Source of the DNA: Deroplatys truncata | Taxonomy: Eukaryota > Arthropoda > Insecta > Mantodea > Mantidae | DNA length: 64,000 nucleotides | Assembly: GCA_030765065.1 (NCBI GenBank) | Contig: CM060975.1 | Location: forward strand, 200,298,007 to 200,362,006 | Direction of reading: 5' to 3' | Part shown: piece after piece, positions 1-64,000 of the stretch | How the letters are laid out: every line of letters starts with the position of its first letter | How positions within the stretch are numbered: position 1 is the stretch's first letter | The notes under the pieces: generated by a model | The model's input: only the letters and a program-made list of their open reading frames with translations | What the model was told of the DNA's origin: nothing | Database searches by the model: none | Translations under genes and position numbers: made by a program

Positions 1-820
1 TCGTCCCTAATTTCGCATATGGCTAGTATTAAATTGTAATAACACTCTAAAGTAAAAGGAGTCATAAAGCTGAAAATATGCACGTGAGCTCTACATACTT
101 GCAACATTCACTTTATTTTCTCTTCTTCCTAATGACGCAACTGGCATCCCGCTACTCCTATGGCGTTGCAGTGCCAATACGTTCAAGCATTAGCAGTAGA
201 CCAGCCCATCCATTCTCCCCTAGATAATACTAACGATGCGAAAAAATATGAATATGTTATGCTTACAGTTACATATTACCATACATAAAGTATTTAAAAT
301 TACGCTTCCCTCTTGTGTCTGTAAAAGTTTGAAATAGGTGGAATACATCATTAAACACTTAAGGATTGGTGCAGCCCAAACAAAGCTGGACACTTTGTTC
401 TAATTCGTGGAGTGTAGTGAAATTTGGTGCATAAATTTATCTTTAAACAACATTCCCACACATAATAATGCAGGAGTTTAAATCTGGAGACCGAGTAAGC
501 GAGTCAATTATTCTTTCATAAACACCACGTAATATTTCCACAGACTGAATTGCTGACGTGGAGTTGCATTACCCTTCATTTTCAGGACTTTGGTGCCTAT
601 TGTTTTGTGTGTTAACAAGAGCTGATATATACAGCCTAGCTTCATCAGAAAAATATAGCAGATAGGATCAATATAACCATCATGCTTATGTATACTTCAG
701 AAGCCAGCAGTAATAACGAAGTATTGCAACATTATCCACATTTGTTAGCCTTTGTACTACCATTGTTTTGTATTTCTTTAATTGTTTCGACCTGTTTGTT
801 TATCCACTTCCCATTGATGT
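1..820. other. intergenic, nothing recognised
   Basis: AT-rich sequence with no open frame of note and no repeat that I recognise from elsewhere in the window. It may be unique intergenic DNA or the edge of an intron. Confidence 0.4.
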
Positions 821-836
821 TGTCATGATGGAACGT

Positions 837-905
837 TGCAATATAGGATGGGACGCTAAGGACCACAGCAGTTAAAGAGCGTCCATAAATAAAACTCAAT
901 CTTAA
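837..905 (+). mobile_element. SINE-2 3' fragment
   Basis: The segment around GGGACGCTAAGGACCACAGC followed by a run ending AATAAAACTCAA matches the 3' end of the SINE at 46191-46466 and the pieces that flank the Polinton-like element. Only the tail is present, so this is a 5'-truncated copy. The family name is a local label. Confidence 0.6.
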
Positions 906-1116
906 GTTGCATTTCCTTCATTCCGTGCTAGTAATATAACCTACCTGCGTGTTTTATCTACTTTACTGTAGGCATATGCATGAAGTATATAAATCCTCCA
1001 ACTTTATAGTTGTGTATTTATTATTGCAGACATGAATAGTTGAATTTTACCATTCTTTACTTTCTTTTCATTACTTAATATTTTGTTACGATCTAACTAA
1101 TGCAGCATGTAATATG

Positions 1117-1372
1117 GCCCGCCTCTATTGTATGGGGGTAGCGTGTCTGCCTCATATTCAAGAGGTCCTGAATTTGAACCTCGGTTAGGCTGAGTTACCC
1201 GGATAAGGCTAATTTCGGGGATTTCCCCTTATTGTGAGGAGACAAACGTCGGATAATTTAAGCTCTATGGGCCCCGGGCTCATTTGAGCATCATTTCACC
1301 ATTTCATTCATTTATCGTCCTATACGACCTACCAGGTTAAAGGACATTAAACTTAAAAAGAAGAATAAGAAA
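1117..1372 (+). mobile_element. tRNA-derived SINE (SINE-1)
   Basis: The head has an A-box-like stretch (GTAGCGTGTCTGCCTC) followed about 30 bp later by a B-box-like stretch (GGTCCTGAATTTGAACC), the internal RNA polymerase III promoter layout of tRNA-derived SINEs. The tail (CTACCAGGTTAAAGGACATT, then AAACTTAAAAA) recurs near 28400, 31225, 33480 and 35735 as a detached fragment. It has no coding capacity and would depend on a LINE for movement. Confidence 0.65.
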
Positions 1373-1540
1373 AAGGTAAGTGTAAGCTGCAAGTTATTGT
1401 TGTTTTTAAGATCAACCAGGTGTAATACTTGTTCACCGCTGTGCCACCAAGGTTAATCTTGGTGGCCTTACTACTGGAATCACCAGGTGCATCAGCTGTT
1501 AATGATTAATTTTATTTTCGCATAAATACTATCTATATTG

Positions 1541-1672
1541 GAAGGATAGAATCACACTGAAAAATTCAGTGTCATAGCCAAAATTTGAACCACGGATCTT
1601 CCTGTTTCCGTCTAGTTGTTCTAACCACCTGAGGTACTGGCAACATGCCGGCACCACATTAAATTCCCCAAC
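1541..1672 (-). repeat. left arm of inverted SINE-like pair
   Basis: Reads on the minus strand as the same sequence as 1796-1927: a head with GCCGGCATGTTGCC, a B-box-like GGTTCAAAT and a polymerase III-like layout. The two copies face each other across about 120 bp. Each carries scattered substitutions, so the arms are old. Confidence 0.6.
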
Positions 1673-1795
1673 TGACTCGCATTTTTTCCGGTAAACCACA
1701 AGGAGATCTCAAATCCATTTTGAATGACATCCCCAGTGGTGACTTATGTCAAAAGTACTGTAGGTCGCTGGCTTCGTAGTTAAACCAACTACTAG

Positions 1796-1927
1796 GTTGG
1801 AATTTAACGTGGTGCCGGCATGTTGCCACGGCAGCTCACTTAATTAGAGCAACTGGACAGAATGGTTCTGTGGTTCAAATCCCGGCTATGGCATTGAATG
1901 TTTCAGCCTGATTCTACCTTTCCAACC
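1796..1927 (+). repeat. right arm of inverted SINE-like pair
   Basis: Partner of 1541-1672 in inverted orientation. It contains the B-box-like GGTTCAAATCC at 1872-1882 and an upstream segment reading like an A box. It could be two independent SINE insertions or a single foldback element. The short 3' parts do not decide. Confidence 0.6.
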
Positions 1928-1929
1928 TT

Positions 1930-3770
1930 GTCCTACACACGGATTGTGTGAAAAATAATAAGCATCATTTATATTATTCACCACTACGAAACAAATAGTA
2001 TGCATTACTCGTACGCATTGGTTAAATGCCTTGTAGAATCTCGGCAGTAGAAAATACCCGACTTAGTTTCGTATTTCTAAACTCTTCCTCGTTTTCCAAT
2101 TAAGCACTTAGCACACCCATCGTACTACTCCTGGGTCTTCGGTATAAAAGCTGACCGCACTCCTACATCCCGCATTCACGACAGGCTTTCTGTCCTTCAG
2201 TTACCATGGAGTCATTAGCGTCAGCAGTCTACTTTCATTTGCGAAGATGGGAAGACAGTTATTTTTAGAACAACGTATATTTGTATGTAAATGGTATTTT
2301 AAATATCAATCGGCGTTCGTGAAGAATTCATCCTAAAGTTTCCTGCACAATTGCCTCCTTCCAGTCAATTCACGATCTTGTGAATAAACTTGAGACAACT
2401 GGTTCAGTGCAAAATAAACACATGCGAGCGGTCAGATTTTATACCGAAGGTAAGGTTTTATTTATGGGCAGATGAAAATGCAACGTGTTAAAGTGCTGAG
2501 TTCCTCAGAACTGTTGGCTGTCGTATTTTTTGTCCCCAGTCATTAAGTGTTTGCTACCTATAAGTTGTGAATTAGCTAGGAAGGGGACAGGAGTGAGTAT
2601 CAGTATAAATTTAAGCTGGAAGTCTACGTGTGAATTGTAGCAAACTTAACATAAATATGTATATGCTAATCTATAATATACACTATGACATTACACAGGT
2701 AATCAACACAACTTTATTTCCACTATGCATCCAGCCATAAACCGTTAGGCTGAACTGCAAATGTAGTTACCCTTCATAAATGCGTGAGCTAGGCTAGCGC
2801 AAGGCGAGGCCATTACCCAATACCTGCTACTTTTCAGACGCGGCGGCGGCAGCCTTTGTCGTCCTTTTAAGATAAATCCTCTAAAAATAAATTTTGCAAT
2901 CGTTCAAGTTCACAATGAAAAATACATATTTGTTAACTGTGCTCCGCTTCTAGGTGTCTTCATATGAATTTGCAGTTAATACTTGTGCTCTTTTCAACTC
3001 CCCTCAACGTGTTTGGCGCTGGTAGCTGTTGGATTTTGGAACTGCAGGAGCAGTATTGTGCAGTTTCTGCTTCCTTCATCGTCCGTCGGTGGATAAGAAA
3101 TATTATATCTTATGACATTTTGGTTCGTAAGATTAGAGAAAGCCTGTGTAAGAGGCGGGGGTTAGCCCGTTTAAGAAGTGCGCCGAGTGTCGACTGCGCC
3201 GATGACCTCAAACGACAGCGCGCATCAAGAGGACGACTGGCACCTCCCGGGGCAAGCAAAACTGGGCTAGTAGACAAATGTTAACAGCCGGGAAGAGAAA
3301 CACTGAGTTTACTTCGGAGGCACATAGCACATGGCGCAGTGAGGGTAGGAAACCTCTATACATTTTGGACTATTATTATAACTTCTTTTGGTAACTATTC
3401 ACAGAATTCCTTCTCTCGCGTTTTCGCTGTAGGCGTTAAATAAGGTGGAGGCATAAATTCTACTCACTCCACGAATATTCAGATATTTAAACACTTTATT
3501 CAAATACTAAATTCAAATCCAAGGGTTCAAATATTTAAACATTTAATTTCTAGAGCTGTACAGAAATAAATAATCTTTCGAATGTAATTCACTTAAAGTT
3601 TTTATATGGTTATATGCTGTAAAGCAAGGCTTGTAAGTTATACAGGATTATAAGCACGTGAATTGTATTTAAAGCAAAGTAAACGCTATTGGCAATAATA
3701 AAACACGAAATATTGATTTCTTCTTAGCATTTCACCTTAGCTTTCCTTCATGGTTAAAATTTAAGTTCAC
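1930..3770. other. intergenic; weak TATA motif, no supported gene
   Basis: A GGTATAAAAG motif lies at 2140-2149, followed by a TCAGTT initiator-like hexamer about 55 bp downstream, which is too far for a standard TATA/initiator pair. Downstream ATGs open only very short frames. A moderately CpG-rich stretch lies at about 3130-3290. I could not support any exon here. Confidence 0.35.
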
Positions 3771-3775
3771 TTAAC

Positions 3776-3869
3776 CATAACTAATAAATTAATTACAACT
3801 ATCCAGGCTTGTAGGCTTCTAGACCACGGCCTACAAGCCCGGATAGTTGTAATTCATTTATTAGTTATG
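3776..3869. repeat. near-perfect hairpin, 41-bp arms
   Basis: Arms at 3776-3816 and 3829-3869 are reverse complements with two mismatches out of 41, around a 12-nt loop. The arms include GGCTTGTAGGC and the AT-rich CATAACTAATAAAT. It could be a small foldback or MITE-like element or a replication-generated snapback. No coding content. Confidence 0.85.
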
Positions 3870-4306
3870 ACGCCGGCCGTGAAAGCCTCAGTATGTACAT
3901 CACTTAACCATGCCTTCTGGACAGACATGTCAAAGTTTAGCACCACTTCATTGGAGTTTTTAACCATGGTATAATACCCCTAACTAAGTTAATAAAATTA
4001 TATTACAATGGTATCATAATATAATAAAAGTGGTGCATACTTCCCGAATAATTAAGATTCCATCACTCAAACCAAATCTTAAATGAGAGGCCATCTTTGT
4101 AACAAAACCTTTCACGTACACGTTATCAACTACTAAGTAACCTCGCCTCTTAATACCATAACGTGGGGAACTTGGCTCTGTGATAACATCAGAATAACGG
4201 TGACTATTACGGATGGATGTAGTGACAAAACACTGTAAATCGCCTAGTCACTCTTACTCTTTCTCTGTTTACCCTTCTCGTTAGGAGGTCTTACACCCCA
4301 GGACTT
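3870..4306. other. intergenic, nothing recognised
   Basis: AT-rich with no open frame or recognised repeat up to the SINE that hosts the large element. Confidence 0.35.
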
Positions 4307-4446
4307 AGCATGGCTTCCTTCGGAAGGGAAGTAAAGCCGGTGGTCCCGTGTCGTAGATTTACAGCACGTAAAAGAACCTCAAGCCTGATAAAGAGGCATC
4401 TGAGCAAAATTACCTGTCTTTCACGCCAAATAAAGAATGGGACGCT
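4307..4446 (+). mobile_element. SINE-2, 5' part, split by the Polinton-like insertion
   Basis: From GGCTTCCTTCGGAAGGGAAG to GAATGGGACGCT this follows the SINE copy at 46191-46466 closely. The copy stops at GGGACGCT and resumes on the other side of the 19.6-kb element at 24044 with ACGCTAAGGACC. The large element therefore landed inside a pre-existing SINE. The tRNA-like head is missing here. Confidence 0.8.
4441..4446. repeat. target-site duplication, left copy (GACGCT)
   Basis: The six bases before the element's first AG are GACGCT; the six after its last CT are AACGCT. The uninterrupted site in the related SINE reads GGGACGCTAAGG, which fits a 6-bp duplication with one later change. Six-base duplications are the known hallmark of Polinton/Maverick integration. 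Confidence 0.8.
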
Positions 4447-4479
4447 AGTAGCTTATTATAGAGAGAGCTGGGCCACTTT

Positions 4480-5345
4480 TTTGCGTTTATATGGGAAAGG
4501 ATAGGGAAAACGATGGTGGATGCGTAGGAAAATGCGTTTATATGGGGAAGATAGGGACTACGAGGATCGATGCTAGGCTAGATAGACGTTGAAGGAATGA
4601 GGATGTGCTTTATATGAGAGATACGTGGAATACGAGGAGAAGTGTTGGACTAGATAGGGGTTGAGATATGGAATATACATTTATATGGGAAAGATAAGGA
4701 AAACGTGAACAGAGACTAGGATAGACAGATGCTGAAGCAGGAGGAATATGAACATATTTACAGGAGAGATAGGGGATACGTGGAGAGGTACTAGACTATT
4801 CAGGGTTTGAAGGGTAGAGTATGACTTTTTATATGAAGAGACGAGGAAAACGAGGGTATATGCTAGGGTGAGAGAACCTTCAAGGAGGAAAAAATGCGTT
4901 TATATGGGAGAGATAGGGAAAACGAGGAGAGTTCTGAGGTAGAGCAGGGACTGAAGGAGGGAGAGATATGCTTTATACGGCAGAGATAGGGCATGCGAGG
5001 GGAGGTGCTAGTGAAGACAGAGGTTAAGGAGTACGGTATACGTTTATATGAGGAATATATGGAAAACGGGGCAGGCTGTATGATAGACAGAAGCTGGGCC
5101 ACTTTTGCGTTTATATGGCAAAGGATAGGGAAAACGAGGCTAGATGCGTCAGTTCAAGGAGGAAAATGCATTTATAGGGGAGAGATAGGGAATACGAGGG
5201 CTGATGCTAGGCTAGTCAGATGCTAAAGGAGGGAGGGATACGCTTTATACGAGAGAGATAGGGAATACAAGGAAAGATGTTATACTAAACAGGACTTGAA
5301 GGGTAGAATATGGCGTTTTATATGAGCGAGATATCGAACCGAGGA
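4480..5345 (+). repeat. subterminal degenerate ~70-bp tandem repeats (left)
   Basis: About a dozen imperfect units built around TTTATATGGGAGAGATAGGG, then AAAACGAGG, GATGCTAGG and GCTGAAGGAGG. Units vary in length and sequence. The array lies directly inside the left terminus, where protein-primed elements would start replication. Whether it acts in origin recognition is unknown. Frames running through it are repeat artefacts. Confidence 0.75.
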
Positions 5346-5363
5346 GAGGTAACCACGTGTCAA

Positions 5364-6378
5364 GACGTAACACCACGTAACAAAGGAATCACGCTATGTA
5401 ACAAACTGATCATGCTATGTAACAAAGGAATCACGCTATGTAACAAACTGATCATGCTATGTAACAAAGGAATCACGCTATGTAACAAAGGAATCACGCT
5501 ATGTAACAAAGGAATCACGCTATGTAACAAAGGAATCAGGCTATGTAACAAAGAAATCACGCTATGTAACAAACTGATCACGCTATGTAACAAAGGAATC
5601 ACGCTATGTAACAAAGGAATCACGCTATGTAACAAAGGAATCACGCTATGTAACAAAGGAATCACGCTATGTAACAAAGGAATCACGCTATGTAACAAAG
5701 GAATCACGCTATGTAACAAAGAAATCACGCTATGTAACAAACTGATCACGCTATGTAACAAAGGAATCACGCTATGTAACAAAGGAATCACGCTATGTAA
5801 CAAAGGAATCACGCTATGTAACAAAGGAATCACGCTATGTAACAAAGGAATCACGCTATGTAACAAAGGAATCACGCTATGTAACAAAGGAATCGCTCTA
5901 TGTAACAAAGGAATCGCTCTATGTAACAAAGGAATCACGCTATGTAACAAAGGAATCACGCTATGTAACAAAGAAATCACGCTATGTAACAAACTGATCA
6001 CGCTATGTAACAAAGGAATCACGCTATGTAACAAAGGAATCGCTCTATGTAACAAAGGAATCACGCTATGTAACAAAGGAATCACGCTATGTAACAAAGG
6101 AATCACGCTATGTAACAAAGGAATCACGCTATGTAACAAAGGAATCACGCTATGTAACAAAGGAATCGCTCTATGTAACAAACTGATCACGCTATGTAAC
6201 AAAGGAATCACGCTATGTAACAAAGGAATCACGCTATGTAACAAAGGAATCGCTCTATGTAACAAAGGAATCACGCTATGTAACAAGCTCATCACGCTAT
6301 GTAACAGTCTCATCACGCTATGTAACAACACGTACCAAGCATGTAACCAAGTAACAAAACGTAAGAACAACACGTAAC
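5364..6378 (+). repeat. 21-bp minisatellite, ~45 units (left)
   Basis: Tandem unit ATGTAACAAAGGAATCACGC plus T, with recurrent variants (ACTGATCACG, GAAATCACGC, GGAATCGCTC) in a patterned order. Because 21 is a multiple of three and the unit lacks stops in several frames, long frames appear on both strands. They encode only the reiterated unit and I do not regard them as genes. Lies between the subterminal repeats and the polB 3' end. Confidence 0.93.
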
Positions 6379-6835
6379 CAATCTATTGCTAAGTCAATCT
6401 AAACTAATTCATCCTTCATAACTTAGACAATAAGTACGAGAGCCTAGCCCAGATTAACCCGACCAATCCTAAACGTTCCTCTCAGCATCTATTCTACTCG
6501 GTCATCGACTAACCTAATCTGGCTAACCAAAGATAACCTCAACTTTCTTTTAGTGAAATTGCAATGTTTTATTCAGGTTTTATTATTCGAGAGTTTTAAT
6601 TGAAAAGTTTACGTCAACATACCTTTATTTTAGTTCCTTGTAGGCGTCTCTCCCCTTTTTATCTAGGCTTGAGACTAGCACTAGGATTGCTCCTAATGGC
6701 AGGGTTACCACCTTCCCTTCCATCTTCTTCTTTCTTCATCGGACGTCAGCTAGCTACATATACAGCACACGGATAACCTTCATTTTTTAAGATTGTAGAC
6801 TCGCGAGAAAATCTTCATATTCAACTTAAATTCTC
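6379..6835 (-). promoter_or_regulatory. polB 3' flank with polyadenylation signals (left)
   Basis: Downstream of the left polB stop. On the minus strand it carries AATAAA at 6568-6573 and another at 6624-6629, about 210-270 bp past the stop, plausible cleavage signals. The same two signals are present at the mirrored place in the right arm. Confidence 0.45.
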
Positions 6836-9800
6836 TTATACACTACTTGTAATGCTGTAATGTCCATAGGCGTATGTCGTTATTCCGTCCTCAGCAATAA
6901 TTCTTTTATCGTCGTATGGTGTCAATGTAATTTTATTCACTTGTACTGTGGCAAGAGCATGCTGTCGCGACAGGATCAGATTCATGGGCGTTCTGGTAAT
7001 TTCTCCGGTTTTAAGACAGTCAGTATAGCTCTCGAACGTGACGTACTGCTTAATAGCACTACGTTTTATACCTTTAATCTTTTTTATCATTGAACCATCG
7101 ATATCTAGGGCATACATTTTAGGTCGTAGCCCTACAAAGCGTTGAATGATTTTACCATTAGCCTCATCTTTAAATTTCCCAAGTACCTTCTTGTTTAGAG
7201 GTGAATAGCATATATGGCTTGTAGGGTAATCAGCAGTATCTAGGTGCTCAAGAAAACGTAGCTTGTCCTGGTACACATCTTCAGTTGTTACACGATGAAT
7301 GAACGAATCAGTGTCCATATACATAAGCTTCAGGTTTTCAGCTCCATAATAAGGCAACAAAACGTCGTAATGATAGTTATACATTAATGTCTTGGAGATA
7401 TCCAACACACTCATACCAATGTATATAGGCTTGTTGAATACAATCTGACGAGAGGCCATATGTACAGCAGCTAGATTATCAGCATATATCGTCCTGTCGA
7501 TAAACGTAGGCTTGGCGATCAGCTTCTCTAGAGTCTTCTCATTTGTCACCAGACGTATATCCATACGGTTACGCAGGTTGTCCATAGTTTTTCCGAACAT
7601 AGCATTGTTGAACAATTTGTAGAGATCCTTCTCAAAATCATTTCCAGCTTGTTGTCGCAGTCTGTTGTTAAATTCCACATACGGTTTTAACCATCGAGAC
7701 TGTTGGAATTGTAGCACACGATGGATTTTTGTTAACCGTAGTCCATGACTAAGAGCTTGCTTCAAAGCCTTGTAATGCACTACATACTTCTTTCGAGGTC
7801 CTAGATGAGGTATCAGTTTCTTTGTAGATGCCTCCAATGGTTTCATACACTCTGGCAGGAAAGGTAGATCGTTGTGTAGATCGTGAAGTTCTGCAGGATA
7901 CTCGATGTCGACTTCTAATATGTAGCCGTAAGGATCATCTTCTTGTAGTCTTTCTAAGTCAATTTTTTCAGGCGATACCCACTCAAATCCACCATAAGGG
8001 AGAGCGTGACACATTGCCCACCCATATTGGTTATTAGCGTCGTCATATGTGATAAATTGGGTTGGTCTCGACGGATCAAACTTCTCCATATATGTGTTAT
8101 TAGCCTCTGCATACCGATGGGAAACTTGGCATAAACCTCCTCTTATACCTGATTCCACCATGAGTAGTTGATCATAATCCTGTAACAGTTCCAGCTTAAT
8201 TCCAGTGTACAGTAACATGGCGTCCCATGTAAGACCTGGAGAGGTAAAATAATGTGCAGGATCAACTTTGTGTGTTTTGAGGGTTTGCTCTCTGAACGTC
8301 TCAAAGACATCAGCTAGGAGAAGTACATCCGAAGTTAAGTAGAGATCGCTGTACTCTCCCAGGTTTCTCACATTAAACACCTCCCATACATTTTTAGCAT
8401 GATCGTAGTCAGTATCACTAATTTCTTCTTCATTTAATCTATTGTAGAAAGAGTCCTTAGGAGGCAGGCAGGTTTCGTTCAGGGCATCCCATGATGTAAC
8501 AAAATCATATGGAAATACACCCTTACGGGTCATCAACTTCAATTTGTCTTCTCCAAAGTACTTTAGCGTTTCAGGATACGAGGTTAGATTTTTTACCAAC
8601 TTATCCAAGCTTGTACTGAGGAATCGGAAGCTATCCACAAATCGAAGCTTTATATCTCCTACATACTTGGTGAATGAGATATAGCTTTCTTCAGAGTTAG
8701 GAATTACCTCCACACGTTCACTTGTGCAACCCAGCTCCTTAACAATGAAATGTGAGTCATATCCGCTAAGGTTATGCATGAAGACTGGTATATATTTAGG
8801 TGTTTTACAGGCTAAATTACATTCATTATGAAGACTTCCACGATATTCACCGCTGATGTGATCATGGTCGCGTACTTTATAGTTCTCTTCTGTAAAGGGT
8901 TTTCCACACAAGTAGCATGCTGAAGAAGACTCAAAATCCAACTGCTCTTGATCCGTAAGTTTCAGAGGCTTAGCAGATTTGTATATGTCCTCAATCATTT
9001 TTGCAAGAGATGTCAGGTACAGCATAAACTTCTGAGCAGCATCAGCACCACGATACACATAGGGTTGCTTAGGAAGACCAGTTTCGAGATGTTCAACACC
9101 AGATGTAGGCTTCACGTAAACACAGAAGCTCATTGGTGTGTGCTCTTGATAAGGGATTGTATAGGAAGTTTCAGGATTGGGTATACACGTATGGCATGGA
9201 GTGAGAATACTCTCAAAATCAGCATAGATGACATAAGGTAGTTTCAACATCCTTTCAAAATTTTTAAACTGTACGATTGATTTGTCCTTTGTAGGCATAA
9301 CTACCCTCGCAACACCATGTTGGTTACAGATTGATGTATGTTCCTGCAGTTTTTCCAGTCCACTTCGTCCGTATCGATTGTCAAAATGTGTAAAGCAACG
9401 CTTGCAGGTATAAACCCGTCCATTACGGATAGTTTTCTGGCGTCGAACGAGTTTCTCAAAATTCTTTATATATACGTAGTGATGTTTTCCACTGCTGTCA
9501 TTCAATAGTAGCAGGTCGCGATGTTCAGGTAGTTCAATGTCAACAACCTTTATCGGATACACTTCATGCTTCTCATCCAGCCCGAAAACGTTAATAGATA
9601 TCTTGTTAAACTTCTCAAATTTTGGTATTTGAGAAAGTGGAGTAGGATAGGAAACACAGCTGAAGTCGTACTTATCTTGAAGTTTCTTATATTTGCTCAC
9701 CCGTTGTGCATCCTTCTCAACGAATTTGGCCAATACAGAGTACATGAAACATAGCTCATCAGTTAAATTCTGGATGTTAATGCAGGCTTTTCTTGCTTCA

Positions 9801-10489
9801 ACAGAGGGAGGTAGGGGTATGTAGCTACTTCCTCGCAACGGGTTGTACTTGTTAATACGAAGGCGTACCCCTTCCACAGTAAGCAAGGCCCAGCTGCTAC
9901 CCTTAAGCTGAGACTCATCCATTTCAGTAACCAATTTCTTGAATTTCACTTCCAGCATAGAGTCCAGATCAGTTTCTAGGAAAACAGCTTGATTTCTGGT
10001 TTTAAATATCTTGTCACAGGTTTCACCAATACTGTTAACAAATCGACACTCAGCCAGCAGATTAATTTTCAAACTCTTGTGAATACCGAGCTCTTTATGC
10101 ACAGCCTGGATTATCCGCTGTTTTGCTTCATGCAGGTATATATTCAGATCCCTAGCCGATTCACATCGTATAAAATACGATTTCAAACGTCCATGGAATG
10201 AAGTTTCATATTCTTTCATATCACAGTCCTCCATTGTTGACAGCAACTGATGTTTAGTTGGCTCCAATCTTCTTTTCTTCTGAGGGCTGCTTATTTCACA
10301 TATATCTTCGTGTCGCTGCCCCTTATAACCATCTTTGAAGGTTACATTACAATGTTTACATTTGAAGAACTTCTTGCAGCTCATCTCGTGTCTTCTCTTG
10401 TCATAACCTCGGAGGAACTTCTTCCCACATTTTCCGCATGCATATCCAGTAGCGCTTGGAATAATATCCTTATACGCTGAGTTATTCAT
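6836..10489 (-). CDS. polB: protein-primed family-B DNA polymerase (Polinton-type), left copy
   Basis: 1217 codons, ATG start, TAA stop, no intron. It should copy linear element DNA from a protein-bound end. Two C-X2-C-X12-H-X3-C fingers lie at C18/C21/H34/C38 and C44/C47/H60/C64, and a third Cys/His cluster at C362/C365/H384/C388. The 3'-5' exonuclease motifs are visible: YADFES (D424, E426), HNLSGYD (N573, D578) and YLTSD (Y717, D721). A CYLCGK...RDHDH...HNEC segment (525-557) resembles an HNH/endonuclease VII-type metal motif known in Maverick polymerases. Polymerase motifs are YDDANNQYG (D817), KLFNNAMFG (958-966) and MDTDS (D1059, D1061). All catalytic residues look intact. A basic PQKKRR stretch (about 69-74) could be a nuclear signal. 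It reads outward toward the left end. It differs from the right copy at I161 (T there) and T361 (N there). Confidence 0.95.
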   Translation of the reverse strand: MNNSAYKDIIPSATGYACGKCGKKFLRGYDKRRHEMSCKKFFKCKHCNVTFKDGYKGQRHEDICEISSPQKKRRLEPTKHQLLSTMEDCDMKEYETSFHGRLKSYFIRCESARDLNIYLHEAKQRIIQAVHKELGIHKSLKINLLAECRFVNSIGETCDKIFKTRNQAVFLETDLDSMLEVKFKKLVTEMDESQLKGSSWALLTVEGVRLRINKYNPLRGSSYIPLPPSVEARKACINIQNLTDELCFMYSVLAKFVEKDAQRVSKYKKLQDKYDFSCVSYPTPLSQIPKFEKFNKISINVFGLDEKHEVYPIKVVDIELPEHRDLLLLNDSSGKHHYVYIKNFEKLVRRQKTIRNGRVYTCKRCFTHFDNRYGRSGLEKLQEHTSICNQHGVARVVMPTKDKSIVQFKNFERMLKLPYVIYADFESILTPCHTCIPNPETSYTIPYQEHTPMSFCVYVKPTSGVEHLETGLPKQPYVYRGADAAQKFMLYLTSLAKMIEDIYKSAKPLKLTDQEQLDFESSSACYLCGKPFTEENYKVRDHDHISGEYRGSLHNECNLACKTPKYIPVFMHNLSGYDSHFIVKELGCTSERVEVIPNSEESYISFTKYVGDIKLRFVDSFRFLSTSLDKLVKNLTSYPETLKYFGEDKLKLMTRKGVFPYDFVTSWDALNETCLPPKDSFYNRLNEEEISDTDYDHAKNVWEVFNVRNLGEYSDLYLTSDVLLLADVFETFREQTLKTHKVDPAHYFTSPGLTWDAMLLYTGIKLELLQDYDQLLMVESGIRGGLCQVSHRYAEANNTYMEKFDPSRPTQFITYDDANNQYGWAMCHALPYGGFEWVSPEKIDLERLQEDDPYGYILEVDIEYPAELHDLHNDLPFLPECMKPLEASTKKLIPHLGPRKKYVVHYKALKQALSHGLRLTKIHRVLQFQQSRWLKPYVEFNNRLRQQAGNDFEKDLYKLFNNAMFGKTMDNLRNRMDIRLVTNEKTLEKLIAKPTFIDRTIYADNLAAVHMASRQIVFNKPIYIGMSVLDISKTLMYNYHYDVLLPYYGAENLKLMYMDTDSFIHRVTTEDVYQDKLRFLEHLDTADYPTSHICYSPLNKKVLGKFKDEANGKIIQRFVGLRPKMYALDIDGSMIKKIKGIKRSAIKQYVTFESYTDCLKTGEITRTPMNLILSRQHALATVQVNKITLTPYDDKRIIAEDGITTYAYGHYSITSSV

Positions 10490-10618
10490 CTTTATTCTTG
10501 ATGTAATAACGTATTAATCACTGATCAATGAAATGTACGCCTTGATACCACTTTAGAAAGCTGATTATTCCTGGAGAGAACACGATGTTAACACCTCAGA
10601 GATGATCAACAGAATGAA
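10490..10618 (-). promoter_or_regulatory. polB 5' leader and initiator (left)
   Basis: On the minus strand the initiator hexamer TCATTC (10612-10617) matches the arthropod TCAKTY consensus. It predicts a leader of about 126 nt before the ATG at 10489. No upstream long frame competes for translation. Confidence 0.55.
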
Positions 10619-10639
10619 TTTCAATACTCAAGTTCGCTC

Positions 10640-10647
10640 TATTTATA
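10640..10647 (-). promoter_or_regulatory. TATA box of left polB
   Basis: TATAAATA on the minus strand, 32 bp upstream of the initiator A. This is the canonical spacing for an RNA polymerase II core promoter. The sequence is identical at the mirrored place in the right arm, so both copies should be expressed alike. Confidence 0.7.
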
Positions 10648-10924
10648 GAGAAAGCACGAACCTTTTTTAATCAATTATATCCTGATTATTAATACTAAAA
10701 ACGGTGATGAAGCGTGTAAGCTCTTATATATTTCAATTCGTGTTACACTGATGTTCGAGCGTCTCCGTATAGCTTCGTATGTTTAGAGAGAAAGTGTAAA
10801 GTATTGTGAAGATGTTATGTATTGTTCGGCTATAATCGTTCAGATTCGGAGAGCTTGACTGGTGAAGGTGATGAACGATCCGTCAACCGAGCAGGAGGCA
10901 AGCAGTCCCTTCGCGCAACGAAAC

Positions 10925-11640
10925 CTAGATGCAAAAGAAAGAAAATCGTGTTAGATGAGAAACCACTCCAGCATTCGCCTGCAGACCAGGGAAAACCTAA
11001 AAAATATGATGTCAGAGTGATCGACCAACAGGGAAATCAAACAAAAGACCTTAGAAACATATAGGTTAAGATGTAAATCAAATAAAAATGTAATAAAATC
11101 GTGATAGATGAGAACCCACTCAGACATTCGCCTACAGACCATGGAAAACCATGAAAAAATATGTCAGAGTGATCGACCAACAGGGAAATCAAACAAAAGA
11201 CCTTAGAAACATATAGGTTAAGATGTAAATCAAATAAAAATGCAATAAAATCGTGCTAGATGAGAAACCACCCAGACATTCGCCTACAGACCAGGCAAAG
11301 CCATGAAAAAAATCAAAGGGCTGAGCGACTGACGGATAGAGGGTGCAACCGACAGAGAAATCAAGCAAAAGGTTTCTAGAGACAAAAAAAGATGCAATTG
11401 AAATGGAATCATGATAGCAAATACCACTCCAGCATTCGCCTGCAGACCAGGGAAAACCTAAAAAATATGATGTCAGAGTGATCGACCAACAGGGAAATCA
11501 AACAAAAGACCTTAGAAACATATAGGTTAAGATGTAAATCAAATAAAAATGCAATAAAATCGTGATAGATGAGAACCCACTCAGACATTCGCCTGCAGAC
11601 CAGGGAAAATCATGAGAAACGTAAGGTCAGAGTAAACAAT
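10925..11640 (+). repeat. ~153-bp tandem repeats, about 4.5 units (left)
   Basis: The marker CATTCGCCTGCAGACCAGGG recurs at about 10973, 11126, 11278, 11435 and 11588, spaced 152-157 bp, with substitutions between units. The array lies upstream of polB and is transcriptionally divergent from it. The largest frame across its start opens with TTG, not ATG, so I do not call a gene. Confidence 0.85.
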
Positions 11641-13248
11641 TGATTGAAATCTAACCCCTGAACCCTAGAAATTCACGACAACTGAAAAACGAAACCCAGA
11701 TGTAGAGGAAATTTTGTACACCCTTGACGAAAAAACCCCGTCCGCTGGGGAAGTAACCTTTAAGTATACAATTGACATCTGTCATACCGATAAGGGACGG
11801 TTTGAAAGGCTTCCTAATAGCTCTACGCAAGTCACCTGAGCAAACACAGGAAATTCCTAAACCAGACAATTACAAGCCTGCTAAAACATTTTTTCCTACA
11901 ATAAGTAATTTAAATTCTACATGAAGATTATTCCAAAAAGTTTCATATCTCTTATTTCCTTCAATAAAATATCGAATATGACTCTAGCACCAGGGAAAAA
12001 AAATTAAACGGAGGGAAGCGATATTTTCTTTTTACGCTGAAATTATAATTAAATGCATAGCGTTCTTGCAGGAAAACCCCGCCCATATAGATTATAGGAA
12101 TGGATTCTGTTTAAAACATGTATTTTCACGCGGGGTGTATAGATTGTATCAGTAAGCATTCGTGACTATTACAATTATTTCCAAGTATTATTTTAAAAAG
12201 GGTTGTCTTATTCTCTTAGTAAACATAGGTCGAGAACGTTTTTTTACTTGGTATTTAGGGGCGTTCTTGCAGGAAAACACTGCCCATATAGATTATAGGA
12301 ATGGACTCTGTTTAAAACATGTATTTTTCACGCGTGGTGTATAGATTGTCTCAGTAAGCATTCGTGACTATTACAATTATCGCCAAGTATTATTTTACAA
12401 AAAGATTGGCTTATTCTCTTAGTAAACATAGGTTGAAATCGTTTTTTAAACAACTCTCCATTCGAGAGATATTTTTTGATTATTCCAGCAGAGAGAGAGA
12501 GAGAGATCGAGCCATATTTGTTTAAAAAAGCTTTTTTTTTCATTCACAGGAAATCTTCGAGAAAATTCGAGGAATTATTCAGTTGTACACCCTTGCTAAA
12601 ATAGTTTGTATACCCTTTGAAGAATGTTTACCTGGCTGGCAGAGTCTACCTCTGTCGACAGGCTGTCGCCTGCACATCTTGGACATTTATACATTAGGGT
12701 GGCTATTGTGCTTTAAAATGGGATAGCTATGTTTTAAGCTTACCACAAAAAAATTTTTCCCGATAATTAATATAATTCTACATGAAGAATATTAATGATT
12801 AAGTTTTCAATTAAACGTGTACTGTATAGATTCTGCACTTAAACATTCGACTGTATCTTTGTCATTATTTAAATACTCGCGTACAAGAATTGCAAACATG
12901 ATATCAAAAATTGTAGAAGTTTTTCCACCCTTATTTAATTAAAATTCATGTATATACTCTATTATTTAGCGATTTTTTCAATAATTCTCATGTACATCAT
13001 TCGTCAAAAAATCAGTGTACAATACGCATTTTTATACGTTTTAATGTTCGTTTATTTTTAAAACAGCTGCATTGGCCTCTAATTACGAGCAATAATTTTT
13101 TTCAGATTTACTCAGATGTGTAGCTTGTAGAATCGAATTAGGAAATATTTTAATAAATGTATTGTATTTTTTAGGTTAAAGCATCTACATTTTTAAAGTT
13201 AGCATGCCCGTTATTTGTATTCAGCGTAAAGATATTCATATATCATTT
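11641..13248. other. AT-rich non-coding arm segment with a 201-bp tandem duplication (left)
   Basis: No credible gene. A block starting GCGTTCTTGCAGGAAAAC is repeated at 12060 and 12261 (period 201 bp), including CCCATATAGATTATAGGAAT and a TCAGTAAGCATTCGTGAC stretch. The rest is AT-rich. The sequence is mirrored at about 15409-17016 in the other arm. Confidence 0.6.
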
Positions 13249-14036
13249 TTAAATCCCTCTTCTTAAATATAATGTATCGCAATCCATTTTTAAAATCAAA
13301 TCATAAATGCGTTTAATGCATATAATGGATGTCTTCATATACCCAATATGGCTGCCTTCACGTGTCGGGAAGCTAACATGGCGGCAGTCATCTTTTAGAA
13401 GCATACATTTCATGTCGATAAAGTAGCGAGCGACCGACAGGGTGAGAGAACTTCTTTCAGCGGCCAACAGATTGCGGTAAAGTAAGCCGTGCCATGTGGA
13501 ACCAAACACTGTGAAAGAGACAGAGGGTGGGGGTAGGCGGAAGAGACGCGCTGGGAGAGAGGTGAGGCCCGCCAGTTCGCCTCAGCGCGTCGTAAGGCTC
13601 GGACCTATACGTAGTAGCATGCACACCAACGCAGCTCGCGCCAGCGTCTTACGTAATTTAGTTTTTACGCTCACTATACCATTTAAATATACATTCATCT
13701 AAGAGATATAATATTCGTCAGGATGTCAGATGTCCAAATATACATAACAAAGAAATTAGTTACTGATATAAATGTAATATCGTACGTTCACCATTTTATT
13801 TTTAATTACTTTTTTTATTTTATTTGGGGATGAATTTGTATTCATGTCACGGGATTCAATCCTAGTCCTCCAGCCCGACTTGGAACAACAATCAATAACG
13901 AGCTACAATCCAAGGATATAATCGGTAATAATACAAATATTTTGATAAAGACCATCAAATGAAAAGGCCTTGGAAACGTATGTATTTCCCCTCACTTCCC
14001 CTCTTCCCCCACCACACAGTAGAAAATAAATGAGAG
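13249..14036. other. inner left arm with a CpG-richer island
   Basis: The 13370-13640 stretch is richer in CG dinucleotides than its surroundings. Overlapping short frames on both strands open with GTG rather than ATG and resemble nothing I know. It could be a control region. The end of the highly conserved arm lies at 14036. Confidence 0.4.
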
Positions 14037-14276
14037 TTCCAGCACACAAAGGATTTGCCGCCATCTGATAAGGTTCTTTGATCTATGCCGCTAGCCCCGC
14101 CCCCTCCCTTTGTGTGCTACTATTTGCCGCCCGGACGTGTGCCGCTAGCTCCTCCCTCTTCCCTTTGTGTGCTGATCTAATGCCGCCAGTGTCTGTGCCA
14201 CTAGCCCCGCCCCCTCCCCATGTGGTCTGGTCACGTGCTGGCGGCCACCCCTCCCCCACCCCTTCCCTTGTGACCC

Positions 14277-14294
14277 ACCCTTAAAAGCTACTGG
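14277..14294 (+). repeat. internal inverted end, left (ACCCTTAAAAGCTACTGG)
   Basis: A perfect 18-bp inverted repeat with 14421-14438. It contains AAGCTACT, the same last eight bases as the outer right end of the element, and so looks like the inner terminus of a left monomer. Confidence 0.65.
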
Positions 14295-14349
14295 ACACCC
14301 AATCCCCCTACCGAATCCTTTCTAATCCTATCCCGTACACTGGGCGCGC

Positions 14350-14405
14350 CCTCTCTTTGGGCTCTACTCCCACACTGGCCTCGGTATTGGAGTAGAGCAG
14401 AGAGG
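14350..14405. repeat. central hairpin
   Basis: GCTCTACTCC (14361-14370) pairs with GGAGTAGAGC (14389-14398) around an 18-nt loop. After a 4-nt bulge the stem extends with CCTCTCT (14350-14356) against AGAGAGG (14399-14405). It sits almost exactly midway between the two internal AGTAGCTT ends. Confidence 0.7.
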
Positions 14406-14420
14406 AGGGGGTATCATGCT

Positions 14421-14438
14421 CCAGTAGCTTTTAAGGGT
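14421..14438 (+). repeat. internal inverted end, right (CCAGTAGCTTTTAAGGGT)
   Basis: Partner of 14277-14294. From 14423 it reads AGTAGCTTTTAA, sharing AGTAGCTT with the outer terminus AGTAGCTTATTA. It therefore looks like the inner terminus of a right monomer. Confidence 0.65.
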
Positions 14439-15408
14439 GAAACCACAAAGGTTAAGTGTTTTCACGTGTGCTATTCTTTCACCGCATATCAGAGATACAG
14501 GACAATGCATTATTGTTCTCATCGTAAATGGCGGTGTCGGAATAGCAAAAAGCGGGGGTGGGAGTCGGCGGCATAGAAGAAAGGAACTTATCAGTGGTTG
14601 CATCGGCTTTGAAGCTGCGTTCTCTCATTTATTTTCTACTGTGTGGTGGGGGAAGAGGGGAAGTGAGGGGAAATACATACGTTTCCAAGGCCTTTTCATT
14701 TGATGGTCTTTATCAAAATATTTGAATTATTACCGATTATATCCTTGGATTGTAGCTCGTTATTGATTGTTGTTCCAAGTCGGCTGGAGGACTAGGATTG
14801 AATCCCGTAACATGAATACAAATTCATCCCCAAATAAAATAAAAAAGTAATTAAAAATAAAATGGTGAACGTACGATATTACATTTATATCAGTAACTAA
14901 TTTCTTTGTTATGTATATTTGGACATCTGACATCCTGACGAATATTATATCTCTTAGATGAATGTATATTTAAATGGTATAGTGAGCGTAAAAACTAAAT
15001 TACGTAAGACGCTGGCGCGAGCTGCGTTGGTGTGCATGCTACTACGTATAGGTCCGAGCCTTACGACGCGCTGAGGCGAACTGGCGGGCCTCACCTCTCT
15101 CCCAGCGCGTCTATTCCGCCTACCCCTACCCTCTGTCTCTTTCACAGTGTTTGGTTCCACATGGCACGGCTTACTTTACCGCAATCTGTTGGCCGCTGAA
15201 AGAAGTTCTCTCACCCTGTCGGTCGCTCGCTACTTTATCGACATGAAATGTATGCTTCTAAAAGATGACTGCCGCCATGTTAGCTTCCCGACACGTGAAG
15301 GCAGCCATATTGGGTATATGAAGACATCCATTATATGCATTAAACGCATTTATGATTTGATTTTAAAAATGGATTGCGATACATTATATTTAAGAAGAGG
15401 GATTTAAA

Positions 15409-17016
15409 AATGATATATGAATATCTTTACGCTGAATACAAATAACGGGCATGCTAACTTTAAAAATGTAGATGCTTTAACCTAAAAAATACAATACATT
15501 TATTAAAACATTTCCTAATTCGAATCTACAAGCTACACATCTGAGTAAATCTGAAAAAAATTATTGCTCGTAATTAGAGGCAAATGCAGCGGTTTTAAAA
15601 ATAAACGAACATTAAAACGTATAAAAATGCGTATTGTACACTGATTTTTTGACGAATGATGTACATGAGAATTATTGAAAAAATCGCTAAATAATAGAGT
15701 ATATACATGAATTTTAATTAAATAAGGGTGGAAAAACTTCTACAATTTTTGATATCATGTTTGCAATTCTTGTACGCGAGTATTTAAATAATGACAAATA
15801 TACAGTCGAATGTTTAAGTGCAGAATCTATACAGTACACGTTTAATTGAAAACTTAATCATTAATATTCTTCATGTAGAATTATATTAATTATCGGGAAA
15901 AATTTTTTTGTGGTAAGCTTAAAACATAGCTATCCCATTTTAAAGCACAATAGCCACCCTAATGTATAAATGTCCAAGATGTGCAGGCGACAGCCTGTCG
16001 ACAGAGGTAGACTCTGCCAGCCAGGTAAACATTCTTCAAAGGGTATACAAACTATTTTAGCAAGGGTGTACAACTGAATAATTCCTCGAATTTTCTCGAA
16101 GATTTCCTGTGAATGAAAAAAAAAAGCTTTTTTAAACAAATATGGCTCGATCTCTCTCTCTCTCTCTGCTGGAATAATCAAAAAATATCTCTCGAATGGA
16201 GAGTTGTTTAAAAAACGATTTCAACCTATGTTTACTAAGAGAATAAGCCAATCTTTTTGTAAAATAATACTTGGCGATAATTGTAATAGTCACGAATGCT
16301 TACTGAGACAATCTATACACCACGCGTGAAAAATACATGTTTTAAACAGAGTCCATTCCTATAATCTATATGGGCAGTGTTTTCCTGCAAGAACGCCCCT
16401 AAATACCAAGTAAAAAAACGTTCTCGACCTATGTTTACTAAGAGAATAAGACAACCCTTTTTAAAATAATACTTGGAAATAATTGTAATAGTCACGAATG
16501 CTTACTGATACAATCTATACACCCCGCGTGAAAATACATGTTTTAAACAGAATCCATTCCTATAATCTATATGGGCGGGGTTTTCCTGCAAGAACGCTAT
16601 GCATTTAATTATAATTTCAGCGTAAAAAGAAAATATCGCTTCCCTCCGTTTAATTTTTTTTCCCTGGTGCTAGAGTCATATTCGATATTTTATTGAAGGA
16701 AATAAGAGATATGTAACTTTTTGGAATAATCTTCATGTAGAATTTAAATTACTTATTGTAGGAAAAAATGTTTTAGCAGGCTTGTAATTGTCTGGTTTAG
16801 GAATTTCCTGTGTTTGCTCAGGTGACTTGCGTAGAGCTATTAGGAAGCCTTTCAAACCGTCCCTTATCGGTATGACAGATGTCAATTGTATACTTAAAGG
16901 TTACTTCCCCAGCGGACGGGGTTTTTTCGTCAAGGGTGTACAAAATTTCCTCTACATCTGGGTTTCGTTTTTCAGTTGTCGTGAATTTCTAGGGTTCAGG
17001 GGTTAGATTTCAATCA
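15409..17016. other. AT-rich non-coding arm segment (right)
   Basis: Mirror of 11641-13248, including the 201-bp tandem duplication (about 16397 and 16598 on this side). A (CT)-rich run lies near 16150. No gene is supported. Confidence 0.55.
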
Positions 17017-17732
17017 ATTGTTTACTCTGACCTTACGTTTCTCATGATTTTCCCTGGTCTGCAGGCGAATGTCTGAGTGGGTTCTCATCTATCACGATTT
17101 TATTGCATTTTTATTTGATTTACATCTTAACCTATATGTTTCTAAGGTCTTTTGTTTGATTTCCCTGTTGGTCGATCACTCTGACATCATATTTTTTAGG
17201 TTTTCCCTGGTCTGCAGGCGAATGCTGGAGTGGTATTTGCTATCATGATTCCATTTCAATTGCATCTTTTTTTGTCTCTAGAAACCTTTTGCTTGATTTC
17301 TCTGTCGGTTGCACCCTCTATCCGTCAGTCGCTCAGCCCTTTGATTTTTTTCATGGCTTTGCCTGGTCTGTAGGCGAATGTCTGGGTGGTTTCTCATCTA
17401 GCACGATTTTATTGCATTTTTATTTGATTTACATCTTAACCTATATGTTTCTAAGGTCTTTTGTTTGATTTCCCTGTTGGTCGATCACTCTGACATATTT
17501 TTTCATGGTTTTCCATGGTCTGTAGGCGAATGTCTGAGTGGGTTCTCATCTATCACGATTTTATTACATTTTTATTTGATTTACATCTTAACCTATATGT
17601 TTCTAAGGTCTTTTGTTTGATTTCCCTGTTGGTCGATCACTCTGACATCATATTTTTTAGGTTTTCCCTGGTCTGCAGGCGAATGCTGGAGTGGTTTCTC
17701 ATCTAACACGATTTTCTTTCTTTTGCATCTAG
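17017..17732 (-). repeat. ~153-bp tandem repeats (right)
   Basis: Mirror of the left array: the reverse complement of the CATTCGCCTGCAG marker recurs every ~153 bp. Same unit order as on the left, with at most occasional base changes. Confidence 0.85.
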
Positions 17733-18009
17733 GTTTCGTTGCGCGAAGGGACTGCTTGCCTCCTGCTCGGTTGACGGATCGTTCATCACCTTCACCAGTC
17801 AAGCTCTCCGAATCTGTACGATTATAGCCGAACAATACATAACATCTTCACAATACTTTACACTTTCTCTCTAAACATACGAAGCTATACGGAGACGCTC
17901 GAACATCAGTGTAACACGAATTGAAATATATAAGAGCTTACACGCTTCATCACCGTTTTTAGTATTAATAATCAGGATATAATTGATTAAAAAAGGTTCG
18001 TGCTTTCTC

Positions 18010-18017
18010 TATAAATA
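18010..18017 (+). promoter_or_regulatory. TATA box of right polB
   Basis: TATAAATA, 32 bp upstream of the A of the TCATTC initiator at 18040-18045, giving a 126-nt leader before the ATG at 18168. TATA, spacing and initiator are the same in the left arm. Confidence 0.7.
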
Positions 18018-18039
18018 GAGCGAACTTGAGTATTGAAAT

Positions 18040-18045
18040 TCATTC
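18040..18045 (+). promoter_or_regulatory. initiator of right polB (TCATTC)
   Basis: Fits the arthropod initiator consensus TCAKTY at the proper distance from the TATA box. Predicted transcription start at 18042. Confidence 0.6.
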
Positions 18046-18167
18046 TGTTGATCATCTCTGAGGTGTTAACATCGTGTTCTCTCCAAGAATAATCAGCTTT
18101 CTAAAGTGGTATCAAGGCGTACATTTCATTGATCAGTGATTAATACGTTATTACATCAAGAATAAAG

Positions 18168-21100
18168 ATGAATAACTCAGCGTATAAGGATATTATTCCA
18201 AGCGCTACTGGATATGCATGCGGAAAATGTGGGAAGAAGTTCCTCCGAGGTTATGACAAGAGAAGACACGAGATGAGCTGCAAGAAGTTCTTCAAATGTA
18301 AACATTGTAATGTAACCTTCAAAGATGGTTATAAGGGGCAGCGACACGAAGATATATGTGAAATAAGCAGCCCTCAGAAGAAAAGAAGATTGGAGCCAAC
18401 TAAACATCAGTTGCTGTCAACAATGGAGGACTGTGATATGAAAGAATATGAAACTTCATTCCATGGACGTTTGAAATCGTATTTTATACGATGTGAATCG
18501 GCTAGGGATCTGAATATATACCTGCATGAAGCAAAACAGCGGATAATCCAGGCTGTGCATAAAGAGCTCGGTATTCACAAGAGTTTGAAAATTAATCTGC
18601 TGGCTGAGTGTCGATTTGTTAACAGTATTGGTGAAACCTGTGACAAGACATTTAAAACCAGAAATCAAGCTGTTTTCCTAGAAACTGATCTGGACTCTAT
18701 GCTGGAAGTGAAATTCAAGAAATTGGTTACTGAAATGGATGAGTCTCAGCTTAAGGGTAGCAGCTGGGCCTTGCTTACTGTGGAAGGGGTACGCCTTCGT
18801 ATTAACAAGTACAACCCGTTGCGAGGAAGTAGCTACATACCCCTACCTCCCTCTGTTGAAGCAAGAAAAGCCTGCATTAACATCCAGAATTTAACTGATG
18901 AGCTATGTTTCATGTACTCTGTATTGGCCAAATTCGTTGAGAAGGATGCACAACGGGTGAGCAAATATAAGAAACTTCAAGATAAGTACGACTTCAGCTG
19001 TGTTTCCTATCCTACTCCACTTTCTCAAATACCAAAATTTGAGAAGTTTAACAAGATATCTATTAACGTTTTCGGGCTGGATGAGAAGCATGAAGTGTAT
19101 CCGATAAAGGTTGTTGACATTGAACTACCTGAACATCGCGACCTGCTACTATTGAATGACAGCAGTGGAAAGCATCACTACGTATATATAAAGAATTTTG
19201 AGAAACTCGTTCGACGCCAGAAAACTATCCGTAATGGACGGGTTTATAACTGCAAGCGTTGCTTTACACATTTTGACAATCGATACGGACGAAGTGGACT
19301 GGAAAAACTGCAGGAACATACATCAATCTGTAACCAACATGGTGTTGCGAGGGTAGTTATGCCTACAAAGGACAAATCAATCGTACAGTTTAAAAATTTT
19401 GAAAGGATGTTGAAACTACCTTATGTCATCTATGCTGATTTTGAGAGTATTCTCACTCCATGCCATACGTGTATACCCAATCCTGAAACTTCCTATACAA
19501 TCCCTTATCAAGAGCACACACCAATGAGCTTCTGTGTTTACGTGAAGCCTACATCTGGTGTTGAACATCTCGAAACTGGTCTTCCTAAGCAACCCTATGT
19601 GTATCGTGGTGCTGATGCTGCTCAGAAGTTTATGCTGTACCTGACATCTCTTGCAAAAATGATTGAGGACATATACAAATCTGCTAAGCCTCTGAAACTT
19701 ACGGATCAAGAGCAGTTGGATTTTGAGTCTTCTTCAGCATGCTACTTGTGTGGAAAACCCTTTACAGAAGAGAACTATAAAGTACGCGACCATGATCACA
19801 TCAGCGGTGAATATCGTGGAAGTCTTCATAATGAATGTAATTTAGCCTGTAAAACACCTAAATATATACCAGTCTTCATGCATAACCTTAGCGGATATGA
19901 CTCACATTTCATTGTTAAGGAGCTGGGTTGCACAAGTGAACGTGTGGAGGTAATTCCTAACTCTGAAGAAAGCTATATCTCATTCACCAAGTATGTAGGA
20001 GATATAAAGCTTCGATTTGTGGATAGCTTCCGATTCCTCAGTACAAGCTTGGATAAGTTGGTAAAAAATCTAACCTCGTATCCTGAAACGCTAAAGTACT
20101 TTGGAGAAGACAAATTGAAGTTGATGACCCGTAAGGGTGTATTTCCCTATGATTTTGTTACATCATGGGATGCCCTGAACGAAACCTGCCTGCCTCCTAA
20201 GGACTCTTTCTACAATAGATTAAATGAAGAAGAAATTAGTGATACTGACTACGATCATGCTAAAAATGTATGGGAGGTGTTTAATGTGAGAAACCTGGGA
20301 GAGTACAGCGATCTCTACTTAACTTCGGATGTACTTCTCCTAGCTGATGTCTTTGAGACGTTCAGAGAGCAAACCCTCAAAACACACAAAGTTGATCCTG
20401 CACATTATTTTACCTCTCCAGGTCTTACATGGGACGCCATGTTACTGTACACTGGAATTAAGCTGGAACTGTTACAGGATTATGATCAACTACTCATGGT
20501 GGAATCAGGTATAAGAGGAGGTTTATGCCAAGTTTCCCATCGGTATGCAGAGGCTAATAACACATATATGGAGAAGTTTGATCCGTCGAGACCAACCCAA
20601 TTTATCACATATGACGACGCTAATAACCAATATGGGTGGGCAATGTGTCACGCTCTCCCTTATGGTGGATTTGAGTGGGTATCGCCTGAAAAAATTGACT
20701 TAGAAAGACTACAAGAAGATGATCCTTACGGCTACATATTAGAAGTCGACATCGAGTATCCTGCAGAACTTCACGATCTACACAACGATCTACCTTTCCT
20801 GCCAGAGTGTATGAAACCATTGGAGGCATCTACAAAGAAACTGATACCTCATCTAGGACCTCGAAAGAAGTATGTAGTGCATTACAAGGCTTTGAAGCAA
20901 GCTCTTAGTCATGGACTACGGTTAACAAAAATCCATCGTGTGCTACAATTCCAACAGTCTCGATGGTTAAAACCGTATGTGGAATTTAACAACAGACTGC
21001 GACAACAAGCTGGAAATGATTTTGAGAAGGATCTCTACAAATTGTTCAACAATGCTATGTTCGGAAAAACTATGGACAACCTGCGTAACCGTATGGATAT

Positions 21101-21821
21101 ACGTCTGGTGACAAATGAGAAGACTCTAGAGAAGCTGATCGCCAAGCCTACGTTTATCGACAGGACGATATATGCTGATAATCTAGCTGCTGTACATATG
21201 GCCTCTCGTCAGATTGTATTCAACAAGCCTATATACATTGGTATGAGTGTGTTGGATATCTCCAAGACATTAATGTATAACTATCATTACGACGTTTTGT
21301 TGCCTTATTATGGAGCTGAAAACCTGAAGCTTATGTATATGGACACTGATTCGTTCATTCATCGTGTAACAACTGAAGATGTGTACCAGGACAAGCTACG
21401 TTTTCTTGAGCACCTAGATACTGCTGATTACCCTACAAGCCATATATGCTATTCACCTCTAAACAAGAAGGTACTTGGGAAATTTAAAGATGAGGCTAAT
21501 GGTAAAATCATTCAACGCTTTGTAGGGCTACGACCTAAAATGTATGCCCTAGATATCGATGGTTCAATGATAAAAAAGATTAAAGGTATAAAACGTAGTG
21601 CTATTAAGCAGTACGTCACGTTCGAGAGCTATACTGACTGTCTTAAAACCGGAGAAATTACCAGAACGCCCATGAATCTGATCCTGTCGCGACAGCATGC
21701 TCTTGCCACAGTACAAGTGAATAAAATTACATTGACACCATACGACGATAAAAGAATTATTGCTGAGGACGGAATAACGACATACGCCTATGGACATTAC
21801 AGCATTACAAGTAGTGTATAA
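18168..21821 (+). CDS. polB: protein-primed family-B DNA polymerase (Polinton-type), right copy
   Basis: Second intact 1217-codon copy, ATG to TAA, reading outward toward the right end. It has the same domain order as the left copy: paired C2HC fingers (18-64), a third Cys/His cluster (362-388), exonuclease motifs at 424-426, 572-578 and 717-721, the HNH-like metal motif (525-557) and polymerase motifs A (817), B (958-966) and C (1059-1061). Against the left copy it has T161 for I161 and N361 for T361, the latter directly before C362 of the third cluster; neither touches a catalytic residue. Two intact copies in one element imply recent origin, selection or homogenisation. Best matches should be Polinton/Maverick or adintovirus-like POLB of animals. 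Whether it is expressed cannot be told from sequence. Confidence 0.95.
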   Translation: MNNSAYKDIIPSATGYACGKCGKKFLRGYDKRRHEMSCKKFFKCKHCNVTFKDGYKGQRHEDICEISSPQKKRRLEPTKHQLLSTMEDCDMKEYETSFHGRLKSYFIRCESARDLNIYLHEAKQRIIQAVHKELGIHKSLKINLLAECRFVNSIGETCDKTFKTRNQAVFLETDLDSMLEVKFKKLVTEMDESQLKGSSWALLTVEGVRLRINKYNPLRGSSYIPLPPSVEARKACINIQNLTDELCFMYSVLAKFVEKDAQRVSKYKKLQDKYDFSCVSYPTPLSQIPKFEKFNKISINVFGLDEKHEVYPIKVVDIELPEHRDLLLLNDSSGKHHYVYIKNFEKLVRRQKTIRNGRVYNCKRCFTHFDNRYGRSGLEKLQEHTSICNQHGVARVVMPTKDKSIVQFKNFERMLKLPYVIYADFESILTPCHTCIPNPETSYTIPYQEHTPMSFCVYVKPTSGVEHLETGLPKQPYVYRGADAAQKFMLYLTSLAKMIEDIYKSAKPLKLTDQEQLDFESSSACYLCGKPFTEENYKVRDHDHISGEYRGSLHNECNLACKTPKYIPVFMHNLSGYDSHFIVKELGCTSERVEVIPNSEESYISFTKYVGDIKLRFVDSFRFLSTSLDKLVKNLTSYPETLKYFGEDKLKLMTRKGVFPYDFVTSWDALNETCLPPKDSFYNRLNEEEISDTDYDHAKNVWEVFNVRNLGEYSDLYLTSDVLLLADVFETFREQTLKTHKVDPAHYFTSPGLTWDAMLLYTGIKLELLQDYDQLLMVESGIRGGLCQVSHRYAEANNTYMEKFDPSRPTQFITYDDANNQYGWAMCHALPYGGFEWVSPEKIDLERLQEDDPYGYILEVDIEYPAELHDLHNDLPFLPECMKPLEASTKKLIPHLGPRKKYVVHYKALKQALSHGLRLTKIHRVLQFQQSRWLKPYVEFNNRLRQQAGNDFEKDLYKLFNNAMFGKTMDNLRNRMDIRLVTNEKTLEKLIAKPTFIDRTIYADNLAAVHMASRQIVFNKPIYIGMSVLDISKTLMYNYHYDVLLPYYGAENLKLMYMDTDSFIHRVTTEDVYQDKLRFLEHLDTADYPTSHICYSPLNKKVLGKFKDEANGKIIQRFVGLRPKMYALDIDGSMIKKIKGIKRSAIKQYVTFESYTDCLKTGEITRTPMNLILSRQHALATVQVNKITLTPYDDKRIIAEDGITTYAYGHYSITSSV

Positions 21822-22278
21822 GAGAATTTAAGTTGAATATGAAGATTTTCTCGCGAGTCTACAATCTTAAAAAATGAAGGTTATCCGTGTGCTGTATATA
21901 TAGCTAGCTGACGTCCGATGAAGAAAGAAGAAGATGGAAGGGAAGGTGGTAACCCTGCCATTAGGAGCAATCCTAGTGCTAGTCTCAAGCCTAGATAAAA
22001 AGGGGAGAAACGCCTACAAGGAACTAAAATAAAGGTATGTTGACGTAAACTTTTCAATTAAAACTCTCGAATAATGAAACCTGAATAAAACATTGCAATT
22101 TCACTAAAAGAAAGTTGAGGTTATCTTTGGTTAGCCAGATTAGGTTAGTCGATGACCGAGTAGAATAGATGCTGAGAGGAACGTTTAGGATTGGTCGGGT
22201 TAATCTGGGCTAGGCTCTCGTACTTATTGTCTAAGTTATGAAGGATGAATTAGTTTAGATTGACTTAGCAATAGATTG
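21822..22278 (+). promoter_or_regulatory. polB 3' flank with polyadenylation signals (right)
   Basis: AATAAA at 22028-22033 and 22084-22089 follow the stop by about 210-265 bp. This stretch is the mirror of 6379-6835 and holds no gene. Confidence 0.45.
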
Positions 22279-23126
22279 GTTACGTGTTGTTCTTACGTTT
22301 TGTTACTTGGTTACATGCTTGGTACGTGTTGTTACATAGCGTGATGAGACTGTTACATAGCGTGATGAGCTTGTTACATAGCGTGATTCCTTTGTTACAT
22401 AGAGCGATTCCTTTGTTACATAGCGTGATTCCTTTGTTACATAGCGTGATTCCTTTGTTACATAGCGTGATCAGTTTGTTACATAGAGCGATTCCTTTGT
22501 TACATAGCGTGATTCCTTTGTTACATAGCGTGATTCCTTTGTTACATAGCGTGATTCCTTTGTTACATAGCGTGATTCCTTTGTTACATAGCGTGATTCC
22601 TTTGTTACATAGAGCGATTCCTTTGTTACATAGCGTGATTCCTTTGTTACATAGCGTGATCAGTTTGTTACATAGCGTGATTTCTTTGTTACATAGCGTG
22701 ATTCCTTTGTTACATAGCGTGATTCCTTTGTTACATAGAGCGATTCCTTTGTTACATAGAGCGATTCCTTTGTTACATAGCGTTAATCCCTATGTTACAT
22801 AGCGTGATTCCTTTGTTACATAGCGTGATTCCTTTGTTACATAGCGTGATTCCTTTGTTACATAGCGTGATTCCTTTGTTACATAGCGTGATTCCTTTGT
22901 TACATAGCGTGATCAGTTTGTTACATAGCGTGATTTCTTTGTTACATAGCCTGATTCCTTTGTTACATAGCGTGATTCCTTTGTTACATAGCGTGATTCC
23001 TTTGTTACATAGCGTGATTCCTTTGTTACATAGCATGATCAGTTTGTTACATAGCGTGATTCCTTTGTTACATAGCATGATCAGTTTGTTACATAGCGTG
23101 ATTCCTTTGTTACGTGGTGTTACGTC
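22279..23126 (-). repeat. 21-bp minisatellite, ~37 units (right)
   Basis: Reverse complement of the left array with the same order of variant units, except that about eight units are missing at a scar near 22779-22800 reading CGTTAATCCCTATG. The 1-bp change there breaks the repeat frame, so the frames seen on the left are split here. This supports their being artefacts and not genes. Confidence 0.92.
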
Positions 23127-23144
23127 TTGACACGTGGTTACCTC

Positions 23145-24012
23145 TCCTCGGTTCGATATCTCGCTCATATAAAACGCCATATTCTACCCTTCAAGTCCTG
23201 TTTAGTATAACATCTTTCCTTGTATTCCCTATCTCTCTCGTATAAAGCGTATCCCTCCCTCCTTTAGCATCTGACTAGCCTAGCATCAGCCCTCGTATTC
23301 CCTATCTCTCCCCTATAAACGCATTTTCCTCCTTGAACTGACGCATCTAGCCTCGTTTTCCCTATCCTTTGCCATATAAACGCAAAAGTGTCCCAGCTTC
23401 TGTCTATCATACAGCCTGCCCCGTTTTCCATATATTACTCATATAAACGTATACCGTACTCCTTAACCTCTGTCTTCACTAGCACCTCCCCTCGCATGCC
23501 CTATCTCTGCCGTATAAAGCATATCTCTCCCTCCTTCAGTCCCTGCTCTACCTCAGAACTCTCCTCGTTTTCCCTATCTCTCCCATATAAACGCATTTTT
23601 TCCTCCTTGAAGGTTCTCTCACCCTAGCATATACCCTCGTTTTCCTCGTCTCTTCATATAAAAAGTCATACTCTACCCTTCAAACCCTGAATAGTCTAGT
23701 ACCTCTCCACGTATCCCCTATCTCTCCTGTAAATATGTTCATATTCCTCCTGCTTCAGCATCTGTCTATCCTAGTCTCTGTTCACGTTTTCCTTATCTTT
23801 CCCATATAAATGTATATTCCATATCTCAACCCCTATCTAGTCCAACACTTCTCCTCGTATTCCACGTATCTCTCATATAAAGCACATCCTCATTCCTTCA
23901 ACGTCTATCTAGCCTAGCATCGATCCTCGTAGTCCCTATCTTCCCCATATAAACGCATTTTCCTACGCATCCACCATCGTTTTCCCTATCCTTTCCCATA
24001 TAAACGCAAAAA
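23145..24012 (-). repeat. subterminal degenerate ~70-bp tandem repeats (right)
   Basis: Mirror of 4480-5345, with units containing CCCTATCTCTCCCATATAAA and CCTCCTTCAGC. It adjoins the right terminus. Confidence 0.75.
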
Positions 24013-24043
24013 AGTGGCCCAGCTCTCTCTATAATAAGCTACT

Positions 24044-24049
24044 AACGCT
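24044..24049. repeat. target-site duplication, right copy (AACGCT)
   Basis: Matches the left GACGCT at five of six bases. The SINE sequence resumes directly after it. Confidence 0.8.
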
Positions 24050-24091
24050 AAGGACCATAGTAGTTAAAAGTGTCCATGAACAATTTAATAC
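24044..24091 (+). mobile_element. SINE-2, 3' part, split by the Polinton-like insertion
   Basis: ACGCTAAGGACC followed by a diverged tail (GTGTCCATGAACAATTTAAT) continues the SINE copy that stops at 4446. Confidence 0.75.
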
Positions 24092-24415
24092 CCCAGGACT
24101 TACAAACGGATGGTTGGGGTCAGAAGTCTGTCGGAGAGCAGACAGACTAATTGAATCAGATAGAACAGCCAGGATGGAAGATCAGCCCGAAACCTGGTAT
24201 GAGAGCGAGGAAGGAGATGAAATGAAATGACGGTGAAGTGAATGAAAGGAAGGGTGATGATGAAACAATGGCGAGGGAAACCAGAGAACCCGGAGAAAAC
24301 CTGTCCAGACGCCGCTTTGTCCACCACAAATCCCACATGCGGATCCCTGGGATCGAACCCGGTCGCCTTGGTGAGTGGCAAGCACTCTAAGCACTCGGCC
24401 ACGGTCCCGCCCTTA
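24092..24415 (-). mobile_element. tRNA-derived SINE (SINE-3), minus strand
   Basis: On the minus strand the head reads GGGCGGGACCGTGGCCGAGT (A-box region) and the B box GGGTTCGATCC lies at 24350-24360, followed by CATGTGGGATTTGTGGTGG and a tail ending GTAAGTCCTGGGG. It is the same family as 25579-25905. Short frames through it are not genes. Confidence 0.8.
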
Positions 24416-24419
24416 AGTC

Positions 24420-25570
24420 ACTCTAAAGTGTAAAATCATCGGGATCTTAGTGAATTTTGCAAATAATTACTTTCGGAAAGTTGGATCGGATTTGAAAATG
24501 CTTGTAATTCACCTGGGCTTTTCTACCAACATTCTTTATTTTTGTATATCTTCTATAAATTCTTTTTACAAAATTTATTTTTCTTAATATCAGTCGAGAT
24601 GAATGTTTATAGAAATGGTTTAGTTGCAGATTTCTTGGTAAGTAAAAGCATACAGTAGACTGAATCGATAATCATATCTTTAAAAATGGGCCGCTAGATG
24701 CTGGCTTTGATATTCCACTTACTGCATATATCACGAATGGTGACATAGCACTTAAACATCTGTAATAACGTATAGGAGCATTCAAACTAATAGTAACGAA
24801 TTACTCGGAAATGCCACAAAACATTAAATTTTTAATATAGTAAGTTGTAGTCTGTTTTATGGTTTAGCAGTTTAAAGAATCGATTCCGATGGAAGAAGGC
24901 TTCACGGATTGTTTGCAGAAAGTTTGAGATATACAGTTTATTACCATGCAGATGCATTAAAACATATTATATTTGGTGCAGTATATAATATTTAATTAAC
25001 AAGAATTATGAGTTGAATTAATAGGGATATCATATGCAAACTTCTGTCGCTAGATGACTCGATTGTTCCATGCAGTAGGCGCTCCTTTGTCACCTACTGG
25101 TGCCTCGTTTATTTTGTATTTAAGCGAACATTAAAGCCACAGTTTGTATCTTTAAACACATGTACACCTGCCCAGTTTAAAACTCGCCGGTATCTGAGGA
25201 ACAGAGCTCGAATCGGTACTTCCGTGAACGCTCAGGACAGCCAGCCTTTGTTCACAAAACTGCGTATATTCGTATAGTGGTTATAATGGGGAACACAACT
25301 AAAATCACAAAAGTCTTCCTAGGAAATAGTTCATATGCGAGATTTTAGACAGACAGGTATTTCAGTGTGTTGGGACACTGAATATTGATAACCAAAGTAC
25401 ACTTTATTGATTTATGGTTCTCAAGTGAAGTATGACAAAAGCTCGAGACAATGCCACGCTTATTGCAGCACACTTATTTCAGTGGTAGAGAACTTACTGC
25501 TCCTGAGGTTGCAATTTCAAATTTCCGTAGAACTAGTCAACCTTTTTCCCTTTCATTTTAAATATATGAT
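24420..25570. other. intergenic, nothing recognised
   Basis: AT-rich sequence without a long frame or recognised repeat. Confidence 0.35.
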
Positions 25571-25578
25571 TCAAGTAT

Positions 25579-25905
25579 GGGTGGCGCCGTGGTTAGACCG
25601 CTCGCCTCTCACGGAGGCGGCCCGGGTTCAATCCCAGGGACCCGCATGTGGGATTTGTGGTGGACAAAGCGGCATCTGGGCGGGTTTTCTCCGGGTTCTC
25701 CGGTTTCCCATCATCACCTTTCCTTTCATCCATTTAGCCATCAGTCCGTTTCTTCTACTTCCTTCCTCCCATACCAGGCATCGGGCTGATCACCCATCCT
25801 GGTCCATGTCTGATCCATGAGTGTCTGCTCCTCGACGGTGCTCTGACCCCAGGCACCCGCCTGTAAGTCCTGGGGTATGTAAGTCCTATATATGAGGAGG
25901 GAAAC
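25579..25905 (+). mobile_element. tRNA-derived SINE (SINE-3)
   Basis: Head GGGTGGCGCCGTGGTTAGAC (A box), B box GGTTCAATCCC at 25625-25635, then GCATGTGGGATTTGTGGTGG and a pyrimidine-rich body ending GTAAGTCCTGGGG. A second, fuller copy of the family at 24092-24415. The frames across it belong to the repeat. Confidence 0.8.
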
Positions 25906-26594
25906 AGAGAAAGAAGAAAAAGAAGATTAAAAGTATAACAGGTTTTCTTCATTTTTATGTATGTGGCGTTATTTAGTAGTCTGTCATACCGGTAGATGGC
26001 GAGCATGACATTAATTTATCTGTCGGGAGAAGGTTTCATATCAGTCAATTTAATTTTGGAACCACGAACTTCACCACTATTATAATTATATTTGTAAGAA
26101 AAATGAAGTCACACAAGCAATATTATTTAACTACATTACAGACAAACGAGTTGTAAAAATCTCATGTGCTACATTAAGATTACTTTCTCTACCCTCTATA
26201 GCGTATACAAGTTATTCCTACGAAGTTTTATTTTCCTATCTACTTAATTTTAATCAAGATAAACCTTTTCAGAAATATATGCGTTGCACATTTCGTTATA
26301 GATACAAAGGGAACAGCGATAGGGACGCTGTTCGCTGGCCTTAAAATTCTACAATGACAAGTATTGAAGAATTCGAACTATTAATAACGGATATCTTGGA
26401 AATGGCTGATGCCAAAAAAAAGAGTTATTTGAGATAAACTGTGAAGTCTACATTTCTTGTGTAGCACGTTTTCGTCTATCTCTTAACGTTTACAAGTTAT
26501 ACAAGATTATACAAAATGCCTATCGAATGAAGAGTACTTCAAAGGCTATTTCTTGAGAATTCCAGATATAATACATTTTATTTTTCATATAAAT

Positions 26595-26730
26595 TGAGGC
26601 AGTATTTTTAACATTTAAAATGATTTCAGTCTAATTATATAATATATAAAATATAACAGCTCGCCTTAGAGCAATATGTGCATGTAACAATATATAAAAA
26701 TGCATGTACCAGTCATTGATTTAATGTTCA

Positions 26731-26796
<66 letters not shown>

Positions 26797-27590
26797 GTAC
26801 ATGTTCAATAATGTTATGTGAAAGTATTACGTAATTTAATAATGTAGGAGCTGTGGGAATAATAGGTCAAAAGTTGCTAACAATGAGGTAACCTTGAGGC
26901 AATAATGAATTAGAAAGCTTAATAATGCTACTGGTAATTCTTGGAAACAATAATGTAATTTTTGAGACACTTTATAAAACCGCCAATCAACAACCAGAAA
27001 AAAGCTTAAGTTAAATAAAAGTATTCTATTGGAGTAGGAATAGCCAATCAGAAACTGAAATAGGGCAAACTGTACAAATTCAGAATTCAGTTGCAAGTAG
27101 ACAGCGTTCCTAACCGGACACGAGACGCGTCCTCGAGAAGTTTAATACGTATTCAGTGTGAGACAAAAAAAATAGTTTACGTGTTAAAAAGTGCAAGTAA
27201 TTAACAAATAATCTCACAGCTCTCTCTATATCAGAGAAGTGTTATTTAAATCGTGTCAAGGATTAATAAAAGGAGTGAAGTGAAAATTATAATCTGTGTA
27301 AGCCTACATTCTTCAGCCGCATCACGCCCTGTTAAGAAATTCGTGTTTCTACAAATTAATACTGACGCAGCCGAGGCAAGAATAAATATATAATATTTAA
27401 AGAAACAGTCAAATTACAAAGTTAATATTTTTAAAACTTGGGACGAAGGCTACCGCAAACATTTTTTTACCATACGTACGGTTGCAACTACTTCAAGTTC
27501 GGCTCCCCAACATAACTTCAATACAACTCCTACTTCAAATTGGCGTCCAAAGCGTGGTGCAAACAACGTAATAATATTAACCTTACTTCA
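26595..27590 (+). mobile_element. solo LTR-like insertion, copy 1 (4-bp TSD AAAT)
   Basis: Begins TGAGGCAGTATTTTTAAC and ends CCTTACTTCA, flanked by AAAT at 26591-26594 and 27591-27594. It contains a pair of GCCAAT motifs, an AATAAA-type signal (GATTAATAAAAGG) and CTGACGCAGCCGAGGCAA near the 3' part. Related copies at 42384-43469 and 49557-50469 have the same ends and other 4-bp duplications. TG...CA ends with short fixed duplications fit LTRs; no internal retrotransposon region is attached. A TRIM-type element is the alternative. Confidence 0.72.
26731..26796. repeat. (TAT)22 microsatellite
   Basis: Pure trinucleotide run inside LTR copy 1; it is absent from the other two copies, so it expanded after insertion. 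Confidence 0.95.
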
Positions 27591-27949
27591 AAATATCTTT
27601 AATATATGGTATTTTAATCAAAATCGTTATAGTATTGTTTTAGAAATCAAACATTTGGAAAAATCTTGCATGTAAGGGGTAGTTTAGGGTAAAGGATTTT
27701 CTTTAAGATTTTCGTGTTGCATCTTTAGAAGATAAATACCAAGTTTGGTGTTGATCCGACTTTTGTTTTTGAGATATGCTGTTCACAGACACACACAAAC
27801 ACAGACAGCGCACAAAAGGACCTGTTCCGAAAATCCTTTTTTATATTCATGGGGCTTCAAAACGTGTATTTTCGGTGAAATTTCGGTATCGAATTTTTGG
27901 GTGAAATGCAATACATTTTCTACCTACTAGGTATGTGGTACAGAAAGTA

Positions 27950-28430
27950 AAAATAAAAGAAAACAACCCACTAGGCAAATCGAACACTGCCTGCTTGCGT
28001 ATAATTTAAGTAGGGTAAACCATTGTTCAACGCTAAGTACAATAGGTAGCCTAAGCTATAGTGCCTTATAGCTTGTATTGTAGAGTTAGCCAAAGAAACG
28101 CACAGAAGTTGACGGTTGTGAAACGCGCGCTCACTTGAGAGTGAAAATAATTTTACTGCTCAAGAGACCGGGCAGTTTTAGTATGACCGAGTGCCCATAG
28201 TAGAGTAGGTGAATCACCTGACTGCTCAAACAAAAACGAACACCTTTTATTATTGTGAACTGTGTATATTTATAGTTGTAACATGGTTTTAATTGGATGA
28301 ACACATCCGTGCTCACACCTCTTTCTGTACAAATATTTCGTAATAAATACGGATGAAAATCTTATATAAAATTTGCATTTAAGATGTTTTCCGATAGGAC
28401 CTACCAGGTTAACGGACGTTAAACTTAAAA
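27950..28430. other. intergenic with SINE-1 tail
   Basis: No gene. A short SINE-1 tail (GACCTACCAGGTTAACGGAC) lies at about 28399-28430. Confidence 0.4.
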
Positions 28431-28439
28431 ATATGATGC

Positions 28440-29485
28440 CTTGCACTCACATGACTTTCTCTACTCCTGTACAAACTATTTTTACAAACGCTTATTCTCC
28501 ATCTACTTCATGTTAATCGAGATAAACAATTGTAGACTCTACCTTATTGCTAGTTTTCTTGTAGGTGTAAGGGGAATATGGTAGGCTTTAAGCGATAGTC
28601 AAATCTTTTAAGAGCTGGTTTCTATGTGGAGCATTGCATGTCCAGGACATAGAAAAAATAAAGCATTTTTGAAACATGTCTGAGTGTATGTGTGTCTGTG
28701 TGTGTGTGTGTGTCTGTCTGTAATCAGCATAACTCAAAAACGAAAAGTCGGATAAACACCAAACTTGGTATTTAGGTTCAATATGTTCCAGGGGATGCGA
28801 CATGAAAGTCCCCCCCCAAATCCTCCCACCCCAAACCACCCCTTTCATGGAAAATTTTCGAAAATTTGTATTTTTTCAAAAACAGCTCTAACGATTTTGA
28901 TTAAAGTATCATATGTTTAAGACATTTTTATGGCAAACAAAATGTATATCTTGAATTTTCTGGGGATGTCCCCAACGGTCCTCATCATTCTGAACGACTT
29001 TTGCATAACTGGTAAACCGCAAGAGATAGACAAAATTTTACTACATAAAAATGTAAATCGCGTTAAAACACACAGTATAAGTCATAAATATTGTTCTTGT
29101 AAAGTGAAACATTTTCAAGATATTCCTTGTTATTTCTTTTAGTGTTCCTTTACTTACACTTTTCCTCAACTGAGAATTCGTTGTACTTTATTACTTTCTC
29201 TACTACGTATAGTAAGTAGGGGAAGTATTGTATTCCACCCAAAAATTCGATACCGAGATTTCACCGTAAATACATGTTTTGAGACCCGTTGAATTCAAAA
29301 AAAAAATTTTTTGGAAAGAAGTCCGCGTGTGTGTCTGTGAACAGCATAACTCAGAAACGAACAGTCGGATAAACACCAAACTTGGTATTTAGGTTTGGTA
29401 TCTTCCATAGATGTGACACGAAGGTTTTCAAGGAAATCCCGCCACCCCAGATTACCCTTTACATGGAACATTTTTCCAAACTTTT
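28440..29485. mobile_element. rearranged R1 copies
   Basis: Starts with the R1 end CACATGACTTTCTCTACTCC, then switches orientation near 28640 into the block with a TG run and GTCGGATAAACACCAAACTT. From about 29185 a second R1 5' end (ACTTTCTCTACTACGTATAG) begins. It is mosaic, with breaks where orientation changes. Confidence 0.55.
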
Positions 29486-31740
29486 AATTTTCTCAAAAAC
29501 GGCTCTAACGATTTTGATTAAAGTATCATATGTTTAAGATATTTTCATGACAAATAAAACGTATATCTTGAATTTTCTGGGCATGTCTCCAAAAGTATTC
29601 TTCATAGTGAACGACTTTTGCATAACTGGTAAACCATAAGAGATAGATAAAATTTTATTACACAAAAAGTGTAGATCGTGTTAAAACACACAATTTATGT
29701 CTTTTACATTTGTATTGTTGAGTGAGCCATTTTCGAGATATTGCTTGTTATTGCCTTAAATTTTCCAATATTTATACTGTTTCTCAAATTCGTTATTCAT
29801 TTTTTTTGTCCTGGACATGCAAAGAGAATAGAATGCACCACATAGCAACCAGCGCTTAAAATATTTGACTATCCCTTAAATACTACCATCTTCCCCTTGC
29901 ATGCAGAAGAAAATTAGCAATAGGATTGACATCTCGATATCTCGATTAACATGAAGCATATGGAGAAAAAGCGTTTGCAACAATAGTTTGTACAAGAGTA
30001 GAGAAAGTCATGTGAGTGTAACACATCAGATATTTTTTATGTCCTGGACATGGAAAGAGAATGGAATGCGCCACATAGCAACCAGCGGATAAAAGATTTT
30101 ACTATCGCTTAAAGCCTACCATATTCCCCTTGCATCTGCAAGAAAATTAGCAATAAGATGAACATCTCGATTAACATGAAGCATTTGGAGAATAAGCGTT
30201 TATAAAAATGGTTTGTACAAGAGTAGAGAAAGTCATGTGAGTGTAACACATAAGATTTTTTTATGTTCTTGACATGCAAATAGAATTACATTTTGCACAT
30301 AGCGACCCGTTCTAAAAATATTTGACTATCGCTTAAGGCGTACTAGGTCCCCCTTGTTTTGTATTTGCAAGGGCAATATAGAAATACAGTAACCTTTAAG
30401 TATAGACATATCTCTTAATAGCTGGTTGCTAGGTGTAACACCATTCTCTTTGCCACAGATTAATACTCTTTGCATATCCAAGACAAAAAAATGAATAACG
30501 AATTCCATTTGAGAATATAAGTATTGGAAAATGTAAGGGAATAACAAGCAATATCTCGAAAATGGTTCACTCAACAACAAAATTGTATATGACATAATGT
30601 GTGTATTTTAACGCGATCTACATTCTCTGTGTAGTAAAATTTTGTCTATCTCTTATGGTTTACCACTTATGCAAAAGTCATTCACAATGAAAGAATACTT
30701 TTGGAGACATTCCTAGAAAATTCGAGCTATACATTTCATTTGCCATAAGAATATCTTAATCTCATCATACTTTAATCAAAATTGTTAGAGCCGTTTTTGA
30801 GAAAATTAAAATTTTCGAAAACTTTTCCATGTAAAGGGTAATCAGGGGTAGGTGGATTTTCTTGAAAACCTTCGTGTCGTATCTCTGGAAGATACTGAAC
30901 CTAAATACCAAGTTTGATATTTATCTGACTGTTCGTTTCTGAGTTATGCTGTTCACAGGCACTCACACACAGATACACACACGGAAATGTTTCCAAAAAT
31001 GCTTTTTTTTGGATTTAGGGTCTCTCAAAACATATATTTCCGGTGAAATCTCGGTATCGAATTTTTGGATGGAATACAATGCTTCCCCTACTTACTATAC
31101 GTGGTAAAGAAAGTCAAAATTTAATTGCTCAAGACACCGGCCAGTTTTAGTTTGGCCACTTTCTGTACAAATATTTCGTAATAAATACGGATGAAAATCT
31201 TAAATAAAATTTGCATTTGAGTTGTCCGATATGACCTACCAGGTTAAAGGGCGTTAAACTTAAAAATATGATGCGTTGCACTCACATGACTTTCTCTACT
31301 CTTGTACAAGCTATTTTTACAAACGCTTATTCTCCATCTACTTCATCTTAATCAAGATAAACATTTGCAGACTTTATCTTATTGCTAATTTTCTTGTAGA
31401 TGTAAGGGGAATATGGTAGGCTTTAAGCGATAGTCAAATCTTTTAAGAGCTGGTTTCTATGTGGAGTATTGCATGTCCAGGACATAGAAAAAATAAGCAT
31501 TTTTGGAAACATGTCCGAGTGTATGTCTTGTGTGTCTGTGTGTGTGTCTGTGTGTGTGTGTCTGTGTGTGTGTGTGTCTGTGTGTGTGTCTGTGAACAGC
31601 ATAACTCAAAAACGAACAGTCGGATAAACACCAAACTTGGTATTTAGGTTCAGTATCTTCCAAAGATGCGACACGAAGGTTTTCAAGAAAATTCCCCCAC
31701 CCCAGACTACCCTTTACATGGAACATTTTTCGAAAATTTC
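29486..31740. repeat. 2255-bp tandem unit, copy 1
   Basis: Same sequence as 31741-33995 and 33996-36250 at a constant spacing of 2255 bp. The unit is composed of R1 segments in both orientations, a SINE-1 tail and a TG/CA microsatellite. One difference was noticed: CCCCTTGCATGC near 29890 where the other two have CCCTTTGCATGC. No gene. Confidence 0.92.
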
Positions 31741-33995
31741 AATTTTCTCAAAAACGGCTCTAACGATTTTGATTAAAGTATCATATGTTTAAGATATTTT
31801 CATGACAAATAAAACGTATATCTTGAATTTTCTGGGCATGTCTCCAAAAGTATTCTTCATAGTGAACGACTTTTGCATAACTGGTAAACCATAAGAGATA
31901 GATAAAATTTTATTACACAAAAAGTGTAGATCGTGTTAAAACACACAATTTATGTCTTTTACATTTGTATTGTTGAGTGAGCCATTTTCGAGATATTGCT
32001 TGTTATTGCCTTAAATTTTCCAATATTTATACTGTTTCTCAAATTCGTTATTCATTTTTTTTGTCCTGGACATGCAAAGAGAATAGAATGCACCACATAG
32101 CAACCAGCGCTTAAAATATTTGACTATCCCTTAAATACTACCATCTTCCCTTTGCATGCAGAAGAAAATTAGCAATAGGATTGACATCTCGATATCTCGA
32201 TTAACATGAAGCATATGGAGAAAAAGCGTTTGCAACAATAGTTTGTACAAGAGTAGAGAAAGTCATGTGAGTGTAACACATCAGATATTTTTTATGTCCT
32301 GGACATGGAAAGAGAATGGAATGCGCCACATAGCAACCAGCGGATAAAAGATTTTACTATCGCTTAAAGCCTACCATATTCCCCTTGCATCTGCAAGAAA
32401 ATTAGCAATAAGATGAACATCTCGATTAACATGAAGCATTTGGAGAATAAGCGTTTATAAAAATGGTTTGTACAAGAGTAGAGAAAGTCATGTGAGTGTA
32501 ACACATAAGATTTTTTTATGTTCTTGACATGCAAATAGAATTACATTTTGCACATAGCGACCCGTTCTAAAAATATTTGACTATCGCTTAAGGCGTACTA
32601 GGTCCCCCTTGTTTTGTATTTGCAAGGGCAATATAGAAATACAGTAACCTTTAAGTATAGACATATCTCTTAATAGCTGGTTGCTAGGTGTAACACCATT
32701 CTCTTTGCCACAGATTAATACTCTTTGCATATCCAAGACAAAAAAATGAATAACGAATTCCATTTGAGAATATAAGTATTGGAAAATGTAAGGGAATAAC
32801 AAGCAATATCTCGAAAATGGTTCACTCAACAACAAAATTGTATATGACATAATGTGTGTATTTTAACGCGATCTACATTCTCTGTGTAGTAAAATTTTGT
32901 CTATCTCTTATGGTTTACCACTTATGCAAAAGTCATTCACAATGAAAGAATACTTTTGGAGACATTCCTAGAAAATTCGAGCTATACATTTCATTTGCCA
33001 TAAGAATATCTTAATCTCATCATACTTTAATCAAAATTGTTAGAGCCGTTTTTGAGAAAATTAAAATTTTCGAAAACTTTTCCATGTAAAGGGTAATCAG
33101 GGGTAGGTGGATTTTCTTGAAAACCTTCGTGTCGTATCTCTGGAAGATACTGAACCTAAATACCAAGTTTGATATTTATCTGACTGTTCGTTTCTGAGTT
33201 ATGCTGTTCACAGGCACTCACACACAGATACACACACGGAAATGTTTCCAAAAATGCTTTTTTTTGGATTTAGGGTCTCTCAAAACATATATTTCCGGTG
33301 AAATCTCGGTATCGAATTTTTGGATGGAATACAATGCTTCCCCTACTTACTATACGTGGTAAAGAAAGTCAAAATTTAATTGCTCAAGACACCGGCCAGT
33401 TTTAGTTTGGCCACTTTCTGTACAAATATTTCGTAATAAATACGGATGAAAATCTTAAATAAAATTTGCATTTGAGTTGTCCGATATGACCTACCAGGTT
33501 AAAGGGCGTTAAACTTAAAAATATGATGCGTTGCACTCACATGACTTTCTCTACTCTTGTACAAGCTATTTTTACAAACGCTTATTCTCCATCTACTTCA
33601 TCTTAATCAAGATAAACATTTGCAGACTTTATCTTATTGCTAATTTTCTTGTAGATGTAAGGGGAATATGGTAGGCTTTAAGCGATAGTCAAATCTTTTA
33701 AGAGCTGGTTTCTATGTGGAGTATTGCATGTCCAGGACATAGAAAAAATAAGCATTTTTGGAAACATGTCCGAGTGTATGTCTTGTGTGTCTGTGTGTGT
33801 GTCTGTGTGTGTGTGTCTGTGTGTGTGTGTGTCTGTGTGTGTGTCTGTGAACAGCATAACTCAAAAACGAACAGTCGGATAAACACCAAACTTGGTATTT
33901 AGGTTCAGTATCTTCCAAAGATGCGACACGAAGGTTTTCAAGAAAATTCCCCCACCCCAGACTACCCTTTACATGGAACATTTTTCGAAAATTTC
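31741..33995. repeat. 2255-bp tandem unit, copy 2
   Basis: Head-to-tail copy. No difference from copy 3 was noticed by eye, including the TG microsatellite. Confidence 0.92.
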
Positions 33996-36250
33996 AATTT
34001 TCTCAAAAACGGCTCTAACGATTTTGATTAAAGTATCATATGTTTAAGATATTTTCATGACAAATAAAACGTATATCTTGAATTTTCTGGGCATGTCTCC
34101 AAAAGTATTCTTCATAGTGAACGACTTTTGCATAACTGGTAAACCATAAGAGATAGATAAAATTTTATTACACAAAAAGTGTAGATCGTGTTAAAACACA
34201 CAATTTATGTCTTTTACATTTGTATTGTTGAGTGAGCCATTTTCGAGATATTGCTTGTTATTGCCTTAAATTTTCCAATATTTATACTGTTTCTCAAATT
34301 CGTTATTCATTTTTTTTGTCCTGGACATGCAAAGAGAATAGAATGCACCACATAGCAACCAGCGCTTAAAATATTTGACTATCCCTTAAATACTACCATC
34401 TTCCCTTTGCATGCAGAAGAAAATTAGCAATAGGATTGACATCTCGATATCTCGATTAACATGAAGCATATGGAGAAAAAGCGTTTGCAACAATAGTTTG
34501 TACAAGAGTAGAGAAAGTCATGTGAGTGTAACACATCAGATATTTTTTATGTCCTGGACATGGAAAGAGAATGGAATGCGCCACATAGCAACCAGCGGAT
34601 AAAAGATTTTACTATCGCTTAAAGCCTACCATATTCCCCTTGCATCTGCAAGAAAATTAGCAATAAGATGAACATCTCGATTAACATGAAGCATTTGGAG
34701 AATAAGCGTTTATAAAAATGGTTTGTACAAGAGTAGAGAAAGTCATGTGAGTGTAACACATAAGATTTTTTTATGTTCTTGACATGCAAATAGAATTACA
34801 TTTTGCACATAGCGACCCGTTCTAAAAATATTTGACTATCGCTTAAGGCGTACTAGGTCCCCCTTGTTTTGTATTTGCAAGGGCAATATAGAAATACAGT
34901 AACCTTTAAGTATAGACATATCTCTTAATAGCTGGTTGCTAGGTGTAACACCATTCTCTTTGCCACAGATTAATACTCTTTGCATATCCAAGACAAAAAA
35001 ATGAATAACGAATTCCATTTGAGAATATAAGTATTGGAAAATGTAAGGGAATAACAAGCAATATCTCGAAAATGGTTCACTCAACAACAAAATTGTATAT
35101 GACATAATGTGTGTATTTTAACGCGATCTACATTCTCTGTGTAGTAAAATTTTGTCTATCTCTTATGGTTTACCACTTATGCAAAAGTCATTCACAATGA
35201 AAGAATACTTTTGGAGACATTCCTAGAAAATTCGAGCTATACATTTCATTTGCCATAAGAATATCTTAATCTCATCATACTTTAATCAAAATTGTTAGAG
35301 CCGTTTTTGAGAAAATTAAAATTTTCGAAAACTTTTCCATGTAAAGGGTAATCAGGGGTAGGTGGATTTTCTTGAAAACCTTCGTGTCGTATCTCTGGAA
35401 GATACTGAACCTAAATACCAAGTTTGATATTTATCTGACTGTTCGTTTCTGAGTTATGCTGTTCACAGGCACTCACACACAGATACACACACGGAAATGT
35501 TTCCAAAAATGCTTTTTTTTGGATTTAGGGTCTCTCAAAACATATATTTCCGGTGAAATCTCGGTATCGAATTTTTGGATGGAATACAATGCTTCCCCTA
35601 CTTACTATACGTGGTAAAGAAAGTCAAAATTTAATTGCTCAAGACACCGGCCAGTTTTAGTTTGGCCACTTTCTGTACAAATATTTCGTAATAAATACGG
35701 ATGAAAATCTTAAATAAAATTTGCATTTGAGTTGTCCGATATGACCTACCAGGTTAAAGGGCGTTAAACTTAAAAATATGATGCGTTGCACTCACATGAC
35801 TTTCTCTACTCTTGTACAAGCTATTTTTACAAACGCTTATTCTCCATCTACTTCATCTTAATCAAGATAAACATTTGCAGACTTTATCTTATTGCTAATT
35901 TTCTTGTAGATGTAAGGGGAATATGGTAGGCTTTAAGCGATAGTCAAATCTTTTAAGAGCTGGTTTCTATGTGGAGTATTGCATGTCCAGGACATAGAAA
36001 AAATAAGCATTTTTGGAAACATGTCCGAGTGTATGTCTTGTGTGTCTGTGTGTGTGTCTGTGTGTGTGTGTCTGTGTGTGTGTGTGTCTGTGTGTGTGTC
36101 TGTGAACAGCATAACTCAAAAACGAACAGTCGGATAAACACCAAACTTGGTATTTAGGTTCAGTATCTTCCAAAGATGCGACACGAAGGTTTTCAAGAAA
36201 ATTCCCCCACCCCAGACTACCCTTTACATGGAACATTTTTCGAAAATTTC
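33996..36250. repeat. 2255-bp tandem unit, copy 3
   Basis: Last full unit. Identity to the array fades after about 36287, where an independent, more diverged R1 copy continues. Confidence 0.92.
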
Positions 36251-36569
36251 AATTTTCTCAAAAACGGCTCTAACGATTTTGATTAAAATATCATAAGTTT
36301 AAGATATTGTCATGACAAATAAAATGTATATCTCTAATTTTCTGGGAATGTCTCCAAAAGTGTTCTTCATTATGAACGACTTTTTCATAACTGGTAAACC
36401 ATAAGAGATAGACAAACGTTTACTACACGAAAAATGTAGATCGCGTTAAAATACACAATTTATGTCATATACATTTCTTTTGTTGAGTGAACCGTTTGCG
36501 AGATATTGCTTGTTATTCCCTTAAATGTTCCAATACTTATACTTTTTCTCAAATTCGTTATTCATTTTT

Positions 36570-36706
36570 ACTTTCTCTACTACGTATAGTAAGTAGGGGA
36601 AGTATTGCATTCCACCCAAAAATTCGATACCGAGATTTCACTGGAAATACACGTTTTGAGACCTCCTGAATCCAAAAAAAGCATTTTTGGAAACATGTCC
36701 GTGTGT

Positions 36707-36743
<37 letters not shown>

Positions 36744-37435
36744 TGTGTGTCTGTGTGTGTGTCTGTGAACAGCATAACTCAAAAACGAACAATCGGATAA
36801 GCACCAAACTTGGTATTTAGGTTCAGTTTCTTCCAGAGATGCGACACGAAGGTTTTCAAGAAAATCCCCCTACCCCAGACTACCCTTTACATGGAACATT
36901 TTTCGAAAATTTTAATTTTCTCAAAAATGGCTCTAACGATTTTGATGAAAATATCATATGTTTAGCGTAATGTCATGAGAAATGAAATGTATATCTCGAA
37001 ATTTCTGGGAATGTCTCCAAAAGTATTCTTCACTATGAACGACTTTTGCATAACTGGTAAACCATAAGAGATAGACAAAATTTTACTATACAAAAAATGT
37101 AGATCGCGTTAAAATACACAACTTATATCATGTACATTTTTTTGTTTAGTGAACCGTTTTCGAGATATTGCTTGTTATTTCCTTAAACTTTCCAATACTT
37201 ATACTTTTTCTCAAATTCGTTATTCATTTTTTTATGTCCTGGACATGCAAAGAGAATGGAATGCGCCACATAGCAACCAGCGATAAAATATTTGACTATC
37301 GCTTAAAAGCTACCATATTCCCCTTGCATCTACAAGAAAATTACAAATAAGATTGACATCTCGATATCTCGATTAATATGAAGCATATGGAGAATAGGCG
37401 TTTGTAAAAATAGTTTGTACAAGAGTAGAGAAAGT
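36570..37435 (+). mobile_element. complete R1 element
   Basis: Runs from ACTTTCTCTAC (36570-36580) to GTAGAGAAAGT (37425-37435), an 11-bp inverted end pair, 866 bp. In order: AAAAATTCGATACCG, a TG microsatellite, GTGAACAGCATAACTC, CCAAACTTGGTATTTAGG, ACGATTTTGATGAAAATATC, a TAGCAACCAGCG stretch and the right end. No coding capacity; the short frames in it are repeat artefacts. Confidence 0.7.
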
Positions 37436-38829
37436 CATGTGAGTGTAACACATCAGATTTTTTTGTCTTGGATATGCAAAGAGTTATAATCTGTGGCAAA
37501 GGGAATGGTGCTGCACCTAGCAACCAGCTATTAAGAGATATGTATGTGCTTAAAGGCTACTCTTTTTCTATATTGCCCATGTAAATATACTTTCCCCTTA
37601 CATCTACAAGAAAATTAGCAATAAGATAGAGTCTGCAAATGTTTATCTCGATTAACATGAAGCATATGGAGAATAAGCCTTTATAAACATAGTTTGTACA
37701 AGAGTAGAGAAAGTCATGTGAGTGTAACACATAAGATTTTTTTATATCCTGGACATGCAAAGAGAATGGAATGCGCCACATAGCAACGAGCGTTAAAATA
37801 TTTGACTATCGCTTAAAAGCTACCATATTCCCCTTGCATCTACAAGAAAATTACCAATAAGATTGACATCTCGATATCTCGATTAACATAAAGTATATGG
37901 AGAATAGGCGTTTGTAAAAATAGATTGTACAAGAGTAGAGAAAGTCATGTGAGTGTAACACATCAGGTTTTTTATGTTCTTGACGTGAAAAGAGAATTAC
38001 CTACATTTTATACATAGCGACCAGTTCTAAAAGTATTTGACTATCACTTAAGGCGTACTACGTTCCCCTTGTTTTGTATTTGCAAGGGCAATATAGAAAT
38101 ACAGTAACCTTTAAGCATAGACATATCTCTTAATAGCTGGTTGCTATGTGCAGCACCATTCTCTTTGCCACAGATTAATACTCTTTGCATATCCAAGAAA
38201 AAAAAAATGAATAACGAATTCCCATTTGAAAATATAAGTATTGTAAAATTTAAGGAAATAACAAGCAATATCTCCAAAATGGTTCACTCAACAAAAAAAA
38301 TGTATATGACATAAATTGTGTATTTTAAGGCAATTTACATTTTTTGTGTAATAAAATTTTGTCTAATTCTTATGGTTTACCACTTATGCAAAAGTCGTTC
38401 ACAATGAAGAATACTTTGGAGACATTCCCAGAAAATTCGAGATATACATTTCATTTGTCATGAAAATATCTTAAACATATGATACTTTAATCAAAATCGT
38501 TAGAGCCGTTTTTGAGAAAATAAAAGTTTTCGAAAAATTTTCCATGTAAAGGGTAATCTGGGGTGGGGGGATTTTCTTGAAAACCTTCGTGTCGCATCTC
38601 CGGAAGATACTGAACCTAAATACCAAGTTTGGTATTTATCCGACTGTTCATTTCTGAGTTATGCTGTTCACAGACAGACAGACAGACACACAGACACATA
38701 CACGGAGATGTTTCCAAAAATGCTTTTTCTGGATTCAGTAGTCCCAAAACATATATTTCCGGTGAAAATTTTTGGGTGGAGTACAAACTTCACCCACTTA
38801 CTATACGTAGTAGAGAAAGTAAAAATAAA
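37436..38829. mobile_element. R1 end-module tandem copies and a reverse R1 copy
   Basis: Two further end modules of 250-290 bp (each closing with GTACAAGAGTAGAGAAAGTC, near 37700 and 37935) follow the complete R1. Then an R1 in the reverse orientation ends near 38820 (TACGTAGTAGAGAAAGTAAA). The end of R1 seems prone to tandem duplication. Confidence 0.6.
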
Positions 38830-39555
38830 TAAATGAATAAATAAAGATATAGGTTATACATTCGACAGGGAGAAATTAATGTATATCTCATTGAAAATTA
38901 ACGATGACCGTTATACATTAGTTACTTAACTGCTTAAGTAAATGCTTTGTCTGCTTTATTTCCTGTTTTGCTTTGTCAGAGACTAGCTTTTAATAAAACC
39001 GAAGCGGAGTGGTTTTTATAGCGGGAAGTGGGCAGAGTGAACCCAGTGCCACAAGCCCACTGTAGACCCTGATGTCAAAGTTGCTCTTGTTCCCTTATCT
39101 GATGACCCCATCTCTTCTGCTCTTTCCTTCCGCCGGAGTTCTCAGATTTCCGGACACGAACAGTCAATCAGAATTTGCCCCATTGTCTTTAGTGAAGGGA
39201 AGGTGTTTCCTCTATCCTGCAGGCACACAGCTGAGGGAAACAACACAGCAATTAGCATAGTGGTTCTCAAACCATGGCCCGCGTTCTTTATAAAAAATAT
39301 TAGAAAATATAGTGATTCTTTATTATATATTTCGTTTTTTAAGGTTGTAGAATGTGCTGAATAAGTATTTTATATAAATTGTTTAAAATGTGTAGACTGG
39401 ATCAAACATGTCAGAAATATAAATTACATATCTCGATAAAATACAAAGCCCCAAAATAACCCTATTAGAAATAAAATTCTAATAAATAATAAGGTAATAC
39501 AGCAAGAACAATACTTTAACTATTTATATGCGATATTAGCTATATTATTATGATC
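38830..39555. other. no gene; single hAT-like end motif
   Basis: AGTGGTTCTCAAACCATGG at about 39260 resembles the terminal repeats of many hAT elements, but I found no partner end. The 39000-39250 stretch is of balanced composition and unidentified. Confidence 0.3.
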
Positions 39556-39589
39556 AATATTTAGACACACAATTACAAAGATATCAAAT

Positions 39590-39870
39590 GATGTGAGGAA
39601 CCATAAGAAGAAGTTAGAAAAATAACACAGAAGGACACACAATTTAAATTTTGTAAAGCGATGCCTGTCCCGATCTTTTTATATGAAAGCGAGTCATGCA
39701 TTCACAAGAAAACAGATGAAAGCCACATGCAAGTAGTAGAAATGCAATTTATAGGAGCTGTTAGAGGATGTACCAGAAAGGACAGAATACCAAATGAACA
39801 AATATGAGAAGAATTACATATTTATGCAATAAATAATACAATCTTACAGTATAAGAAAAAATCTGATGTG
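39590..39870 (+). pseudogene. LINE reverse-transcriptase C-terminal fragment (RTE-like)
   Basis: Conceptual translation gives ...TQFKFCKAMPVPIFLYESES..., then VVEMQFIGAVRGCTRKDR and, past one in-frame stop, EELHIYAINN. This follows the well-known C-terminal segment of RTE-type non-LTR polyproteins (FYK-MAVP-LLYGSE ... EMRFLR-V-GCT--DR). It is a 5'-truncated, inactive fragment; clade assignment is from memory of the motif pattern. Confidence 0.6.
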
Positions 39871-39881
39871 ATAATTCACAT

Positions 39882-41068
39882 GACCTTCTCTACACTCTAT
39901 CATTTATTTTGGTATACCAACTAGTCTTATTAAAACTTTTTTATATCTACTTCATTTTAATCCAAGTAAACTTTTCCAGAACTAGCTATATTATACATTT
40001 CGTTATAAATACAAAGGGAACAGGGATAGTCAAATGTTTTAGAACTGGACGCTATACTGTCGAATATCTCAATATTTAATTATTATTTAACTACAGAAAT
40101 TCAGATGGGAGCAACTCGCTTAGGAGAGGGATCGTTGATCAAACAAAGAACGTTAATTTAAGAGGCACCGACGAAGGGACGCAGCTAAAGTTATATTCAC
40201 AACATAATTCCTGGCTGAAGGGAGAGGCAAGGATTCTATTCTACCATAATAAAAGTTGGAAGAAAGGATGACAAATAGATTTATTATAACAAATGCTTAC
40301 CTTACCCCAATGTGTCTGCCGGGCGAGGACGCCATATCGTAGGGCAGCTATCCGTTCACCTGACGCGAAGACTAGTCACAGACTACTTGAAAACCCACGC
40401 TAATAAGCTTGGCGTCACTAACGCCATATCCCCTCCAATGAGACTGTTTCCCCTTAATCGCCCCTCCTCAGATAAACTGCCAACCTTCAACTTGGGTAAC
40501 CAGAGGACGTATTACTATTACTATAATCTGTGCACATGCCACAATACTCTGAGCTTAAAACTCCATACTCTTTCCAGACTTCGCGAGAAACAACTGAATG
40601 TTGACAGGACTTTAAAAAAATGGCTAAGATTAAACATTTCAAAACATTAATAACGATATCTCGGAAATGGTTGATGCCAGAAAAAGTTATTTGAAATAAA
40701 CTGTGTGTTCTAAAGAGATCTGCATTTCTTTTGTAGTAAGTTTTCGTATATCACTTAACTTTTACCAATTATACAAGACTATACAAAATTCCTAAGAGGA
40801 CTTCAAAGACTCTTCCCAGAGAATTTAAGATACACATTTTTTGCCATGTAAATATCTTAATATATGGTAGTTTAATCCAAAAACGTTGGTCACTTTTTAG
40901 AAAATCAAAATTTTTGAAAAATGTTCCATGTAAAAGGTAGTTAGGGGAAGGGGATTTGCTTGAAAATTTTCGTGTCACATGTTGGAAGATACTGAACTTA
41001 AAATAAATATCAAGTTTGGTACTTATCGAACTTTTCGTTTTTGAGTTGTGCTGCTCACAGACACACAA

Positions 41069-41102
<34 letters not shown>

Positions 41103-41240
41103 ACACGCATATACACAGGGACCTTTTTCTAAAAATGTTCTTTTTGGATTTACAGGGTCCTAAAACATGTATTTCAGATGAAATAACTGTATGGCATTTT
41201 TGGAAAAATGCAATATGTGTTCGTGGTAGAGAAAGTAAAA
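39882..41240 (-). mobile_element. old R1 copy with an unidentified insertion
   Basis: R1 landmarks run from ACATGACCTTCTCTACAC to GGTAGAGAAAGTAAAAAT. Comparison with the copy at 46817-47487 shows about 0.5 kb of extra sequence at roughly 40062-40525, which I cannot identify. The longest frame in that extra piece opens with GTG and looks fortuitous. A (CA)n run lies at 41066-41105. Confidence 0.5.
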
Positions 41241-42032
41241 ATAGAGAGAACATTTGCAACGAATGGCAAAATCTTTCAAATTTTGCAAGTTTCCACACAT
41301 CTTAGGTGAAATTAATACAGGTGGCATTCTAAGATGGGAAGCCACTGTTTGGAAACACTCCATGAGGTCTTATGAGATAAATCTGAAGAACGTTCTTTAG
41401 TTTTCATAACAAACTGCCCACCTCCCCTTTCAATGGAACACATTTCCTGCAGTTCAATCAAAATGTGTTTAATAGTTAAGTCTTTCCTGTCTGCAAAAGA
41501 TGTCACAGTTTCGATTTTGGCGTCGGCTCTTAGCTGAATAAAAGCTTCCTTAATGGTTGGATTGAAAGGGGAGGTCCCATAGCATGGCCAGCGTAATCGC
41601 CGAATCTCACACTTTTCGAATTGTTATTTTATGAAACGTCAATAGAAAACTGATTACAGGATAGTAGTTATTGTCTTATTTTACGAAGGACCCCAGAATA
41701 TTTGTGAAAGCACAGCAACAGTACCTACTACATCATGCTGAGCTGCATATATCGAGGCTGATGATCATCGTTTCGGTAGTAATTATGATGTCTAAAGTTG
41801 TTTGTGGTATAACAGGGTAAGTAGCTGAGAAAGCTTGCTCCATCATTGTTAAGCGTTCAAGAACTCGCAGAGTTAGAAGTAGGCGTTACTGAGCAATGAT
41901 GCCTTATGTCAAAATATTCCATTTAGGTGCCTCTATCACCGATATTTACTGACCCAAGAGTTCTGGGATACATGGCTCTCATATTAGTAACGCGAAACGT
42001 TAATGTAAATTTGAAGTGGATATAACTAATGA
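41241..42032. other. intergenic, nothing recognised
   Basis: No gene or recognised repeat. Confidence 0.35.
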
Positions 42033-42034
42033 TA

Positions 42035-43768
42035 CGAGGCTTGTTTTTAAAGTAAGTACCTTTTAATTTTTTGCCGCTGCAGCGATGCAGTCGCGGATTT
42101 GAGCATGCGCGATCACCTCCTCCACTTATTAGGAAGCGAGATGCAGCTGTGAGAGATCGTTACTTTGTGTTTTTCTGTTGTTAGAGCGTTTTGAAATGTT
42201 CAAAACATTCTGTTCTGACTGTGAAGTCAGATCAATGATTCGTTTTTTGAATACGGGAAATGTTACGCGAGGAAACATTCATCGTCATTTGAGGTTTGTA
42301 GGGAAACAATAATGAGTGACAATGTCCGGCCATACACAGCCAAACAACTCAAGATCTCATTGCATCATTTGGTTGGGAACAATTGAGGCAGTATTTTTAA
42401 CACTTGAATAATTTAAATTGTAATATATATAAATTCAATAACAGCCCGCCTTGAAGCAATATGTATGTAATAATTTAAAAAAATGTATGTAACAGTCATT
42501 GCATATACTTATATTATTGTAAACATGTTTAATAATGTTATGTGTATGCATTACGTGAGTTAATAATGTAAGAGCTGTGAGAATAATAAGTTTAAAGTTG
42601 CTAACAATCAAGTAACAATGAGGTAACCTTGAGGAAATAATGACTTTGAGAGTTTAAATGTTACTAGTCATGATTAGGGCAGTAATAACGTAAATTTTGT
42701 AACGGTTTAAAATTAGCCAATCAACAGCCAGAAAAAGCTTTATTAAATGCAGGTATTCTATTGGACTAGGATTAGCCAATCAGAGACTTGAAATACAAAG
42801 ATTTAAAAGTTTATACGGTAGAATCTGTTCAGTTGCTGGCAGACCTTGGTAGTGACCGGATGGAAGATGTGTTCTCTAAAGAAATATTACATATTCGTGT
42901 GTAACGAAAATTAAGTATACGTGATAACGAAGTGCAAGTTTAAAATTAAAGAATCTCACAGCTCTTAATATCAGTGTAGAGCTATTTAATTTGTGCCAAG
43001 GATTAATAAAAAGAAGTGAATTTAAACTTAAAATCTGTGTAAGCCTACATTCTTGTCGTACCACGCCCTGATTAAGAGAAACATGTCTCTAAAGTAAGAC
43101 TGACGCAGCCGAGGCAAACATAAACATAAATATTATTTATAGAAGCAGTTTAAGAACAAAGTTAATATAATATTTTTAAACTTGAAGCGTAACAACAAAA
43201 ATACATCTTCAAAAATCGGTTTCTCATACGTAGCAGCATATTACGTAACAAACAATGTTCTTCAAATTAACGCCCAAAGCGTGGTGCAAACTTCAACAAC
43301 AGAACACTTTTTCAAATTGGTTTTTCCAAGCGTAGAAATAAATAAATAAACAACAATTCAACAATAAACTACTTCAAGAACAATAACTACTTCAAGTTGG
43401 CTTCCAAAGCGTAAGGCTAATAACTTACGTAACAATAAATTACGTACGAGTAAACAAAACACCTTCTCACAATTCAACCACTCTCCCTATAGTTCAGATT
43501 TGGTACCAAGCGGTTTTCATCTGAAGGAATCCTTGGTGGAAAACATTTCAATGACGATGATGGTGTAAGCAAGTGCAGACTTGGCATCATTCTTTGACGA
43601 AGGCATGCAAAAACTGGTTTCCCGTTACGACATGCACCTGAATAACGGCGATGACTATGTAGAGAAGTAGTTTAAGGTGTAAGGTAATAAACGATAATAA
43701 AGTATTTTGGAAAATAATGTTGTTATTTTGCAAAAAGCTATCGGTACTTACTTTAAAAAGACGCCTTG
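42035..43768 (+). mobile_element. internally deleted mariner with LTR insertion
   Basis: Flanked by TA (42033-42034 and 43769-43770). The 26-bp inverted ends agree at 23 positions and share TTTTTAAAGTAAGTACC. The N-terminal helix-turn-helix part reads CEVRSMIRFLNTGNVT before stops. The coding region then jumps to DNVRPYTA (second catalytic Asp region) and FGWEQFNHSPYSSDLVPSGF, ending DYVEK-stop as mariner transposases do. Excluding the LTR at 42384-43469 only about 640 bp remain of the usual ~1.3 kb, so the middle is deleted. It cannot make transposase but its ends could in principle be mobilised in trans. Confidence 0.85.
42384..43469 (+). mobile_element. solo LTR-like insertion, copy 2 (4-bp TSD CAAT)
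   Basis: TGAGGCAGTATTTTTAAC to CACCTTCTCA, flanked by CAAT (42380-42383 and 43470-43473), inserted within the mariner codons for FGWEQF. Same family as 26595-27590: it carries the GCCAAT motifs, AATAAAAAGAAG and GACTGACGCAGCCGAGGC. No internal region. Confidence 0.75.
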
Positions 43769-43770
43769 TA

Positions 43771-44015
43771 GATTACAGAATATAGATCATTTTAGGAAGA
43801 GTAAGGGATAAGTGGATAAAGAGCTCAAGAAATGAGCAAGGGAGCGGACACAGTTTGGAGATTCCTTTTAGTGGCTCTGTTTCATACATACAACCAGGGG
43901 TTAAGGTATGGGAGAGCCAAGCTATTGTGCTAGATTTCTAAATGTGTTGTATATAAGATCTGTAGATGGATATTTGATGTAGACGAAATAAGTTCATTAA
44001 TTCGTATAAAAATCC
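43771..44015. other. intergenic, nothing recognised
   Basis: Short stretch with no gene. Confidence 0.3.
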
Positions 44016-44590
44016 AATGTGTTACACTCACATGACTTTCTCTACTCTTGTACAAACTATTTTTACAAACGCTTATTCTCCATCTACTTCATGTTAATCG
44101 AGATAAACATTTGAAGACTCTATCTTATTGCTAATTTTCTTGTAGATGTAAGGGGAATATATATTTACAAGGGCAATATAGAAATACAGTAGCCCTTAAG
44201 CACATACATATCTCTTAATAGCTGGTTGCTAGGTGCAGCACTATTCCCTTTGCCACAGATTAATACTCTTTGCATATCCAAGACAAAAAATCTGATGTGT
44301 TACACTCACATGACTTTCTCTACTCTTGTACAAACTATTTTTACAAACGCTTATTCTCCATCTACTTCATGTTAATCGAGATAAACATTTGAAGACTCTA
44401 TCTTATTGCTAATTTTCTTGTAGATGTAAGGGGAATATATATTTACAAGGGCAATATAGAAATACAGTAGCCCTTAAGCACATACATATCTCTTAATAGC
44501 TGGTTGCTAGGTGCAGCACTATTCCCTTTGCCACAGATTAATACTCTTTGCATATCCAAGACAAAAAATCTGATGTGTTACACTCACATG
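44016..44590 (-). repeat. 278-bp tandem repeat of the R1 end
   Basis: GTTACACTCACATGACTTTC recurs at 44021, 44299 and 44577, exactly 278 bp apart. The first two units look identical from that point on; the third leads into the full R1 at 44591. The unit contains the R1 inverted end and a TAGCTGGTTGCTAGGTGCAG stretch. Confidence 0.9.
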
Positions 44591-45477
44591 ACTTTCTCTA
44601 CTCTTGTACAAACTATTTTTACAAACGCTTATTCTCCATATGCTTCATGTTAATGGAGATGTCGAGATGTCAATCTTATTGCTAATTTTCTTGTAGATGC
44701 AAGGGGAATATGGTAGCTTTTAAGCGATGGTCAAATATTTTAACGCTGGTTGCTATGCGGCGCATTCCATTCTCTTTGCAAGTCCAGGACATAAAAAAAT
44801 GAATAACGAATTTGAGAAAAAGTATAAGTATTGGAAAATTTAAGGGAATAACAAGCAATATCTCGCAAACGGTTCACTCAACAAAAGAAATGTATATGAC
44901 ATAAATTGTGTATTTTAACGCGATCTACATTTTTGATGTAGTAAAACTTTGTCTATCTCTTATGGTTTACCAGTTATGAAAAAGTCGTTCATAACGAAGA
45001 ATACTTTTGGAGACATTCCCAGAAAATTCGAGATATACATTTTATTTGTCATGACAATATCTTAAACATATGATATTTTAATCAAAATCGTTAGAGCCGT
45101 TTTTGAGAAAATTAAAATTTTCGGAAAATGTTCCATGTAAAGGGTAGTCTGGGGTGGGGGGATTTTTTTGAAAACCTTCGTGTCGCATCTCTGGAAGATA
45201 CTGAACCTAAATACCAAGTTTGGTGTTTATCCGACTCTTCGTTTATGAGTTATGCTGTTCACAGACACACAGACAGACACACAAACAGACACACAGACAG
45301 ACACACAGACACACAGACACACAGACACACAGACAGACACACACACGGATATGTTTCCAAAAATGCTTTTTTTGGATTCAGGAGGTCTCAAAACATGTAT
45401 TTCCGGTGAAATCTCGGTATCGAATTTTTGGGTGGAATGCAATACTTCCCCTACTTACTATACGTAGTAGAGAAAGT
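44591..45477 (-). mobile_element. complete R1 element, minus orientation
   Basis: From ACTTTCTCTAC (44591) to GTAGAGAAAGT (45467-45477), 887 bp, with a CA/CAGA microsatellite at about 45262-45346. Frames through the microsatellite on both strands are not genes. Confidence 0.7.
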
Positions 45478-45483
45478 AAAAAA

Positions 45484-46151
45484 TGAATAACGAATTCCCA
45501 TTTGAGAAAATAAGTATTGAAAAATTTAAGGGAATAACAAGCAATATCTCGAAAATGGTTCACTCAACAAAAAAATGTATGACATAAATTGTGTATTTTA
45601 ACGCGATCTACATTTTTTGTGTAGTAAAATGTTGTCTATCTCTTATGGTTTACCAGTTATGCAAAAGTCGTTCACAATGAAGAATACTTTTGGAGGCATT
45701 CCCAGAAAATTCAGGATATACATTTCATTCGTCATGAAGATATCTTAAACATATGATATTTTAATCAAAATCGTTAGAGCCATTTTTGAGAAAATTAAAA
45801 TTTTCGAAAAATCTTCCATGTAAAGGGTAGTCTGGAGTGGGGGGATTTTCTTGAAAACCTTCGTGTCGCATCTCTGGAAGATACTGAACCTAAATACCAA
45901 GTTTGGTGTTTATCCGACTGTTCGTTTCTGAGTTATGCTGTTCACAGACAGACACACACACACAGACAGACACACAAACACACAGACAGACACACAAACA
46001 CACAGACAGACACACACACGGACATGTTTCCAAAAATACTTTTTTGGGATTCAGGGGGTCTCAAAGCATGTATTTCCGGTGAAATCCCGGTATCAAATTT
46101 TTGGGTGGAATACAATACTTCCCCTACTTACTGTACGTAGTATAGAAAGTA
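45484..46151 (-). mobile_element. R1 element, truncated
   Basis: Picks up the R1 sequence at GAATAACGAATTCCCATTTG and runs to TACGTAGTATAGAAAGT. The end module is missing, so it is truncated on that side. Confidence 0.6.
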
Positions 46152-46190
46152 AAAAAAAAAAACAAACAAACCAGGACTGCCTCTGTGAAG

Positions 46191-46466
46191 TAGTCTTTCG
46201 TGGTCTAGTGGTACCATGTTAGTCTCCAGTTCCCGAGGTAGCGGTTTCAAACCCGGCGGAGGGCAATGGATTTTTATCGGGCGTAGAAATCCTTATTATG
46301 GCTTCCTTCGGAAGGGAAGTAAAGCCAGTGGTCTCGTGCCGTAGATTTACGGTACTTAAAAGAACCTCAACCCTGAGCAAAATTTCCGGTCTTTCACGCC
46401 CAACATAGAATGGGACGCTAAGAACCACAGCAGTTAAAGAGAGTCCATAAATAAAACTCAATTTAA
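46191..46466 (+). mobile_element. tRNA-derived SINE (SINE-2), fullest copy
   Basis: Head TCTTTCGTGGTCTAGTGGTA (A box), B-box-like GGTTTCAAACCC at 46242-46253, body with GGCTTCCTTCGGAAGGGAAG, tail GGGACGCTAAGAACCACAGC to AATAAAACTCAA. It is the uninterrupted reference for the SINE hosting the Polinton-like element. Confidence 0.8.
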
Positions 46467-46474
46467 TTTCATTT

Positions 46475-46680
46475 CTGCCTCTGTGATCTAATGATTAGCA
46501 TGTTAGCCTCCAAATCCAGAGGTCCCGGGTTCGATTCCCGGCTGGATGTGGGCAGTTTTCTTTGGACAGGATTACTATTCTTAATCCTCCCTCGAGGATC
46601 CTCCCTTTGGAAGTATTAGGGTATGAATGAATGTGTGTGTGTTTCTGTGCGTGTGTGAATTTAAAGATAACCCAAAGTAA
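46475..46680 (+). mobile_element. tRNA-derived SINE (SINE-4)
   Basis: The first 75 bp are strikingly tRNA-like, with B box GGTTCGATTCC at 46528-46538. The acceptor-stem halves do not pair, so this is a SINE head and not a tRNA gene. A short TG run follows at about 46630. Confidence 0.7.
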
Positions 46681-46816
46681 AATCCAATGATTAACAGTAC
46701 AATAAAATGAGAAAACACCATATCAATGGACACTTTTTCCAAAGCAAAACCACCGATAATATCTAAGATATTAACAGGGCATAAAAATACAAAAATTGTG
46801 ATGTGTTACATTCACA

Positions 46817-47487
46817 TGTCTTTCTCTACCCTGTGTATTCATTAATGCGTATAAAAACTTACCTTGCGAAATCTTGTTTTTCTGTGTACTTTATTATAAT
46901 TGAGATGAACCGTTGAAGGAATAGCTACATTAACATTTCGTTATAAATGCCAAGGGAATAGCGATCTTTCAGAGCTGGACGCCATATGCTGACCTGTACT
47001 CTCTTCGTGCAGTCGCGAGAAACAATTGAATGTCGACAGGTCTTCAAAAGAATGATAAAGTATTGAACAATTCGAACCATTAATGAAGGATAGATGGAGA
47101 GAATTTCATAGGCTATTCCCAGAACATTCAAGATTAAAAATTTTATTTGTCAAGTAAATATTTGTAATATATGGAATTTTAATCAAAATCGTTAGAGCCA
47201 CTTTTCGGAAAATAAAAATTGCAAACAGTTTTCCATGTAAAGGGTAATTAGGGTGGAGGGATTTTCTTGAAAATCTTTATGTCCCATTATTGGAAGATAC
47301 TGAACTTTAATATCAAGCTTGGTATTTATTCAGGATTTTTGTTTTTGGTTATTCTGTTCACACACACACACTCTCTAAAAATCTTTTTTTTATTCAGGGG
47401 TCCTCAAAACATGTGTTTCCGTTGAAATCTCGGTATCGCATTTTTGGGGCGGTCTCCTTCTACCTACTGTGTACATGGTAGAGAAAG
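46817..47487 (-). mobile_element. old R1 copy
   Basis: R1 landmarks from GTCTTTCTCTACCC to GGTAGAGAAAGTTA, about 670 bp, strongly diverged. Confidence 0.5.
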
Positions 47488-47489
47488 TT

Positions 47490-48230
47490 ATTAGAATAGA
47501 AATCATTGAAGCGTTTATTCAAAATTAAATTGTCTTAAACATTGAAGTAAAGTTTTGAAATATGCAAAAATAACACTGACCTCTCTATTCCTTCATAAGG
47601 ACACGTCTTGTAACCCGGAGGGCAGGAGTTAGGGTCTCGGTTGGAGTGAATTGACTAGATAACATTTTCTTGGGGTATTTTCCTTATACTTAAGGCCAAA
47701 TGTCAGGCTTTAACATTAACGTCTTATCTATGCAACGATCTTGTAACAATGAATACTATTAAGACTTGAATACAAAGCAAATTACGATGCATGCTTTGCA
47801 AGCGCCGTAAATTTCATAAACATATTAACGTCTGCACGTTGGACTGTCTGAAATGGCAGGAAACAAAACACTTTAAGCATAACTGTGAATACAAGAAAAT
47901 GCAAACCAGGCTCATCTATTCAGATTTTAGCGGTTTTGCAATCAAAGGTCATTAAAATCTATTACACGTGCAATAATTATAATTGGAAATAATTACAACG
48001 TCCTCCGAAATTGGTAGCTAAACCGAGTTACTTTTTTTATTCATTTTAAATGCTTAGCAGGCTGAGACAACATTCCTATAATTTAAATCCACATAGAATT
48101 AGCACAGAAATTTCACTGTTTTAAATTTAAAAACACTAACTCCTCAATATCTTTCCGTATTTGTAGAGGTCCTATCATAATCGCTTAAACAAAAACGCTT
48201 CACAATAATAAAACTTCAAATTCTGCAACT
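47490..48230. other. intergenic, nothing recognised
   Basis: AT-rich, no gene or known repeat. Confidence 0.3.
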
Positions 48231-48231
48231 G

Positions 48232-48770
48232 CCGAGCGAGATGGCCTCGCGGTAATGTGCGAGTCTCTCCTTCGGGAGGTCCCGGGTTCGATTCTTTCGG
48301 GCAGCAACTCTGACCATGCTCTTTTTTTGTAGTTTCCTCGGGTTTTTACGGGAATACTGGGATGGTTCCCCTTATTACACAATTTCCTGTCCCTAACATT
48401 TCATCTATTTTATCTCATCTGTTCCAGGGTTGTAGGATCAGGCGACGGCGGTTGGTGTGTTGGGGCAGGGCGGAGAAATTTGTGCTCTGGAAATATTTCT
48501 CTCTGGCATTTGGCGGGCTGCCTTCCTGGGAGCTGTCTCGTTTATTCCCAGGACCCGATTATGGGTGGTTACGGCAGGGATAGCCGGAATCATTAAGGGC
48601 CGCCCCGTCCTTGCTAGCGCACATCGTCGTCATGATTTGGTCGCTCTTCGGGTCTCCCGTTCATCCCATCCTCCCATCCTAAGGGTTACTTGGAAGCCCA
48701 AAAGGTCCGCTATGGCTTGTGCTCTAGTTACTGGAGGCTCCTACGTCTATCCCTGAGTCCTAATTCTACA
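48232..48770 (+). mobile_element. long tRNA-derived SINE (SINE-5)
   Basis: Head GCCGAGCGAGATGGCCTCGC (A-box region), B box GGTTCGATTCT at 48285-48295, then a GC-richer body of about 0.45 kb. Frames through it start and stop without sense. The 3' boundary is uncertain. Confidence 0.6.
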
Positions 48771-48850
48771 GTTGAAATACTCCAGCGACGACAAATAAAA
48801 TCATTCTCAAGTAATTGAACAATTATTCAGCATTTCAAACAAAAACATGG

Positions 48851-49066
48851 GAGGATAAAAAATTCGAGCGCATACAACAGCGAATATTTTGGAAATGACT
48901 AATGCCACTGCAGTTAAGCTCTTGGAGTAGTGATTCCGTTATGAGAACACAATCTCAAGAACACGATGGTAATTGCTTTATACTCTCTGGCTTCATGGAG
49001 TAGTGTTAAAAGTTCAGTTCTCACGCTGCCAGCAGTGTTTGTTGCAGAAGCTAGTATATTTTACTT
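48851..49066 (+). repeat. left copy of inverted repeat pair R2
   Basis: CGAGCGCATACAACAGCGAA through ATTCCGTTATGAGAACACAA and CATGGAGTAGTG to TATATTTTACTT. It recurs in reverse at 49485-49556 plus 50470-50617. Unidentified short element. Confidence 0.7.
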
Positions 49067-49096
49067 AAAGTTTACATTTATGTGTTCTACGCCGTG

Positions 49097-49363
49097 GCAC
49101 AGATGTTGGAGCGATTTCCCGGCCACGGTATACGCTAGCGTTGGAACCCATCTATTTGGGTGCGGGTATTTTGCCCCGTATATTGGCGGTGCCCATTCAG
49201 TATCGTGAGAAATATGAGAAGCTACCATAAGCAGTGTTCTGTAGGTCTTGAAGACCAATTTTTCGGCTTGGGGACGCGTGGTGCTGACCACTTCTCCCCT
49301 AACGCGTTGGATGATCGCTCTCTTCTGCCATGTGCATGCGTGAGGCCGGGACATAAAATTTAA
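49097..49363 (+). mobile_element. SINE-like repeat (SINE-6), copy 1
   Basis: CCCATTCAGTATCGTGAGAA and GAGGCCGG are shared with 61960-62200. Placed between the two R2 copies. Confidence 0.5.
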
Positions 49364-49484
49364 TAATTCATTTTTACTTTCTCTGCTACGTATGGTAAGT
49401 AGGGGGAGTATTGCAGTCCACCCAAAAATTCGATTTCACCGGAAATACTGTAAAAAAAAAGAAAAAGAAAACACACATACACAC

Positions 49485-50617
49485 AAGTAAAATATACCTG
49501 CTTCTGCAACAAACACTGTTGGCAGCGTGTGAAGTGAACTTTTTAACACTACTCCATGAAGAAGATGCTTGCTTCAAATATAGAAAGCCAATTTGAAGTA
49601 GGAGTTGTACTGTAGTTCAACTGTTGGAGAGCCGAACTTGAAGTAGTTGCAACCGCACGTATGGTACCCGGTAGCTTTCGTCCCAAATTTAAAAATATTA
49701 ACTTTGTAATATGACTGTTTCTTTAAATATTATATATTTATGTTTGCCTCGGCTGCGTCAGTATTTTTGTTACATGGATTTCTTTGCAGGGAGTAATGTG
49801 GCTAAGAATATAGGTTTACACAGATTATAATTTTACTTCACTCCTTTTATTAATGCTTGATACGATTTAAATAACACTTCACTGATATAGAGAGCAGTGA
49901 GATTCTTTTATTAATTACTTGCACTTTTTAACACGTAAACTATTTTCGTCTCACACGAATAAATTTCCCAAGGACGCATCTCGCGTCCGGTTAGGAACAC
50001 TGTCTACAAGCAACTGACTTGATTTCTACCGCCTAAATTTGTAAATTTCTGTATTTCAAGTCTCTGATTGGCTATTCCTACTCCAATAGAATACCTTCAT
50101 TTAACTAAAGCTTTTTCTGGTTATTGATTGGCTATTTATAAACTGTCTCAAAATTTACATTATTGTTGCTCCAATAATGACTAGTAGCATTAAACTTTCA
50201 AATTCATTATTGCCTCAAGGCTACCTCAATGTTACCACATTGTTAGCAACTTTTAACCTATTATTCTCACAGTTCCTACGTTATTAAATTATGTAATACA
50301 TTCACATAACATTATTACATGTATACAATAATATAAACAAATACAATGACTGTAATATACACCTTTTAGATATTGTTACATACACATATTGCTTTAAGGC
50401 GGGACAGTTATTATATTTTTTATCATATAATTTGACTGAAATCAATTAAGTGTTAAAAATACTGCCTCATCCATGAAGCAAGAGAGCATAAAGCAATTAC
50501 CATCGTGATCTTGAGATGTGTTCTGATAACGGAATCACTACTCCAACAGCTTAACTAGAGTGGCATTAGGGATTTCCAAAATATTCGCTGTTGTATGCGC
50601 TCGACTTTTTTTGAGCC
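49485..50617 (-). repeat. right copy of inverted repeat pair R2, split by an LTR
   Basis: Reverse complement of 48851-49066, interrupted at the CCATGAAG site by the LTR-like insertion 49557-50469. R1 sequence flanks it (5' end at 49375, continuation from 50618), so R2 itself landed in an R1. Confidence 0.7.
49557..50469 (-). mobile_element. solo LTR-like insertion, copy 3 (4-bp TSD TCCA)
   Basis: Minus-strand TGAGGCAGTATTTTTAAC to its TCA end, flanked by TCCA at 49553-49556 and 50470-50473. The inverted R2 copy gives the empty site directly. Same family as copies 1 and 2; 913 bp. Confidence 0.75.
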
Positions 50618-50657
50618 TCCCTCAATCCAACAAAAAGTCATTTTTTAGAAAATGATC

Positions 50658-50705
<48 letters not shown>

Positions 50706-51328
50706 TATGTGGATGCGTATCTGTGAACAGCATAACTAAAAAACGAAAAGTCGGATAAATACCATACTTGGTATTTAGGTTCACCATATATCAAAGATAC
50801 GACGCTAGGATTTTCAAGAAAATCTCTCCACCGCAGACTACCCTCTGCATCTAACATTTTTCGAAATTTTTGATTTTATCAAAAATGGCTCCAACGATTT
50901 TAATTACAATATCGTATATTTAAGATATTTTTATGGCAAATAAAATGTATATCCCGAATTTTCTGGGAATGTCCCCAAAAGTACCTTTTTTATAACTGGT
51001 AAACCGTAAGAGATAGACAAAACTTTTCTGCTCAAAAAATGTAGAACTAGTTAAACTACACAGTTTATGTAGATAATATACATTTTTCTGTGCAGTGAAC
51101 CATTTACAAAGTATTCCTTGTTATTTGTTCGAATTTTCCAATACTTATACTTTTTCTCAAATGGGAATTCGTTATTCATTTTTTTTATGTTCTGGACATA
51201 CAAAGAGAATGCAATGCTCCACATAGCAACCAACTCTTAAAAGATTTGACTATAAGACAATATCATGTTAATGAAGTAGATGGAGAATAAACGTTTGTAA
51301 AAATAGTTTATACAAGGGTAGAGAAAGT
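50618..51328 (+). mobile_element. R1 element, 3' part
   Basis: From AATCCAACAAAAAGTC through GTGAACAGCATAACTA to GGGTAGAGAAAGT. Its 5' end is the piece at 49375-49450. It includes a (CG)n(TG)n run at 50659-50704. Confidence 0.6.
50659..50704. repeat. (CG)n(TG)n alternating purine-pyrimidine run
   Basis: Uninterrupted alternation of GC then GT dinucleotides, a sequence type that can adopt left-handed DNA. It occupies the place of the TG microsatellite in other R1 copies. Confidence 0.9.
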
Positions 51329-51559
51329 AATGTGAGCGTAACACATCAGATGTTTATATTACTACCTCAAGCTCCTGTTATTTTAATCAAAATCATAAGC
51401 CTTTTTGTTGGAAATCAACTTTTTAGTCTTTAAGGGCGAAGCTTTAAATAACATTCATAAAATTCTCCGAAAATCTTATTTTCCATCTGCAGCGATTGAA
51501 CACTTAACTTGGTTAGCTTTCTTTTCCCCCCCTGTTTTCCGATCTTTTTGTATTTCTTA

Positions 51560-52250
51560 TTACTTTCGGAGTCACCTACATTAGAGAAAGTATTGTATTC
51601 CGCCCAAAAATTCGATAACAGCATTTCAATGGAAATGCACCAAGCCCAAAATAGAGCACTTTTAGAAAACCGCACGCGCGCGTGCGTGTTTGAACAGCAT
51701 AACACGAAAACGAAAATTTGGATAAATAATAAAATTATTATTTAAAATCTACATCTTCTAAGGATGCTTTATGGGAATTGTCAAGAAAGTCCCCCGCCTC
51801 TACTTTGCACTGAAACTTTTTCACTATTTTTTATTTTCTTAAGAAAGGCTATAATGACCTTAATTAAAATATTATATATTTGACTTATTGAACTTAAAAA
51901 TAAAACCTATATTTTGAATTTTCTTTGAATAGCATGTAATTCTATTCTTTTATAATTATTTTTAAACAGGTAACCATAAGAGATGGACAAACTTACTACA
52001 ATTAAACAACACAATTTCTTCAAATATTTTTCGTCACTTAAGCATTTGTTGCAAGTTTATACCTTTCCCAAGTGTGACAGCATCTAAGGACATGCTTAAA
52101 GTTTGCTATTACTTTCTCCGCCACCTATCTATAGTCGATAAGAAAAAATATTGTATCCCAACCAAATATTCGATGTCAATATTTCGTCGGAAATGCATAT
52201 TTTGAAATCCCCTGAATGCAATTGAAATACTTAGCATTCATTTCGACTGT
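51560..52250 (+). mobile_element. degenerate R1 fragments
   Basis: CCCAAAAATTCGATAACAGC and GAACAGCATAACACG near 51600-51710, and a second 5' end (ACTTTCTCCGCC) near 52110. Heavily diverged. Confidence 0.45.
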
Positions 52251-52268
52251 AAATCGCTATTCTTTTTT

Positions 52269-53053
52269 ACTTTCTCTACTACGCATAGTAAGTAGGGGAA
52301 GTATTGTATTCCACCCAAAAATTCGATACCGATATTTCACCGAAAATACATGTTTTGAGACCCCCTGAATCCAAAAAACACATTTTTGGAAACATGTCCG
52401 TGTGTGTCTCTCTGTGAGCAGTATAACTCAGGACCCAACAGTCGGATGAACACCAAACTTGGTATTTAGGTTCAGTATCTTCCAGAGATGCGACACGAAG
52501 GTTTTCAAGAAAATCCCCCACCCTTTACATGGAACATTTTTCGAAAATTTTAATTTTCTCAAAAATGGCTCTAACGATTTTGATTAAAATATCATATGTT
52601 TAAGATATTTTCATGACAAATGAAATGTATATGTTGAATTTTCTGGGAATGTCTCCAAAAGTATTCTTCATTGTGAATGACTTTTCCATAACTGGTAAAC
52701 CATAAGAGATAGACAAAATTTTACTACACAAAACATGTAGATCGCGTTAAAATACACAATTTATGCCAAATACATTTTTTTTGAGTGAACCATTTTCAAG
52801 ACATTGCTTGTTATTCCCTTAAACTTTCCAATACTTATACGTTTTCTCAAATGGGAATTCATTATTCATTTTTTTTTGTCCTGGTAATGCAAATAGAACC
52901 ACATAGCTACCAGCTCTTAAAATATTTGACTATCGCCTACCAATTCCCCTTGCATCTATAAGAAAATTAGCAATAAGATTAACATCTCGATTAACATGAA
53001 GCATATGGAGAATAAGCGTTTGTAAAAATAGTTTGTACAAGAGTAGAGAAAGT
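52269..53053 (+). mobile_element. complete R1 element
   Basis: ACTTTCTCTAC (52269-52279) to GTAGAGAAAGT (53043-53053), 785 bp. It has all landmarks and the shortest TG run (GTGTGTGTCTCTCTGTG). Confidence 0.7.
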
Positions 53054-53328
53054 CATGTGAATGTAACCAATCAGGATTTTTTCCCAACTTTTGTACATGT
53101 TCATGTAAAGAAATGGAATTTCAAAGGCATTACATAGCAACCGGTTTTGAAAAGATCGGTTTGGCTTACTGCATTCCTATTCGTACAAGAAATGTGTAAA
53201 TGAGTAATTAAAGTTTATCTGTATTAACAAGAAGTAGATAGAACTGTATAGTTTGTACTTGTTTGTAGAGGAAGTCATGTGAATGCAACCATAAGATTTT
53301 TCAAGTAGACGGTTGCTATTCGTTTTTT

Positions 53329-54161
53329 ACTTTCTTTGCCACGTTCATAGTAGGGGAGAAGGTATTGCATTTCACCGAAAACTTCCCTATCAAAATTTCA
53401 CCGAAAATACATGTTTTGAGGCCCCCTGAATCCAAAAAAAGTTTTTTTAGAAAAAGGTTCGTGTGTGTGTCTGTGAACAGCATAACTCAAAAACGAAAAG
53501 TCGGATAAATACCAAACTTCATATTTAGGTTCAGTACATTCGGAAAATGTCGCACAAGGATTTTCAGCGAAATACCCCATCCCAAACTATCCCTTACAAG
53601 GAACATTTTTCGAAACTTTTGATTTTCTAAAAAAATGGCTCCAACGAAATTATTTAAATACCATACATTAAAGGATTTTACATGACAAATAAAAGGTATA
53701 TCTTGAATTTTCTGGAAATAGCCTATGAAGTCCTCTTCATTCGAAAGGAATTTTGTATAATATTGTATAACTAGTAAACGTAAAAGGATATAAAAAAGTG
53801 CCACCAAGAAATGTAGATCTTTTTAAAACACGCAATTTATTCTAAATAACTTTTTTTTTTAATCAGTCATTTCCGAGATCTCCGTTATTAATGCTTCGAA
53901 TTGTTCATTACTTGATTATTTTAAAGTCGTTTCAGTTGTTTCTTGCGTTTGCATGGAAACAGTATGGAATTTTAAGGGCAGTGTATATCGTCCAGTTCTT
54001 AAACATTTGGCTATTGCTGTTCTCTTTGTATTTACAACGAAATTCGTAATGTAGCTATTTCTGGGAGGGTTTATTTTGGATTAAATGTAGTAGATAGTAA
54101 AATAAGCTTTAGTAGCAATAGTTTGTATACCCACTAATAAGCGATAGAGGTTAGAGAAAGT
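53329..54161 (+). mobile_element. R1 element, diverged
   Basis: ACTTTCTTTGCC to GGTTAGAGAAAGT, 833 bp, older than the preceding copy but colinear. Confidence 0.55.
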
Positions 54162-54369
54162 CATGTGAGTGTAGCTTATCAATTTTTTTTAATATTGCTA
54201 ACTTTACGGTGCATTTGTTTATGCCACATAGTTGTGTTGAATATAGATTAGGTTATTGTCACATAAGCATAGATTTGGTACGTGTGCTCAGGCTTTCGCC
54301 CAGTGGCAATCCTGAATTGGTTATTAAAGCACCGATAACGCACACAAAAGCACACTCATATACCATACT

Positions 54370-54485
54370 CTGGGCAGGCAGAGAAACCTTGTTTAAAGAA
54401 AAAGTTCTAGAGCCCAGCCGGTAATCGTACCTGGGACCTCTCGCTCAGAAGGCGGGCATTCTACCGGTTGACCTATGCGACCAGT
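54370..54485 (-). mobile_element. tRNA-derived SINE head (SINE-7), minus strand
   Basis: On the minus strand: GACTGGTCGCATAGGTCAAC (A-box region), then GAGAGGTCCCAGGTACGATT (B-box region) about 40 bp on. Only a head-proximal part was recognised. Confidence 0.5.
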
Positions 54486-54489
54486 CTTT

Positions 54490-55650
54490 ATAAACTTTAT
54501 GTGACCATTAAACGTACACTGCTTGAGAGATTTTAGAAGCTCCCAAGAATGCACCGGCGAAAACGCGCCTAAGAAAGGAAGTGCAAAAAGCTAGGGCAAG
54601 GTGTGTGCGGCAGAAGTCAAGGACTCCCCCTTCCTCACCCGCATCCTACCCCGTGGCTGCATTTCTGTTGCCCGTACAACAGAACGGGCAGAGTTTCTCG
54701 CGTTACTACATTCTCGCACCGTTTCGCCAAATCTTATTAAAGGCCCAGACTCGGCTTTGCATGGTAATGAGTACAGCTGCAGGCCTGCAGGTGAGTGAGC
54801 GATTTTATCTGATTGATTGACTGCTAGGAAAGGAACCAGTTTCTCCGGAAATTATCTCACACCCTCGCTAACGTAACAGTACTTAAGAAATATATGCTTC
54901 CTGCGTATAGTATAACACATTGCATTTATTTGACGAGAAGAAAGATAATCCCCTGAAAGCTTTTTGCATTTTTTGTTTTTGAGGATACAACTTAGATGAC
55001 ATCTGCTCCTCAAATTCCCAACATTACGAGCCGGTTTCACTAACTGATGTTAAAAACACTCCAATATCTTGTTTACTATTATCATATTAAAAGAACAACA
55101 TAATGTTAAATCTCTTGCTTTCAACTTTCACAATTGTTAGCTAACAAGTTGACGAGCAATAGCTTTCGAGAAGACGGTGCCCGACCTAGTTGACAACTAG
55201 TTACGTTTGTAGACAATTGACATTGGATGTTTCTGATTGTTTGAGGTTAGAATAGCATTTCAAGTTAAAAGGCTCTAATTTTAGAATATTATATTTGTTT
55301 ATACCGAACATCATACAACAATTTTAGATAAATGTACATCAAGTCTTAAAGCTACTTACATTTTAGTACACTTTGAGTCCGATTTTTCTTCCCTTTAAGG
55401 GCTACCTTGCACCATTTGGCTTTCGATTAGCCCTTATGTTTTTCTTTCCCTTTCCACTTCACTGATTCTTACTTTCTCTTGCCCTTCCTCCCCTTTCCCC
55501 TTGCTTTTTTATTTTCTTAACCATTTGTCCTTGGTTTCCTTGAAAACTCTCCTATATCCTTGATACTTTTTTTCTCTCATAACGGTATATATATTTATAG
55601 CTACCATTTCCTCGCTCATTCCATTCCATTTTGAATCTCAAATATTCTGT
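54490..55650. other. intergenic, nothing recognised
   Basis: A more GC-balanced stretch lies at 54550-54800 without a credible frame. The rest is AT-rich. Confidence 0.3.
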
Positions 55651-55660
55651 CTCCACTTCT

Positions 55661-55677
55661 CACTCTCACTCTCACTC

Positions 55678-55714
<37 letters not shown>
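55661..55714. repeat. (CT)n microsatellite
   Basis: CTCTCA units then an uninterrupted CT run, in a long pyrimidine-rich stretch (55440-55830). Confidence 0.95.
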
Positions 55715-55716
<2 letters not shown>

Positions 55717-56016
55717 ACACTCAACCAAGTAATGCATCTTATTCTCTTTACCTCACATATGCTACATGTTCTCGATTCTCTTTTTTTTTAATTTATTTTT
55801 ATTTGTTTTTATTTATTTTATTTGTTTTTATTTTTGAAGTTTTACTTTCTCTACTACGTACCTTTTTATTTTACTTTTTTTAATTTTACCTTTTAGGGAT
55901 AGGTTTTAGGATAATATGAAAACTACTACACAAGAAGTATAGATCTTTTTTTTCTCTCTCTCTCTTATTCTTCTTCTTTTCCCTACTCTTATCATATGCC
56001 CTCCTGCAGAGGACAC

Positions 56017-59000
56017 TTAAAGCTTCCTTAAATGCGCGAGAGCCAAGGCCAAAGTGGTCCTTTTGTCCAACTCCCAGCGTTCCTTCCGGATAAATATCCG
56101 GAAGGCCTGCAGGTTTACTGCATCCCCAACTTTGAGCACCCAAAAATAGGTGGCAAGGATTAGCCAAGTAATGGCATCTGCCAGTTTCTGGTCACCGTGC
56201 TGGAATTCGAGGGTCAGATAGACCCCCCCCCCCCAGTGGAAACACGTGCACGCCACTACAAAACACTTCTATTCGTCCATATACCCAGTCCCATATTGGG
56301 CGACGGCACAATCCACCAACTTATGACTCAAGGTCTCCACCGCAGAACACCTAAGGCAGATATTTGATGTTGCTCTGCCATGCCGCCACAATTTGTCAGC
56401 TGTCGGAACAACTTCATTGACAGCCGAGTAAACCGCAGCTTTCCGGTCAGTGGGGATCTTCGGATTCTGAAATTTATTCCAAATAGTTTTGTTGTACCCG
56501 CGGTAGAACACTGGTGGTAGACATAAGATGTTTGTAAAAGAAGGCTGACCGAGTAAAGGCCAACCTCTGAGTAGTAATTGTGGGTAGGTCCGCAAAGGTA
56601 TTCCACCACCTCCGAAATTCGGGTAGCCGCTTATCTGAAGTCGAAGTTGTGCTTCCCAAAGAGATTGCTGTAGCGGAAGGTCCTCACCGTCTAGAACACG
56701 CAGAATAGTTTTCCCAAGAAGTACTAGACATTTCACATCCACTGCGATCAACCCACAACCACCTTTTTTAACTGGTAGACGCTGTTGTTCCCTGGAAACC
56801 CGATAAGTAGCTCCGGACCAGAGAAAATAACCAATAAGATATTCGATCCGCTGAGAAAATTGCTTAGTAATAGGCAACACTTGAGCAGTGTACCAAATCC
56901 TACTGAGTGTGCACATACCACAATCGTTGGTAAAGGTTGAGTGATCGAGTCCGCTGCTCTACTAAGAGTACCCGTAACTTCGTCAGTTTTTCAGCCCAAT
57001 TAAGTGCCACAGTCTCGCGAAAACAGTTCGTAAACACAACGCCCAAGATCTTCGTGCGGTTTACTGTCCGGAAACCATGAAGGTTCAAGGTTTCTGTTCA
57101 ATGACCAAACCGTAATACCTCCGACTTGTTAAAATTTAGTTGGGCTCCAGAAACGGCACTATAGTCTCGTAGAAACTGATGCAAGGTGATCATGTCAGCG
57201 TTGTTTGCCAGGAAGACAGTCACATCATCCGCATATGCGGTAAGTTATAATCGCTGACCGTGCAGTTCTACGTCGCCGAGGGATGACTGTAGTTGTTTCA
57301 AAAGGGGATCGAGGCTCAAAGCAAATAAACCCATAGACGGTGGGCACCCCTGTCGGACAGACTTCTCTATGCGGAGAATCGGAGAAAGATATCCGTTGCA
57401 GAGAATCCTGGATGTCGCAGCAGCATAAAGGTTTTGTAATAATGAAAGAAACTGCCCTGGGATCCCCAAATGCCGCATAAGCTCCCAAAGGTAAGAATGA
57501 CTAACGTTATCAAAAGCCTTTTCAAAGTCAAGGTTAAGCAATGCCACTGGAAGCTTCTCGGTTTCAACGTGACAAATAACATCCCTCAATAAGCCAATAT
57601 TTTGGATGATGTTCCTGACACTCGGAACCACAGTCTGGACGTTGCAGAGAATTGCTCCATAAACCATTTTCAGCCTCGCAGGAAACACTTTCAGCAGTAA
57701 CTTGTAGTCGCAATTTAGCAAGGTAATCGACCGAAACTCTGCAACGGTTCTCGCATTCGATGCTTCGGAAGCAGCAGTATTACGCCTTCTACAATCTTCT
57801 CGGTTACCACAGAGGAGCGCTGAATTTCTGCAAAAACTGCTGTGAGTTCGGTAGCAATGACGTTCCAAAACGTGGAATAGAAGGCGTACGGAATACCATG
57901 CGGTCCAGAAGCAGTGTTCTGCTTCACACACTGCAACCCTGCCGCTAATTCTGCAGAGGTAATAGGTCGCAAAAGAGAGGAGCCGCGCAGGTAGCGGGAA
58001 TGAGGTGGTACAGGTATCGGAACCTTTGGAAAATATAGCACTGAAATAGTCATGAAAGCAGCTGATGATAGCAGAGGATCCAGAAATTATCCGCCCATCG
58101 TGACAAAGTTTTGGTATAAAACGCTGCCTGCCCTGCTGGCGCTCTCCGGCAAGATGGAAACGAGAGGTTTCTTCTGCAGCCATATGTCGACGATGGGAGA
58201 CGTCTCGAAGGCGGAGCATTTCCAATTGCCTTAACGAAATTTTTTCCTTAATAGCATGCAGACGTTGGGACACATCACGACCGGCTCTGTGCAGTTCAGC
58301 GAGATCCTATAAAACAGCATAATAGAAATCCAGTAGCTCTCGCCATTCCCTGGCTCGTTGGAGAACTGCCCGTTTAAAAAGGGAAATAATTGCTGGTTTA
58401 GCCTTATAAAGACACCAGGAAAATTTGTTGCGGGAGTTGAGGAACGAAAGACGCAACTTTCCGCACAATAAGCGGAAGTCTCTTTGGCAATCTTCCTCCG
58501 CGAAAATGGATACAGGAATCCTCCAGTAACCTCTCCCAGGCGAGGTAACAGGTGCAACCTGCGTAATCCGACAGACGACTGCATTGTGATCACTAAACGC
58601 AAGGGGATGCAATCGAAGATAATGGACAGTAAGAACCAAGGTGCGAGAGAAATAAAATCTGTCAATTCTAGAAGCCGACAATCCACGGACAAAGGTGAAG
58701 TCCACACGATAACCATAGTTTGACTCCCAGGCATCTACAAGGTCAAACTGCGTTACGATTTGCTTGTGCATAGGACTAAGTTTGGGCATACCACGCTGAT
58801 CTTTGGCAGCAACAGTACAGTTAAAAGCACCACCAATGAGATATGTAGAACCCTTAGAAAGGGCATGGAGAAGAGCTGTTTTGAAGAATAATTCTCGTTC
58901 AGATCGACGTTGAGAGCCAGAAGGTGAATACAAATTGATCAAGGCTATGTCAGTGTACAGCGCGGAGAGGAGGCGTCCAGAGGGATGAAGGTCGAAGTTG

Positions 59001-59220
59001 GTAAGATGCATTCCTTTGCGATAAAGTAACGCCGTTCCTCGGCCGTCCGGTCCAAGATTGACAACGTTCTCATAATGACACAGAAAATCAAGTTGGGCAC
59101 ATTGACTTCCTGTAACAATCCAACGTCCACATCATATAAGTGTAGAAATACGGCAAGCTGATTAACCGGATTTCGAAGACCATTAACATTTATAGAAACG
59201 AAGACGTGAAGAAGTGTCAT
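56017..59220 (-). pseudogene. LINE ORF2 remnant (APE-type endonuclease, reverse transcriptase, CCHC)
   Basis: The start is likely the ATG at 59220, leading into SINVNGLRN and LLQEV, the first endonuclease motifs. After a frameshift near 59090 come LIGGAFNC (normally GGDFN, the catalytic Asp being Ala), SASRIDRFY and FSDHNAV. The RT shows ITLLNCDYKLL, LDFEKAFDNVSH and SVRQGCPPS. A stop at 57245-57247 precedes AYADDVTVF, the YADD core, and another stop follows FGH near 57100. The C-terminal part (56269-56916) has the VKKGGCGL segment and CLRC...H...C (C-X2-C-X7-H-X4-C). At least two frameshifts and two stops. Confidence 0.85.
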
Positions 59221-59399
59221 ATAAAAAAAACCACGAATGAAAGGACCTCCAGAAGTAAAAGCAAAGACGAAGAAATGCAGCATTACTAGAGGACCGGACA
59301 CCAAGAACGGGAGATTTAAACTGATCCGCCACCTTTCTCGCCCGGTTTGTCTCGCGGCACCATAGTTAAGGTGCCGCACGGATGCATTCTGTGTTTCTG

Positions 59400-60542
59400 C
59401 GAAGATTTGTCTTTCATTTTATCAGCTTTCTCTTAATCACCATCCGGAGTCACTGCGGGCAGGACAGCCAACTCGGAAGTATCCAAATCGTTTGCCTCCA
59501 ACGGTAAGGCGCGGTCCACGTCCTCCGACCAGGGTTGAGGCATCGTATCCCCACCTGCCGTGGCGGTTCTGTTTTGCAAAGCCGTGGATCCCGTGACTGC
59601 GTCTCTTTCTCAGGTAGCATTTACCGGTTTACAGCCGCAACTTTCGGTGCTTGGGAGGTTACCGCCTCACCTTTCAGCTTCTTGGAATCAGGTTCGCCTT
59701 CCGGATGACTGCGTTGCAAAGAGTCCGTAACAACACTGTCTTTCGGATGACTGCGTTGCAAAGTGCCCGTAACACCACTGTCAGATGTGATTGAAGCAGC
59801 CGCCCCGGTCATTAGTAGGAGTCACTGAAGTCGCTGAGATCGGCACTGCGGCAGCCGGAACCGCCGAAGGAACTGCAGCAACCATTGTCACGTCCGCCGG
59901 AGGCACTGCATCACGTGAAACAACGTCGTTCTCGGAGTCTGGTTTAAAAAACTCACTCATAAGCTGATGCCGTAGCTGAGATTGACGAGGAACAGATGCC
60001 CGTAACCAGCGTTAAGGACAATCTGCTTTCAGATGTGTGTTATCCTTGCAAATGAAACAAACCTGTTCTTGTCCATGTAGGTAATGTAGGCCTCAAAACC
60101 GGCAATCTTTAACGTGGGCGGTATCGGTTGAGGCATAGGACTAAGTAAGTTGAATATGCACCTAACGTATACCAGTGTAAACTGGAAATCTATAACGGTC
60201 AGACCAACCGTCAGTAGTGATGTGCAGTGTCTCACCGTAATGTTGTAGCTCGTAAACTATCCTGTCGTTACTGATTTCAGGTGGCACGTTGTAGACGCGA
60301 ACCAAAGTATATTCTCTATCTGCCGCCGTAATTTGCCCATCCGTCACTTCACCGGACATTAAAGCAAACTGGAATGCTCCCTCGTGTTTACGTAGTACTT
60401 CTTCATAAACACTGCACTGTTGAAACTTTACATAAACAGCGTTTTCTCTTCCCACCAACTGAATTGTATGTACCTGCACTGGAGAGAGTTCCAAAGTGTG
60501 GTGCATCCATTCGTGAATTTCAAAAGCCGTGGGCCGTTGCAT
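59400..60542 (-). pseudogene. LINE ORF1 remnant (RRM-like region and CCHC knuckle)
   Basis: ATG at 60542. The first 126 codons include YTLVRVYNVPPEISNDRI and the following ...YGETLHI, resembling the ORF1 of Tx1-type LINEs and ZCCHC3-like proteins. After a frameshift the frame resumes near 60160, and a CFICKDNTHLKADC knuckle (C-X2-C-X4-H-X4-C) lies at about 60015-60062. Downstream, a 15-residue unit with LQRSHP is tandemly duplicated (about 59690-59780). It would bind element RNA; it is broken here. Confidence 0.75.
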
Positions 60543-60545
60543 ACT

Positions 60546-61955
60546 CTTATTAAACGCAACTTTTATAGTATTTTACGTACTGCGTTCTGTTGCTCCATTT
60601 CACTGCCGACACTCAATACACCACCAACACGAAAACAAAAGGCGCGGCAATAACCAAGCGATCTCCAACTCGCGATGTGCACCGGCCAAGGGCCAGACCA
60701 CGACTGACCCTCTTAACCCTCCTGGGAACATTGCCTGTCCTTACCCATTTTCTGTTGGCGTCAACGTAACCTTCTCTCTCCCAATTTATCTTAATTATTC
60801 TATATAAACTTAAGGGCTTTCTATTTTCAAGACTTCCCAAATTTCTCGTTTATAACTATAAATCTTCTATCCCATTTCTCATTACTTTAAAGCTTTGTTA
60901 TCATTCTTTTCCCTCTAGTTGATAAATATTCTCCATTTGTATCTTCTTCAACTCTTCCTATCCCTGCTCACCAGCTACCCTCGTTTGAAATAACCGTCTA
61001 TTGATTTACACAAATTTTTAATATATCCTGATCTTCTCTTTGAAGACACTTGTATCAATATTTCAAGATACTTTCCACAATTAATCCTTTCCTTCCTGCT
61101 CTTCCTAATTCTACCAATGCTACTTACCTTGCCCTAATACAGCTGGTCATTAAATATAGAAGAAATGTACAGTGCAAAAACTGACAGACTTAAATTTAAG
61201 GAGAAGAATGCAACCTAGGTGAAAATCCGCGAGGAATTAAATTACAAATCATACGTTTCTTTCAGGTTCAGTAAGCAACCGCGGCAATCTTATGCTAACA
61301 TAAAAGGCAGCACCAAAATCGCGCTGCGAATAGTTTTTAGAACAGTTTAAGGCTTTAAGACCGATAGTGGACACTACATTGAAACTAAAATGGACAAGAG
61401 TATGTTATTATAGGGATTCTTAAGTGATTAGCTTCAAGTTAGCTACACTCAAACCATTATAAATACAAATAACATAAACAACGGCCAAAGGTCGCTGATG
61501 GCAGGTAAAATACGGTCTGATGAGTGGCTGAATGTTGTATGCAAACAGCAACAAACTGTCCCAGCCTGGGGGTGTTTTGTAATCTGCGAGTCACTGCGTA
61601 AAGACCAGTAACAGTTCACCCTAATTTCCTTTAGGCCTGGCTTAATACTTGGAAATTCCTACGTCTGGTTATCACGATTAAGGATCAAACGGACCCATGA
61701 ATTCCATGAATTAATCCTCCATCTACATCCCCAACTGTCCAAAAATGGGCATCCTTCTCTTACATAAGCCTTCCTTTCTCATTATGGATGAGTATATAGA
61801 ACGGTCCCTTTATGACCCGGCCCGCATCACAAGTATGCGTACTCCGCGCGCTGTCTACTACACCGTGGGATTTTCTATTCTAGAACTCACGTGTTGCGTA
61901 CTCATGAGCAGTAGTAACAGGAACTTAGAGTAGTAAGCTTGTTATAAGTGCCTTG
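60546..61955. other. intergenic, nothing recognised
   Basis: No supported gene or repeat. Confidence 0.3.
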
Positions 61956-61959
61956 CGCC

Positions 61960-62200
61960 ATGAGCTGTGGTTCCCGGCCTGAAATGCAGGTGCGGATTCT
62001 GATTCTAAGACCCAGGTATAGGACCAGTGTCCATTCAGCATCGTGAGGAAAGTAAAGAGCTGCGGTAGGCAGCAGTCCTGGCCTCGTGAGCCAACTTTCC
62101 AGCTAGGGAATGCGTAATGCTGGCCACATCACTTCGCTGTATCGGTTGAATGTTCGCCTAGCTTTGCTGTACGTAAGTGGGCATGAGGCCGGCAGGTCCA
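61960..62200 (+). mobile_element. SINE-like repeat (SINE-6), copy 2
   Basis: TCCATTCAGCATCGTGAGGA and GCATGAGGCCGG match the copy at 49097-49363. The head has GTTCCCGGCC. Confidence 0.5.
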
Positions 62201-62337
62201 AACCCAGCACATCCTACAGCGCCACAAGATATATAATATACGAGTATATGACCTTGTTATAAGTGGCGTTGAAAATTGTGTCCATCCGCATTGAAACATT
62301 CCTGTATTCCTCGTCGTCACGAGATTGTAATTCGTGA

Positions 62338-62705
62338 AAAGTAGTCACTTGTAGGGTGTCAGTTTTAAAAGTTTAGCAATTTTATGAATAGAGAATTTTG
62401 AAACACCCACTTGTTGCGCATCACGTCTTAGGAACTTCTTTGGGGAGTGCTCGAAAGATGCAACAATTTCGTCAATTTTTTCTCCATTAGAACTTGCATT
62501 TTTCGCTTCTTAGCTTAGCGTTTAATGATCCCGTTGTCCTAAAGTTATTAACAAGATTTATGACAGTATCTATATTTGGAACTGGGATAACCGGAAATAT
62601 CTTTTGAAATTGTCTACATAGCCGTCTGCATGATTCAGGTTTTACGTATGTATCATACATAAAAATTCTTTGTTCAAGCGTGAATTTTTCGGTAGGTACT
62701 TCAGT
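62338..62705 (-). pseudogene. transposase N-terminal fragment (DUF4817 helix-turn-helix type)
   Basis: The minus-strand translation starts near EVPTEKFTLEQRIFMYDTYV, then CRRLCRQFQKIFPVIPVPN and NLVNNFRTTGSL. It continues through frame changes and stops to PKEVPKT and SKSSIH-like remnants ending near TPYKVT. The pattern is that of the DUF4817 DNA-binding domain at the head of mariner-type transposases common in insects. The catalytic domain is absent. Confidence 0.65.
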
Positions 62706-62709
62706 GGAC

Positions 62710-63140
62710 TAATAACAAAACAATAACAATAATACAATACTCTAAAATAGTTCGCACACAGCACAGATTCTTGAATAAACTTTTACTTTTAAAATGCTCA
62801 AAAAACAAGCTCTAGTCTTTACAGCAGAAAGTGACAATTGATATTCACAGCCGATAAAGCGTAACCTAGAGCAGCTCATTCACCGCTAGCAAGCCAGCGG
62901 ACATACCGAGATCACTGTAGTGTGTGGCAGTAATTTGTAAATGCCAGAGTGATTGTAGTGTAAATAAGCATTATTGTATGACATTGATTTGAGATGTTTG
63001 TTAATTATAAGCATTGTTAGGAAATAAGTTTACACGGCCTCACTGAAACTGACAATAAGAGCGGACAACAATGAGCGAGGGGGTGAGTTGTTTATCAATT
63101 ATTAGAGACAAACAAATGACGTCAGATTGGCGCGCTTTTC
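62710..63140. other. intergenic, nothing recognised
   Basis: AT-rich, no gene. Confidence 0.3.
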
Positions 63141-63179
63141 TTAGAAATGGCGGGAATTTCTTCCTTAGAGCATATGTTT

Positions 63180-63640
63180 TCGTAATTTTTGATTGGATAT
63201 AAAAATAGACGCTAATGTTGGCGCGTTTTATTAACCAATAGCAGCTCGGTTATTTTCTTTAGGCATATTAGGGTGTGGGAGTATAAAAAGCTAAGCCAGA
63301 GGCAAGTATTGCCCAGTTCAACAAAATCATCCACGCGTTACACGTCGCTGAGTCCAACGGAATCATTCAGAAGTTAAACGTCGCTCAGTTCATCAGAATC
63401 GTTCGCGGATTATACGTCGCGCAATTCTACAAAATCTCTCGCGTCGTAAAGTTAGTTATTAATGTGAAATACGCGAATTAATAATGTGCAGCAAATAAGT
63501 GATTATAGTGAAATTAAAAAAAATATAACAGTTTCAGTCTGGCGTGTATCACGAGTCAATATGTGAACTTAATTAATTGTGACGGTAATAAAAGTGTAAA
63601 AACAAATTCTTTTATGACTGTTATCTTTGAGTAACAAGTC
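63180..63640 (+). promoter_or_regulatory. promoter-like or LTR-like block
   Basis: A CCAAT-type motif (TTAACCAATAGC at about 63229), TATAAAA at 63282-63288, an initiator-like CCAGTT with its A at 63315 (33 bp downstream), a 36-bp tandem repeat, then GGTAATAAAAGTG near 63585. Promoter plus poly(A) signal within 350 bp is the arrangement of an LTR. I could not find matching TG/CA ends or a target duplication, so a cellular promoter with a first exon remains possible. Confidence 0.4.
63320..63440 (+). repeat. 36-bp tandem repeat, ~3.5 units
   Basis: Units start CGTCGCTGAGTCC, CGTCGCTCAGTTC and CGTCGCGCAATTC at 36-bp spacing, with a partial unit before. They share an AATC core and lie just downstream of the predicted start site. 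Confidence 0.8.
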
Positions 63641-63649
63641 CTTTCCGTT

Positions 63650-64000
63650 TACACACCTTGATCAAGAGATATGCTCGACCGAGAAACAATAGCTAGCCAG
63701 AGGACAATGAACCCAACATTCAAAGTAGTAATACAATAACAGGCGCCCAGCAAAAGATAACACGAAGTGACCGCGACAAATTGGCTTCCATACGTGATGC
63801 ATATGTGCATATAAACATGAAGCATCTTCCAACCAACTAAAAACAAATAAACCACTTCAAGTGCAAGCGAATCACGCATACACGCCGGAAAAAAAAGACC
63901 GCTCTCAATTGCTTTAATTTTCAGGGTTGCAAGGCCAGGTGAGGTGGGCGACTCTGTCTGCGACGTGTCGCTATGAACGTCTTCTTCTCATTCTGGTCTT
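63650..64000. other. nothing recognised
   Basis: No supported gene up to the window edge. Confidence 0.3.

Follow-up and report, generated by a model that had tools for sequence, protein, structure and literature searches.

Polintons, adenoviruses, and phi29-like phages have inverted repeats that are commonly viewed as short origins. Vertebrate Mavericks have AGT end motifs, 6-bp target duplications, and, in intact elements, terminal inverted repeats (TIRs) of 46–1,447 bp (PMC8097293), and adintoviruses are characterized by a hexon and an rve integrase with a chromodomain (PMC11071296). In the genome of Deroplatys truncata, two complete Polintons contain TIRs of ~153 bp, perfect 6-bp duplications, AGTAGT ends, and an rve integrase. 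The locus described below lies in a 64,000-nucleotide stretch of contig CM060975.1 of the same genome (hereafter, the window), in which self-BLAST and arm alignment showed positions 4447–24043 to constitute a near-perfect palindrome of 19.6 kb, with the inverted repeat making up 97% of the element (Table 1).

A first-pass annotation made from the sequence alone had proposed inverted arms of 9.6 and 9.4 kb around a 585-bp centre, a complete polymerase gene in each arm, and Polinton-like AG...CT ends. The coordinates were reproduced by both methods, the inverted dimer is real, with each gene encoding 1,217 aa, and AGTAG is present at the ends of the window element (AGTAGCTTATTATAG / CTATAATAAGCTACT) and of its relatives. 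Outside the 21-bp array, the arms are 99.75% identical, with 22 substitutions in 8,636 aligned columns and three single-base indels. The arm differences are weakly clustered (KS p = 0.06), and their deficit in polB disappeared (p = 0.27) once a stretch near the centre was omitted. An ORF-like frame over the array (5310–6377) is a translation of the repeat and not a gene. Elsewhere in the window, at 57.2–58.3 kb, lies a reverse transcriptase for which only distant relatives were found.

Table 1. Features of the palindromic element, in window coordinates.
Feature	Position	Strand	Basis
Whole palindromic element	4447..24043	.	self-BLAST, arm alignment; one-unit insertion from empty sites
Left target-site duplication, GACGCT	4441..4446	+	sequence; empty sites hold GGGACGCTAAG
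Left arm, 9,590 bp	4447..14036	+	self-BLAST, alignment
Left outer end (AGTAG...), degenerate subterminal repeats	4447..5376	+	sequence
21-bp tandem array, 45.3 copies	5377..6328	+	TRF
polB, 1,217 aa: zinc-finger-like N-terminus, endonuclease VII motif, phi29-type polymerase	6836..10489	-	ORF; Pfam PF02945
152-bp tandem repeat, left arm	10942..11633	+	
Asymmetric centre (loop), 585 bp, common to copies	14037..14621	+	
Centre left margin, ~70% like inverted right margin	14037..14100	+	shuffle test
20-bp exact inverted repeat, left half, contains outer-end AGTAGCTT	14276..14295	+	
20-bp exact inverted repeat, right half	14420..14439	-	
Centre right margin	14555..14621	-	
Right arm, 9,422 bp, left arm inverted	14622..24043	-	self-BLAST, alignment
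152-bp tandem repeat, right arm	17024..17715	-	
Second polB, 1,217 aa	18168..21821	+	ORF
21-bp tandem array, 37.3 copies	22329..23113	-	TRF
Right target-site duplication, AACGCT, 1 mismatch	24044..24049	+	sequence, empty sites

The palindrome is what transposes: it enters a site whole and leaves a 6-bp duplication. The first-pass annotation had implied as much, and a single target duplication (five of six bases equal) and matching empty sites bear it out: two unoccupied paralogous sites, at 46292–46454 and 840–892, span the junction of the joined flanks. Another element, at C11:50.86 Mb, is inserted at the identical position in another copy of this repeat and is flanked by GACGCT left and right, a perfect 6-bp duplication that favours the 6-bp reading; taken by itself, the window would also be compatible with a 4-bp duplication (ACGC) and TAGTAG ends, which this second element contradicts. 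Among the 10 elements with both ends found—a tally that leaves out C16:326.9, C16:11.8, C4:196.0, and C16:162.5 from the 14 paired elements—the duplication is perfect in six, matches at five of six bases in three, and is absent from one. At C16:206.66 Mb, the flanks are perfect inverted repeats over at least 327 bp without a target duplication, and that single locus may therefore represent an artefact or an inverted duplication of later date.

The family was searched for in the same 4.29-Gb assembly, and every form seen was an integrated copy in that one assembly, none being extrachromosomal or a hairpin. The 38 scored full-length polB matches yielded 14 outward-facing pairs, no inward or tandem pairs, and 10 unpaired matches, all 10 with an inverted arm on the far side. 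The first-pass annotation would have been refuted had all other copies been monomers; instead, the 24 loci behind these matches, window locus included, are all palindromic, with no monomer among them. Its suggested search for copies with the 585-bp centre was also run and revealed the shared centre at many loci; of 16 further loci sampled in this way, 15 have inverted arms on both sides, and one (C7:161.53) has an arm on one side only. When the DNA of the left outer end was used as the query, 34 of 40 scored matches formed 17 pairs, and every pair has this end at its two outer limits; five such elements were sampled in both arms, with polB inverted in four and the fifth uninformative. At least 43 distinct loci (24 + 15 + 4), on contigs of 134–707 Mb, were thus seen to be inverted. 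As a control, 76 polB loci of other families included no outward pair within 12 kb and one at 14.4 kb. The latter (C4:11.09/11.105 Mb) was rejected as a second palindromic family, being two genes 14.4 kb apart, the left of which sits in a monomer bounded by separate TIRs of ~150 bp. The window element belongs to a multi-copy family that normally takes the palindromic form.

The centre was described at first pass as unique. Its length of 585 bp stands, but unique DNA is not all that it holds: the outermost 64 bp of its two sides are still ~70% similar when one of them is inverted (score 18, versus 4.1 ± 1.8 for shuffled sequences; 0/1,000 shuffles as high), and at its heart lies the 20-bp inverted repeat (0/500 shuffles as high). 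The DNA fold of 14262–14460 scored −44.1, versus −22.7 ± 3.0 in 50 shuffles. The boundary between stem and loop is sharp in all 12 of 12 elements, with margins 68–79% alike. Of the 13 other paired loci, 11 have the same asymmetric centre at their midpoints; it passes on through transposition, and the palindrome is therefore inherited and older than the window insertion. The first-pass idea of a dimer arising by template switching does not hold as a recent accident, since this centre is common to those 11 pairs and 15 further loci, and a one-off dimer is likewise rejected, given a palindromic family with a shared centre elsewhere in the genome. In the copy at C1:232.69 Mb, the right margin of the centre is found on both sides (417-bp arms, 99.76%), possibly snapback in action, as expected from folding at the central hairpin.

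The arms of each element evolve in concert, with the centre following weakly. Over 600 bp beside polB in 14 elements, arms were on average 0.18% apart within an element, versus 2.3% when randomly paired (0/10,000 permutations as low), and next to the centre, at 23 loci, 0.56% versus 5.9% (0/10,000 permutations). Across 24 loci, the distance matrix of the left arms correlates with that of the right arms at r = 0.93 (0/2,000 permutations as high), and arm and loop distances correlate at only r = 0.34 and 0.28 (as high in 23 and 80 of 2,000 permutations). In 7 of 14 elements, some other sequence is at least as close as the mate arm, since young copies tie or are almost the same. Only a few variable columns of the 600-bp alignment (e.g., 231, 271, 538, and 589) separate the arms of an element, and C16:162.5 and C16:326.9, at dS 0.08–0.10 from the others, show 0 and 2 arm differences, respectively, in 600 bp. 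This lockstep evolution of the two halves points to an unusual mode of DNA copying.

The two window copies of polB differ by four nucleotides and two amino acids. Residues 400–1217 of the second PolB (18168–21821) were modelled at pLDDT 92.7, with phi29 polymerase giving the top Foldseek matches (E 1.5e-19); unlike this fold search, a PDB sequence-profile search with PolB returned nothing, and Pfam PF03175 did not match the window PolB. Across 20 aligned rows, the exo and pol motifs of PolB are conserved, and by homology the enzyme is presumably protein-primed. PolB is under purifying selection, with omega of 0.025–0.118 in eight between-element comparisons; stop codons at C7:231.2 and C4:196.0 Mb are confined to one arm. 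Outside polB and the array, 24 stop-to-stop frames of the left arm and centre (61–110 aa) gave no match to an integrase (E up to 0.1), packaging ATPase, protease, or capsid, although an integrase gene in decayed or spliced form may be present; the sole matches, PAS_13 and F-box, were below the cut-off, and the only longer frames were polB and the array. Neither a hexon nor a chromodomain integrase was found beside PolB among the window-element frames, no terminal protein was found in Pfam searches, and no Pfam match to an OTU-like N-terminal domain was found in PolB, the fold model of which spans residues 400–1217. PolB is the sole gene found in the family, and descent from a Polinton/adintovirus-like element is the best explanation.

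We consider it probable that the palindromic family replicates through a hairpin cycle, with PolB as the only gene found and an integrase acting in trans. The replicating unit would be a linear DNA duplex in which both ends carry the same protein-primed origin. A displaced single strand would fold over nearly its whole length into a 9.4–9.6-kb hairpin, leaving 585 nt unpaired as the loop. The duplex end of this hairpin would serve as an origin once more; PolB would start there, displace the stem, pass round the loop, and rebuild the full palindrome. The first-pass annotation had suggested a self-folding form: the sequence would let the strand fold on itself, and replication by such a topology is plausible. 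Pairing in the stem would expose mismatches between the arms, which would be corrected, and the arms would stay identical for this reason, whereas the loop, being unpaired and exempt from correction, would keep its old asymmetry. An integrase would be supplied in trans, most simply by complete Polintons of the same genome; the ends of the two checked have only AGTAG in common with those of the family. Snapback (self-priming) within a Polinton-type monomer probably gave rise to the first inverted duplication. Whether the cycle is an obligate one—a protein-primed transposon with one origin type, one gene, a self-proofreading stem, a drifting loop, and a borrowed integrase—we regard as evenly balanced; if it is, proofreading of the stem in each cycle would keep both polB copies identical and functional.

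The main rival to the hairpin model is ordinary gene conversion, acting between chromosomal inverted repeats or between linear extrachromosomal copies, with two-ended strand displacement and no hairpin. It too would be expected to give arms that evolve in concert and a boundary that is sharp where homology drops, and the weak correlation of loop and arm distances implies that arms do recombine. However, differences arising after insertion last, as seen in the 22 substitutions of the window element and the one-arm stop codons, and chromosomal conversion is therefore not fast; the near absence of arm differences in the two diverged C16 lineages and the scarcity of alignment columns that split the arms of an element also count against it. 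Conversion seems to us rather unlikely as the full account, though well ahead of the others considered.

It is improbable that every palindrome is newly generated out of a monomer shortly before integration, whether by snapback or by end-to-end copying, in the manner of adeno-associated virus (AAV) asymmetric snapback genomes. A few copies do turn elsewhere (C10:96.75, without a loop, where 14016 is joined to 13896; C1:181.24, 13982 to 8118; C15:107.66, 13905 to 8038), as would suit such repeated formation, and so would the doubled right margin at C1:232.69; yet the same asymmetric centre at 11 of 13 other pairs and 15 further loci indicates one origin for those, and the 24 polB loci include no monomers. 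That the window holds a fold-back or mis-joined single Polinton produced in assembly is scarcely credible: the inverted flanks at C16:206.66 Mb would fit, but the window flanks join at unoccupied sites, duplications match in 9 of 10 elements, and private substitutions between arms and 43 distinct inverted loci speak against it. Equally far-fetched is a head-to-head placement of two independent monomers, which the recurrence of the outer-end AGTAGCTT in the central inverted repeat might suggest, in the face of a single target duplication outside the outer ends, one empty site, and the same arrangement and centre at many places.

With nearly the whole element a repeat, in at least 43 copies, how the ends of protein-primed genomes stay identical becomes testable, and a homogenized stem beside an unhomogenized loop in one molecule amounts to a natural experiment on end identity. 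Selection on PolB, with no capsid or integrase gene found, may mark a replicon stage between virus and transposon. The dozens of giant palindromes that the family contributes to a genome bear on genome stability and assembly.

The family resembles Polintons/Mavericks in its phi29-type PolB, AGTAG...CTACT ends, 6-bp duplication, multi-kb size, and insertion as a unit, and differs from them in an inverted repeat of 9.4–9.6 kb with two polB genes, as opposed to short TIRs round a single gene set, and in that integrase, ATPase, protease, and capsid genes were not found in the window element. The first-pass label "Polinton-like" thus holds for the polymerase and ends and not for the other core Polinton genes, of which none was found; the window element is of the Polinton kind, yet not a strict member by gene content. 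With adintoviruses it shares a homologous PolB (49% identity over residues 400–1217 to that of a Ladona dragonfly adintovirus, P0022), and it differs in that neither hexon nor chromodomain integrase was found in it. Among the open-access literature matches listed, no palindromic Polinton was recognized by title or opening of the abstract, and one match in wording (PMC12368964) concerns cod inversions. In IMG/VR, a single-sequence scan found no palindromic relative, and an alignment scan found two loci, neither palindromic over the 15,552/17,398 and 13,561/15,128 bp covered; one 48-bp inverted repeat is present in one of them and none in the other, and an rve integrase and an A32-type ATPase are encoded by one of the two loci. 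Symmetric recombinant (SYREC) adenovirus genomes and the palindromic rDNA minichromosomes of Tetrahymena are also giant palindromes that arose from one end of a linear replicon; neither is known to be a multi-copy transposon family that integrates into chromosomes. AAV asymmetric snapback genomes have a self-complementary strand with a loop that is single-stranded, and their duplex end bears a terminal repeat (PMC8235507). The sequence here would allow the same three features; the AAV molecules are subgenomic particles of a rolling-hairpin virus, whereas the palindrome of the present family is the form that is inherited and transposes, and it carries a polymerase of the protein-primed type.

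The palindromic Polinton-like element of the window consists of two inverted arms of 9,590 and 9,422 bp, as defined by self-comparison and alignment, each carrying a polB gene and separated by an asymmetric centre. With the 21-bp tandem array left out, the arms differ by 22 substitutions in 8,636 aligned columns and additionally by 3 single-base indels. The differences are concentrated toward the centre, where the last 1,235 columns hold 9 of them (p = 0.002), while a KS test for clustering, on these small counts, gave p = 0.06. Fewer of them were observed in polB (4 of 3,654 columns) than elsewhere (18 of 4,982; binomial p = 0.029), a deficit that is not significant once the near-centre stretch is removed (4 of 13, p = 0.27). 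The flanks, joined without the element, align over the junction to window positions 46292-46454 (about 80%, 178 bp) and 840-892, indicating that the element inserted as a single piece into a repeat. The target duplication is GACGCT, the right copy of which now reads AACGCT. An element at 50.86 Mb of contig C11 (C11:50.86; other loci of the assembly are named likewise) occupies the identical position and orientation in the same host repeat family. It is flanked by GACGCT at each end, its left flank is 93% identical to that of the window element over 142 bp, and the two elements differ in end subtype. Either a second, target-preferring insertion into a related copy of the repeat or a common history of the target would be consistent with this.

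Features of the window and their positions
Feature	Position	Size	Remarks
Palindromic element	4447-24043		
21-bp tandem array, unit GTAACAAAGGAATCACGCTAT	5377-6328	45.3 copies	one per arm, between polB and outer end
Centre	14037-14621	585 bp	between arms
21-bp tandem array, unit GTAACAAAGGAATCACGCTAT	22329-23113	37.3 copies	other arm, between polB and outer end
Direct tandem repeats	29321-36569	2,255-bp register	98-99% identical
Inverted copy related to the 2,255-bp-register repeat	44.3-46.0 kb		
Non-LTR retrotransposon fragments	56269-59011		minus strand; endonuclease, reverse transcriptase, zf-RVT

Each PolB is 1,217 aa long, and the two copies differ at 2 residues. Pfam PF03175 (DNA_pol_B_2) gives no score for the window PolB and scores 2 of 20 aligned rows of its clade; Pfam-based surveys may thus overlook much of the clade. 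The exonuclease and polymerase motifs are conserved in the aligned rows. Among 7,975 scored candidates, 2,873 PolB homologues were found, and within the best 120 of these the organism-named ones are from invertebrates, mostly insects; the PolB of a Ladona dragonfly adintovirus is also among these 120. Residues 400-1217 were modelled with AlphaFold2 (pLDDT 92.7), and the top fold match of the model is phi29 DNA polymerase (E 1.5e-19), with nine phi29 chains preceding any other polymerase. Omega was estimated at 0.025-0.118 for PolB (400-codon pieces, eight between-element comparisons). No match to an integrase, ATPase, protease, or capsid protein was obtained for 24 further frames (61-110 aa) of the left arm and centre, 2 of which gave PAS_13 or F-box matches below the cut-off.

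The assembly (4.29 Gb, 818 contigs) was searched with the window PolB, and 38 of 30,350 first-look candidates were scored. All 38 matches are at least 97% identical and full-length or short of at most one end residue, and 30 are free of in-frame stops. They form 14 outward-facing pairs, the window included, and 10 singles without a scored mate, with no tandem or inward pair among them; both frames are stop-free in 11 of the 14 pairs. The window centre is present, in either orientation, at the midpoint of 11 of the 13 other pairs, and in the remaining two (C9:145.46 and C11:50.86) the gap between the polB copies is short and the midpoint is arm sequence. All 10 singles were sampled at the expected centre and mate positions: inverted arm sequence lies on the far side in every case, and the centre was found at 6 loci, with none at the sampled place in the other 4. 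Thus, every one of the 24 polB loci is palindromic, the arms being unequal at some of them.

Searches with non-coding parts gave the same picture. When 40 of 2,446 candidates for the centre were scored, 41 matches resulted, 34 of them not at the 38 polB copies; 15 of 16 such stretches fetched are flanked by inverted arms on both sides. The exception, C7:161527962-161529314 (L129), has an arm on a single side within 400 bp and can be read as a truncated or rearranged copy. At C7:94987220-94990952 (L118), two same-orientation centres lie 2.4 kb apart with inverted arm sequence at each, for which we offer the reading of a nested or recombined copy. With the outer end, 40 of 5,868 candidates were scored, and 34 of these matches form 17 pairs spanning 13.6-20.3 kb, the end outermost on each side, leaving 6 unpaired. 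Midpoints were sampled in ten pairs (centre in 6, arm sequence in 4); for 5 of the ten, both arms were sampled too. polB is inverted in 4 of the 5, with 98.6-99.8% identity within the element, even though the identity of one to the window is just 88%. The fifth contains the centre, its arm samples falling in N and in array, respectively. Altogether, 43 distinct loci (24 + 15 + 4) were seen to be inverted, a count covering the best-scored candidates, any more divergent copies falling outside it. No monomer was seen among the loci examined, namely best-scored candidates and one of the six unpaired ends.

Both ends were located in the window element and 9 of the 13 other pairs. Of these 10 elements, 6 have perfect 6-bp duplications, 3 (window, C9:145, and C7:231) match at five of six positions, and one, C16:206657384-206677895, has none. 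The flanks of the latter are perfect inverted repeats of at least 327 bp per side, and we take this locus for either an inverted duplication of later date or an artefact of assembly fold-back. Three end subtypes were distinguished, with both ends of an element agreeing in all 10 cases; the right end of C14:157 diverges beyond its first 17 bases.

The two arms of an element evolve in concert. In the 600 bp adjoining polB, the arms of 14 elements differ by 0-3 bases (mean 0.18%), compared with 2.3% under random pairing (0 of 10,000 permutations as low). The elements at C16:162.5 and C16:326.9 are at least 4.4% from the rest, with their own arms 0 and 2 bases of 600 apart. The mate arm is strictly the nearest sequence in 7 of the 14, the others being near-identical young copies or ties, and the tree of this stretch is poorly resolved (one starred fork of 16). 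Beside the centre, the difference in 23 loci is 0.56% within loci versus 5.9% for randomly paired arms (none of 10,000 permutations was as low), leaving out the pair centres C9:145, C11:50, C3:101, and C16:206 and the fetched stretches L118, L126, and L129. Distances correlate at 0.93 between left and right arms, but at only 0.34 and 0.28 between arms and loop (24 loci, without C9:145, C11:50, C16:206, L118, L126, and L129), with between-locus differences of 5.2% for the loop and 6.5-6.8% for the arms.

Arm similarity in the window ends abruptly at 14036/14622. Inside this boundary, the next 64 bp of the two sides still resemble each other in inverted register at about 70%, a similarity that none of 1,000 shuffles reached. 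At the heart of the centre lies an exact inverted repeat of 20 bp (none of 500 shuffles as high), set in a strong predicted hairpin (-44.1 vs -22.7 +/- 3.0); inverted similarity is absent between margins and heart (225 of 500 shuffles as high). The same pattern recurs in all 12 elements compared, with margins 68-79% alike. These sequence patterns indicate that the inverted duplication is old, that its innermost part has drifted, and that similarity between the arms has been maintained as far as almost the same boundary. At C1:232690839-232691839, the right margin lies on both sides and the arms are 99.76% identical up to about 85 bp from the middle, so that this locus looks like a copy with a re-folded centre. 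Rare alternative turn-round points, above all this one, resemble snapback events, and internal deletion could be the source of some.

In phi29 and adenovirus, replication starts from a terminal protein at either end and displaces a single strand, which the identical ends allow to form a panhandle. Carried to its limit, this would mean that the displaced strand of the palindromic element pairs along 9.4-9.6 kb, leaving a 585-nt loop unpaired. The stem end would be a complete origin, so that the element would require just one kind of end and its own polymerase. Mismatches would be repaired in the stem but not in the loop, which predicts concerted arms, a sharp boundary, and an independent loop. 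Efficient gene conversion could yield the same observations and is rated second; replication through a folded strand is probably the mode of this family.

As a control, a PF03175 search of the same genome, with 76 of 11,882 candidates scored, gave 152 matches, 150 of which, once merged, give 76 loci with polB of other families. No outward pair occurs among them within 12 kb, and one pair lies 14.4 kb apart. A tblastn search with the window PolB (E 1e-10) gave no match in the stretches fetched for these families. Two elements of these other families, the complete ordinary Polintons C4:11080734-11096023 (15.3 kb) and C3:71460895-71478142 (17.3 kb), have TIRs of about 153 bp each and perfect 6-bp duplications (CATGTT and GTTAAC); their ends, AGTAGTAT, have only AGTAG in common with those of the window element. 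Both encode an rve-chromodomain integrase, one has an A32-type ATPase match, and the C3 element carries a dUTPase. The genome thus contains ordinary Polintons alongside the palindromic family, to which they could, we infer, supply an integrase.

Intact vertebrate Mavericks are outlined as having AGT-type ends, 6-bp duplications, and TIRs of 46-1,447 bp (PMC8097293), and the Polinton core as comprising PolB, integrase, protease, and ATPase (PMC3671162). The palindromic family agrees with Polintons in its polymerase, ends, and 6-bp duplication, but departs from them in gene content and repeat architecture; we therefore class it as a palindromic variant derived from Polintons rather than as a Polinton in the strict sense. 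Asymmetric snapback genomes of adeno-associated virus, as outlined in PMC8235507, are the nearest functional analogue that we found.
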